Assembly: GCA_964019135.1 (NCBI GenBank)
Contig: OZ025258.1
Coordinates: forward strand, 32,234,186 to 32,298,185
Source: Arenicola marina
Lineage: Eukaryota; Annelida; Polychaeta; Arenicolidae
Direction of reading: 5' to 3'
DNA: 64,000 nucleotides
Shown in pieces: positions 1 to 64,000 of this stretch. Below the pieces are notes generated by a model. That model ran no database searches, was not told where the DNA came from, and saw only the letters and a list, made by a program, of their open reading frames with translations. The position numbers and the translations under genes are program-made. How positions within the stretch are numbered: the stretch's first letter is position 1; each line of letters starts with the position of its first letter.

Positions 1-504
1 CTCTCGCCAATTTTCTCATCGCGGAGGAACGCGACACTCTATGACGTCACTTCCCGATTAGAGAACTCGGGAGAGGCCGGATGCAACTCCAAATATTTTA
101 ACGTATACCTCCCATAGCCATGTTTAGTGACATGGGACTCATATTCTCCATTTAGAAATAAACCTGGAAAGAGATTGACTTACAGCTGCCTATACTTCAA
201 CATGTGTTTGTTTGTCCCCAAAACTGAAGTCTCACAGCCCAATCGCGAGAACTGTATAGCCCGATAATGAGAGACCCCATCTGAATATATATTTTCAAAT
301 CGCACCGCCCCCCCCCCCCATCCGCCCCCTCCCACCCAACTCAGACCCAATTTCCTTCCCCCGACTTGTCTTAAATGAGAGGGGCTCATGTGGACTATAA
401 TTACTGCGGTTAAGACTGATGACGTAGGTGTTAATTGTTTGCCCGTTCTGTCGTTTAAGATGAGTAGAATTATTCGGGAAATAAGGACGGTGTTGGCTGC
501 TCAC

Positions 505-659
505 ATAGGACGGTGTTGATCTGATCCACGTCGTCACCGTTACACCCGTCGGAATCACAGTAGGTCATACACTTGGTGTTGGTAGAGTCTGTACACGTGG
601 GACCTCCATTGATGTCAGTAGCGGTTTTAGAGCCAATGCAACCTTTCTTTACCATGACG
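505..659 (-). CDS. Gene A exon: LU domain back half
   Basis: The acceptor is ..TTTCCAG at 661-660 and the donor is CTAT|GTGAGC. At 155 nt it has the same length as the gene B first-domain back exon. It encodes VMVKKGC and ends with CDSDGCN, the Cys-Asn signature closing LU domains. Confidence 0.75.
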
Positions 660-3588
660 CTGGAAAGTAATCGTCGCACATGTATGTCAAGGTCACAACG
701 GTAAGGAAAAACGGCGTACTGGGTAATTTTCGTCAACAATTGCATTATATTGATATGCAAAACGATTATATTTGAACACTGATTGTTTTCACCTATACCC
801 ATAACCCCCTCCCCCCCTCCAACCCCCACCCTCGGCCCCCGCCTTGCCATCACACAGAAAAATGTTTGCATATTTATATATTACACATTAACACATGGCG
901 GTATAGGGGGTCGGCGTCATTCGATGTCGACACAAGATGCTGAGTACTTGTGACCAGTTCCCCTTTCCTCTCCCTCGACCGAAAGACCCACTTGACGACG
1001 GTCTGGCAGATATGTTGAGGTCACAACCTACCCATTGGTGAGACATTGACGACGGTCTGGCAAGTATGTTGAGGTTACAACTTACTCATTGGTGAGACAC
1101 TTGACGACAGTCTGGCAGATATGTTGAGGTCACAACCTACCCATTGGTGAGACACTTGACGACGGTCTGGCAGATATGTTGAGGTCACAAGCTACCCATT
1201 GGTGAGACACTTGACGACGGTCTGGCAGATATATTGAGATCACAACCTAGCCATTGGTGAGACACTTGACGACGGCCTGGCAGATATGTTGAGGTCACAA
1301 CCTACCCATTGGTGAGACACTTGACGACGGTCTGGCAGATATGTTGAGGTCACAACCTACCCATTGGTGAGACACCGGACGACGGTCTGGCAGACCTGGC
1401 TGGAGCGACACTGACTCGTCTTCCCGTGTGCCAGGCAGAGAGCCTCGCTGTCGGAATCGGAGCACTCGTGACACGTGGGTCCTGTCAATCAATCAGAAAG
1501 AAGTCGCATTGAGTCGTGATACAATGGAGCATGTCAGCTCTCGCGGGTTCAACTTCCGGCTTGGCAGGTTGTAGACAAATAAACGAACACGTGTTTTCTG
1601 TTCTCTGCGCAGTTTAACTAGTTTCAACTCGCTGGACTCTGCAGTCTGCTCTTATTCGGTTCCTCCAACATAAATCTTGAAGATCATATTAAATTATTTA
1701 AAGCAGTACAAACTTTTATTTCTGGAATAGGCCGATTCATCTAAGGAATGCTGTCTATTTCATTTTCAGTGTTGTATGCCACTCAATCTTTGTCACTGTA
1801 TTGAATTTGAACTTTCTGTATATTTGATCAACTGTACTTGTTAATGACTTAACCTCAACTCCACCACTATAATTTTATTACATGTTGAGGTGGCCGTTGA
1901 TATGTGTATTTGCTATCGGTAATCTCGTTAAATAAATAAAGTTTATACAAAAAAAGGCTTTAACTCGTACCCTGCGTAACTATGGATACCAAGCGCAGAG
2001 GGCTGCCATATTACTGGTGACATAGGACGTGGAACCACGCGAGCTAGGGGTGGGTCACAATTTGTCTTACGTGCGACTTAAATAAAGTTAACTTATTAGT
2101 GTCAATATATTCGTAGATGATACTTTGGGCTTGTGTAGCATTTCTAAGTTAAATTGGGGATGCCAACTTACTATTCAATAAATGTATACATTTGTTTGCT
2201 TCGGTCATACCTCAGTTAAATTGGTCCTGAAATATTTGCTAGCATGAATAGGTAATATATGCTTTCTCTATATGGGAACGTCGAAATTAAGCCTTAAGTT
2301 ATAAGAAACAGAATTTGTTTTCTTTTTCAACTGGAAACTTGTGTTGACCAACAATAATAATTCTATCAAGAATTTGCAAATGTAATATACAGAATGAATA
2401 TTAATTTAGTGCATCATCTTCATTGTTCGCTACTTCTTGTTCATACGTTGCATGACAAATTTCTACTAGTCACACAACATATCTTTTTCATAGTTCATCT
2501 TCATAACATGTCTTTTTTAAGGTTGTCGAACTTAATTTTGATTAAATTGTACCTTTTTGTGCTACTTTTGTCCTGGCGTCTAATCATGTGAACTATGTAT
2601 AATAATAAAACCACTAACTATTACAATATCGATACCAATTAACCCACAAGGAAGCCAGTAATATTAGGAAATTATGGCAGGTTTATATATAGAGATTTAT
2701 CTCTCGTTCTTTTAGCCATCATAAACATCACAAAAAACAATAAAGGGATCATCATATATCTCTGTTATGTCAATGACGTCTCTTCTCCTACATTGAACTA
2801 CAATTGTGACAAAGGCATGTTCCCGTGTTAATGAATCCTGTGTGCCGTACTAAATAAATGTGTGTCATAATTACTGTTTTTAAACTTGTTTTTGTGACTT
2901 TTAAAATAAAATTTGACATTACGGTTTAATATATCACCAACTCTATTCTAGGTGCGTTTTATTTAAATGGTGCTTTTTAGGGTTTTGATGCAGTCTGTTT
3001 CATTCATCTTCTTCATTTAGTCATAGATATGTTAATTGACCTTTTCAGCTACATTGTGCTCATGACCTTAATTTATAATTAACGCTGCATGACCCTTTAA
3101 TCATAATTACATTTCCTTTTTAGGTTGTCTGTCTAAGTGTTGATCAAAAAATGTAACTTCTACAGGTCGAGACCTAAACATTCATCGGTTTGGATAATGT
3201 ATCCGGCATTACTGTGGTATATTGAGCTACTCGTTGGTGGGTACAATAAGTGCGTCAGCCTTGCAGTAGAAACAGGAAACGACCTGAGTGATAAACGTTG
3301 CACTATTGTCCCCAATCCAGCTTCGGAGGAGGTACCTAACATTTATTGTTGGGACTGTTGGAAACCTATTCTACTACAATCGCAACAGAAAAAAGATACA
3401 CTGTTTCGGTCGACATCGTTCACGAACAACGTTTATATCTCAATATTTGCACCCTCACATATCCTCCTCATCCTATTACACCTCCTAGGTGTAATATGCC
3501 AGAGAGAGCAATTTTAGTTTAACTTACCGGCAGCAAACACGCTGTTCGCTATCAGCAGTAAGCCGATCGCCAAAGTCCACGTGGTCAT
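505..3588 (-). CDS. Gene A: 5' part of a secreted multi-LU-domain protein (partial, runs off left edge)
   Basis: Three coding exons join in frame: 3528-3588 (signal peptide), 1361-1481 (LU front half) and 505-659 (LU back half). The signal peptide is about 20 residues with a hydrophobic core and an A-A end. The domain has six Cys in the front exon (opening TCHEC) and five in the back exon (KGC, TC, KC, YC, GCN), the spacing expected of a Ly6/uPAR three-finger domain. Exon phases (1, 2, 1) and lengths (61, 121, 155 nt) match the start of gene B, so gene A is probably the 5' end of another five-domain paralogue continuing beyond position 1. An in-frame stop at 470 is reached only if the CTAT|GTGAGC donor at 505/504 is skipped. 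That donor is also present in gene B, so I prefer splicing. Extracellular function is unknown. Confidence 0.75.
992..1375 (-). repeat. 55-bp tandem repeat carrying an exon end plus 5' splice donor
   Basis: Seven copies start at 992, 1046, 1101, 1156, 1211, 1266 and 1321, and an eighth partial copy is the real exon end. On the minus strand each unit reads CAGACCGTCGTC..CTCACCAATGG|GTAGGTTGTGACC, so the array is a ladder of donors entering the intron. Units are 54-55 bp with few mismatches. Confidence 0.9.
1361..1481 (-). CDS. Gene A exon: LU domain front half
   Basis: The exon starts after ..TTGACAG at 1482 and ends CCAATGG|GTAGGT. It is 121 nt, phase 1 to phase 2, and encodes GPTCHEC...CQTVVRC with six Cys. 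Its last 29 nt plus donor are repeated seven more times just downstream (992-1375). Confidence 0.8.
1482..3527 (-). other. Gene A intron 2
   Basis: This 2-kb AT-rich stretch lies between the signal exon and the first LU exon. I see no exon with usable splice sites and no recognisable element. Short open frames here have no family signature. Confidence 0.6.
3528..3588 (-). CDS. Gene A exon: signal peptide
   Basis: The ATG at 3588 opens a 20-codon hydrophobic leader (MTTWTLAIGLLLIANSVFAA) and the exon ends GCCG|GTAAGT in phase 1. A 5' UTR segment extends to about 3609, after the acceptor TCCTCCACAG. The gene B counterpart has the same 61-nt coding length. Confidence 0.8.
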
Positions 3589-3937
3589 TCTGGTGAATGA
3601 AGGTCTCACCTGTGGAGGAAACAACAGATAGGCAGTCATTTCTGTCAGAAAGGGACAACGTGCCCACAAGTCAAACGTCCACGAACTAGGAAGGCGACGT
3701 CATCTCTGTCTGGCAATGCATGTGTCATGGCCTGAATCATTATTACGGATTGACAGTCACGTCACGTGATATTTGTTACTGCAAGTCTTTTAGTTTAACA
3801 TGGACTTTCTGAATGATGTCATTAGTATTTTACTGCGTCATATTGGAGGCGCAGAAACAGAATATGTTAAGCGTACTTCTTGCGGTAAATTCTCGGTTAG
3901 ATGCCATCCAGGAGGTATATTGTGAGACAGCACTTAC

Positions 3938-4030
3938 CAGTAATATGTCTATACTTGTGAGGTTCGACCTTCGAGTGCGAGCAGCGTCCTGTGGTGTGCT
4001 CCCCCGGCGCCAAACGAGCCTTTATGTACC
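3938..4030 (-). promoter_or_regulatory. Gene A core promoter and noncoding first exon
   Basis: Minus strand: a TATA-like ACATAAAG (about 4020-4027) is followed by about 80 nt of leader ending ATTACTG|GTAAGT at 3938. The block is nearly identical to 42741-42830 in front of gene B, including the CACACCACAGGACGCTGCT stretch, which supports shared promoter function. The start site itself is not visible. Confidence 0.65.
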
Positions 4031-6450
4031 GCGCGGTGCTTCCATCTGCCGCCCCAATGTCGTAATAATAAGAAAATGACGATGTCTATAACCCGTGCTT
4101 GGATGGTAATTGAAATTGCCTGCATTGCATATATATGCCATATGTGCCGGAGTGTTCCAGTGTGTTGCAGCTAAAGCGCCGCAAAAACATTAGGTATCGT
4201 AAACTGTTATAACTGATGGGGAAATATTGATAAGATGAGAGGATAATGGGTTTTCCATTACATGCGGCTACAAAGCCATCCCGAACCATCGAACAAGACG
4301 CCAAACTATATTTACTATCGTATTATATGATATCATATTATATTAATGGTGCACCAGTTGTGAAGCAATCGACAAATGTTAAAAACATATCACTTAATGG
4401 AAGAAAGTTATGAACCTCACAACGCAGCAGGGATCCAACCTACATAAAACGAGCATTATTCATCATTGTGCTGCCAATTCTGTACCTGAGTACAATATAA
4501 ATATAATTATATATACTATAACGTTCATTTCTTACGTTACTTTTCGTTAATTTTACGTTGGAACCCTTGGTCGTCGTACGGCTCACAACGGTTTTTGAAT
4601 AGATGAATATCGTAATTTGTGATTAACCGCTGACAGTGGTATACGTGGCAATAATTATATATAGATACTTTATTTACAAGCGCCGAGATGAACCGTTCTA
4701 AACAAGATACCTTAAAGCCATATACCGGATGAATAGCTTTACCCATGGAGATGAGCCCGTTTTAAAAATTAGGTGATATTCGAACTGCTATTTGTGCTGC
4801 TTGAATGACGACTTTAACATATTTCCATATGGCAAAAATATTGACTGCGGTCATCGCCTATTTGTTATTATATAAGGGGTTACGCCAATATCTAATCTAT
4901 AGTGTTACATAGGGTATAGGGTTGTACAACATAGACGCCACCATCTTCCTTTACATTGTTTATTGAACATGAGCAATGTATGATGTTCTCGCACTCTGTT
5001 GTCAGTGGCCAATGTTGACACCAATTCCGGGAAAAATCCATCCCGCGTGTCAGCTATTGAGATTTTATCATATTTTGTTACAGTTTGACAAATTGGTTTA
5101 TGTGGCGAAGTTTGGAGGCTTAAAAGCTGAAACTTACTGTGTAAGATCCATTTTAGTTTTCCAATCGTGCCTTGTTTTGCTGCCGCCATTCACGTTACAT
5201 GCAGATCTTGTCACTCAGTGGTTATCGCGGTATCAATGCGCGTAACTGATATTTACATAAATAGTTCCAACAAACCCACCGAACTTAATAGCTATAGACC
5301 TGAATCATATGAACTCCAACTATAGAAATACAGCCACAATTTACAAAAACTAAAGGTTCATTTAACAAATAGATACCATTATGCCTAAAACAATATGTTC
5401 GTTAGACCTATCTCCGCCGCAGAGGCGTAATCAAATTGACGACGTCATATCTCAAAGGAAACACGTCGCGCGCAACACTTAGTTACTGGTGCTATTGAGC
5501 GCCACTGTTATGATTTCGACCAAATATTTAGGTGCAGTTGTGAGTATCATTGTCATCGTTAGATCTCCGTGTTGACTTAATGGCGACGTTTGAAGTTCTA
5601 TTCGAGCGAGAAAATACATATGGCATTGCTTCTCGTGCGAGATGGGTTTATCTCAGCACGCATCTCCGAAATCCGAAGGATTTTGGAGACTTGTGCTGAG
5701 ATAAACCCATCTCGCACTCGACGCAATGCCATATGCATATCATAAGCAACAAACGCAAAGATATCGCGATGGCGTCAAAGCTCATCTATTGCTGTTCGGT
5801 CGCCTTGTGCTGTCATAACTTATTATTGTAGTAATGCCACACAGATGTGATATGTGATGTGATACACATATATATAATGAAATATATCATGATCAACATG
5901 CATTATTAAGTCACCAGCCAACAAATTCCCACCACTATCACACTGATAGTAAGTCTTACTATAGAGAAGCCCCCCCACCCCACCCCCCACACACAGTTGC
6001 AGTTGGTGTCATGGCGCCGGATTATCGAAGTAAAATAATTATGTATGCATATGTTTGCATTTAGTTCTGCAGAAAAACATTCCGGCACAGCAATGCACCT
6101 GGTGATAAGTAATTACGTTTCAGGCATTATTTATCTCAATAACCAGGGAGAAAAAACGTCAAATGCACAATGAAATGGTGATCTAAAGGCAGCGCCTTCG
6201 CCCTCAGCTAGATGTCTGCACCTGACAGATGCACGTAGCTACCGCCCCGTGGTCGCTATCTTCGCCCAGAAAACATAACATTCGCTCTGCGGTGTTGCAT
6301 CGCTCACTCGATAACGTCGAACGCGCTAACCGTCACATACAAACGTCAGGTCTTCCAATAAACAAATGATTAATTTATCTGTTTACTCTCCGTTAAAGCG
6401 AAAGAAATAAAATACTTTGCAACAGCCGGTATCTCGATGATATAATCCAT
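4031..6450. other. Intergenic region upstream of gene A
   Basis: About 2.4 kb between the gene A promoter and the 22-bp array. Promoter-proximal sequence up to about 4300 resembles the region upstream of gene B (to about 43130). The only structured element I see beyond that is the palindrome at 5617-5735. Confidence 0.6.
5617..5735. mobile_element. Foldback (palindromic) element, MITE-like
   Basis: Two arms of about 57 nt are near-perfect reverse complements. The left arm begins CATATGGCATTG, the right ends CAATGCCATATG, and both contain GAGATGGGTTTATCTCAGCA or its complement. There is almost no loop. This is typical of foldback or MITE hairpins; no transposase is present. Confidence 0.7.
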
Positions 6451-6554
6451 CCTCTCCCTCCAGTTAGCCTTGTCCCTCTAGCCACTTAGCCTTGTCCTTC
6501 TCGCCACTTAGCCTTGTCCCGCTCTTCAGTTAGCCGTTGTCCCTCTCGCCACTT
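6451..6554 (-). repeat. Inverted, diverged edge of the 22-bp satellite
   Basis: About five degenerate units read in the opposite orientation to the main array (for example TTAGCCTTGTCCCTCTAGCC). The switch occurs at 6537-6563, where TTGTCCCTC and GAGGGACAA form a 9-bp hairpin around a 9-nt loop. Confidence 0.75.
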
Positions 6555-9500
6555 GAGGGACAAGGCTCTGTAGAATGAGCGAAAGGGCTCTATGGAGAGA
6601 GGGACAAGACTCTGTGGAGAGAGGGACGAGGCTCTGTGGAGAGAGGGACGAGGCTCTGTGGAGAGAGGGACGAGGCTCAGTGGAGAGAGGGACGAGGCTC
6701 TGTGGAGAGAGGGACGAGGCTCAGTGGAGAGAGGGACGAGGCTCTGTGGAGAGAGGGACGAGGCTCTGTGGAGAGAGGGACGAGGCTCTGTGGAGAGAGG
6801 GACGAGGCTCTGTGGAGAGAGGGACGAGGCTCTGTGGAGAGAGGGACGAGGCTCTGTGGAGAGAGGGACGAGGCTCTGTGGAGAGAGGGACGAGGCTCTG
6901 TGGAGAGAGGGACGAGGCTCTGTGGAGAGAGGGACGAGGCTCAGTGGAGAGAGGGACGAGGCTCTGTGGAGAGAGGGACCAGGCTCAGTGGAGAGAGGGA
7001 CGAGGCTCTGTGGAGAGAGGGACGAGGCTCTGTGGAGAGAGGGACGAGGCTCAGTGGAGAGAGGGACGAGGCTCTGTGGAGAGAGGGACGAGGCTCAGTG
7101 GAGAGAGGGACGAGGCTCTGTGGAGAGAGGGACGAGACTCTGTGGAGAGAGGGACGAGGCTCTGTGGAGAGAGGGACGAGGCTCAGTAGAGAGAGGGACG
7201 AGACTCTGTGGAGAGAGGGACGAGGCTCAGTGGAGAGAGGGACGAGACTCTGTGGAGAGAGGGACGAGGCTCAGTGGAGAGAGGGACGAGGCTCTGTGGA
7301 GAGAGGGACGAGGCTCTGTGGAGAGAGGGACGAGGCTCAGTGGAGAGAGGGACGAGACTCTGTGGAGAGAGGGACGAGGCTCTGTGGAGAGAGGGACGAG
7401 GCTCAGTGGAGAGAGGGACGAGACTCTGTGGAGAGAGGGACGAGGCTCTGCGGAGAGAGGGACGAGGCTCAGTGGAGAGAGGGACGAGGCTCTGTGGAGA
7501 GAGGGACGATGCTCTGTGGAGAGAGAGACGAGGCTCTGTGGAGAGAGGGACGAGGCTCTGTGGAGAGAGGGACGAGGCTCTGTGGAGAGAGGGACGAGGC
7601 TCAGTGGAGAGAGGGACGAGGCTCTGTGGAGAGAGGGACGAGGCTCTGTGGAGAGAGGGACGAGGCTCTGTGGAGAGAGGGACGAGGCTCTGTGGAGAGA
7701 GGGACGAGGCTCTGTGGAGAGAGGGACGAGGCTCTGTAGAGAGAGGGACGAGGCTCTGTGGAGAGAGGGACGAGGCTCTGTGGAGAGAGGGACGAGGCTC
7801 TGTGGAGAGAGGGACGAGGCTCAATGGAGAGAGGGACGAGGCTCTGTGGAGAGAGGGACGAGGCTCTGTGGAGAGAGGGACGAGACTCTGTGGAGAGAGG
7901 GACGAGGCTCTGTGGAAAGAGGGACGAGACTGTCTAGAAGTGGACGAGGCTCAGTGGAGAGAGGGACGAGGCTCTGTGGAGAGAGGGACGAGACTATGTG
8001 GAGAGAGGGACGAGGCTCAGTGGAGAGAGGGACGAGGCTCTGTGGAGAGAGGGACGAGGCTCTGTGGAGAGAGGAACGAGACTCTGTGGAGAGAGGGACG
8101 AGGCTCTGTGGAGCGAGGGACGAGGCTCTGTGGAGAGAGGGACAAGGCTCTGCGGAGAGAGGGACGAGGCTCAGTGAAGAGTGGGACGAGGCTCTGTGGA
8201 GAGAGGGACGAGGCTCTGTGGAGAGAGGGACGAGGCTCAGTGGAGAGAGGGACGAGGCTCAGTGGAGAGAGGGACGAGGCTCAGTGGAGAGAGGGACGAG
8301 GCTCTGTGGAGAGAGGGACGAGGCTCTGTGGAGAGAGGGACGAGGCTCTGTGGAGAGAGGGACGAGGGTCTGTGGAGAGAGGGACGAGGCTCTGTGGAGA
8401 GAGGGACGAGGCTCTGTGGAGAGAGGGACGAGGCTCAGTGGAGAGAGGGACGAGGCTCTGTGGAGAGAGGGACGAGGCTCTGTGGAGAGAGCGACGAGGC
8501 TCTGTGGAGAGAGGGACGAGGCTCTGTGGAGAGAGGGACGAGGCTCTGTGGAGAGAGGGACGAGGCTCTGTGGAGAGAGGGACGAGGCTCTGTGGAGAGA
8601 AGGATGAGACTCTGTGGAGAGAGGGACGAGGCTCAGTGGAGAGAGGGAAGAGGCTCTGTGGAGAGAGGGACGAGGCTCTGTGGAGAGAGGGACGAGGCTC
8701 TGTGGAGAGAGGGACGAGGCTCTGTAGAGAGAGGGGCGAGGCTCTGTGGAGAGAGGGACGAGGCTCTGTGGAGAGAGGGACGAGGCTCTGTGGAGAGAGG
8801 GACGAGGCTCTGTGGAGAGAGGGACGAGACTCTGTGGAGAGAGGGACGAGGCTCAGTGGAGAGAGGGACGAGGCTCTGTGGAGAGAGGGACGAGGCTCAG
8901 TGGAGAGAGGGACGAGGCTCTGTGGAGAGAGGGACGAGGCTCTGTGGAGAGAGGGACGAGGCTCTGTAGAGAGAGGGGCGAGGCTCTGTGGAGAGAGGGA
9001 CGAGGCTCTGTGGAGAGAGGGACGAGGCTCTGTGGAGAGAGGGACGAGGCTCAGTGGAGAGAGGGACGAGGCTCTGTGGAGAGAGGGACGAGGCTCTGTG
9101 GAGAGAGGGACGAGGCTCTGTGGAGAGAGGGACGAGGCTCTGTGGAGAGAGGGACGAGGCTCTGCGGAGAGAGGGACGAGGCTCTGCGGAGAGAGGGACG
9201 AGGCTCAGTGGAGAGAGGGACGAGGCTCTGTGGAGAGAGGGACGAGGCTCTGTGGAGAGAGGGACGAGGCTCTGTGGAGAGAGGGACGAGGCTCTGTGGA
9301 GAGAGGGACGAGGCTCTGTGGAGAGAGGGACGAGGCTCAGTGGAGAGAGGGACGAGGCTCTGTGGAGAGAGGGACGAGGCTCTGTGGAGAGAGGGACGAG
9401 GCTCTGTGGAGAGAGGGACGAGGCTCAGTGGAGAGAGGGACGAGGCTCTGTGGAGAGAGGGACGAGGCTCTGTGGAGAGAGGGACGAGACTATGTGGAGA

Positions 9501-12500
9501 GAGGGACGAGGCTCAGTGGAGAGAGGGACGAGGCTCTGTGGAGAGAGGGACGAGGCTCTGTGGAGAAAGGGGCGAGGCTCTGTGGAGATAGGGACGAGGC
9601 TCTGTGGACAGAGGGACGAGGCTCTGTGGAGAGAGGGACGAGGCTCTGTGGAAAGAGGGACGAGTCTCAGTGGAGAGAGGGACGAGGCTCAGTGGAGAGA
9701 GGGACGAGGCTCAGTGGAGAGAGGGACGAGGCTCTGTGGAGAGAGGGACGAGGCTCAGTGGAGAGAGGGACGAGGCTCTGTGGAGAGAGGGACGAGGCTC
9801 AGTGGAGAGAGGGACGAGGCTCTGTGGAGAGAGGGACGAGGCTCTGTGGAGAGAGGGACGAGGGTCTGTGGAGAGAGGGACGAGGCTCTGTGGAGAGAGG
9901 GACGAGGCTCTGTGGAGAGAGGGACGAGGCTCTGTGGAGAGAGGGACGAGGCTCAGTGGAGAGAGGGACGAGGCTCTGTGGAGAGAGGGACGAGGCTCTG
10001 TGGAGAGAGGGACGAGGCTCTGTGGAGCGAGGGACGAGGTTCAGTGGAGAGAGGGACGAGGCTCAGTGGAGAGAGGGACGAGGCTCTGTGGAGAGAGGGA
10101 CGAGGCTCTGTGAAGAGAGGGACGAGACTCTGTGGAGAGAGGGACGAGGCTCTGTGGAGAGAGGGACGAGGCTCAGTGGAGAGAGGGAAGAGGCTCAGTG
10201 GAGAGAGGGACGAGGCTCAGTGGAGAGAGGGACGAGGCTCTGTGGAGAGAGGGACGAGGCTCTGTGGAGAGAGGGACGAGGCTCAGTGGAGAGAGGGACG
10301 AGGCTCTGTGGAGAGAGGGACGAGACTCTGTGGAGAGAGGGACGAGGCTCTGTGGAGAGAGGGACGAGGCTCTGTGGAGAGAGGGACGAGGCTCTGTGGA
10401 GAGAGGGACGAGACTCTGTGGAGAGAGGGACGAGACTATGTGGAGAGAGGGACGAGGCTCTGTGGAGAGAGGGACGAGGCTCTGTGGAGAGAGGGACGAG
10501 ACTCTGTGGAGAGAGGGACGAGGCTCTGTGGAGCGAGGGACGAGGCTCAGTGGAGAGAGGGACGAGGCTCAGTGGAGAGAAGGACGAGGCTCTGTGGAGA
10601 GAGGGACGAGACTATGTGGAGAGAGGGACGAGGCTCTGTGGAGAGAGGGACGAGGCTCTGTGGAGAGAGGGACGAGGCTCTGTGGAGAGAGGGACGAGGC
10701 TCAGTGGAGAGAGGGACGAGGCTCTGTGGAGAGAGGGACGAGGCTCTGTGGAGAGAGGGACGAGGCTCTGTGGAGAGAGGGACGAGGCTCTGTGGAGAGA
10801 GGGACGAGGCTCTGTGGAGAGAGGGACGAGGCTCAGTGGAGAGAGGGACGAGGCTCTGTGGAGAGAGGGACGAGACTCTGTGGAGAGAGGGACGAGACTC
10901 TGTGGAGAGAGGGACGAGGCTCAGTGGAGAGAGGGACGAGGCTCTGTGGAGAGAGGGACGAGGCTCTGTGGAGAGAGGGACGAGGCTCAGTGGAGAGAGG
11001 GACGAGGCTCTGTGGAGAGAGGGACGAGGCTCTGTGGAGAGAGGGACGAGGCTCTGTGGAGAGAGGGACGAGGCTCTGTCGAGAGAGGGACGAGGCTCAG
11101 TGGAGAGAGGGACGAGACTCTGTGGAGAGAGGGACGAGGCTCTGTGGAGAGAGGGACGAGGCTCTGCGGAGAGAAGGACGAGGCTCAGTGGAGAGAGGGA
11201 CGAGGCTCTGTGGAGAGAGGGACGAGGCTCTGTGGAGAGAGGGACACAGCTCAATGGAGAGAGGGACGAGACTCTGTGGAGAGAGGGACGAGGCTCTGTG
11301 GAGAGAGGGACGAGGCTCTGTGGAGAGAGGGACGAGACTCTGTGGAGAGAGGGACGAGGCTCTGTGGAGCGAGGGACGAGGCTCAGTGGAGAGAGGGACG
11401 AGGCTCAGTGGAGAGAAGGACGAGGCTCTGTGGAGAGAGGGACGAGACTATGTGGAGAGAGGGACGAGGCTCTGTGGAGAGAGGGACGAGGCTCTGTGGA
11501 GAGAGGGACGAGGCTCTGTGGAGAGAGGGACAAGGCTCAGTGGAGAGAGGGACGAGGCTCTGTGGAGAGAGGGACGAGGCTCTGTGGAGAGAGGGACGAG
11601 GCTCTGTGGAGAGAGGGACGAGGCTCTGTGGAGAGAGGGACGAGGCTCTGTGGAGAGAGGGACGAGGCTCAGTGGAGAGAGGGACGAGGCTCTGTGGAGA
11701 GAGGGACGAGACTCTGTGGAGAGAGGGACGAGACTCTGTGGAGAGAGGGACGAGGCTCAGTGGAGAGAGGGACGAGGCTCTGTGGAGAGAGGGACGAGGC
11801 TCTGTGGAGAGAGGGACGAGGCTCTGTGGAGAGAGGGACGAGGCTCTGTGGAGAGAGGGACGAGGCTCTGTGGAGAGAGGGACGAGGCTCAGTGGAGAGA
11901 GGGACGAGGCTCTGTGGAGAGAGGGACGAGGCTCTGTGGAGAGAGGGACGAGGCTCAGTGGAGAGAGGGACGAGGCTCTGTGGTGAGAGGGACGAGGCTC
12001 TGTGGAGAGAGGGACGAGGCTCTGTGGAGAGAGGGACGAGGCTCTGTCGAGAGAGGGACGAGGCTCAGTGGAGAGAGGGACGAGACTCTGTGGAGAGAGG
12101 GACGAGGCTCTGTGGAGAGAGGGACGAGGCTCTGCGGAGAGAAGGACGAGGCTCAGTGGAGAGAGGGACGAGGCTCTGTGGAGAGAGGGACGAGGCTCTG
12201 TGGAGAGAGGGACACAGCTCAATGGAGAGAGGGACGAGACTCTGTGGAGAGAGGGACGAGGCTCTGTGGAGAGAGGGACGAGGCTCTGTGGAGAGAGGGA
12301 CGAGGCTCAGTGGAGAGAGGGACGAGGCTCTGTGGAGAGAAGGACGAGGCTGAGTGGAGAGAGGGACGAGGCTCTGTGGAGAGAGGGACGAGGCTCAGTG
12401 GAGAGAGGAACGAGGCTCTGTGGAGAGAGGGACGAGACTATGTGGAGAGAGGGACGAGGCTCTGTGGAGAGAGGGACGAGGCTCTGTGGAGAGAGGGACG

Positions 12501-15500
12501 AGGCTCAGTGGAGAGAGGGACGAGGCTCTGTGGAGAGAGGGACGAGGCTCTGTGGAGAGAGGGACGAGGCTCTGTGGAGAGAGGGACGAGGCTCTGTGGA
12601 GAGAGGGACGAGGCTCTGCGGAGAGAGGGACGAGGCTCTGCGGAGAGAGGGACGAGGCTCAGTGGAGAGAGGGACGAGGCTCTGTGGAGAGAGGGACGAG
12701 GCTCTGTGGAGAGAGGGACGAGGCTCTGTGGAGAGAGGGACGAGGCTCTGTGGAGAGAGGGACGAGGCTCTGTGGAGAGAGGGACGAGGCTCAGTGGAGA
12801 GAGGGACGAGGCTCTGTGGAGAGAGGGACGAGGCTCTGTGGAGAGAGGGACGAGGCTCTGTGGAGAGAGGGACGAGGCTCAGTGGAGAGAGGGACGAGGC
12901 TCTGTGGAGAGAGGGACGAGGCTCTGTGGAGAGAGGGACGAGACTATGTGGAGAGAGGGACGAGGCTCAGTGGAGAGAGGGACGAGGCTCTGTGGAGAGA
13001 GGGACGAGGCTCTGTGGAGAAAGGGGCGAGGCTCTGTGGAGATAGGGACGAGGCTCTGTGGACAGAGGGACGAGGCTCTGTGGAGAGAGGGACGAGGCTC
13101 TGTGGAAAGAGGGACGAGTCTCAGTGGAGAGAGGGACGAGGCTCAGTGGAGAGAGGGACGAGGCTCAGTGGAGAGAGGGACGAGGCTCTGTGGAGAGAGG
13201 GACGAGGCTCAGTGGAGAGAGGGACGAGGCTCTGTGGAGAGAGGGACGAGGCTCAGTGGAGAGAGGGACGAGGCTCTGTGGAGAGAGGGACGAGGCTCTG
13301 TGGAGAGAGGGACGAGGGTCTGTGGAGAGAGGGACGAGGCTCTGTGGAGAGAGGGACGAGGCTCTGTGGAGAGAGGGACGAGGCTCTGTGGAGAGAGGGA
13401 CGAGGCTCAGTGGAGAGAGGGACGAGGCTCTGTGGAGAGAGGGACGAGGCTCTGTGGAGAGAGGGACGAGGCTCTGTGGAGCGAGGGACGAGGTTCAGTG
13501 GAGAGAGGGACGAGGCTCAGTGGAGAGAGGGACGAGGCTCTGTGGAGAGAGGGACGAGGCTCTGTGAAGAGAGGGACGAGACTCTGTGGAGAGAGGGACG
13601 AGGCTCTGTGGAGAGAGGGACGAGGCTCAGTGGAGAGAGGGAAGAGGCTCAGTGGAGAGAGGGACGAGGCTCAGTGGAGAGAGGGACGAGGCTCTGTGGA
13701 GAGAGGGACGAGGCTCTGTGGAGAGAGGGACGAGGCTCAGTGGAGAGAGGGACGAGGCTCTGTGGAGAGAGGGACGAGACTCTGTGGAGAGAGGGACGAG
13801 GCTCTGTGGAGAGAGGGACGAGGCTCTGTGGAGAGAGGGACGAGGCTCTGTGGAGAGAGGGACGAGACTCTGTGGAGAGAGGGACGAGACTATGTGGAGA
13901 GAGGGACGAGGCTCTGTGGAGAGAGGGACGAGGCTCTGTGGAGAGAGGGACGAGACTCTGTGGAGAGAGGGACGAGGCTCTGTGGAGCGAGGGACGAGGC
14001 TCAGTGGAGAGAGGGACGAGGCTCAGTGGAGAGAAGGACGAGGCTCTGTGGAGAGAGGGACGAGACTATGTGGAGAGAGGGACGAGGCTCTGTGGAGAGA
14101 GGGACGAGGCTCTGTGGAGAGAGGGACGAGGCTCTGTGGAGAGAGGGACGAGGCTCAGTGGAGAGAGGGACGAGGCTCTGTGGAGAGAGGGACGAGGCTC
14201 TGTGGAGAGAGGGACGAGGCTCTGTGGAGAGAGGGACGAGGCTCTGTGGAGAGAGGGACGAGGCTCTGTGGAGAGAGGGACGAGGCTCAGTGGAGAGAGG
14301 GACGAGGCTCTGTGGAGAGAGGGACGAGACTCTGTGGAGAGAGGGACGAGACTCTGTGGAGAGAGGGACGAGGCTCAGTGGAGAGAGGGACGAGGCTCTG
14401 TGGAGAGAGGGACGAGGCTCTGTGGAGAGAGGGACGAGGCTCAGTGGAGAGAGGGACGAGGCTCTGTGGAGAGAGGGACGAGGCTCTGTGGAGAGAGGGA
14501 CGAGGCTCTGTGGAGAGAGGGACGAGGCTCTGTCGAGAGAGGGACGAGGCTCAGTGGAGAGAGGGACGAGACTCTGTGGAGAGAGGGACGAGGCTCTGTG
14601 GAGAGAGGGACGAGGCTCTGCGGAGAGAAGGACGAGGCTCAGTGGAGAGAGGGACGAGGCTCTGTGGAGAGAGGGACGAGGCTCTGTGGAGAGAGGGACA
14701 CAGCTCAATGGAGAGAGGGACGAGACTCTGTGGAGAGAGGGACGAGGCTCTGTGGAGAGAGGGACGAGGCTCTGTGGAGAGAGGGACGAGACTCTGTGGA
14801 GAGAGGGACGAGGCTCTGTGGAGCGAGGGACGAGGCTCAGTGGAGAGAGGGACGAGGCTCAGTGGAGAGAAGGACGAGGCTCTGTGGAGAGAGGGACGAG
14901 ACTATGTGGAGAGAGGGACGAGGCTCTGTGGAGAGAGGGACGAGGCTCTGTGGAGAGAGGGACGAGGCTCTGTGGAGAGAGGGACAAGGCTCAGTGGAGA
15001 GAGGGACGAGGCTCTGTGGAGAGAGGGACGAGGCTCTGTGGAGAGAGGGACGAGGCTCTGTGGAGAGAGGGACGAGGCTCTGTGGAGAGAGGGACGAGGC
15101 TCTGTGGAGAGAGGGACGAGGCTCAGTGGAGAGAGGGACGAGGCTCTGTGGAGAGAGGGACGAGACTCTGTGGAGAGAGGGACGAGACTCTGTGGAGAGA
15201 GGGACGAGGCTCAGTGGAGAGAGGGACGAGGCTCTGTGGAGAGAGGGACGAGGCTCTGTGGAGAGAGGGACGAGGCTCTGTGGAGAGAGGGACGAGGCTC
15301 TGTGGAGAGAGGGACGAGGCTCTGTGGAGAGAGGGACGAGGCTCAGTGGAGAGAGGGACGAGGCTCTGTGGAGAGAGGGACGAGGCTCTGTGGAGAGAGG
15401 GACGAGGCTCAGTGGAGAGAGGGACGAGGCTCTGTGGTGAGAGGGACGAGGCTCTGTGGAGAGAGGGACGAGGCTCTGTGGAGAGAGGGACGAGGCTCTG

Positions 15501-18500
15501 TCGAGAGAGGGACGAGGCTCAGTGGAGAGAGGGACGAGACTCTGTGGAGAGAGGGACGAGGCTCTGTGGAGAGAGGGACGAGGCTCTGCGGAGAGAAGGA
15601 CGAGGCTCAGTGGAGAGAGGGACGAGGCTCTGTGGAGAGAGGGACGAGGCTCTGTGGAGAGAGGGACACAGCTCAATGGAGAGAGGGACGAGACTCTGTG
15701 GAGAGAGGGACGAGGCTCTGTGGAGAGAGGGACGAGGCTCGGTGGAGAGAGGGACGAGGCTCAGTGGAGAGAGGGACGAGGCTCTGTGGAGAGAAGGACG
15801 AGGCTGAGTGGAGAGAGGGACGAGGCTCTGTGGAGAGAGGGACGAGGCTCAGTGGAGAGAGGAACGAGGCTCTGTGGAGAGAGGGACGAGACTATGTGGA
15901 GAGAGGGACGAGGCTCTGTGGAGAGAGGGACGAGGCTCTGTGGAGAGAGGGACGAGGCTCTGTGGAGAGAGGGACGAGGCTCAGTGGAGAGAGGGACGAG
16001 GCTCTGTGGAGAGAGGGACGAGGCTCTGTGGAGAGTGGGACACAGCTCAATGGAGAGAGGGACGAGACTCTGTGGAGAGAGGGACGAGGCTCTGTGGAGA
16101 GAGGGACGAGGCTCTGTCGAGAGAGGGACGAGGCTCTGTGGAGAGAGGGACGAGGCTCTGTCGAGAGAGGGACGAGGCTCAGTGGAGAGAGGGACGAGAC
16201 TCTGTGGAGAGAGGGACGAGGCTCTGTGGAGAGAGGGACGAGGCTCTGTGGAGAGAAGGACGAGGCTCAGTGGAGAGAGGGACGAGGCTCTGTGGAGAGA
16301 GGGACGAGGCTCAGTGGAGAGAGGGACGAGGCTCTGTGGAGAGAAGGACGAGGCTCAGTGGAGAGAGGGACGAGGCTCTGTGGAGAGAGGGACGAGGCTC
16401 AGTGGAGAGAGGGACGAGGCTCTGTGGAGAGAGGGACGAGACTATGTGGAGAGAGGGACGAGGCTCTGTGGAGAGAGGGACGAGACTATGTGGAGAGAGG
16501 GACGAGGCTCTGTGGAGAGAGGGACGAGGCTCTGTGGAGAGAGGGACGAGGCTCTGTGGAGAGAGGGACGAGGCTCAGTGGAGAGAGGGACGAGGCTCTG
16601 TGGAGAGAGGGACGAGGCTCTGTGGAGAGAGGGACGAGGCTCTGTGGAGAGAGGGACGAGGCTCTGTGGAGAGAGGGACGAGACTCTGTGGAGAGAGGGA
16701 CGAGGCTCTGTGGAGAGAGGGACGAGGCTCTGTGGAGAGAGGGACGAGACTCTGTGGAGAGAGGGACGAGACTCTGTGGAGAGAGGGACGAGGCTCAGTG
16801 GAGAGAGGGACGAGGCTCTGTGGAGAGAGGGACGAGGCTCTGTGGAGAGAGGGACGAGGCTCTGTGGAGAGAGGGACGAGGCTCTGTGGAGAGAGGGACG
16901 AGGCTCTGTGGAGAGAGGGACGAGGCTCAGTGGAGAGAGGGACGAGGCTCTGTGGAGAGAGGGACGAGGCTCTGTGGAGAGAGGGACGAGGCTCAGTGGA
17001 GAGAGGGACGAGGCTCTGTGGAGAGAGGGACGAGGCTCTGTGGAGAGAGGGACGAGGCTCTGTGGAGAGAGGGACGAGGCTCAGTGGAGAGAGGGACGAG
17101 GCTCTGTGGAGAGAGGGACGAGGCTCTGTGGAGAGAGGGACGAGGCTCTGTGGAGAGAGGGACGAGGCTCTGTCGAGAGAGGGACGAGGCTCAGTGGAGA
17201 GAGGGACGAGGCTCTGTGGAGAGAGGGACGAGGCTCTGTGGAGAGAGGGACGAGGCTCTGTGGAGAGAGGGACACAGCTCAATGGAGAGAGGGACGAGAC
17301 TCTGTGGAGAGAGGGACGAGGCTCTGTGGAGAGAGGGACGAGGCTCTGTGGAGAGAGGGACGAGGCTCAGTGGAGAGAGGGACGAGGCTCTGTGGAGAGA
17401 AGGACGAGGCTGAGTGGAGAGAGGGACGAGGCTCTGTGGAGAGAGGGACGAGGCTCAGTGGAGAGAGGAACGAGGCTCTGTGGAGAGAGGGACGAGACTA
17501 TGTGGAGAGAGGGACGAGGCTCTGTGGAGAGAGGGACGAGGCTCTGTGGAGAGAGGGACGAGGCTCTGTGGAGAGCGGGACGAGGCTCAGTGGAGAGAGG
17601 GACGAGGCTCTGTGGAGAGAGGGACGAGGCTCTGTGGAGAGTGGGACACAGCTCAATGGAGAGAGGGACGAGACTCTGTGGAGAGAGGGACGAGGCTCTG
17701 TGGAGAGAGGGACGAGGCTCTGTCGAGAGAGGGACGAGGCTCTGTGGAGAGAGGGACGAGGCTCTGTCGAGAGAGGGACGAGGCTCAGTGGAGAGAGGGA
17801 CGAGACTCTGTGGAGAGAGGGACGAGGCTCTGTGGAGAGAGGGACGAGGCTCTGTGGAGAGAAGGACGAGGCTCAGTGGAGAGAGGGACGAGGCTCTGTG
17901 GAGAGAGGGACGAGGCTCAGTGGAGAGAGGGACGAGGCTCTGTGGAGAGAAGGACGAGGCTCAGTGGAGAGAGGGACGAGGCTCTGTGGAGAGAGGGACG
18001 AGGCTCAGTGGAGAGAGGGACGAGGCTCTGTGGAGAGAGGGACGAGACTATGTGGAGAGAGGGACGAGGCTCTGTGGAGAGAGGGACGAGACTATGTGGA
18101 GAGAGGGACGAGGCTCTGTGGAGAGAGGGACGAGGCTCTGTGGAGAGAGGGACGAGGCTCTGTGGAGAGAGGGACGAGGCTCAGTGGAGAGAGGGACGAG
18201 GCTCTGTGGAGAGAGGGACGAGGCTCTGTGGAGAGAGGGACGAGGCTCTGTGGAGAGAGGGACGAGGCTCTGTGGAGAGAGGGACGAGACTCTGTGGAGA
18301 GAGGGACGAGGCTCAGTGGAGAGAGGGACGAGGCTCTGTGGAGAGAGGGACGAGGCTCTGTGGAGAGAGGGACGAGGCTCTGTGGAGAGAGGGACGAGGC
18401 TCTGTGGAGAGAGGGACGAGGCTCTGTGGAGGGAGGGACGAGGCTCAGTGGAGAGAGGGACGAGGCTCTGTGGAGAGAGGGACGAGACTCTGTGGAGAGA

Positions 18501-18966
18501 GGGACGAGACTCTGTGGAGAGAGGGACGAGGCTCAGTGGAGAGAGGGACGAGGCTCTGTGGAGAGAGGGACGAGGCTCTGTGGAGAGAGGGACGAGGCTC
18601 TGTGGAGAGAGGGACCAGGCTCTGTGGAGAGAGGGACGAGGCTCTGTCGAGAGAGGGACGAGGCTCAGTGGAGAGAGGGACGAGACTCTGTGGAGAGAGG
18701 GACGAGGCTCTGTGGAGAGAGGGACGAGGCTCTGTGGAGAGAAGGACGAGGCTCAGTGGAGAGAGGGACGAGGCTCTGTGGAGAGAGGGACGAGGCTCTG
18801 TGGAGAGAGGGACGAGGCTCTGTGGAGAGAGGGACGAGGCTCAGTGGAGAGAGGGACGAGGCTCTGTGGAGAGAAGGACGAGGCTCAGTGGAGAGAGGGA
18901 CGAGGCTCTGTGGAGAGAGGGACGAGGCTCAGTGGAGAGAGGGACACGGCTAAATGGAGAACGGAA
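6555..18966. repeat. 22-bp satellite array 1 (about 560 units)
   Basis: The consensus unit TCTGTGGAGAGAGGGACGAG+GC is repeated for 12.4 kb with very few indels. Common variants are CTCAGTGG, GACTCTG, GACTATG and ACACAGCTCAATGG. Because 22 is not a multiple of 3 and the unit lacks stops, all plus frames stay open with a 22-residue period (RGSVERGTRLCGERDEALWR-like). That is not evidence of a protein. Minus-strand units read CCCTCTCTCCACAG|AG, a 3' splice-site consensus. The last units decay at 18,940-18,966. Confidence 0.95.
8950..15860. repeat. Higher-order duplication within array 1 (3,454-bp period)
   Basis: Rare variant units recur with an exact offset of 3,454 bp (157 x 22). For example, the stretches at 9604-10113 and 13058-13567, at 10547-11254 and 14001-14708, and at 11383-12222 and 14837-15676 translate identically. 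A shorter 1,606-bp (73-unit) offset links 15808 and 17414. Block edges are approximate. Confidence 0.8.
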
Positions 18967-20009
18967 CTTTCAGTATTATAAACCCAGTATATTGCTCCAT
19001 GAAAATAGAATAGCCGTTAAATTTAATGCCGGAGTGATAATATGACACGCTAAAACATCACAAAATAGCGGCGATCATTGGATGTTGCATGACGTAATTG
19101 TAGGTTCCCGTTTGAACAGCTGGAGAGCAGTACGCATCAGACGGACAGTCATGATATTACTTTTGTTAAAAACATCGCAGGAAAAATGTCTATTCTAGAT
19201 AGGATAAAACCAACATATCGAACACCTGCCAGTTACCTCCTTTCTCCCAAATGTCAATTCATCTGAATATCTACATACACCCTACACCTGTCTACATTTT
19301 TAGCGTGATCAACAGTTGCATCTACGTCACTGTGCGAGAAAGTTACGGTTTTGTTCGTTGAGTTGACGGCTGAGTTCTTTTTTACAGGTTTCGTGACAAA
19401 TACTTACCACACGTTCCTAAATATGAGCCATATATTTTGCATGATCCCTTAGATTGCTTAATAATGTACTCTTCTCTAGATTTATTATATTAATTTTGCG
19501 AATTAATTTAACCCGAAACTGGCCTTTAACAGTCGAACATAGTAATCAGTCGACACTTAGGTGATCTAATACAAATACAACCAAATTCGCTACTGTAGCA
19601 CACTCGCATAGGATATGGTACGTATCTTCAACTTTAATTGTCAGATCACAAACAATCTGAGGTTGTCTGATTGCTGCAGTTATCCGCGAAAAGGGCTATG
19701 AGAGTGGGTCCTCTGTATAACACCTATATACTCTCTGGTATACATCCAGTGTTAACATTGAATAATTTATTCGTTAATTTTGTCGGGCAGCTGATTTAAT
19801 TATTAAAGACATGACATCAATGGCTTCGACCTCTCTTTGCTTGAATACATTTATGTACAGCTGATATTTACTCCGAATCCGAAAACGTCTCATCGGGGTT
19901 GTTACGCGAAATGAAAGTCCTAAGCCTATGCTTGAAATGGACTTTGAATATGCATGCATGTTACCTTAAGAGCTCGCTTGCTCTCGCTATTATTGACAGG
20001 TTTGATTCT
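18967..20009. other. Unique sequence between array 1 and gene C 3' region
   Basis: About 1 kb of unique DNA. I see no exon, hairpin or element here. Confidence 0.5.
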
Positions 20010-20525
20010 CTTAAGGATTGTGGTGTTATATGTTATTGACATGTTGGATGTGCTTAAGGACTGTGGTGTTATATGTAATGACATGTTCGATATGCTTAAG
20101 GACTGTGGTGTTATATGTTATTGACATGTTCGATATGCTTAAGGACTGTGGTATTATATGTTATTGACATGTTCGATGTGCTCAAGGACTGTGGTGCTAT
20201 ATGTTATTGATATGTTCGATGTGTTCAAGGACTGTGGTGTTATATGTTCATGACATGCTCGAAATGATTAAGGACTGTGGTGTTATATGTTATTGACATG
20301 TTCGATGTGGTGTTATATGTTATTGGGATGTTCGATGTGTTCAAGGACTGCGGTGTTATATGTTATTGGGATGTCCGATGTGTTCAAGGACTGCGGTGTT
20401 ATACGTTATTGACATGTTTGATGTGCTCAAGGACTGTGGTGCTATATGTTATTGACATGTTCGGTGTGCTCAAGGACTGTGACGTTATATGTTATTGACA
20501 TGTTCGATGTTCTCAAGGACTGTGG
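20010..20525. repeat. 43-bp tandem repeat
   Basis: About 12 imperfect units of AAGGACTGTGGTGTTATATG followed by TTATTGACATGTTCGATGTGC, spaced 42-43 bp. It lies downstream of the likely gene C end. No splice-site relation is apparent. Confidence 0.85.
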
Positions 20526-20628
20526 ATGGTATTGATATCGCTGCTGTTGTGTAGGCCGGTGTAACACAGAACCCAATATGCCATACACGAAAGGAGACCG
20601 TTTTGACATGGAGTTGTGAAGCTGGTCC

Positions 20629-20634
20629 TTTATT
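20629..20634 (-). terminator. Possible gene C polyadenylation signal
   Basis: The plus-strand TTTATT within CCTTTATTTAAC reads AATAAA on the minus strand. It is the first clean signal after the gene C exons, but the link is by position only. Confidence 0.35.
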
Positions 20635-20647
20635 TAACAATATCTGA

Positions 20648-20853
20648 GATACACCGTCTGTCCGGGACTTGCCAGTCCGTGAAGCGGGATACACCGTCTG
20701 TTTGGGACTTGCCAGACTGTGAAGCGGGATACACCGTCTGTCCGGGACTTCCCAGACTGTGAAGCGGGATACACCGTCTGTCCGGGACTTGCCAGACCGT
20801 GAAGCGGGATACACAGTCTGTCTGGGACTTGCCAGACCGTGAAGCGGGATACC
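20648..20853. repeat. 40-bp tandem repeat
   Basis: Units beginning GATACACCGTCTGTCCGGGA at 20648, 20688, 20728, 20768, 20808 and 20848 (exact 40-bp spacing, last one partial). They lie immediately upstream (minus strand) of an AATAAA at about 20,630, so they may be in the gene C 3' UTR. Confidence 0.85.
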
Positions 20854-21222
20854 GGACTCGCCCGTTGTTCAGCCTTATCGTCAGTCAGCGCGTTTCCTGA
20901 GCAAGAGTGACACAAGTCAGGGCATGACATTCAAAATGACGGTATTACATACACTTTTAATCAAATATCGAGATCATTCCCCAAACACACAGGGGGCATT
21001 GACCTTATATCGGGATAAGATAAAACTTTCAAGTCACTCATAAACATGAACATGAATATAATCGCGACTTAACATTGTCGAGGAAGGGTGGATACTTAAT
21101 TGTCTAGGTTAGAATACTAGTTTTATTAGAATTTATTCGAATTATTAGACATGTAAAAAATGGCTCATTGACATTAGACGGCGAGCTTGGGGTACGGCTC
21201 GATAGATTTACTTGACACTTAC

Positions 21223-21305
21223 CGAGTAAAATAAGTTCCTTGCGCAGTCCCAAAGGCGCGGTCGCAATACATGTCATAGCCATGTGTAATAAACGCCCTT
21301 CTCAG
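21223..21305 (-). CDS. Gene C candidate C-terminal exon
   Basis: Acceptor ATTTCAG|CTGAG and donor ACTCG|GTAAGT, 83 nt. Joined in phase 0 through a 23-nt exon at 21561-21583 it stays open. Joined directly to the linker exon in phase 1 it ends at TGA after ten residues. I cannot choose between them. Confidence 0.3.
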
Positions 21306-21613
21306 CTGAAATGACAAGCAAACAAGCTTCTCCAACCCACTCGGGGTCGCCATGTTGTTATCATGGAACTTACAGCACTAAAGCACATCACAAACATAGT
21401 CGGATCGAATTCGATATGGCTAGTCAACGTCTCGTTGACCAACCATGATCCAGTTCAATGCGATCATGTCAAGTTACATCGACGACATAAACGACGTACC
21501 TGTCTGCCGTCAATCGCCGCCACTCCCTCCTCCCTCCACCTACGGCTAGGACTGACTTACCTCATGGCCAGGGTGACCGCTCACTGTGAATTACTAGTGT
21601 TAACATGTCTTAC

Positions 21614-21658
21614 CATCCGTGGGACTTGTCTGAGTCAAGGCGGCTTGGCCCTCACACC
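21614..21658 (-). CDS. Gene C exon: Cys linker exon
   Basis: Acceptor TTTTTACAG|GG and donor GATG|GTAAGA, 45 nt, phase 1-1. It opens with Cys like the 21-nt linker exons of gene B but is longer and Thr/Ser-rich. Confidence 0.5.
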
Positions 21659-24257
21659 CTGTAAAAAGAAGAAATGTGTCAAAATAATAACTACGACGAG
21701 GTGAACCATGTGCAGTCAATCTCACTTATTGGTCTATTCGGCACTGCCAATTTTTAACTCAAATTTCTTGTTCACACTCGTCAGTGGCTGATTTCACGCA
21801 CGCAGTTTAGCCGACTACGGAGCTTAATCGGCTGAAGTTACCATGTAAATGATGGAAGATTGTAAATTATGTACATGAAATAATAGGGCACCATGTCGCC
21901 GGGTAAACTATATACGTGAAATAGGCCAAACTGAAGGCTTTTCCATCCACGATACTTTCAACAGGAATAACTACTTCCGATAGCTCCTTACAGCATAGTT
22001 TATTTATTTTTTATTTTTTATTTTTCATTCATTTTTTGTGACAAGATGGCGTCAATGCACTAACGTGTTGCAAAAGTTTACTGCATAGTGTTTCAGTGGC
22101 TGCGAGGAGCACTGTGCCGTATTTGCCGCAAGGACGCAATGCATGCTTGACGAGGTAGTTCCACTTACCAGTTTGCAAGATGAGGCGAGTGACGTCGTTG
22201 TTACAGTCCTCGCCATAGCAAGCAAATTCGCATACGTTCGGTTTAGAACAGACCACATATCCTAGTCTCAATTCGTCATCCAAGCTGCTCACAGGCGCAC
22301 ACCTCTTTGTGAATCTAAGCCTGCAAACATATGTTCATTTTGGTAAGAGAGCATATCCAGATTCCTGGGGTCGTGTACCGCGGGATACTTGGTGGTAAAA
22401 ATACATCGTAATACCTAAAGTAATCAAGCAAATTATTTTAGCGTTATACAAAGAAGCGTTAATAATACAATACGACAAAAAGTGTTCCTACATGCCCAGG
22501 GCAATACAACTGTTCCTAGATGCCCGGGGCGATACAAGTGTTCCTACATGCCCGGGGCAATACAAGTGTTCCTACATGCCCGGGGCGATACAACTGTTCC
22601 TACATGCCCGGGGCGATACAAGTGTTTCTAGATGCCCGGGGCAATACAACTGTTCCTACATGCTCGGGGCAATACAAGTGTTCCTAGATGCCCGGGGCAA
22701 TACAAGTGTTCCTACATGCCCAGGGCAATACAAGTGTTCCTACATGCCCGGGGCGATACAAGTGTTCCTACATGCCCAGGGCAATACAAGTGTTCCTACA
22801 TGCCCGGGGCGATACAAGTGTTCCTACATGCCCGGGGCAATACAAGTGTTCATACATGCCCGGGGCAATACAAGTGTTCCTACATGCCCGGGGCAATACA
22901 ACTGTTCCTACATGCCCGGGGCAATACAAGTGTTCCTACATGCCCAGGGCAATACAAGTGTTCCTACATGCCCGGGGCAATACAAGTGTTCCTACATGCC
23001 CGGGGCAATACAAGTGTCCCTACATTGCCCAGGGCAATACAAGTGTTCCTACATGCCCGGGGCAATACAAGTGTCCCTACATGCCCGGGGCAATACATGT
23101 GTTCCTACATGCCCGCGGCAATACAAGTGTTCCTACATGCCCGGGGCAATACAAGTGTTCCTACATGCCCGGGGCAATACAAGTGTTCCTACATGCCCGG
23201 GGCAATACAAGTGTTCCTACATGCCCGGGGCAATACAAGTGTCCCTACATTGCCCAGGGCAATACAAGTGTTCATACATGCCCGGGGCAATACAAGTGTT
23301 CCTACATGCCCGGGGCAATACAAGTGTCCCTACATGCCCGGGGCAATACATGTGTTCCTACATGCCCGCGGCAATACAAGTGTTCCTACATGCCCGGGGC
23401 AATACAAGTGTTCCTACATTGCCCAGGGCAATACAAGTGTTCCTATATGCCCGGGGCAATACAAGTGTTCCTACATTGCCCAGGGCAATACAAGTGTTCC
23501 TACATTGCCCGAGGCAATAAGGTAAGCGTGCTTACGTTCCGGAGGCAGCATTACAGGCGACCTTGGCTAAGCAATAGTGGTTCTCTGAGTTGCATTCCTC
23601 GTCCAGACAGTCTTCTTCGCTATAGACGTTCCTGCATGTCTTACAGGTAATTCCTGGAATACATCGAAGAAGATCACACTGTGTTGAATATAATAACAAT
23701 GGAAGTACATAGATTTGCTTCTCCCGGTCGCTGCCTACAATGCGACTGGTAGGGTTTAAGGTGTCTTACAGCGTCAGGTCTCACAACAATGGCTTCTGAG
23801 CGTAACGACAAAAGCGTCTACATAGACAACATTTCGTTTTTAATCTTCAAATAACTTGACCATAAGGAAGAGACTAGCAGTAAACCATAGACGCCATGAA
23901 TGGCGGGTTGTGGACTGTGGTAAATATGACAGAGAAACATTCCCCTTGGCAAAGAAAAGTTGATCTATTACCGTAACGGATATACAGTCGCCGGGGGCCG
24001 ATGCGAAACACTGCATTACTGGGATAAATCAATGCTACATAGAAGTCTTCATATAATTATTCACGCAATAGCAAAACTTTGTAATGTGATGAAATTGAAG
24101 ACGAAAGGTTCAGCTGTAATAATTCAGACGGTTCAAAAATTGGATCCTCTCTAGTGTTAATAGACTGGCGCTACCATGGAGACCAGAACTTACCCACGCT
24201 GAGTCCTATGGAGACCAACACGACCAGAGACCCCAGAAGGGCGGCTGAACACTTCAT
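21614..24257 (-). CDS. Gene C: secreted single-LU-domain protein (3' end uncertain)
   Basis: In-frame exons are 24194-24257 (signal peptide MKCSAALLGSLVVLVSIGLS), 23536-23653 (front half, TCKTC and four more Cys), 22169-22320 (back half: KRC, VC, VC, AC, DCNND) and 21614-21658 (a 45-nt exon opening with Cys, GCEGQ). Phases 1, 2, 1, 1 follow the family rule. The domain is clearly LU type but diverged from genes A, B and D. A TATAAAA promoter lies at about 24,685. Downstream, 21561-21583 and 21223-21305 have good splice sites and compatible phases, but two alternative joins are possible, so the C-terminus is unresolved. Role unknown; a secreted or membrane-tethered Ly6-like ligand or modulator is the family expectation. 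Confidence 0.65.
22169..22320 (-). CDS. Gene C exon: LU domain back half
   Basis: Acceptor TTTGCAG|G and donor CAAACTG|GTAAGT, 152 nt, phase 2 to 1. It encodes KRCAPVSS then CEFACYGEDCNND, the LU closing Cys-Asn. Confidence 0.75.
22486..23519. repeat. 28-bp tandem repeat in gene C intron
   Basis: About 37 units of ACATGCCCGGGGCAATACAA+GTGTTCCT. Variants include AGATG, CATTGCCC, GATACAAG and AACTG. It begins about 16 bp inside the intron from the donor of exon 23536-23653. Its reading frames (for example PGAIQVFLHARGNTSVPTC) are repeat artefacts. Confidence 0.92.
23536..23653 (-). CDS. Gene C exon: LU domain front half
   Basis: Acceptor ..TTCCAG|GA and donor GGAAC|GTAAGC. At 118 nt it matches several front exons of gene B. 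It encodes GITCKTC and contains six Cys. Confidence 0.75.
24194..24257 (-). CDS. Gene C exon: signal peptide
   Basis: The ATG at 24257 opens 21 hydrophobic codons and the exon ends AGCGTGG|GTAAGT in phase 1. Confidence 0.75.
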
Positions 24258-24632
24258 GTTGAATCTGTTGCCTGTCTGTAAGTGAAGTAAGAAACTCAGT
24301 CACATCTATGAACGTTGGAGCTTAGTCACTTGAAAGAGATCATGCAGTTATTATCTAACAATATAGATCAAGCAAATAACATACATACAAATGGCAAACC
24401 AGCATCGCATGAGCGAAATTCATTACAAATGCATAACATTACTCTTCGCAGTTATACTTTTCGATCGTAAATACTAAGAACAACAATCAAAAGCGCTAAA
24501 TATCGATCAAAGACTTTGAACGAATAGGCGATGGTCAGTATGATACCGTTAGAAAAAAAGTAGTCTGCATGTAAGAACACACATGAATGTATCAGCGTAT
24601 TCTTAGTGCTAGCGGAAATAATATCAACTGAC

Positions 24633-24692
24633 CTCGTACGGCAGAAGTCCCGAGGATACGATCTCTGGTAATGTGATGGCATTTTTATACCC
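24633..24692 (-). promoter_or_regulatory. Gene C TATA promoter and noncoding first exon
   Basis: Minus strand GGGTATAAAAATG (TATA about 24684-24690) is followed by a short leader ending CGTACGAG|GTCAGT at 24633, upstream of the signal-peptide exon. Confidence 0.55.
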
Positions 24693-25155
24693 TCCCCGAG
24701 AACGCATGTTGACGTCATGGTAAGTGGGCTGATGGACAGAGGTCGATCAGCAGTGTCAGCTCCCGTGATAGCTATTGATTGCGCTTCAGAGCAGCCTACC
24801 CTATCCACCCTAAAACTGAAGTGCACACGTATGATTTTGAAATACGGCTCATTTACTTTCTATTGACCATAGATGAAATATGTTCAATAGGAGGTGGTTG
24901 GGGAGATATTCTTCGTCTCTTTTTGGGTATCTTTTGACAGGATGTTTAGGCGAGTGACGTCAGATATTGTCAGCCGCTGCAGCTGTTGCCAGGGGTGACA
25001 CATCTCAAGTGCCGTGTTTTGATTCCCCTTCGGACGACGCTTGTAAATAGCTCAATCACAGAGACTCGGACCGAAATAAATCGATATGAAATAGAAGATT
25101 CAGTTGACCCGTGGACGACCTCACTAACCCAATGTTTCTGCTAACGCAGGTCTGA
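24693..25155. other. Upstream flank of gene C
   Basis: Apart from the promoter at its left edge I see no feature in this stretch. Confidence 0.4.
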
Positions 25156-25605
25156 TTTTGGGGTGCGCATCCTCCATACATTACACCCGCCCTCCATACA
25201 CAACACCCGCCTTCTATGCACCACACCCTCCTTTCATACACTACACCCGCTGTCCATAACTACACCCGCCCTCCATACACAACACCCGCTTTCTATACAC
25301 TACACCTTCCTTCCATACACTACACCCGCTCTCCATACACTGCACCCGTCCTCCATACACTACACTCGTCGTCCATGCGCTACACCCGCCTTCCATACTC
25401 CACACCCGTCCTCCATCCACTATACCCGTCCTCTATCCACTACACCCGTCCTCCATCCGCTACACCCCTCCTCCATACACTACACTTGTTCTTCATACAT
25501 AACACCCTTATTTCATACATTACACGTGTCTTCCATACACTACATCCTACTTCCATGCACTACCCCCGGACTCTATACACTACATAATCCTTCATCCAGT
25601 ATGCT
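25156..25605. repeat. 20-bp tandem repeat
   Basis: About 22 units of CCATACACTACACCCGTCCT with substitutions, lying upstream of the gene C promoter. Confidence 0.88.
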
Positions 25606-25632
25606 GGTATTTCATACACTAACCAGCACGTG

Positions 25633-25694
25633 GTTAGTTGCCTGCTGTGTATTTAAACATACATCGTACCACGAATGTTTAAATACACAGCAAA
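25633..25694. repeat. Short inverted repeat (hairpin)
   Basis: GCTGTGTATTTAAACAT and its complement ATGTTTAAATACACAGC flank a loop of about 20 nt. Confidence 0.65.
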
Positions 25695-26119
25695 AACTAT
25701 TATAATCGTTGCCATCGTTTTAAGAACCGTATAACTGGGACGTATGACGTTGATATGGACATGTCTAATTCATGCCATGTGGTAACCACATGGCAGTTCA
25801 TCACTCCCCCAAAACACCCCATTTCGGTACGTGGCTTCCACGGAATGTGATAGCAAGGTTATACCCTCAATTAGTTCAATATAGCCCCAAATACCTCAAT
25901 TCAGCCGGGCACAACATCCGGTGATAATAGAGCTCGAGTCACGTTATAACCGCCTCCTTTAAAATGATCGCCTTTTCACCGAAATATGTCATCTTGAAGA
26001 CTTCTACCAGATTATCTGCGGCATAGCGAGCTAGAACTCTGTACAGTCACTGCGGGATTTGATCGAGACCTCACGAGACAGTAATTACTTATATGCTCCA
26101 GCATGAACGGCCTGTACGT

Positions 26120-27000
26120 GCTACCTACCTTCCGGTTGTTTAATTGCCTTCACTCACTTCACACACCAAATCGGCTAAAGCTATCATTGGATGCATAACT
26201 ATCCACTGTTCTGTGCATATCAGAATTATAACCATCAGAGTAGATTTATATAATATATGAGAGGTTAGACAGTTGATAAACCAGAATGCGGTTGTCTTAC
26301 TGGTGACTGTCAGTGTCAGGTGATCGTATGTGCTGCTCGGGTTTTTCCATGTCGTATGACGTAATAATAATCATGACTCACATGTTTTCGAGTCATTTTT
26401 TTCTGCTTTGGTCTAGGCATTTCTAACTATAAAATAATAATAATGAGAGATAAGACATTGATCTCTTCATGAGGAATGCGGTTTGTTCGATCAGACCTTT
26501 GAATGCGATGTATTTCGAGGATAATCATAGTTTACCTTTCTGCGACACACGGATCGAGCAACTGTTCTCGCCTGATCAGTCCATATAAGGAGCGTTCCAA
26601 CGTAACCATAGATACCGCGCGCAGACATTAGTTTCATGATAACATACTTCATAATGCGACAAGAACCCCCCACAAACTATATCAGCACATCAGCCGTGAT
26701 GCCGTCACGTCGAGAGTCTAGTGGGTCTTCAATCGACATTGTGGTTAAAATGATCCCTGATTACCAATATAACGAAATGAAACGATGATAATATTACTTT
26801 GATTTTGTAAACTGACTAATAGAGGCTCGAGAAATACAACTGGACGTTGTCTAACGGGGAACATTCTGCCCTAGCATTTATATCAGGGGTTGACAGCCCG
26901 CCTGACATTGATATCAAACAGCCACATTCGAATTTATCAACTGTCTAACCACTCATATATTACATAAACCAATTTCGATGGTTCTAACTCTGATACACGC
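26120..27000. repeat. Dispersed element with internal inverted copies
   Basis: Sequence at about 26,200-26,290, read as the complement, resembles 26,930-27,000 (both contain TATCAACTGTCTAACC). Both resemble 47,340-47,440 near gene D. The block 26,530-26,640 resembles 47,150-47,270 in direct orientation. This is either an old element or a rearranged duplicated flank. Confidence 0.5.
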
Positions 27001-27839
27001 ATTGAATTCGGTGGTTCGTTTTGCATCTAGGGGTATCTTTTTCAGATATCGCTCTTTCAAAACACGGTGCTTAAAACACGGAGTAAATTGGTGCTTACAG
27101 TACGCAAGGACGGTTTTATTTCCATTCCGGCAAATGATTTATATTATTATCTAGAAAGCACACCTAATATGATATATTACATTCCTGTCGTTTTTCAAGA
27201 CCCACTTTGCCCCCGGCCGACAGCGGTATGCGCGGAGAAACGGAGATCTTCCAAACGAATTGGTTTACACCCCTGCTAAAACACATTTCGTTCATAATGT
27301 TACAAAGACGATATCTTCTTTTGTTTTTCACACAGGCAAGTTAAGTTGTACTGAATTCGATGCACCTTTCGTGTGGCAAACGTGGTTGTCCCCGGACACC
27401 ACAGAACACTGTCGCGGCGCTGCTACTTATAACAAAGCATCGCGAAGCACACAAACTGATGACGTGTACCACTTAGTTGTAATCCTGGGGTTAATTGATA
27501 TCACGGGCAAGGCTAAGATACTTCATTTGTCAGTCTGGCATGCGTAGAATATAGACAAAAGAATTTTTTGATGATTCAAGGACTGATTCTTGTTTGTATT
27601 TTGAACTCTTTTTGGCGGGAAAGAGCTTGATATTCAACATTAAGTATGTAAAGTAGAAATATCACGCTTTTATGAACCGTTTCTGATTTCATGTTGTCAG
27701 TGAAGTAACTGTCTGTTCGTACTCATCATATCGGACGATTCCCGAGGCAGTCGCAAACCAGGATCAGTTCTGTTGTGCATACGATACCAAGTTCTAGCAG
27801 GCCTACTTCTCTTTGCATCAATGAACAGATCTGGACGCA

Positions 27840-27954
27840 GTATCATCGTGCTTACAACATATTTATTCCACATGACTCGAGCAATACAAATGGTCTTCGT
27901 CTTGTCCGCCAGAGGTCGCCGCAGGTGTCGTCACCACTGGTTTACCAGTCGTTT
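27840..27954 (-). terminator. Gene B last 3' UTR exon and polyadenylation signal
   Basis: A candidate acceptor GGTTATAG at 27955 is followed by AATAAA at 27862-27867. Gene D has the same arrangement (acceptor at 47943, AATAAA at 47850-47855) in otherwise diverged sequence. Confidence 0.55.
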
Positions 27955-28173
27955 CTATAACCAAACACTTCACCGGGTCATGTATCGCCATTTATTGACT
28001 TAAGTTATATAGTTTTAGACGAACAATTCCGGTAGAGCCTTAGTCGCTGTTCCGAAATACAACGTTGGTTATGGTTTAGTTGACTTAATACTACAGACGT
28101 TTTCTGTAATTTGCGATAGCCGTGAAAAAGCCGTCGAAAATTAATTTATATCTGTGGTGCTCACCCGCAGCTT

Positions 28174-28268
28174 TCAACGCCCAGGCCTGCGTGATACGTG
28201 GCTGTGTAACTGATCCACAAGGATGTCCAGCTGGATCAGGTCCTCACTGTCGTCTCTCGGGGTTGAAG
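28174..28268 (-). CDS. Gene B exon 17: C-terminal tail and stop
   Basis: Acceptor CATTGCAG, coding 95 nt, TGA at 28174-28176. STPRDDSEDLIQLDIL is followed by a basic tail SHVSRRPGR. The gene D version differs at few residues, mostly silent or conservative, which supports the frame. The exon seems to run on to 28165, where GTGAGC starts a 3' UTR intron. Confidence 0.72.
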
Positions 28269-31200
28269 CTGCAATGAGAAACCCGCACCCACCCACCCAC
28301 CCACAGTTCTGTGGCCAGAGGGAACGATAGGTATCAGTGGATCGCTTCGCATATCTCAGTCAGGGATAGAATGAGGAAGGTGACTCCACTCACCTGCTCC
28401 GTGGAGCGTGGCTCCGCACTTACCGTGAAGGCATAGAACCCACTTCGCAGACCGGCAGCAGCGGTCCGCAGAAACTGGACATCACGGAATGAGGGTTACC
28501 TACCCGCCACGCCCCACTGGATTCACCGGGCTGCCACACGACACCGCCCCACCCCCCCCCTCCCCCCACCCACCAACCCACGCCCGCGCTTAGTCCCCAC
28601 ACAGCACCTGAGCCTCCTGGCGTCCCGTCCGGTCCCTCGGGAATGAGGTCCACGGCAGGGGGCGTGGTCGGCTCCGGGGGTTCCACCTCAGTTGGCTCCG
28701 GCGTGGGCCCCACTGTACAAGCTGCGGCGGTAGTCAGACAACCTCTATTAATTACATTGCTCCCCAGATACAGCCTTAGATCTTACTGTCACAGACACCA
28801 CTATTAATAACATTGCTCCCTAGATATAGCCCGAGATCTTACCGTCACTGACACCATTATTAATAACATTGCTCCCTAGATATAGCCCCAGATCTTTCCG
28901 TCACTGACACCACTATAATAACATTGCTCCCCAGATAGAGCCCAAGAAGTTACCGTCACTGACACCACCTATTAATAACATTGCTCCCCAGATATAACCC
29001 CAGATCTTACCGTCGCTGACACCACTACTAATAACATTGCTCCCTAGATATAGCCCCAGATCTTACCGTCACTGACACCACTATAATAACATTGCTCCCC
29101 AGATATAGCCCAAGAAGTTACCGTCACTGACACCACCTATTTATAACATTGCTCCCCAGATATAACCCCAGATCTTACCGTCGCTGACACCACTACTAAT
29201 AACATTGCTCCCTAGATATAGCCCCAGATCTCACCGTCACTGACACCACTATTAAATACATTCGTATTACTTAAAGCTGTTTCATGCTGATCTACTTATT
29301 AATGTCCTTTAGCTCAGATATTTGAGGATTTTATTCCTGACATTATAATCTCTATGAATATGTCTTGTCCATGCACCCGAAAATCATCAGTCGTGATCGG
29401 GGCATGCACTGCCGTCAATCCTATTAGGTGTTCACCCATGTGCCAACTCGGAGGCTCCGAAACCTTCGACAGTGTGTGAACGCAATCACCAGGCTGATCG
29501 CACTAACAAACTACAGATAACGGGCTGTATTTATAGGAATGGTGTTAAACAAATTATGCACGTAAGACGTGCTCTCTTGTAGTCTCTCACACTCCTGGCG
29601 GCGATATTCTAAGTATTGTCACTTGGGGGTTATGTGTGCCACTGCTAAAGTTTTTGGGTCATCTTACCCAGGGCGTCAATGACAATCTGGGCGTCAACGT
29701 TGCAGCCGTCCTCCCCACAAGTCATCTCACACTTGGTGTCCTTGGGGCAGACCGGGTTGTCCAGCATGGTGGGGTCGGCGACAGTCTCACGCTTGCATCT
29801 CTTGGTGATGCGAGTGCTAAAACAAGGTAACAGAAAACAAATGCCATTTCACCAGATGCACGGGTAACCCATACCATGTGGCCAATAGTGTACGTTCTGT
29901 GTAGACCTGTGTATCAGCTCTGTAGACAGTATTATATGTTCCGCATACACTCAGTTGGTAAGCATACTGAGCAGCAAATCAAAAGGTCGTGGGTTCATTA
30001 TATCTGAATATCTGGTATTACATCCGGGGCAAGTCCAACTTCATTTCAGTGTCCCTTTGAATTTATTTTTGACTGTCTACTGACAGACCACACGAAACAT
30101 TGCTACTTAAACACCCCATGAAACATTGCTACTTACAGACCACACGAAACACTGCCTACTGATAAACCACACAAAACCAGGCTACTTACAGACCACACGA
30201 AACACTGCTACTTACAGACCCCATGAAACACTGCTACTTACAGACCCCATGAAACATTGCTACTTACAGACCACACGAAGCACTGCCTACTGACAGACCA
30301 CACGAAACAATGCTACTGACAAACCACACGAAACTGCCTCCTTACAGGCCATACGAAACACTGCCTACTGACAGACCACACGAAACAATGCTACTGACAG
30401 ACCACACGAAACACTGCCTACTGACAGATCACACGAAACATTGCTACTGACAGACCACACGAAACATTGCTACTTACAGACCCCACGAGACACTGCCTAC
30501 TGACACACCACATGAAATATTGCTACTTACAGACCACACGAAACACTGCCTACTGACAGACCACACTAAACACTGCCAACGTAGAGACCACACGAAACGT
30601 TGCTACTTACCATCCACACGAATGACTGCCTACTTACAGACCACACGAAACACTGCCTACTTACAGATGACACGAAACACTGCCTACTTACAAGCGCAGG
30701 AAACAATGCTACTGACAGACCACACGAAACATTGCTACTGACAGACCACACAAAACACTGCCCACTGACAGACCACACTAAACACTGCCAACGTAGAGAC
30801 CACACGAAACATTGCTACTTACCATCCACACGAAAGACTGCCTACTTACAGACCACACGAAAAACACTGCCTATTTACAGACCACACGAAACACTGCCTA
30901 CTTACAGACCACACGAAACAATGCCTACTTACAGACCACACGAAACACTGCCTACTTACAGACCACACGAAACAATGCCTACTTACAGACCACACGAAAC
31001 AGTGCCAACGTAGAGAGGACACGAAACACTGCCTACTTACAGACCCCACGAAACATTGCCAATGTAGAGACACCACGAAACATTACAGACCACACGAAAC
31101 ATTATTGTTTACAGACCACACGAAACATTATTGCTTACAGACCACACGAAATAGTGCCAACGTAGAGACCACGCGAAACATTGCTACTTACAGACCCCAC

Positions 31201-34200
31201 CAAACATCGCTACTTACAGACCACACGAAACATTGCTACTTACAGACCCCACGAAACATCGTTGCTTACAGACCACACGAAACATTGCTACTTACAGACC
31301 ACACGAAACATCGCTACTTCCAGACCACAATAAACATCGCTACTTACAGACCACACTAAAACTGCCAACGTAAAGACCACACGAAACATTACTACTTACA
31401 GACCCCAAGAAACATCTCTACTTACAGGCCCCACGAAACTGCCTACTTACAGACCACATAAAACACTGCGTACTTACAGACCACACTAAACACTGCCTAC
31501 TTACAGACCACTATCGCGTTCACAGATGACCTTGGTGTAGCAGAGGTTGCCATCGCGACAGCTGATGTCTTCGCATTCACTCTCGTCGTACACGTCAGTA
31601 CATTTCTGGCACTCAATTCCTGATTTAGACGAACGGTTTAAATATCAGAAACAACAAAAGGACGATTTGTTGTTTTGTAAGTACAAATATTGCATTAATA
31701 TCGACACGTATATGTTACAAAAGACAAATATAAAAATTATGATTATCAACAAATGTTAAGATTCAAATGGGGCACTGTATAGGACCGAATTATTGGTAAC
31801 ACCATACATTGAGATATGATATGCTCGGACCTAATATTAGATGTCATAAATAAGAATGGCAATGAAATTTTGTGACTTCTTACCTGGAGGCCTAACTGGG
31901 CAATCTACAAAACAATGAAATAATAAATAAACACATAGCAAGGCGACAGACGAATGCCTTTAGTTTCAGGATTGCGAAATAACACACAACGACTGGATAT
32001 ATTTGTAGCTTTAATCATCACGCACGCCAATGTATTGCATCAAATGTACATGAATAAATAGCCACATCAAAGGTTTTAAATGGCGGACATTTGGTTATTG
32101 AGAGCCTGAAAGATGGCTGACATATAGTTATTGAGAGCCTGAAAGATGGCTGACATCCACTTATGAGAGCCTGGAAGAGGGCTGACAGCCAATTATGAGA
32201 GCCTAGAAGAGGGCTGACATGTACTAACTGAGAGCCTGGAAAAGGGCTGACATGTACTCACTCAGAGCCTGGAAGAGGGCTGACATGTACTCACTGAGAT
32301 CCTGGAAGAGGGCTGACATGTACTCACTCAGAGCCTGGAAGAGGGCTGACATGTACTCACTGAGATCCTGGAAGAGGGCTGACATGTACTCACTGAGAGC
32401 ATAGAAGAGGGCTGACATGTACTCACTGAGATCCTGGAAGAGGGCTGACATGTACTCACTGAGAGCCTGGAAGAGGGCTGACATGTACTCACTGAGAGCA
32501 TAGAAGAGGGCTGACATGTACTCACTGAGATCCTGGAAGAGGGCTGACATGTACTCACTGAGAGCCTGGAAGAGGGCTGACATGTACTCACTGAGATCCT
32601 GGAAGAGGGCTGACATGTACTCACTGAGATCCTGGAAGAGGGCTGACATGTACTCACTGAGAGCCTGGAAGAGGGCTGACATGTACTCACTGAGAGCATA
32701 GAAGAGGGCTGACATGTACTCACTGAGATCCTGGAAGAGGGCTGACATGTACTCACTGAGAGCCTGGAAGAGGGCTGACATGTACTCACTCAGAGCCTGG
32801 AAGAGGGCTGACATGTACTCACTGAGAGCATAGATGAGGGCTGACATGTACTGACTGATAGCCTGGAAGAGGGCTGACATGTACTAACTGAGAGCCTGGA
32901 AGAGGGCTGACATGTACTAACTGAGAGCCTGGAAAAGGGCTGACATGAACTCACTCACAGCCTGGAAGAGGGCTGATATGTACTTACTGAGAGCCTGGAA
33001 GAGGGCTGACATGTACTAACTGAGAGCCTGGAAGAGGGCTGACATGTACTCACTGAGAGCCTGGAAGAGGGCTGACATGTACTCACTGAGAGCCTGGAAG
33101 AGGGCTGACATGTACTAACTGAGAGCCTGGAAGAGGGCTGACATGTACTCACTGAGAGCCTGGAAGAGGGCTGACATGTACTAACTGAGAGCCTGGAAGA
33201 GGGCTGACATGTACTAACTGAGAGCCTGGAAGAGGGCTGACATGTACTAACTGAGAGCCTGGAAAAGGGCTGACATGAACTCACTCACAGCCTGGAAGAG
33301 GGCTGATATGTACTTACTGAGAGCCTGGAAGAGGGCTGACATGTACTCACTGAGAGCCTGGAAGAGGGCTGACATGTACTAACTGAGAGCCTGGAAGAGG
33401 GCTGACATGTACTCACTGAGAGCCTGGAAGAGGGCTGACATGTACTAACTGAGAGCCTGGAAAAGGGCTGACATGAACTCACTCACAGCCTGGAAGAGGG
33501 CTGATATGTACTTACTGAGAGCCTGGAAGAGGGCTGACATGTACTAACTGAGAGCCTGGAAAAGGGCTGACATGAACTCACTCACAGCCTGGAAGAGGGC
33601 TGATATGTACTTACTGAGAGCATGGAAGAGGGCTGACATGTACTCACTGAGAGCCTGGAAGAGGGCTGACATGTACTTACTGAGAGCGTGGAAAAGGGCT
33701 GACATGTATACTTACTAAGAGCCTGAAAGTGAGCTGACTTGTACTTACTGAGAGCCTGGAAGAGGGCTGGCATGTACTTACTGAGGGCCTGGAAGAGGGC
33801 TGGCAAGTACTCACTAAGAGCCCGGAAGAGGGCTGACATGTACTTACTGAGAGCCTGAAAGAGATCTGGCATGTACTTAATGAGAGCCTGGATGAGGGCT
33901 GACATGTACTTGCTGAGAGCCTGGAAGAGGGCTGACATGTACTTACTGAGAGCCTGGAAGAGGGCTGACATGTACTCACTGAGAGCCTGGAAGAGGGCTG
34001 ACATGTACTTACCGAGAGCCAGGAAGAGGGCTGACATGTACTTACTGAGAGCCTGGAAGAGGGCTGACATGTACTTACTGAGAGCCTGGAAGAGGGCTGA
34101 CATGTACTCACTGAGAGCCTGGAAGAGGGCTGACATGTACTAACTGAGAGCCTGGAAGAGGGCTGACATGAACTCACTCACAGCCTGGAAGAGGGCTGAT

Positions 34201-37200
34201 ATGTACTTACTGAGAGCCTGGAAGAGGGCTGACATGTACTCACTGAGAGCATGGAAGAGGGCTGACATGTACTCACTGAGAGCCTGGAAGAGGGCTGACA
34301 TTTACTCACTGAGAGCCTGGAAGGGAGCTGACATGTACTCACTGAGAGGGTGAAAGAGGGCTGACATGTACTTACTGAGAGCGTGGAAGAGGGCTGACAT
34401 GTACTTACTGAGAGCCAGGAAGAGGGCTGACATGTACTTACTGAGAGCCTGGAAGAGGGCTGACATGTACTTACTGAGAGCCTGGAAGAGGGCTGACATG
34501 TACTTGCTGAGAGCCTAGAAGAGGGCTGACATGTACTTACTGAGAGCGTGGAAGAGGGCTGACATGTACTTACCGAGAGCCAGGAAGAGGGCTGACATGT
34601 ACTTACTGAGAGCCTGGAAGAGGGCTGACATGTACTTACTGAGAGCCTGGAAGAGGGCTGACATGTACTTGCTGAGAGCCTAGAAGAGGGCTGACATGTA
34701 CTTACTGAGAGCCTGGAAGAGGGCTGACATGTACTTGCTGAGAGCCTAGAAGAGGGCTGACGTGTACTTACTGAGAGCCTGGAAGAGCTCGGCTGTGTCT
34801 GTGTTACAGTAGTTAGTGTCACAGGTCAGGGAGCAGTTGTCGATATTCTCACAGACCATGTTGTTGAGGCTGCTGAGATCGGCGACGGCCGCTATGTTCA
34901 AGCATCGCTTCTTATAACGCGCTCTGAAGAAATGGAATCATGAATAAATCATAGGAGCGTTATTATTAAAATTAGTGTGGGAGGCACAAACATTTTTTCC
35001 ACAAAATCCTGAAAATAATTCTTGTGAAACCCTGAGATGTAGGCGACCGTGGTGCACGTTACGTACTATTTGCACACTATAATCGTTTGTAAACACCTAA
35101 TAGGGCCAGAGGCACAGATATATATTAGGTTCTACAAGGGGGGCACGTGCTACCCTGTACCCCCGTTGGACACGCCCACGTCAAGACCTGACAGAATACG
35201 CGCCCAGTTGATGGCTTGCGTGGGGAGTTAGTTACGTCTGCAAGCCTGCCCTCACGTCCAGGGGCCGTATTCATAATCCCCTCGGAAGTTATACACGAAA
35301 AGTGTGTTTTCGTCTTATCCTCACCAGCTCGTTGTGGTGGTGCTCATGATTAAGAAATTTCCTTCGATATAATTTTAGCACTTTCTTAATTAGGAAAATC
35401 CACTTCTTGGGTGACTATTTATGTATTTTTAACCCGATAATCGATCGACAAATCTTACCCTGTGTTTGATGTTAGGAAAAGAATGACCACTACAGAAAGT
35501 CTTCAGGGTGTTTGATATTAGAAAAAGACTGACCACTACAGAAATTCTCACCATCTAAGCTGATGCATGACACACTCTAATGCTGAGTGACTTATGAGAA
35601 TGCAATTTTAGCAAAACCAAACAACGTTGGGACTGTCCAGATGCAGCTATGGCACCACATTGCTCTGAAAGAATAATCTTTGGACAATGGTGAGCACCAT
35701 ACTTACGTCTCATTGGGCCGATCGCAGAGCACTTTGGCGAAGCAGACTTCACTTTCGCGACAAGTCTGGGGTTCATTCTGAGTGTTGCAGTCTCCTTCGT
35801 TGTCCACGTCATCACACACGGTGCAGATGGGTCCTGGAAAATGGGCTGAGTAATGTAGGCGACTGCTACATCACATCCCTCGCTTAAAGGACAACGAAGC
35901 TAGGCGAGGTTCGCCGTCACTGAAGTTACTGAGTATTGAGTAAACAGTACGCCGCCGAATCAAACTGTTATTGTTCATATATAGAATGAGCGATAAGGAA
36001 CTGAATATTCGCACACAAACGAGAAGGTGGAATATTTAAAGGGACAAAGCTGACTTACCCACTCCCCTGGTAGGACAATCTGAAAGATAAATGGAAATAG
36101 CAATCAATAACGCGTAGGATACCAACAATGTTGACCTGGACCTGCTGGAGAGTATATGGTATTGTGTGGATACAAGGCACCGGTGGTTAGTAGTAATGTC
36201 AGCTAAGCGATATATACAGTCAGCCAGCAACAAGGATAACGCCGTAACCTTTGAAGAGGGTGTGAGAATCATACAGTACTTTGAGAACATTAATAGTGGC
36301 AAATCGACAAAACCATTTATATTTCCACAATGAACGAAGCTTCAGCTATCTTTCTAATAATATATATTCGACAATGCTTTCTGTGAGCTCTTTCTGTGAT
36401 ATTACGATATTTGTTCTGTATCTATTCCCCCTCCTTTTTTTGTTTACTGATCTATGTGCCATCTCTGCAAAATGATGTTATGTGATGAAACAGGGAAAAT
36501 TATTTATTAAAGAAACAAAAAAACAAAAACAAAATATTATAGGGCGTTATATTTGACGCCAAAGTTTTCTAAGTTACGAAGTCCAGATCATTATCTGAGC
36601 CTGTAGGAACTCACCGATCACGGTGTCGAGGTACTGCGCGGTGTTGTCGTTACAGGCCTCGCTGTCGCAGTAGTAAGCGCACTTCGACGTGTCGGCATTC
36701 TCGCAGTAGGGGGTGTCCAGCGCTGTGTCAGTGGGGGTACCTACACATCCCTTCTTCATCAAACTGTCCCTGAAATATATGTCAAAAGAGTTTAAAACGA
36801 GTAATTATATTCCCATGCCAGGTGGGCCCAGATCTTAGAGAAGCCAACATAATGTTATTCGACCAGCCAAAGATGGGTCGGATATGTAACTTCTTAGTAT
36901 AATGCAATTGTGTCACCGGGTTGGACGCCTGGACCATTTAATTATGAACCGTGACGATTCAAATGGTCCTCTGGACGTGATATAATTAATTAAATATGAC
37001 GTTGGCGATAACATGCATCCAGAGATTGGAGTTGTGGACGCTGTAATGTAAGGTGTGTACAGGGTGATGGTAAAGTATGTATATATATAAGTTACGTATT
37101 TATATATTGTGACAAGAAGGCAGGGCATTTGGTAAAAAGAATAATCGTAATTTAATTAGTTATTAACTTTACTGGCGCTTACCCTCCACTGGTGCATCGG

Positions 37201-40200
37201 ATGCTGATCTGACACACTTGGTTGGGGTTGCACTGCTCCAACGGACCCTGGTTACAGGTCGCCTCGTCCGGGGCGTCCGTGCATGACCGACAATGAATGC
37301 CTGGAACAAAGCGTAACCACATGTCAACTCTTCTTCCGGTGTTTAGTTTATCGTATTAAACACAATAAAAATCAATGGGATATATAACAAGTGGTACTGT
37401 TATCTATTACACGGCTACGGCTAGATAGGAGGTGGGGTGGATATGTTATTATGGTACAGTAGGGGTGTCAGCACATCGGGATTAGTGCACTATTTGAATT
37501 GTAATAATTCTTGAAGAAACTAATGGCTTATTATATTTTATGTTCATTGCATCTATCCCATAGTGACTGTTCGGAGCGACAGTTCGGTAATGAATTATGA
37601 CTCACCCACGGCTCTGACTGGGCACGCTGTGAAGACAAGAAAAAGAAGGACGTATTGGTACACAGACAAACAATGATGACAACGGCGACAGATGCAACCA
37701 CCTTTATGACACCCAAATACTGCATTAATATTGTGAAAAGACTAGAATATGCTGGGTATGGTTGTTCAGGAATGAGCCCCCTCCCCCTGCTTACATAGAT
37801 ACGTATATATGTAACGCGATAAGGAATCATTTTACGTAAACATTGAGGCAAAACATGCATCAACCTTCCACAGTACCAGTAATCAACACATCATAACGCA
37901 CGCAGAATAACGGAATCACCCAACTACTATCCTGAGTCACGTACCCGAGAGAACCAGCCATGCTGGACACATGGTCCCGCAAAACCACCCAGAAAATAAA
38001 TAATTTATCATTCAGGTAACACAGGTGGGAGGTAACCCACAGAGCATGGCGGCTATCAGGCTGACAGGTGGGAGGTAACTCACAGAGCATGGCGGGAGAC
38101 TGACAGGTGGGAGATAACTCACAGAGCATGGCGGCTATGAGACTGACAGGTGGGAGGTAACTCAGAGCATGGCGGCTATGAGACTGACAGGTGGGAGGTA
38201 ACTCACAGAGCATGGCGGGAGACTGACAGGTGGGAGGTAACTCACAGAGCATGGCGGGAGACTGACAGGTGGGAGATAACTCACAGAGCATGGCGGCTAT
38301 GAGACTGACAGGTGGGAGGTAACTCAGAGCATGGGGGCTATGAGACTGACAGGTGGGAGGTAACTCAGAGCATGGCGGCTATCAGACTGACAGGTGGGAG
38401 GTAACCCACAGAGCAGGGCGGCTATCAGGCTGACAGGTGGGAGGTAACTCACAGAGCATGGCGGGAGACTGACAGGTGGGAGGTAACTCACAGAGCATGG
38501 CGGGAGACTGACAGGTGGGAGGTAACTCACAGAGCATGGCGGCTATGAGACTGACAGGTGGGAGATAATTCACAGAGCATGGCGGCTATAAGACTGACAG
38601 GTGGGAGGTAACTCACAGAGCATTGCGGCTATAAGACTGACAGGTGGGAGGTAACTCACAGAGCATGGCGGGAGACTGGCAGGTGGGAGGTAACTCAGAG
38701 CATGGCGGCTATGAGACTGACAGGTGGGAGATAACTCAAAGCATGGCGGCTATGAGACTGACAGGTGGGAGGTAACTCACAGAGCATGGCGGGAGACTGA
38801 CAGGTGGGAGGTAACTCACAGAGCATGGCGGGAGACTGACAGGTGGGAGATAACTCACAGAGCATGGCGGCTATGAGACTGACAGGTGGGAGGTAACTCA
38901 GAGCATGGGGGCTATGAGACTGACAGGTGGGAGGTAACTCAGAGCATGGCGGCTATCAGACTGACAGGTGGGAGGTAACCCACAGAGCAGGGCGGCTATC
39001 AGGCTGACAGGTGGGAGGTAACTCACAGAGCATGGCGGGAGACTGACAGGTGGGAGGTAACTCACAGAGCATGGCGGGAGACTGACAGGTGGGAGGTAAC
39101 TCACAGAGCATGGCGGCTATGAGACTGACAGGTGGGAGATAATTCACAGAGCATGGCGGCTATAAGACTGACAGGTGGGAGGTAACTCACAGAGCATGGC
39201 GGCTATAAGACTGACAGGTGGGAGGTAACTCACAGAGCATGGCGGGAGACTGGCAGGTGGGAGGTAACTCAGAGCATGGCGGCTATGAGACTGACAGGTG
39301 GGAGATAACTCAAAGAGTATGGCGGCTATGAGACTGACAGGTAGGAGGTAACTCACAGAGCATGGCGGCTATAAGACTGACAGGTGGGAGGTAACTCACA
39401 GAGCATGGCGGATACGAGACTGGCACTTTCGTCGTTACAGGCATCGCCATCACAATACATTCCGCACTTGGTGTTGTCCGCATTCTCACACGTCACGACG
39501 TTGAGCTCCGGGCCTGCGCCCACACACCCCTTCTTCATCTGGCTGTCCCTGCAAGGTCAGCAAGGACGCTTTTGATCGGCCATGAGCGAATGCAATATTT
39601 TAAAAAGGAAACTAGAGGTCTATATTGGATGAGGTCTTTGCAAATCTTGTCAGCAGCGTCAAGGAATAAATAGATACATTATCGACAATAGTCATATCAG
39701 TCATATCAAATAATAAATAATAACTCCTTAATACTGTTGAATCAATGCGCGTCTCAGTTGATCTGGTCTTTGTTTTTGTGAACTATTTGTTCAGCTAGTT
39801 GCCCTCTTACTATGATTTTGTTCTTCTTACTTACTCTCCTATGATGCAGCGGATGCTGGTCTGACACACTTGATTGGGATTGCATTGCTCCAGTGGTCCC
39901 TGGTCGCAAACATTCTCATCCGTCTCTTCCACACAGGTACGGCACAGGGGTCCTGAAATGATATGGGCCTTACCATTGCAATCACATGAGTCGAAAAGCG
40001 GCTCAGTGGCAGGTGTGCAGCGAAACGATTATAATAATAGCGTGCCAGGCCATGCAAGAGAGTTTTATTACAGGATCAGTGTATCTCTGCCTCGAGGAGA
40101 CAACGTTAATTGGCGGCTTCGGAAGAGATAACTCACCCACATCCGGGACCGGGCAAGCTGCAAGAAATAAGAAGAAAGTAAGTGATATTATCTTTACAGA

Positions 40201-42419
40201 AGCAGCTTCTAGTACTAGTAGCAGTTATAGAAGTAAGAATATCCCTGCATTACAGTTAATACAACAATAATAATAATAATAATTTTTTAAGAATAGTAAA
40301 AATAATAAATAATACTAATTATAATAAAAGTCATAATATCATTAATATTAATAACATATATGTAACAACTGTGATTTTAGCATTTTATTCCATCAATCTA
40401 TCTCTTTCTGTGAATCAGGGCGATATTAACAGTAACAGGGGGGTGAGCAAGGGGTATTTGCGTTCCGTGCCAGGGTTGGTTCTGCGGAGGAGAGATGCCT
40501 TGCAAATCGGTTAGCTCATAGCTTGTGGAGAGAAAATAAGTGCTTCAAGCCAGAACAGGATTCTATATACTCTTTAGGCCAAAATCGAGGGAAAGAGGGT
40601 GGGGTGAGGATGGCGAGAAGGGCTCACGCCAACCATTAGTACGAAGATTCAAGACTGATGACGTAGGTGTTAATTGCGTCCTGGTTTTGCCATTAAGCTG
40701 AGTAGAATTATTCTGGGAAATGAAGAAGTTGTTGACTGCTCACTTAGGACGCTGTTGATCTCGTCATAGTTGGCAGCATTGCACAGCTCGGAGTCACAGT
40801 AGACAGTACACTTGGTGTTGGTGTTGTCTGTACACGTGGGACCTCCGTTGATGTTATTAGCATTACTAGCGCCAACGCAACCCTTCTTTATCATGATGCT
40901 GGAATATAATCGCGCGCATGTGTGTTAAAACCCACAACATTAAGCAAAACCGGCGGCTAAGTAATTTTGCTTTGAAACTTATATTATACTTATTTAGAAG
41001 CTTGTATATTAAACAATCATTTTCAACTATACCCTAGCCGCCGCTCCCCCCCCCCTCCCCCGCACCCCTGCCACGCCAGCGAGCACAGGAAAGTTTGCTG
41101 AGTCCCAAACGCATTAAATTCGATTCAATACATAGTGGTCAGTTGTCAATTCATAATTTTATCGACGGAAAAAGCGCGGGGTATTTGACCTCAGTGACTA
41201 CCTACCCCGTCGGGGAGATGCATCGGACGACCGTCTGGCATATCTGGTTATTGTTACAATCATCCGTGGTCCCCTGCGACATGCACTCCTCCTCGCTGGC
41301 AGACTCCGTGCATTTGTGACACGTGGGACCTGTTCACCATGCAATCAAATAGAAGTCGCATTGAGTCGTGATACAATTGCGTCGGGCTTCCTTACATTTC
41401 TAGCTGATATTGTAGTTGATTTATACACTAATAATCATCATAAGTATAACAACTGTTAAAAAATGTATTGCTTAACAACAGAGCTGTAATATGAAATACA
41501 TTATTCTAAAAAAAAGAAAAGGCAGTTGTGCCTATCAAATTTCGTAATTGTATTTTATGTAACATGTATTTCATTTACATTTTTGCTTTTTTTAAAGTAT
41601 TTTCCTTTATTCCTGCTAATAGCAGTCAACAATTCTTCAGGTAGTTCCAGTAATCCATTACAGTGAAACCATGGTAGTAGCTAGTACTCATTGTATTACA
41701 AACATAACTATAGCCTCATGCACAATGTTGACGTGTTGTACCAAGTCTTGGAATGAATAGCACAGTAAATGTTACCATACGACAATGCGTATCTACAGAG
41801 CGAGACTAAAAGACAACAAAGGCAATAACATTTCAGCAACATGCAAACAAGAGAAACGGCGTTGTCATCTAAATTAATGTTCCTATTGGGTCTTCAAATA
41901 AATGATTACGATTTAGGACTACTATCTTCCTATGTGACTACGGTAGGTAGATCACCATTTTCATACTAAATAAAGGTTGCTGCCCTTAGTAAATGGAAAA
42001 AATAAAATGAGACAAAATTCCCCCTGCTTCTAAACTCATGAACAATCTGCCAAATTTGACCCCCCCCCCACTCCTGCAGTGTTGTACCCAAGAGAACTTC
42101 GGGTATCCACCAATCTCAAATCTCAAATGTACTGTTAGTGACGATCTGTTGAAAGCTTAGTCTACTAATATCGAAATAGACAAGAGAAATAAACTGCTTA
42201 GGTCGACATCGTTTAGCAAAAACTGCTATGCCTCAAAATCCCCCCCTCCCCCCATGCCCTCTTTATCTGTCCTTTATAAAACCTTCTGGGAGAAGGCATG
42301 TTTGTTTTGTCGGCGTGTTTTAGTTGGACATTGGTTGATGGGGTATGGTTGGCATTACCGGCAGCGTTCACACCGCTGATAACCAACAGCAGGGCGACAG
42401 CCAAAGTCCCCATGATCAT
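28174..42419 (-). CDS. Gene B: secreted five-LU-domain protein, 571 aa, 17 coding exons
   Basis: Exons (5' to 3'): 42359-42419, 41206-41329, 40744-40898, 40137-40157, 39835-39952, 39400-39548, 37606-37626, 37183-37300, 36615-36769, 36059-36079, 35707-35833, 34772-34923, 31884-31904, 31505-31619, 29668-29816, 28608-28721, 28174-28268. They total 1,716 nt with no frame break. Layout: signal peptide 1-20; LU domains about 21-113, 121-209, 217-307, 315-407 and 415-502; Pro/Thr/Glu stalk 503-540; tail 541-571 with a DLIQLDIL helix-like segment and basic end SRRPGR. Each domain has 11 Cys plus one from the following linker. No transmembrane segment is seen, so it is probably secreted. Ly6/uPAR family members bind receptors, channels or proteases; the ligand here is unknown. 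A TATA promoter lies at 42,826 and AATAAA at 27,862. Confidence 0.8.
28608..28721 (-). CDS. Gene B exon 16: Pro/Thr/Glu stalk
   Basis: 114 nt, phase 1-1. Opens with Cys (ACTVGPTPEPTEVEPPEPTT) then runs acidic and Pro/Thr-rich. The donor (TCAG|GTGCTG) is weak. Confidence 0.65.
28740..29260. repeat. 56-bp tandem repeat in gene B intron
   Basis: Units with TTGCTCC at 28757, 28813, 28869, 28924, 28981, 29037, 29092, 29149 and 29205. Lengths of 55-57 bp form a 168-bp three-unit pattern (28924-29091 recurs at 29092-29259). On the minus strand units contain TGACGGTAAGATCT, a donor-like site. Confidence 0.88.
29668..29816 (-). CDS. Gene B exon 15: LU5 back half
   Basis: 149 nt, TRITKRCKRETVADP..CGEDGCNVD, donor CCTGG|GTAAGA. 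Paralogue of gene D 49168-49316. Confidence 0.82.
29935..30050 (+). mobile_element. Possible tRNA-derived SINE fragment
   Basis: Contains an A-box-like CTCAGTTGGTAAGCATACTG and, about 30 nt on, a B-box-like GTCGTGGGTTCATTA. The B box is degenerate (GGTTCATTA rather than GGTTCGANTC) and no cloverleaf forms cleanly, so it is a relic at best. Confidence 0.35.
30070..31504. repeat. 26-27-bp donor-bearing tandem repeat (about 54 units), gene B intron
   Basis: Unit ACAGACCACACGAAACACTG+CCTACTT. On the minus strand each unit reads GTGTGGTCT|GTAAGTAGGCA, matching the end and donor of exon 31505-31619, which abuts the array. CAACGTAGAG variants recur. Confidence 0.92.
31505..31619 (-). CDS. Gene B exon 14: LU5 front half
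   Basis: 115 nt, GIECQKC..CRDGNLCYTKVIC, donor TGGTCT|GTAAGT. The donor-containing end is the seed of the 26-27-bp array that follows. Confidence 0.82.
31884..31904 (-). CDS. Gene B exon 13: 21-nt linker (NCPVRPPG)
   Basis: TTTGTAG|ATTGCCC..CCAG|GTAAGA, phase 1-1. Gene D has CPVKPPG. Confidence 0.75.
32080..34771. repeat. 33-bp donor-bearing tandem repeat (about 80 units), gene B intron
   Basis: Unit GAGAGCCTGGAAGAGGGCTG+ACATGTACTTACT. Minus strand: CTCTTCCAGGCTCTCA|GTAAGT, identical to the end of exon 34772-34923. Donor variants GTAAGT, GTGAGT and GTTAGT alternate along the array. A ten-unit (330-bp) block beginning with CTCACAGCCTGG recurs at 32955-33284 and in shorter form after it. Confidence 0.93.
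34772..34923 (-). CDS. Gene B exon 12: LU4 back half
   Basis: 152 nt, ARYKKRC..CDTNYCNTD..ELFQAL, donor CTCA|GTAAGT. Its 3' end (CTCTTCCAGGCTCTCA) plus donor is the seed of the 33-bp array. Confidence 0.82.
35000..35700 (-). other. Gene B intron 11
   Basis: Unique intronic sequence. I see no further exon. A short direct repeat AAGACTGACCACTACAGAAA occurs near 35480-35550. Confidence 0.5.
35707..35833 (-). CDS. Gene B exon 11: LU4 front half
   Basis: 127 nt, GPICTVC..CFAKVLCDRPNE, donor GAGAC|GTAAGT. One codon longer than the gene D copy. Confidence 0.82.
36059..36079 (-). CDS. Gene B exon 10: 21-nt linker (DCPTRGVG)
   Basis: CTTTCAG|ATTGTCC..GTGG|GTAAGT, phase 1-1. Gene D has CPTTGVG at the same place. 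Confidence 0.75.
36615..36769 (-). CDS. Gene B exon 9: LU3 back half
   Basis: 155 nt, DSLMKKGCVG..CDSEACN, donor GATCG|GTGAGT. Paralogue of gene D 53685-53839. Confidence 0.82.
37183..37300 (-). CDS. Gene B exon 8: LU3 front half
   Basis: 118 nt, GIHCRSC..CNPNQVCQISIRC, donor GGAGG|GTAAGC. Paralogue of gene D 54775-54892. Confidence 0.82.
37606..37626 (-). CDS. Gene B exon 7: 21-nt linker (CPVRAVG)
   Basis: CTTCACAG|CGTGCCCAGTCAGAGCCGTG G|GTGAGT, phase 1-1. Confidence 0.72.
38010..39399. repeat. 43/38-bp donor-bearing tandem repeat (about 33 units), gene B intron
   Basis: Unit GGTGGGAGGTAACTCACAGA+GCATGGCGGCTATGAGACTGACA, with a shorter form GCGGGAGACTGACA. Minus strand: GCCATGCTCT|GTGAGTTACC, the end of exon 39400-39548. 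A 574-bp block is duplicated (38324-38573 recurs at 38898-39147). Confidence 0.92.
39400..39548 (-). CDS. Gene B exon 6: LU2 back half
   Basis: 149 nt, acceptor CTTGCAG, donor ATGCTCT|GTGAGT. Encodes MKKGCVGAG..CDGDACN. The exon end SAMLC and its donor are the seed of the 43-bp array that follows. Confidence 0.8.
39835..39952 (-). CDS. Gene B exon 5: LU2 front half
   Basis: 118 nt, phase 1-2, donor GGAGA|GTAAGT. Encodes GPLCRTC..CNPNQVCQTSIRC. Confidence 0.82.
40137..40157 (-). CDS. Gene B exon 4: 21-nt linker (TCPVPDVG)
   Basis: CTTGCAG|CTTGCCCGGTCCCGG..GTGG|GTGAGT, phase 1-1. It supplies one Cys and a Pro/Gly hinge between LU1 and LU2. Confidence 0.72.
40744..40898 (-). CDS. Gene B exon 3: LU1 back half
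   Basis: 155 nt, acceptor TATTCCAG, donor CTAA|GTGAGC. Encodes IMIKKGC..CDSELCN. Read-through would stop at 40670, but splicing to the Cys linker at 40137-40157 keeps the repeated cassette pattern. Confidence 0.8.
41206..41329 (-). CDS. Gene B exon 2: LU1 front half
   Basis: 124 nt, phase 1-2, acceptor GAACAG, donor ACGGG|GTAGGT. Encodes GPTCHKC..CQTVVRC with six Cys; paralogous to gene A 1361-1481. Confidence 0.82.
41330..42358 (-). other. Gene B intron 2
   Basis: Unique intron. The first 60 nt upstream of exon 2 match the corresponding gene A intron (AAGTCGCATTGAGTCGTGAT), showing recent common descent. Confidence 0.6.
42359..42419 (-). CDS. Gene B exon 1 (coding): signal peptide
   Basis: The first ATG at 42419 gives MIMGTLAVALLLVISGVNAA, ending GCCG|GTAATG in phase 1. 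A second ATG two codons on could also serve. UTR extends to 42443 after CTCCACAG. Confidence 0.8.
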
Positions 42420-42740
42420 CCTGATGACGGGAAGCGCTCTCAGCTGTGGAGGAAACAACGGGCAGGAATTCATTTCCATGAGCAAGGGATAGCGTGGTCC
42501 ATAAACCTGGAAGGCGACGTCATGTCTATCTGGCAATGCCTGTGTCGTGGCCGGAATCATTATTACCGACTGAACGTGTCATCACTTGCGTCAACAGCAA
42601 CTTACTACTTACTAATTTTATTACGAAGTCTTGTAGTTTTTAAATAGCAACAGTTTACCGTGCAGTGTTAGAGGCACAGAAAATAGCGTGTTTCTTGTGG
42701 TAGGTTCCACGCAGGGGGTTTATCTCGAAGCGGTACTTAC

Positions 42741-42832
42741 CAGTAATATGCTTATACTTGTGAGGTTCGGCCTTTGAGTGTCAGCAGCGTCCTGTGGTGT
42801 GCTCCCCCGGCGCCAAACGAGCCTTTATGGAC
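42741..42832 (-). promoter_or_regulatory. Gene B core promoter and noncoding first exon
   Basis: CATAAAG at about 42823-42829, then a leader ending ATTACTG|GTAAGT at 42741. Near-identical to the gene A promoter block. Confidence 0.65.
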
Positions 42833-43482
42833 CGCGCGGTGCTTCCATCTGCCGCCTCAATGTCGTAATAAACAGACACGAAGACAATTGCGACGTCTAT
42901 CACCTGTTCTTAGACGGTAATTGAAATGAAATAGATGTCATGCAGAAACGAAGAATATCCCGTGACCCACAGCTGTGTGTGTCAGGCGGCTAACGATCCG
43001 TAAATGTTTCAACATTGGGTGTCGTCAGCGCTTGTAACTGAGGACAAATTTAATGATATTGTGGTATTACTATAGAGCAACCCTGACAAGATAATAGGTT
43101 CCCCATTACATGAGGTCGCAATTCACCATCATGGGCTTACTTTTCTATATGGTTTGACCACACGGTATAGTGCATCACATTATTGTAATCATATACCGAA
43201 TGCTGGAGAAGCATATCATACGCACAATTACATATGGGCTAACGATGTGAAAAAATCCATATAACAGATCATATAGCAATGTAAGGCCATAATAGTCAAT
43301 ATGCGTTTCTTTTTGGGGGATTTAGTTAGACTACTTTCTCATCGTTAGGCTGGGTATCTTCTCATTTGTGTTGGTACCAGGCCTGATGTCTATGCTATGC
43401 TTATGCTGTCTTCCTAGGACACGGCTTGATGGCGGATGGCGGCATGGACTTTTCTCCACTGTTCAGTCAGCGCAAACCTCCT

Positions 43483-43740
43483 CAAGGGCGGATCCAGGGG
43501 CGCGGGGTAGGATCCGACCCTCCCCCCTTTTTTTTAGGAAGAATGCCGTTTTTCAATGCAAAATTTAGGCCATCTGAGGTGTGCCCCCCCCCCCCACCCC
43601 CCGCCACAGCTTTTTTTTTGAAGAAGAACGCTATCTAATGCTGTGCGAACCCGCCCGCACCCCCGGTCGGCAAAAAATTGATGGATCCTCCGGTCTTAAG
43701 TTTGGACCTCTCCCTTTTCCAATTCCTGCATCCGGCCCTG
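43483..43740. mobile_element. Degenerate MITE-like element
   Basis: Ends are related inverted sequences: AGGGCGGATCCAGGGG on the left and TCCTGCATCCGGCCCTG on the right. The interior is C-rich and G-rich. No clear target duplication. Confidence 0.4.
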
Positions 43741-43890
43741 CTCCTATCCTACTACACACATTACCGTCTGTATGGCCCTGCTCCTGTCCTGCTACACACA
43801 TTACCGTCTGTATGGCCCTGCTCCTGTCCTGCTACACACATTACCGTCTGGATGGCCCTTCTCCGGTCCTGCTACACACATTACCGTCAA
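43733..43890. repeat. 40-bp tandem repeat (about 4 units)
   Basis: Units of GGCCCTGCTCCTGTCCTGCT+ACACACATTACCGTCTGTAT. Confidence 0.8.
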
Positions 43891-44109
43891 CAACAGCATT
43901 TTAATTTGATATCGTTTTTCAATAATCGTGGCAATATGCAAAACTTGTTGAATTGAAATAGATAGATGAATCTGAAATTGTATATGCCTTGTGCTAGATG
44001 CGCTCGCCAGTATACATGTCTCACTCTTAGATGCGGAGTCAACAATGTCAAGCTCACTGTTTATCACCATCTTTCGCTTCTCGGCTCAGAAAGTACAGTA
44101 CAGGTGCAG

Positions 44110-44212
44110 CAAGTACACTCTTCCAGCTCCTTCATAGAACACTCTGGGTCAGATGAAGTACACTCTTCCAGCTCCGTCATAGAACACTCTGGGTCAGATG
44201 CCATAATCCAGA
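44110..44212. repeat. Two-copy direct repeat
   Basis: GTACACTCTTCCAGCTCC followed by TCATAGAACACTCTGGGTCAG occurs twice in tandem (about 49-bp period). Confidence 0.8.
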
Positions 44213-44687
44213 ACCTAGATCGGTCTTCATTAAACAACTTTAATGAGCAACGTTCTCGTGTAAACCACAAAGAAGCCAGTAGGCTTACAGAGGCTAAGCT
44301 CCCATAAGTTCCACACATGATTTCGAAATGTCTTGGCACCCAATCCTATCCCTTGATAAAAGACGTATTGACTAAGGTATACCAGTGGAAAACGTTTGTA
44401 TTATATTCTTTTATTTTGAAAGGCCCTAATTTAGCCCCCAACGCCCTACTCGCCTGCAACACAAGTGGTAACGCTAAACCTGTATATGACCAAGGTAATG
44501 GCGCAAATAGACATGTGGTTCTCAGAAGTTTTGTCCAACCCATACCATTCTACCGGGATGTATTGTGGCCTGACCTACCATATGCACAAAACTCGCCTAG
44601 AGCAGCCACATTTAATGTGTTCTATTTCCGCGTAGAGAGTTCATGGACATTGCCGTTGTTTCGGTGGTTCGTCCGTCGTGTCTCTCG

Positions 44688-45045
44688 TTAAAGCCATGTC
44701 CAGACGACATGATTCCACCTATAGGTCACACCTATTTCACGCGAGTCATGACCTATAGATCTTACCGTCTGGACAGGCGATTGAACAAGCCCATAGGCTA
44801 TTTTATGACCAATAGGTCTTGTCGGGTGCCATGAAACATGCTCTATTCGTTAGGTCAAACCTATAGGTCATAGAATCTCTGGCCATTATTGCATGTCTTT
44901 GTGTCACGTGATTGAAACTCCCGTGGTTCGGTAATAAAGATTTGACCTATGGGATAATCGCGCCGTGTGGACAGTGATGTCTCGTAGGTCAAGAAGCTCA
45001 CAGGAAAAACCTATGGGAAAAACCTACCGTTTGTACGGGGCTTAA
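44688..45045. mobile_element. TTAA-flanked nonautonomous DNA element (piggyBac-like MITE)
   Basis: TTAA at 44688-44691 and 45042-45045 flank inverted ends AGCCATGTCCAGACG and CGTTTGTACGGGGCT. Subterminal CCTATAGGTCA motifs repeat several times in both orientations. TTAA target choice is a piggyBac trait. There is no transposase frame. Confidence 0.55.
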
Positions 45046-45950
45046 CTGTAAGAACTGCTTGGATCAGTTACATGCCTGGATCAATGGAAGTCATTACCAC
45101 GGCTAGCTTGTCATCAACCGGTCCGTTGCACATGTCATAGACATATTATTGTAATTTGCGGGGTTGTGCGCAAAATAATATCTTGCCAACTGTATTCACC
45201 GACTATCAATACCGTTGGTGGCATCGGGGACAAGCTGAACCCAAACGATCTATTATGCTTGCTTGTCATAAGGTCATAATAAGATGAGGCGATTGGCCAG
45301 GCAATCAATGGATGCGTGATGGGTGTGTGATGGAGGTGCCATCATTTTGCTGTCAGAGATTCCAACCAAGCTATAATTGTATTGCCTTGCCGCTCCGTTC
45401 CGTGGTTTACGGTGGCATAATGGGGAATTATCGACCGTTGCAATCCCTCTCGAACAATGAACACGGCTTCTGTAAACTCAGACGAAGATACAATCAACGA
45501 TTATTTATTGTGGAAAATTATCAAATTCACGATAAGTTATTGTGTGTATAAAAAGAAACAGTATCGAACGGAGGAAGAAAATAGGGTCTGTAAGTGACGC
45601 GTAGCCTTGAATATGCAATGAAAATAAAAATTATATCTGTTATACACAGTCAGCGTTTAATTAAGTGCATTCCGAAAGGCAATAAGAAAAGATAATATTT
45701 GAAGTATTGGAGGCTAATGACTGTTGAATGCATATTAGAAACTTACATAAAGTTATATCAAGATGGTACTTCTGTGCTTCGTAATGATTCGGAAAGTTCG
45801 TTTAGAAGAACATTTCATGTGTTCTCCATTTATATAACCTTTGCAAACTTAACACTGATTGTATCAGACACAAAACCTACACTTATAGAACCACTCTCTA
45901 CGGCCTTGGTTCCCCGTCAGGCTCATGACGGATCCGCTTAAGCTATAGTC

Positions 45951-46393
45951 CCTCTGCCCCACGTTAAATTTAACCATCAGAATTATCCTTCATACCCAAA
46001 AACTGAATATGACTCTAATCGGAGATATATTCGCAGTTTGGCGTAATGCCGTAGTACCGTAGCGGACGAATTAATTCAATTTTGATTAATTACACGGCAT
46101 TTTACTTTGTTTTTGAGTTCGATCAAGGTCAAGGTTTTTTATTCACTCTTCCATTGTAATCGTACGACAACGAAATGTCAATTTTTATCAAATTCTGCAT
46201 CGAAAATATAAATTTCAACCTAAACAACCCAGTAAAACTACTCGTGACCTCCGCACCTTAGAGGTCAACCGTGAGGTTGGCGGTTGCCAGGTCGCGCCGC
46301 TGACTTAGGCAATGCGCACCTCGAAGGTGGTTCGGCCCTAAATCGAGGGTCGGGCGACCCGAAAAGGCAGTACCTGGTTACGTGGGGCAGAGG
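45951..46393. mobile_element. Candidate DNA element with 15-bp inverted ends
   Basis: CCTCTGCCCCACGTTA on the left and TTACGTGGGGCAGAGG on the right enclose 443 bp. No convincing target duplication. Confidence 0.45.
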
Positions 46394-47829
46394 TTATGTG
46401 AAGAACGAGCTCCCTCTGATGACAGAGTGCACGTCTTGATCACAGTGCCCAAACACGCCGTGAGACATGTCGCAATCACCACGTGTTTGTTGTTGTTTGT
46501 GCTCAAAATCTGACGACGAGCCGGATGTGGAAGGAGAACTGACCATGCCTTTCATGTTATTAAACAAGCAGTTAATAATGACGTTAGGGATAGGGACCCA
46601 CCATTAGAATCTGTAAACGGGGAGCGGCTAAAAAAAATTGAAAACATAAAATTTATAAGTAGCGACAATTTGAAAAAAAAGCTCGTTGGTTTAAAAAAAA
46701 AATCTTACTAACTCTAAAGGAATAAAAACAATATTTTAACAAGCCAGTTTGTTGCCAGACGATTGGCATTCCTATTCAACCCTATTATTCGGGAGTATTA
46801 TTTTCATTTCATCTGCAAGTATACCCGGGTGGAAGGGATCATTAATACATTGCAGCGTTGGGAGGGGGGGGGGTCCGCGGTATAGCCCCCTTTCTTCACC
46901 TCCAAAGCAATCTCGAAAATCCGCTCTGGAGGGATATTTATTTCCGTTGACGCGCTATATGTTGCAGTTTCACTCCCTTAACTCTTTTTTTTCACGGCAA
47001 ACCGGCTCTGTGAACGTAACTCCCCCCCCCCCCCCCCGGTCTCGAGTTTTAAGATATCCGCTCAATAAGGGTATCTCTCCATAATGCATGTGGTCCGTTC
47101 TTTTGTCGAGACTGTTGGAAGCGTTGTATTTTGAGGCAAATCGTCGATGTTTACACTTCTGCGACAAACGGAACACCATAGGGTATGGTCCTCGTCTGGT
47201 CAGTCTAGATAAGGAGTGTTGTTATGTAACCATAGATACCCCTCGAAGACATGCGAGTCATGATTATTATGTTACGTCATACGCCAGGTAAAACCCCGCG
47301 CGGCACATACGATCGCCTGACATTAACAGTCAGTCATGAGACAACCGCAGTCTGGTTTATCAACTGTCCAGCCGCTCGTATGTTACATAAATCTACTCTG
47401 AGAGTTAAAATTTGATATGCACAGAAGTTCAGTGATTAGTTGTACATCCACGGACAGCGTTAGCCGATCTTGTGTCCGAAGCGAGTGAAGGCAAACAACC
47501 GGAAGATAGGTAGCACGATCGTTGATGGTGTTGACATGGAGCATAAATATCCCTGTCTCGTGGGGTCTCGATAAGATCTCGTATTGACTGAACAGCCCTA
47601 TACACTGTAAAGTATCCGTCCACTGGAGGCCGCGAACCTTATCATTAAGGGCATGTTGTTTTCAACACGTTTTAATACGGCTGTGAGGCAGGGGTGGTGT
47701 GTAGCTTACTGCGGGTAGGGCGAGACATCCTAACAGTCGCAAGCCAGATTCCGTTCTGTTGCAATACGATACCAGAAAGTTCTCGCACACCTACATCATC
47801 CTGTTGCCACGAACAGAGCTGGAGGCCGT

Positions 47830-47942
47830 ATCATCGTGCTTAAAACATATTTATTCCACGTGACTCAAACAAAATAAATGTTCTTCATCTTGTCCACAAA
47901 AGGTCGCCGCAGATGTCCTCCATAGTGGTTGACTAATCTTAT
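47830..47942 (-). terminator. Gene D last 3' UTR exon and polyadenylation signal
   Basis: Acceptor TGATTGCAG at 47943 and AATAAA at 47850-47855, aligned with the gene B 3' UTR. Confidence 0.55.
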
Positions 47943-48122
47943 CTGCAATCAGACACGTTTTCGGGTCATTTACGGATACTTATCCACGTAACTTGTAGAG
48001 TTTTAGGCAATTCCGTTGTGCTCAAATTCAATGTTTTTCATAGTAGATATGCCTTTATACTGCAGTCATGTAATGTCTCATAGCCGTGTATAATGTCTTT
48101 CGGTTGTACTCACCCGCATCAT

Positions 48123-48217
48123 TCACCGCCCAGGCCTGCGTGATACGTGGCTGTGAAACCGATCCTCAAGGATGTCCAGCTGGATGAGGTCCTCTCCGTT
48201 GTCTCTCGGGGTTGGAG
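48123..48217 (-). CDS. Gene D exon: C-terminal tail and stop
   Basis: APTPRDNGEDLIQLDIL..SHVSRRPGR then TGA at 48123-48125; same frame and length as gene B. Confidence 0.72.
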
Positions 48218-51200
48218 CTGCAATGAGAAACCCGCACCCACCCACCCACACACAGCCCCGTGGCCAGAGGGAACGATAGGTATCAGTATATCGCTTCGCA
48301 TATCTCAGTCAGGGATAGAATGAGGAAGGTGACTCCACTCACCTGTTCCGTGGAGCGTGGCTCCCCACTTACCGTGAAGGCATAGAACCCACTTCGCAAG
48401 CTGGACGCCATGACGGGATGACATGCGGAAGACACGTCTCCTCCTCTGGCTCCCACACATCACCCCCACCCCTGCCGCTGCCCCTGCCACCCAATTCATC
48501 ACCTGTGCCGTTCGGCGTCAGCGTTGTCTGCTGTCCCGGTGCCGAGGTTGTCTGAGGAATGATGATGTCCGCGTTTGGCGTGGTGGCTTCCGGCGGATCC
48601 GTGACATTCACCGGGGGTCCGATTGTGCAACCTGCAGAGTAGTAAGACATATTCTATAGGTAGTATTGCTCCTTACAGTAATCCCAGACTTCACCTTGAC
48701 CGCCATTGAAACCGCTTAAACTGGTAAATCTTACTTAAACTGTATAATCGTTATTAGGAATAATACTATATACGAGTGCATCCATTATCACTTTAGTCAT
48801 ACTTTTGTCAGTACAAATGACAAATGAGTTTTCTACCACAGCGATTAGTCTCTTTACTTCGGCCTGTATCGTGCAGCGATGTCGGACACACCTTCTGTCC
48901 ATTGTCATGTGGCTCAATTATGGAAAGATTATAGTTCGAGAACAGTGCTTTTTCGTCGTAGGTTGGTTGTGCTCATGGCCCAGAAATAATATTCAACATA
49001 CTTTGAACACTTCCTTAATCCAGAAAAGTTACCTCTTGGGTGAGGACTTTCTTGAAGCCGATAATCGACTAATGTTCCACTTAGCGCTGAGTCTATGTGG
49101 TTTATGAATACCGCTCTCGCTGCATCTGCTGAAGTGTACTTGGGACCCGCGCTTTGCATGTCCTTACCGAGTGCGGCGATGGCAGTCTGAGAATCAGCGT
49201 TGCAGCCGTCCTGGCCGCACGTCATCGCGCATTTGAAGTCCTTGATGCAGACCGGGTTGTCCAGCATAGCGGGGTCGGCTACACTCTCACGCTTGCACCT
49301 CTTGGTGATGGTGGTCCTGGAACGAAGCGGCAGAAAAATGTCGACCATCTCATCATCATGGGTTGTCATCAGCCATATATGTAAGCCATAACAGGTGGTC
49401 TACATTATGCGTTCAGTATACACACTGTATAACCTATACATGTGTATTCTGGATAGGCTATACTCAATATACATTCTGTATATATATATATATACCAAAT
49501 ACACACTAGTTACAATATGTCTACACTCCTTAGGCAATTCCAATTTTCCACGCATCTTGTCAAGTCGGAAATATTTGTGTAGATAAAACAATTGTTATTG
49601 TGATATTGCTTGTGTCAAATATTTCCAAAATGCCAGGATCTTGATCACGTGGTACACTAGAGCGTTTCTTGTAGATCATGTAGGTCGTTAACAATTCACC
49701 AGACATTTTTTGAAGTGCCTTTGAAGTGCCCATCTGCCGTATGAGGTGCTTTGGCATGATGTCCATACGAAACCTTTTTAATTTATTAATTTATTAATTT
49801 ATAATAATAATATTATTATTTATTATTATTATGGTTAAGGATACGTCCGAGTTTTCCTTTTTAGACAATCACAGACCACACGAAACACTGCCTACTTACA
49901 GACCACTGTCGCGTTGACAAGTGACCTTGGTGTAGCAGAGGTTGCCATCGCGACACCGGACGTCAGCGCAATCACTGTCGTTGTCGACGTCAGTACATGT
50001 CTGGCAGTCGATGCCTAAATTAGACGCATATATATACAGACACAGTCAAAGTGTGACTTACTGTTTTGTTACAGTTAAAGATTAAAAAGGATAATACGAG
50101 AGCGGGTAATTGATAGTTCATCGGGCTTATATAGGATATCCTCTGACATAATGTCATATATCACAGCACAAGAAGTATTTAAAAAGAAGAATAGAGGTCT
50201 AATGAATGTCTGTGAATTCTCACCTGGAGGCTTAACTGGGCAATCTACAAAATAAAAATATTGCACATTGTCAGACGAATGGGACTTCGGCGCATAATTG
50301 TAGCATAAGACCATGAATGAATGTAGTTGCAGCTTTAATAACTATGCACCAATCTACAGTTGAATCATGGCAATATGACAATAACGATGGTTAGGGGGGC
50401 GTTAGGCAATGTTACTGACCCCACATCAAGCTGCTACAGCTTGATGAAGGGCCAATAAAATGTCTAACGCCATGCAACACTCGCGCTATTACAATTACTA
50501 CCAGTTACATTTTTAGTTTACCTCACATATATATGCCTTGCTTCTTTGGTTTAATTCGCATACACCGTTCGAAGTAAAATGCTTAGCGCTTACAAGCCTT
50601 CCCAGTTCTTGTGAGCCAGTCGCCTTCTTTACACCATACACCAAGTAAATATCAGTCTATCGTGACCAAGAAACAGCACGCGTAGCTAGGCAACTAGGTG
50701 GGCCATTTAAATCAATAAGCACAACTCTGTTGCGTGCGACGTCATATTTCATTGTTCTACGCCATGTAACTATGGGCGTGATCGATTCGCCTCTTCCAAC
50801 GTCTACCTCTTCCGGAACAGTGCATGCAGTACGATCGTTTTGCTTCTTCTATTCCGAGAAGACCTCTTCTGCTCTTCCGCCCAAGTAGGTGGAAGAGAGA
50901 AGAGGTAGAGGCTATTCCAAGATGGCGGAAGCTAACTATGCAATATTCGCTCAGTGTGACAAAATAGGTTTTAGGAGTAATACCAGAATGAAACAATGAA
51001 TAAAATTCTGTGAAACATATGTAAGACCTTTTATTTTGTTATTTGAAAGATATGTGTCAGGTATATGAGGGCCCATATATGCAGTTACCCATGTATCTAT
51101 CTGTTGAAGTTGGGCGATAATATATGGACGTGGGCGATAAATTGTGAGCTATAAGTGAGTTTCCGTTGGCCATATTGAAACTACTCTTTCAACTCGTCCG

Positions 51201-54200
51201 ACGCGATCGATTCATCGCTCATTTTCTCTATTCTTGGATGAGCTCTTCTCTTCCTGGAAGAGTTGAATCGATTAGACTCTATGGCAAAGATTGTCTGTCG
51301 AAAAGCGAAGGGCCGTTTTGGTCAGATTACAGGATTTTAGCAGCCTTCAGATTTAATGCTATTGTACTAGTTACCACGACCATCAACTCATAATATATAT
51401 ATATATATATATATATATAGGCAAGAGGGCGGCGGGATGAATGTGCTTATGGAGAGCATAAAGGAGGGCTGACATATATTTACTGAGAGCCTGGAAGATG
51501 GCTGACATGCACTTACTGAGAGCCTGGAAGAGAGCTGATATGAGTCGGGAAGAGGACTGACATGTACTTACTAAGAGCCTGGAAGAGGGCTGACATGTAC
51601 TTACTGAGACTCTGGAAGAGGGCTGACATGTACTTACTAAGAGCCTGGAAGAGGGCTGACATGTGCTTACTGAGACTCTGGAAGAGGGCTGACATGTGCT
51701 TACTGAGACCCAGGAAGAGGGGTGACATGTACTTGCTGAGAGCCTGGCAGAGAGCTGACATGTACTTACTGAGACCCTGGAAGAGGGCTGGAATGTACTT
51801 ACCCTGGAAGAGGGCTGACGTGTACTTAGTGAGACCCTGGAAGAGGGCTGACGTGTACTTACTGCGACCCTGGAAGAGGGCTGACATGTACTTACTGAGA
51901 GCTTGGAAGATGGTTACCAGGCCTGTCTCCAACGCATCACGGGGTGCCGTTAGAGCCAGGCAGCATTTGCTCTCTTTGCGATGTTGCAGCGCATATTTTT
52001 GCGTATAGGGCGCACAGTTTTTAACTAGCCGACAAAATATGGATCTTTCCAGAATCCTTATGCAATTTACTGACCTGGCGGATGGAAAATACTTTGATTT
52101 ATTGTCCTAACTTGCAATGTCAGGGCTTTTTCTGGGCACATTTATTCGATCAGCGCCAGCCCGCGCCATTATGCGCTGCAACACCGCAAAGACAGCAAAT
52201 GCTGCTCTAACGGCACCCCGTGATGCGTTAGAGACAGGCCTGGTAAGGAAGAGGGCTGACATGTACTTACTGAAAGCCTGGAAGAGGACTGACGTGTACT
52301 TACTGAGAGACTGGAAGAGCTCGGCTGTGTCTGTGTTACAGTTGTCAGTGTCACAGGCCAGGGAGCAGTTGTCGATGTTCTCACAGACCATCTTGTTGAG
52401 GCTGCTGAGATCGGCGACGGCAGCTATGTTCAAACATTTTTTCTTGTAACGCGCTCTGAAAAAGTTGGATCATAAAGTAATCTTATTAAGGCCAATATAT
52501 GCCACCATGACGGCCTGGGGTGTCGGGACTGTGTGTCGGCGAGCCTACCCGCAAAGTACATACAAGGTGCCCTATGGCCCAGACCGCACAGTATAGACAA
52601 TGTACCCTATGGCCCTATGGCTAATTTACATTAGAGTAAATCCGACTACTTCAGAAAATCGCACGGATGTTTGGTGGTTTATTACCGGGTATGTTTAATC
52701 TTCGAGACCAAGGTTCCCGCATTCTTGACAGCCAAACAGACAGCATAGAAAGCTGATGTAGGACATACCATAATACTAACTAATTGACTCATGGTAATGC
52801 AATCTTAGGTATACCAACGATGGGACTGCCTAGATACAGCTCTTAGGACGATGGTGAGCACCAATCTTACGTCTCATTCGGTCGATCGCAGAGCACTTTG
52901 GCGAAGCAGATTTGGTTGCGGGTACAGGTCTCGATTCCTTGTGTGTTGCAGTCTCCTTCGTTGTCAGCGTTGTCACACACGGTGCAGATGGGTCCTGGAA
53001 AGAGGGGTGAGCTGTGTGGGCGACTGCTACATCTAAGGCACATACCTCGCTTAAAGGACAACGAAGCTAGGAGAGGTTCACCGTCACTGAAGTTACTTAT
53101 CGAGGCAATCACTGAGTAAACAACACGTTGCTAGACATTCGCATACAACGAGAATGTGGGATATTTAAAAGGACGACTTACCCACTCCCGTGGTAGGACA
53201 ATCTGAAAGGTAAATGGAAGCAGCAATCAATAACGCGTAGGATACCATATCACTTAAAGCACGATAACGCGATCAGTGCCCATGGTCGTGTCTATCAACA
53301 ACCGCAATGTACTCTAGACGCTGCTCTCAACATACATATCAACTACAACATTCAGGCCTCGAGTGCGGCCTTCAGCGTGATACCATTGCTAGCCTAGCAA
53401 TAGGGTACGCATTCGGTTGTGAAACGGCACCGCAGTTCTAAAGAGATGTCTGCAAGGCGACCTGTACATGACTGCAGACAGAAGAAGGCCCGCGTCTGTG
53501 TTGTATTCCTGCCATTAGGTGGAAGCACGTTGCGACAGTGCACATTTAGAGGCATGGGCAGCACGACAGGGGCCAGTATGTTAAATACAACACTACTCAT
53601 GCACTACTCTTGAGCCTCATGCTTGACGCCACTAATTTCTTTCTGACAGGTCCGGACCATTATCTGTGCCCTGTAGGAACTCACCGATCACGGTGTCGAG
53701 GTTTTGCGCGGTGTTGTCGTTACAGCCCTCAATGTCGCAGTAGTAAGCGCACTTCGACGTGTCGCCATTTTCGCAGTAGGGGGTGTCCAGTGCTGTGGCA
53801 ACGGAGGATCCTACACATCCCTTCTTCATCAAACTTGACCTGAAATATATATCAAAAGATTCGCTTAAATTCCCGTGACTAGATCTAAAACGTAACATAG
53901 CACTACACGGAAACTGTCCGAACATCAACATTTTCACAAATTATTTTACTAACTTATTGTAAGTACCAAGGACCACATCCATACATATTTCTGGCCATGG
54001 CATATTTGGACAACTGCTCCTCGATTCAAATCCACGCAATGCTTGACTCGCCATCTTATTAAAAGATGTTGTTTTGACAGTTTCTTGCCAGTTTTAGAAA
54101 GGTGAAGGTCATACATCGGGCCTTCTTATATGTTTCAATCCTAGATCATGTTAGAAACGTCGCCTTGCCGATATCTGTCTAGAGCCGCATTTGGGAAACG

Positions 54201-54892
54201 TGCGAGTTAATGAGGATGGGCGAGCGAAAGAACCCTGGTTGTGTAGACTGAAACTTGAGTTTTTCTTCATAGCATTATGGGGAAAAACTTGGACTCACTT
54301 CATATGAAATTGATTTAATGTTCAGCATCGTGAAGCGAACTTATGTCTTAAAACCGATTTGAGGAATAAAACTGAAAAAAAACCCAACTGATTCAAACCC
54401 TAGTTAGCGGTATGCAATTGTATCGTCCAGTGACGTCATAGTAAACAATAAACATCGCTATTAGGCGAATCGGATGTTTCCGATTCCGATTCCGGGGCAA
54501 AAAAACTAGTTACTGATAGTTCAATTAGAAGTCTATCGGCAAACGTGAGAATGTACGGCTTGCTAAATAAAAGCGTACTTTCTCACGTTTGCCGACAGAC
54601 TTCTAATTGAACTATCAGTAACTAGTTTTGGCGACTTTAGGCGACCATCACTCAAACAAGCGTCGCCATGGGCACGTACGTGGGTCATGCAATTTGGTCA
54701 ACTTCATTGTTGGACATCGCAGTTGGGATGAAACGTGCGGGTTAATGAGCCTGGCCTGGTTGGCTGGCGCTTACCCTCCACTTTGGCATCGGATGCTGGT
54801 CTGGCACACTTGATTGGGGTTGCACTGCTCCAACGGACCCTGGTCACATGTCGCCTCGTCCAGGGCATCTATGCACGATCGACACTTAATGC
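48123..54892 (-). CDS. Gene D: multi-LU-domain protein, 3' part (5' end lost at assembly gap)
   Basis: Ten exons join in frame: 54775-54892, 53685-53839, 53182-53202, 52871-52994, 52304-52455, 50224-50244, 49900-50014, 49168-49316, 48503-48631, 48123-48217. They cover 358 residues: three LU domains equal to domains 3, 4 and 5 of gene B, linkers CPTTGVG and CPVKPPG, a Pro/Thr stalk with NVT and NGT glycosylation sequons, and the same C-terminal tail. Intron positions and phases are those of gene B, so D and B are tandem paralogues. The upstream exons (signal peptide, domains 1 and 2, linker) should lie to the right of 54892 but the sequence enters a 200-N gap and then satellite. AATAAA lies at 47850. 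Secreted protein of unknown ligand. Confidence 0.78.
48503..48631 (-). CDS. Gene D exon: Pro/Thr stalk
   Basis: 129 nt, phase 1-1. Opens GCTIGPPVNVTDPPEATT, ends NGTG, donor CACAG|GTGATG. Five codons longer than in gene B. Confidence 0.68.
49168..49316 (-). CDS. Gene D exon: LU5 back half
   Basis: 149 nt, TTITKRCKRESVADP..CGQDGCNAD, donor ACTCG|GTAAGG. Confidence 0.82.
49900..50014 (-). CDS. Gene D exon: LU5 front half
   Basis: 115 nt, GIDCQTC..CRDGNLCYTKVTC, donor TGGTCT|GTAAGT. The following intron keeps about one copy of the 26-27-bp repeat unit. Confidence 0.82.
50224..50244 (-). CDS. Gene D exon: 21-nt linker (CPVKPPG)
   Basis: TTTGTAG|ATTGCCC..CCAG|GTGAGA, phase 1-1. Confidence 0.75.
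50423..50445. repeat. Short perfect hairpin
   Basis: CATCAAGCTG..CAGCTTGATG with a 2-3-nt loop; function unknown. Confidence 0.6.
51393..51419. repeat. AT dinucleotide microsatellite
   Basis: An uninterrupted (AT)n of about 27 nt. Confidence 0.9.
51440..52303. repeat. 33-bp donor-bearing tandem repeat in gene D intron, interrupted
   Basis: About 15 units before the insertion and about one after, same consensus as the gene B 33-bp array. Minus strand units carry CTCTTCCAGG..CTCA|GTAAGT. The gene B array is several times longer. Confidence 0.9.
51914..52246. mobile_element. 333-bp inverted-repeat DNA element with 9-bp target duplication
   Basis: Terminal inverted repeats of about 75 bp start TTACCAGGCCTGTCTC. 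The flanks GGAAGATGG (51905-51913) and GGAAGAGGG (52247-52255) are a 9-bp duplication with one mismatch. Removing the element and one copy restores an exact 33-bp satellite unit, which proves the insertion. No coding capacity. Superfamily not identifiable by eye. Confidence 0.85.
52304..52455 (-). CDS. Gene D exon: LU4 back half
   Basis: 152 nt, ARYKKKC..CDTDNCNTD..ELFQSL, donor CTCA|GTAAGT. At least one more 33-bp donor copy follows immediately (52255-52290), then the inserted element. Confidence 0.82.
52871..52994 (-). CDS. Gene D exon: LU4 front half
   Basis: 124 nt, GPICTVC..CTRNQICFAKVLC, donor GAGAC|GTAAGA. Confidence 0.82.
53182..53202 (-). CDS. Gene D exon: 21-nt linker (CPTTGVG)
   Basis: CTTTCAG|ATTGTCC..GTGG|GTAAGT, phase 1-1. 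Confidence 0.75.
53685..53839 (-). CDS. Gene D exon: LU3 back half
   Basis: 155 nt, SSLMKKGCVG..CDIEGCNDN, donor GATCG|GTGAGT. Confidence 0.82.
54502..54629. mobile_element. Foldback (palindromic) element
   Basis: Arms of about 50 nt, from AAAACTAGTTACTGATAG to TTCTCACGTTTGCCGA and its complement, enclose a loop of about 25 nt. It lies in a gene D intron. Confidence 0.7.
54775..54892 (-). CDS. Gene D exon: LU3 front half
   Basis: 118 nt, acceptor TTTTTTGCAG, donor GGAGG|GTAAGC; GIKCRSC..CNPNQVCQTSIRC. Confidence 0.82.
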
Positions 54893-55109
54893 CTGCAAAA
54901 AAGCGTAATCACATGTCATAGCTTTTTCCCGGTGTTTAGTTTTTGGTATTACATGAAATTAAGACAAAAGAGATATATAGCAAGAGATAATTGTCTTACA
55001 TTGAGTGGGTAAGGTGGGGTGGCGGGGTGGACATGTCATTAGAAGGGGATTCTCGCTTAAGTAAATAATAGGGGATGACAGCAATATTGTGAATTGTAAT
55101 CATTCTACT

Positions 55110-55309
55110 NNNNNNNNNNNNNNNNNNNNNNNNNNNNNNNNNNNNNNNNNNNNNNNNNNNNNNNNNNNNNNNNNNNNNNNNNNNNNNNNNNNNNNNNNNN
55201 NNNNNNNNNNNNNNNNNNNNNNNNNNNNNNNNNNNNNNNNNNNNNNNNNNNNNNNNNNNNNNNNNNNNNNNNNNNNNNNNNNNNNNNNNNNNNNNNNNNN
55301 NNNNNNNNN
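55110..55309. other. Assembly gap (200 N)
   Basis: Exactly 200 N, a round length typical of a scaffolding placeholder. True size and even adjacency of the two sides are unknown. Confidence 0.95.
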
Positions 55310-58300
55310 GAGGCTCTGTGGAGAGAGGGACGAGGCTCTGTGGAGAGAGGGACGAGGCTCTGTGGAGAGAGTGACGAGGCTCAGTGGAGAGAGGGACGAG
55401 GCTCAGTGGAGAGAGGGACGAGGCTCTGTGGAGAGAAGGACGAGGCTCTGTGGAGAGAGGGACGAGGCTCTGTGGAGAGAGGGACGAGACTCTGTGGAGA
55501 GAGGGACGAGGCTCTGTGGAGAGAGGGACGAGGCTCTGTGGAGAGACGGACGAGGCTCAGTGGAGAGAAGGACGAGGCTCAGTGGAGAGAGGGACGAGAC
55601 TCTGTGGAGAGAGGGACGAGGCTCTGTGGAGAGAGGGACGAGGCTCTGTGGAGAGAGGGACGAGGCTCTGTGGAGAGAGGGACGAGGCTCTGTGGAGAGA
55701 GGGACGAGGCTCTGTGGAGAGAGGGACGAGGCTCTGTGGAGAGGGAGACGAGGCTCTGTGGAGAGAGGGACGAGGCTCTGTGGAGAGAGGGACGAGGCTC
55801 TGCGGAGAGAGGGACGAGGCTCTGTGGAGAGAGGAACGAGGCTCTGTGGAGAGAGGGACGAGGCTCTGTGGAGAGAGGGACGAGGCTCTGTGGAGAGAGG
55901 GACGAGGCTCTGTGGAGAGAGGGACGAGGCTCTGTGGAGAGAGGGACGAGGCTCTGTGGAGAGAGGGACGAGGCTCAGTGGAGAGAGGGACGAGGCTCTG
56001 TGGAGAGAGAGACGAGGCTCTGTGGAGAGAGGGACGAGGCTCTGTGGAGAGAGGGACGAGGCTCTGTGGAGAGAGGGACGAGGCTCTGTGGAGAGAGGGA
56101 CGAGGCTCTGTGGAGAGGGAGACGAGGCTCTGTGGAGAGAGGGACGAGGCTCTGTGGAGAGAGGGACGAGGCTCAGTGGAGAGAGGGACGAGGCTCAGTG
56201 GAGAGAGGGACGAGGCTCTGTGGAGAGAGGGACGAGGCTCTGGGGAGAGAGGGACGAGGCTCAGTGGAGAGAGGGACGAGGCTCTGTGGAGAGAGGGACG
56301 AGGCTCTGTGGAGAGAGGGACGAGGCTCTGTGGAGAGAGGGACGAGGCTCTGTGGAGAGAGGGACGAGGCTCTGTGGAGAGAGGGACGAGGCTCTGTGGA
56401 GAGAGGGACGAGGCTCAGTGGAGAGAGGGACGAGGCTCTGTGGAGAGAGGGACGAGGCTCTGTGGAGAGAGGGACGAGGCTCTGTGGAGAGAGGGACGAG
56501 GCTCTGTGGAGAGAGGGACGAGGCTCTGTGGAGAGAGGGACGAGGCTCTGTGGAGAGAGGGACGAGGCTCTGTGGAGAGAGGGACGAGGCTCTGTGGAGA
56601 GAGTGACGAGGCTCAGTGGAGAGAGGGACGAGGCTCAGTGGAGAGAGGGACGAGGCTCTGTGGAGAGAAGGACGAGGCTCTGTGGAGAGAGGGACGAGGC
56701 TCTGTGGAGAGAGGGACGAGACTCTGTGGAGAGAGGGACGAGGCTCAGTAGAGAGAGGGACGAGGCTCAGTGGAGAGAGGGACGAGGCTCTGTGGAGAGA
56801 GGGACGAGGCTCTGTGGAGAGAGGGACGAGGCTCTGTGGAGAGAGGGACGAGGCTCTGGGGAGAGAGGGACGAGGCTCAGTGGAGAGAAAGACGAGGCTC
56901 TGTGGAGAGAGGGACGAGGCTCTGTGGAGAGAGGGACGAGGCTCTGTGGAGAGAGGGACGAGGCTCTGTGGAGAGAGTGACGAGGCTCAGTGGAGAGAGG
57001 GACGAGGCTCAGTGGAGAGAGGGACGAGGCTCTGTGGAGAGAAGGACGAGGCTCTGTGGAGAGAGGGACGAGGCTCTGTGGAGAGAGGGACGAGGCTCTG
57101 TGGAGGGAGGGACGAGGCTCTGTGGAGAGAGAGACGAGGCTCAGTGGAGAGAGGGACGAGGCTCTGTGGAGAGAGGGACGAGGCTCTGTGGAGAGAGGGA
57201 CGAGGCTCTGTGGAGAGAGGGACGAGGCTCTGTGGAGAGAGGGACGGGGCTCTGTGGAGAGAGAGACGAGGCTCAGTGGAGAGAGGGACGAGGCTCTGTG
57301 GAGAGAGGGACACAGCTCAATGGAGAGAGGGACGAGGCTCTGTGGAGAGAGGGACGAGGCTCTGTGGAGAGAGGGACGAGACTCTGTGGAGAGAGGGACG
57401 AGACTCTGTGGAGAGAGGGACGAGGCTCTGTGGAGAGAGGGACGAGGCTCAGTGGAGAGAGGGACGAGGCTCTGTGGAGAGAGGGACGAGGCTCAGTGGA
57501 GAGAGGGACGAGGCTCTGTGGAGAGAGGGACGAGGCTCTGTGGAGAGAGGGACGAGGCTCTGTGGAGAGAGGGACGAGGCTCTGTGGAGAGAGGGACGAG
57601 GCTCTGTGGAGAGAGGGACGAGGCTCTGTGGAGAGAGGGACGAGGCTCTGTGGAGAGAGGGACGAGGCTCTGTGGAGAGAGGGACGAGACTCTGTGGAGA
57701 GAGGGACGAGGCTCTGTGGAGAGGGAGACGAGGCTCTGTGGAGAGAGGGACGAGGCTCTGTGGAGAGAGGGACGAGACTCTGTGGAGAGAGGGACGAGGC
57801 TCTGTGGAGAGGGAGACGAGGCTCTGTGGAGAGAGGGACGACGCTCTGTGGAGAGAGGGACGAGGCTCTGTGGAGAGAAGGACGAGGCTCAGTGGAGAGA
57901 GGGACGAGGCTCAGTGGAGAGAGAGACGAGGCTCTGTGGAGAGAGGAACGAGGCTCTGTGGAGAGAGGGACGAGGCTCAGTGGAGAGAGAGACGAGGCTC
58001 TGTGGAGAGAGGAACGAGGCTCTGTGGAGAGAGGGACGAGGCTCTGTGGAGAGAGGGACGAGGCTCTGTGGAGAGAGGGACGAGGCTCAGTGGAGAGAGG
58101 GACGAGGCTCAGTGGAGAGAGGGACGAGGCTCTGTGGAGAGATGGATGAGGCTCTGTGGAGAGAGGGACGAGGCTCTGTGGAGAGAGGGACGAGGCTCTG
58201 TGGAGAGAAGGAGAAGGCTCTGTGGAGAGAGGGACGAGGCTCTGTGGAGAGAGGGACGAGGCTCTGTTGAGAGAGGGACGAGGCTCAGTGGAGAGAGGGA

Positions 58301-61300
58301 CGAGGCTCAGTGGAGAGAGGGACGAGGCTCTGTGGAGAGAGGGACGAGGCTCTGTGGAGAGAGGGACGAGGCTCTGTGGAGAGAGGGACGAGGCTCTGTG
58401 GAGAGAGGGACGAGGCTCTGTGGAGAGAGGGACGAGGCTCTGTGGAGAGAGGGACGAGGCTCTGTGGAGAGAGGGACGAGACTCTGTGGAGAGAGGGACG
58501 AGGCTCTGTGGAGAGAGGGACGAGGCTCAGTGGAGAGAGGGACGAGGCTCTGTGGAGAGAGGGACGAGGCTCTGTGGAGAGAGGGACGAGGCTCTGTGGA
58601 GAGAGGGACGAGGCTCAGTGGAGAGAGGGACGAGACTCTGTGGAGAGAGGGACGAGGCTCAGTGGAGAGAGGGACGAGGCTCTGTGGAGAGAGGGACGAG
58701 GCTCTGTGGAGAGAGGGACGAGGCTCAGTGGAGAGAGGGACGAGGCTCAGTGGAGAGAGAGACGAGGCTCAGTGGAGAGAGGGACGAGGCTCTGTGGAGA
58801 GACGGACGAGGCTCAGTGGAGAGAAGGACGAGGCTCAGTGGAGAGAGGGACGAGACTCTGTGGAGAGAGGGACGAGGCTCTGTGGAGAGAGGGACGAGGC
58901 TCTGTGGAGAGAGGGACGAGGCTCTGTGGAGAGAGGGACGAGGCTCTGTGGAGAGAGGGACGAGGCTCTGTGGAGAGAGGGACGAGGCTCTGTGGAGAGG
59001 GAGACGAGGCTCTGTGGAGAGAGGGACGAGGCTCTGTGGAGAGAGGGACGAGGCTCTGCGGAGAGAGGGACGAGGCTCTGTGGAGAGAGGGACGAGGCTC
59101 TGTGGAGAGAGGGACGAGGCTCTGTGGAGAGAGGGACGAGGCTCTGTGGAGAGAGGGACGAGGCTCAGTGGAGAGAGGGACGAGGCTCTGTGGAGAGAGG
59201 GACGAGGCTCTGTGGAGAGAGGGACGAGGCTCTGTGGAGAGAGGGACGAGGCTCTGTGGAGAGAGGGACGAGGCTCTGGGGAGAGAGGGACGAGGCTCAG
59301 TGGAGAGAGGGACGAGGCTCTGTGGAGAGAGGGACGAGGCTCTGTGGAGAGAGGGACGAGGCTCTGTGGAGAGAGGGACGAGGCTCTGTGGAGAGAGGGA
59401 CGAGGCTCTGTGGAGAGAGGGACGAGGCTCTGTGGAGAGAGGGACGAGGCTCTGTGGAGAGAGGGACGAGGCTCAGTGGAGAGAGGGACGAGGCTCTGTG
59501 GAGAGAGGGACGAGGCTCTGTGGAGAGAGGGACGAGGCTCTGTGGAGAGAGGGACGAGGCTCTGTGGAGAGAGGGACGAGGCTCTGTGGAGAGGGAGACG
59601 AGGCTCTGTGGAGAGAGGGACGAGGCTCTGTGGAGAGAGGGACGAGGCTCAGTAGAGAGAGGGACGAGGCTCAGTGGAGAGAGGGACGAGGCTCTGTGGA
59701 GAGAGGGACGAGGCTCTGTGGAGAGAGGGACGAGGCTCTGTGGAGAGAGGGACGAGGCTCTGGGGAGAGAGGGACGAGGCTCAGTGGAGAGAGGGACGAG
59801 GCTCTGTGGAGAGAGGGACGAGGCTCTGTGGAGAGAGGGACGAGGCTCTGTGGAGAGAGGGACGAGGCTCTGTGGAGAGAGTGACGAGGCTCAGTGGAGA
59901 GAGGGACGAGGCTCAGTGGAGAGAGGGACGAGGCTCTGTGGAGAGAAGGAAGAGGCTCTGTGGAGAGAGGGACGAGGCTCTGTGGAGAGAGGGACGAGAC
60001 TCTGTGGAGAGAGGGACGAGGCTCTGTGGAGAGAGGGACGAGGCTCTGTGGAGAGACGGACGAGGCTCAGTGGAGAGAAGGACGAGGCTCAGTGGAGAGA
60101 GGGACGAGACTCTGTGGAGAGAGGGACGAGGCTCTGTGGAGAGAGGGACGAGGCTCTGTGGAGAGAGGGACGAGGCTCTGTGGAGAGAGGGACGAGGCTC
60201 TGTGGAGAGAGGGACGAGGCTCTGTGGAGAGAGGGACGAGGCTCTGTGGAGAGAGGGACGAGGCTCTGTGGAGAGGGAGACGAGGCTCTGTGGAGAGAGG
60301 GACGAGGCTCTGTGGAGAGAGGGACGAGGCTCTGCGGAGAGAGGGACGAGGCTCTGTGGAGAGAGGGACGAGGCTCAGTGGAGAGAGGGACGAGGCTCTG
60401 TGGAGAGAAGGACGAGGCTCTGTGGAGAGAGGGACGAGGCTCTGTGGAGAGAGGGACGAGACTCTGTGGAGAGAGGGACGAGGCTCTGTGGAGAGAGGGA
60501 CGAGGCTCTGTGGAGAGACGGACGAGGCTCAGTGGAGAGAAGGACGAGGCTCAGTGGAGAGAGGGACGAGACTCTGTGGAGAGAGGGACGAGGCTCTGTG
60601 GAGAGAGGGACGAGGCTCTGTGGAGAGAGGGACGAGGCTCTGTGGAGAGAGGGACGAGGCTCTGTGGAGAGAGGGACGAGGCTCTGTGGAGAGAGGGACG
60701 AGGCTCTGTGGAGAGGGAGACGAGGCTCTGTGGAGAGAGGGACGAGGCTCTGTGGAGAGAGGGACGAGGCTCTGCGGAGAGAGGGACGAGGCTCTGTGGA
60801 GAGAGGGACGAGGCTCTGTGGAGAGAGGGACGAGGCTCTGTGGAGAGAGGGACGAGGCTCTGTGGAGAGAGGGACGAGGCTCAGTGGAGAGAGGGACGAG
60901 GCTCTGTGGAGAGAGGGACGAGGCTCTGTGGAGAGAGGGACGAGGCTCTGTGGAGAGAGGGACGAGGCTCTGTGGAGAGAGGGACGAGGCTCTGGGGAGA
61001 GAGGGACGAGGCTCAGTGGAGAGAGGGACGAGGCTCTGTGGAGAGAGGGACGAGGCTCTGTGGAGAGAGGGACGAGGCTCTGTGGAGAGAGGGACGAGGC
61101 TCTGTGGAGAGAGGGACGAGGCTCTGTGGAGAGAGGGACGAGGCTCTGTGGAGAGAGGGACGAGGCTCTGTGGAGAGAGGGACGAGGCTCAGTGGAGAGA
61201 GGGACGAGGCTCTGTGGAGAGAGGGACGAGGCTCTGTGGAGAGAGGGACGAGGCTCTGTGGAGAGAGGGACGAGGCTCTGTGGAGAGAGGGACGAGGCTC

Positions 61301-64000
61301 TGTGGAGAGGGAGACGAGGCTCTGTGGAGAGAGGGACGAGGCTCTGTGGAGAGAGGGACGAGGCTCAGTAGGAGAGAGGGACGAGGCTCAGTGGAGAGAG
61401 GGACGAGGCTCTGTGGAGAGAGGGACGAGGCTCTGTGGAGAGAGGGACGAGGCTCTGTGGAGAGAGGGACGAGGCTCTGGGGAGAGAGGGACGAGGCTCA
61501 GTGGAGAGAGGGACGAGGCTCTGTGGAGAGAGGGACGAGGCTCTGTGGAGAGAGGGACGAGGCTCTGTGGAGAGAGGGACGAGGCTCTGTGGAGAGAGTG
61601 ACGAGGCTCAGTGGAGAGAGGGACGAGGCTCAGTGGAGAGAGGGACGAGGCTCTGTGGAGAGAAGGACGAGGCTCTGTGGAGAGAGGGACGAGGCTCTGT
61701 GGAGAGAGGGACGAGACTCTGTGGAGAGAGGGACGAGGCTCTGTGGAGAGAGGGACGAGGCTCAGTGGAGAGAGGGAGGAGGCTCTGTGGAGAGAGGGAC
61801 GAGGCTCTGTGGAGAGAGGGACGAGGCTCTGTGGAGAGAGGGACGAGGCTCTGTGGAGAGAGGGACGAGGCTCTGTGGAGAGAGGGACGAGGCTCTGTGG
61901 AGAGAGGGACGAGGCTCAGTGGAGAGAGGGACGAGGCTCTGTGGAGAGAGGGACGAGGCTCTGTGGAGAGAGGGACGAGGCTCTGTGGAGAGAGGGACGA
62001 GGCTCTGTGGAGAGAGGGACGGGGCTCTGTGGAGAGAGAGACGAGGCTCAGTGGAGAGAGGGACGAGGCTCTGTGGAGAGAGGGACACAGCTCAATGGAG
62101 AGAGGGACGAGGCTCTGTGGAGAGAGGGACGAGGCTCTGTGGAGAGAGGGACGAGGCTCTGTGGAGAGAGGGACGAGGCTCTGTGGAGAGAGGGACGAGG
62201 CTCTGTGGAGAGAGGGACGAGGCTCTGTGGAGAGAGGGACGAGGCTCAGTGGAGAGAGGGACGAGGCTCTGTGGAGAGAGGAACGAGGCTCTGTGGAGAG
62301 AGGGACGAGGCTCTGTGGAGAGAGGGACGAGGCTCTGTGGAGAGAGGGACGGGGCTCTGTGGAGAGAGAGACGAGGCTCAGTGGAGAGAGGGACGAAGCT
62401 CTGTGGAGAGAGGGACGAGGCTCTGCGGAGAGAGGGACGAGGCTCTGTGGAGAGAGGGACGAGGCTCTGTGGAGAGAGGGACGAGGCTCTGTTGAGAGAG
62501 GGACGAGGCTCAGTGGAGAGAGGGACGAGGCTCAGTGGAGAGAGGGACGAGGCTCTGTGGAGAGAGGGACGAGGCTCAGTGGAGAGAGGGACGAGGCTCA
62601 GTGGAGAGAGAGACGAGGCTCAGTGGAGAGAGGGACGAGGCTCTGTGGAGAGACGGACGAGGCTCAGTGGAGAGAAGGACGAGGCTCTGTGGAGAGAGGG
62701 ACGAGGCTCAGTGGAGAGAGAGACGAGGCTCAGTGGAGAGAGGGACGAGGCTCTGTGGAGAGACGGACGAGGCTCTGTGGAGAGAAGGAAAAGGCTCTGT
62801 GGAGAGAGGGACGAGGCTCTGTGGAGAGAGGGACGAGGCTCTGTTGAGAGAGGGACGAGGCTCAGTGGAGAGAGGGACGAGGCTCAGTGGAGAGAGGGAC
62901 GAGGCTCTGTGGAGAGAGGGACGAGGCTCAGTGGAGAGAGGGACGAGGCTCAGTGGAGAGAGAGACGAGGCTCAGTGGAGAGAGGGACGAGGCTCTGTGG
63001 AGAGACGGACGAGGCTCAGTGGAGAGAAGGACGAGGCTCAGTGGAGAGAGGGACGAGACTCTGTGGAGAGAGGGACGAGGCTCTGTGGAGAGAGGGACGA
63101 GGCTCTGTGGAGAGAGGGACGAGGCTCTGTGGAGAGAGGGACGAGGCTCTGTGGAGAGAGGGACGAGGCTCAGTGGAGAGAGGGACGAGGCTCTGTGGAG
63201 AGAGGGACGAGGCTCTGTGGAGAGAGGGACGAGGCTCTGTGGAGAGAGGGACGAGGCTCTGTGGAGAGAGGGACGAGGCTCTGTGGAGAGGGAGACGAGG
63301 CTCTGTGGAGAGAGGGACGAGGCTCTGTGGAGAGAGGGACGAGGCTCAGTAGAGAGAGGGACGAGGCTCAGTGGAGAGAGGGACGAGGCTCTGTGGAGAG
63401 AGGGACGAGGCTCTGTGGAGAGAGGGACGAGGCTCTGTGGAGAGAGGGACGAGGCTCTGGGGAGAGAGGGACGAGGCTCAGTGGAGAGAGGGACGAGGCT
63501 CTGTGGAGAGAGGGACGAGGCTCTGTGGAGAGAGGGACGAGGCTCTGTGGAGAGAGGGACGAGGCTCTGTGGAGAGAGTGACGAGGCTCAGTGGAGAGAG
63601 GGACGAGGCTCAGTGGAGAGAGGGACGAGGCTCTGTGGAGAGAAGGACGAGGCTCTGTGGAGAGAGGGACGAGGCTCTGTGGAGAGAGGGACGAGACTCT
63701 GTGGAGAGAGGGACGAGGCTCTGTGGAGAGAGGGACGAGGCTCTGTGGAGAGACGGACGAGGCTCAGTGGAGAGAAGGACGAGGCTCAGTGGAGAGAGGG
63801 ACGAGACTCTGTGGAGAGAGGGACGAGGCTCTGTGGAGAGAGGGACGAGGCTCTGTGGAGAGAGGGACGAGGCTCTGTGGAGAGAGGGACGAGGCTCTGT
63901 GGAGAGAGGGACGAGGCTCTGTGGAGAGAGGGACGAGGCTCTGTGGAGAGGGAGACGAGGCTCTGTGGAGAGAGGGACGAGGCTCTGTGGAGAGAGGGAC
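55310..64000. repeat. 22-bp satellite array 2 (about 395 units, continues past window)
   Basis: Same unit and orientation as array 1, with variants GGGGAG, GGGAGACG, GACGGACG and CTGTTGAG more common here. Higher-order offsets include 2,904 bp (132 units; 56770 and 59674) and 4,510 bp (205 units; 55384 and 59894). A single-base insertion near 61,370 shifts the register. Long plus-strand frames are artefacts. Confidence 0.95.

Follow-up and report, generated by a model that had tools for sequence, protein, structure and literature searches.

Minisatellites at the 5' splice donors of LU-domain exons in an annelid gene cluster resemble amphioxus mirages

Minisatellite-like repeats that span exon/intron boundaries, called mirages, have been described from amphioxus in Adh3, the globin genes BflGb6 and BflGb9, PGBD5, troponin C, and further loci (PMC3087553, PMC3902484). 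The accessible portions of these reports state that splicing is undisturbed, that the repeats are unstable, and that they offer a route to new introns, and the mechanism is called unclear there (PMC3087553, PMC3902484). According to the same portions, both 5' and 3' boundaries can be affected, the units are 10-160 bp long, and BflGb6 carries 3 to 6 copies. In human segmental duplications, minisatellites of ~30 bp vary between recent paralogues, and some are located at exon-intron boundaries; in the accessible part of that article they often stay exonic and can create new introns (PMC2812944). The model of Rogers, as far as its available outline goes, explains intron gain by tandem genomic duplication of a segment with a splice signal. 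The earthworm metallothionein genes, also from an annelid, contain intronic minisatellites differing between tandem gene copies; their units are ~180 bp on average and lie inside intron 1, and an exon-donor origin is not described in the accessible part of that report (PMC12783039). Among titles and the starts of abstracts, in a search covering subscription journals thinly, no other report on donor-seeded minisatellites was recognised.

The arrays analyzed here are similar to amphioxus mirages, as these are outlined in the accessible text, in that the unit spans the exon/intron boundary, splice signals are present in many units, and the length is unstable. They differ in their occurrence in an annelid genome, in the restriction to 5' boundaries among the LU exons, in the copy number of up to 81 in the window, in the four events within one gene family, and in the period-spaced direct repeats seen in paralogues with little or no expansion. 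In contrast to the human repeats, read-through of the arrays hits a stop within the first units. The duplicated segment with a splice signal is shared with the Rogers model, but the arrays here do not create a new intron and only extend the 5' end of one that already exists. Thus, a known but little-studied kind of repeat is apparently found in a new and distant phylum, and the new aspects are the four hits on one gene family and the direct repeats of paralogues at the array period (43 and 27 bp).

The window, which is the whole stretch of 64,000 nucleotides that was analyzed, corresponds to G000:C11:32234186-32298185 of an 867-Mb genome, several contigs of which are chromosome-sized. The mitochondrial contig (C762) of this genome shows the order nad3-nad2-cox1-cox2-atp8-cox3-nad6-cob-atp6-nad5, all on a single strand, and nad4L, nad4, and nad1 are found to the other side; COX1 was named by a Pfam match and the other genes by their reading frames under code 5. 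We take this gene order to be that of annelids, while the lancelet order would presumably include nad1-nad2-cox1-cox2 and atp8-atp6-cox3. Mainly on the basis of this order, a lancelet origin of the genome was rejected. A tRNA scan of the mitochondrial piece with bacterial settings found none, and a search for the GFP family gave no matches in this genome and none in the control genomes either.

All LU exons found in the window are on the minus strand. Each LU domain is split over two exons, designated as LU5 (the 5' half, with six invariant cysteines) and LU3 (the 3' half, ending in CN). Single LU domains of the window stay below the Pfam cut-offs, while a profile built from seven of the ten joined domains matched LYPD6 (E-value 6e-4), LYPD6B (0.0023), and TEX101 (0.006) in PDB; the LU label therefore stands. 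Across the seven profile rows, 11 cysteines are invariant; LU domains usually have 8-10 cysteines. The Pfam UPAR_LY6 search of the genome returned no matches, as it did for the control genomes, and a large protein search with the joined LU protein revealed no homologue. Four putative 21-nt linker mini-exons, each followed by a GTRAG donor, were recognized in gene C at 31884-31904, 36059-36079, 37606-37626, and 40137-40157, and two of the four were joined in frame.

Table 1. Arrays and adjoining LU exons in the window (copy numbers of the arrays from TRF; donor, first intron base as read on the sequence; a slash marks the exon/intron boundary in minus-strand units).
Feature	Position	Strand	Copies	Donor	Unit or remark
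LU3 exon, gene A	505-663	-		504 (putative)	12-nt direct repeat with one copy on each side of the donor
55-bp array, gene A	989-1394	-	7.4	1360	Last ~33 nt of LU5 exon (two mismatches), donor GTAGGT, ~16 nt of intron; CTGCCAGACCGTCGTC..CTCACCAATGG/GTAGGT..
LU5 exon, gene A	1361-1482	-		1360	Joins the LU3 exon in frame
28-bp array	22480-23519	-	37		Begins ~15 nt past the donor of LU5 exon 23553-23651
26/27-bp array	30072-31511	-	54.7	31504	Last ~7 nt of LU5 exon, GTAAGT, ~14 nt of intron; ..GTGTGGTCT/GTAAGTAGGC..
LU5 exon at 27-bp array edge	31505-31617	-		31504	
33-bp array, gene C	32099-34787	-	81.5	34771	16-18 nt of LU3 exon end, then GTRAGT and intron; CCCTCTTCCAGGCTCTCA/GTRAGTACATG..
LU3 exon, gene C, at 33-bp array edge	34772-34922	-		34771	
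43-bp array	38021-39422	-	34	39399	~23 nt of LU3 exon end, then GTGAGT and intron; CAGTCTCATAGCCGCCATGCTCT/GTGAGTTACC..
LU3 exon at 43-bp array edge	39400-39548	-		39399	
LU5 exon and donor, gene D	49860-50012	-	~1.4 (27-bp unit)	49899	
33-bp array, gene D	51464-52319	-	14.1 and 2.2	52303	Pieces 51464-51910 and 52247-52319

The first-pass annotation of this DNA had listed minisatellites that combine a coding exon end with its donor. All of the arrays it named were recovered by TRF, among many others, with a real LU exon at the array edge (Table 1), and in all four families the unit holds an exon end, the splice site, and the start of the intron. The composition of exon end plus own donor was confirmed, while the exon share, given earlier as 10-29 nt, is actually 7 nt in the 27-bp unit and up to ~33 nt in the 55-bp unit. 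The 33-bp repeat is also present in gene D, as had been claimed, and since this array is homologous to that of gene C, the families are counted as four. Of the full units in the five arrays, 6 of 7, 44 of 54, 72 of 80, 25 of 34, and 10 of 13 retain GT where the donor lies. The gene D array is interrupted by an insert of ~0.33 kb (~51913-52246) with long inverted ends, which resembles a small inverted-repeat transposon.

Each unit was aligned locally to its own exon end, a comparison that the first-pass annotation had proposed, and scored above the top shuffle in all four families: 74 versus 22 for the 55-bp unit, 26 versus 20 for the 27-bp unit, 45 versus 23 for the 33-bp unit, and 59 versus 23 for the 43-bp unit. 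The null consisted of 300 shuffled units, each scored on 12 of the 36 exon ends; three donor positions of the exon-end set are off by one to a few bases, while the donors of the window were checked on the sequence. The 27-bp unit, with just 7 nt of exon, has the smallest margin, and it scores an equal 26 on the exon end of the gene D paralogue. For seven other array consensi (28, 56, 44, 30, 35, 70, and 36 bp), the top scores over all exon ends are no higher than 13-17 and fall within the range of the shuffles. Because the own-exon scores exceed the shuffles and those of the other consensi do not, the exon-end origin of the four units is regarded as real and specific, contrary to the outcome, foreseen as a refutation, that the arrays would be unrelated to exon ends. 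The four units are unrelated to one another and each matches its own exon end, which supports, at the level of sequence, four independent seedings on LU-domain donors within one gene family. When the exon-nearest unit of the 28-bp array is aligned to the exon-donor junction, the two are in register (p 0.008 relative to shuffles), while the array consensus shows no significant match of this kind (p 0.145) and also matched nothing in the exon-end alignment. A fifth, older donor seeding is only suggested here.

The cluster recurs in the 100 kb on either side of the window, with 50 LU5 and 50 LU3 exons in 264 kb, as a tandem segmental duplication. Positions in this 264-kb region are given as big coordinates (big 96584 is window -3416). 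The 33-bp unit has 371 matches in the genome, and all matches listed are located at C11:32.20-32.88 Mb, which fits a local origin; the behavior of a dispersed satellite is not seen, as no unrelated genomic site is among the matches listed. A set of 84 start positions taken from the matches listed forms 18 groups, and the longest stretch among them, ~5.9 kb, is located at G000:C11:32877674-32883547. Between sister copies with flanks 99.2-100% identical, the array length is 2689 versus 2095 bp for the 33-bp array and 1402 versus 621 bp for the 43-bp array. The 28-bp array measures 1040 versus 1377 bp between sister copies, the 27-bp array is nearly equal (1440 versus 1438 bp), and the 55-bp array is equal (406 versus 406 bp); length instability between segmental copies is thus seen for all of these arrays except the last. 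The simplest reading of these sequences is that each array was born once, was copied with its gene, and is still changing. Orphan 43-bp arrays, with no real exon of their own at the edge, are present ~600 bp downstream of the LU3 donors of another domain type in the gene D copies (L009-L010, big 85568-94586; L016, big 217871-224106). They are probably leftovers of recombination between domains.

In paralogues with little or no expansion, the donor is spanned by short direct repeats. At big 96584, an LU3 exon whose donor is related to the 43-bp donor but present in single copy carries CAGTCTCA on the exon side and CAGTTCTCA on the intron side with a spacing of 43 bp. At the LU5 donor of gene D, a relative of the 27-bp array, GTGGTCTGT occurs twice with a spacing of 27 bp, as measured in the sister copy (big 80377), and this donor represents the unexpanded or the collapsed state of the 27-bp array. 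At the putative donor of the gene A LU3 exon, the 12-mer CAACACCGTCCT occurs twice, 23 bp apart, and a full array is absent; a paralogue has the 6-mer TCAACA twice, also 23 bp apart. The 12-nt repeat is possibly a nascent unit. When 36 non-redundant donors were tested for direct repeats, strong signals came from the four array donors and the gene A LU3 donor, and three further donors show p 0.035-0.045, about the chance level; of the four donor positions that were mis-set in this test, one belongs to these three. The other LU donors of this set showed no general enrichment of exon/intron direct repeats, and no clear seed repeat for the 55-bp array was found in the unexpanded paralogue. Such short repeats, spanning the donor with the period of the array, fit replication slippage, one of the causes named in the first-pass annotation, together with template switching. 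Since a collapsed array would leave the same repeat pattern, the direction from seed to array is one that we infer.

It is likely, with a probability of roughly 70%, that the arrays are mirages, that is, neutral minisatellites born by slippage and tolerated within the intron. The process would start with the tandem duplication of a short segment straddling the 5' splice site: a short direct repeat shared by the exon end and the intron start would allow a replication slip or template switch, by which the donor-containing segment is doubled. Later amplification would proceed through more slippage and unequal exchange. Splicing would stay at the exon-proximal donor and the extra copies would become intron; they would be nearly neutral because splicing continues at that donor, and tolerated because they are located inside the intron. 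Segmental duplication of the whole LU cluster would then spread the arrays to many genes, after which their lengths diverge. Slippage as the molecular step, the use of the first donor in RNA, and neutrality are what we infer from this pattern. Several observations speak against it. The 55- and 27-bp arrays have the same length in sister copies, what is seen in paralogues with about one copy may be array collapse and not the pre-array state, no clear seed repeat was seen for the 55-bp array, and the other LU donors show no general excess of direct repeats. In two arrays, the donor GT varies slightly less than the remaining unit, and arrays are found at donors beyond the random expectation while none is found at acceptors in 98 LU exon rows; with such an excess, pure neutrality needs donor-spanning arrays to be better tolerated than acceptor-spanning ones.

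The donor excess is where other origins have to be weighed. The LU gene territory of 39,677 bp contains 9,777 bp in arrays, in 15 TRF rows, which were reduced to 12 distinct families by merging the two related rows at big coordinates 16984 and 17168 and by assigning the two gene D pieces to the gene C family. A donor is spanned by four of the 12 LU-intron families, against 0.61-0.74 expected from random placement of a 42-bp seed (binomial P 0.0023-0.0048), where 0 or 8 added linker donors were assumed. Counting 13 families gives 0.66-0.80 expected (P 0.0032-0.0066), and 15 families with five hits, the doubtful 28-bp array being admitted, give 0.76-0.93 (P 0.0006-0.0016). Donor-spanning arrays are ~five to seven times commoner at this locus than under random placement (n = 4 of 12), an excess that is clear but modest and concerns one locus; an array is present at four of the 36 non-redundant LU donors. 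On the acceptor side, the nearest array is 66 bp from the LU profile hit among 98 exon rows (48 of the 50 LU5 and all 50 LU3), two LU3 rows having no array on that side in the DNA examined, and only 5' boundaries are affected among these rows. Both the excess (P 0.002-0.005) and the absence from acceptors would be expected if transcribed exon-donor junctions were hot spots, where R-loops, stalling of U1 or the spliceosome, or conflicts between transcription and replication promote duplication. However, the sense strand is G-rich in only one of the four arrays (GC skew +0.43); in the other three it is C-rich or close to neutral (-0.09, -0.25, -0.35), a pattern that does not favor the R-loops put forward in the first-pass annotation. 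Units fold as single-stranded DNA no better than shuffles (z 1.52, 0.02, -1.56, and -0.05), and hairpins as a driver of expansion are not supported by this. The lancelet mirages occur at acceptors too, according to the accessible text (PMC3087553), and the sample here is small and from one locus. A junction hot spot is therefore a minority view that we consider improbable, and ordinary slippage-born arrays are favored by GC skew, folding, and the minisatellite-rich genome. Seven random 10-kb pieces gave 53 overlapping TRF rows, with 1 to 21 in each, so that the genome is rich in minisatellites, although unevenly. Since minisatellites are common elsewhere, a donor-specific mechanism is not required. 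Taken as a whole, the interpretation given in the first-pass annotation is supported in part. It is also conceivable, although doubtful, that arrays simply arise everywhere, in LU introns as in the random samples, and that those overlapping donors survive and get noticed. This account agrees with the 8 of the 12 families for which no donor span could be demonstrated, and the donor excess within the locus argues against it; it differs from the neutral mirage reading only in whether the excess needs a cause.

The first-pass annotation had also raised selection for redundant donors, by which a multitude of equivalent 5' splice sites would lend splicing robustness or tunability. Strong donor hexamers do persist by the dozen in the units (GTAAGT in 27 of 54, GTRAGT in 59 of 80, and GTGAGT in 20 of 34). 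Raw mismatch rates of the donor GT are lower than those of the rest of the unit in the 27-bp (0.093 versus 0.127) and 33-bp arrays (0.050 versus 0.055), and higher in the 55-bp (0.071 versus 0.035) and 43-bp arrays (0.132 versus 0.063); the GT is thus not clearly better conserved. The first donor joins the next exon in frame in all four cases tried and yields an intact LU domain or linker. Donors with the strict motif and no prior stop number 1 of 6 in the 55-bp array, 1 of 34 in the 27-bp array, 1 of the first 40 of 60 in the 33-bp array, and 2 of 20 in the 43-bp array, all strict-motif donors being covered in the arrays other than the 33-bp one. The second stop-free donor of the 43-bp array is 43 nt on and out of phase. 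Donors in phase, the first included, are 2 of 6, 12 of 34, 23 of 60, and 2 of 20, and the internal ones lie behind stops where tested. Because of these stops and frameshifts, the internal donors are not equivalent in coding outcome; the earlier expression "tens of equivalent donors" is true of the sequence and fails for the coding result of the donors tested. Paralogues with a single donor, moreover, keep the exon end and the frame unchanged. Selection for spare donors is very unlikely on these grounds, and, read most simply, the sequences point to splicing at the exon-proximal donor, with the remainder as intron. Least of all do we expect an artefact of assembly or annotation, in which repeats are collapsed or inflated or the exons are not real. 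Assembled array lengths can err, and two 200-N gaps lie in the region, but two to four sister copies share these arrays, several of them at lengths of their own, and the exons form LU domains that match LYPD6 and are joined in frame through the first donor.

The evidence from this locus bears on how such arrays begin, and it speaks against a spare-donor role. Paired expanded and unexpanded paralogues, with short direct repeats that match the array period, allow direct tests of models for minisatellite birth and intron lengthening. We can only speculate, with rather low expectation, that mirages are no peculiarity of lancelets and lengthen introns widely across animals, starting where a donor happens to be flanked by a short repeat and arising beyond chance at exon-donor junctions, where transcription or splicing would favor duplication; if this is true, fast-duplicating clusters such as the LU locus would be a natural laboratory of intron lengthening. 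For gene finders, the locus is a warning, as tens of strong donor-like sites stand at the start of these introns and apparently none but the first can be used.

Other repeats were observed nearby. Satellites of 22 bp flank the LU genes at 6555-18945 (563 copies) and from 55310 to 64000 and on to window coordinate 77509 (~1009 copies), and a further one is located at window coordinate 139162-143877 (214 copies). One of the 200-N assembly gaps (55110-55309) adjoins a 22-bp satellite, and the second is at L001 4839-5038. On the plus strand of L001 (1586-1956), a 62-bp array of six copies, most with CGGCAG/GTAAGTCTC, is entered by an open frame; it is possibly a donor array of a putative exon outside the LU family, for which no tie to a known protein was found. 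The 56-bp array at 28741-29262 ends ~18 nt before a possible acceptor near 28722 of a putative exon, and its unit carries GACGGTAAGAT on the minus strand and matches no LU exon end. Arrays of 70 and 36 bp at L002:6984-7463 have a plus-strand unit with CCCTTTCAATACAGGTTTAG, which is acceptor-like and on the strand opposite to the LU genes. A 72-bp tandem array of 37 copies at L028:7309-9999 contains GGTTCGAACCC in its unit, which we take to be a tRNA-like B box, and it is perhaps a tandem tRNA-derived element.
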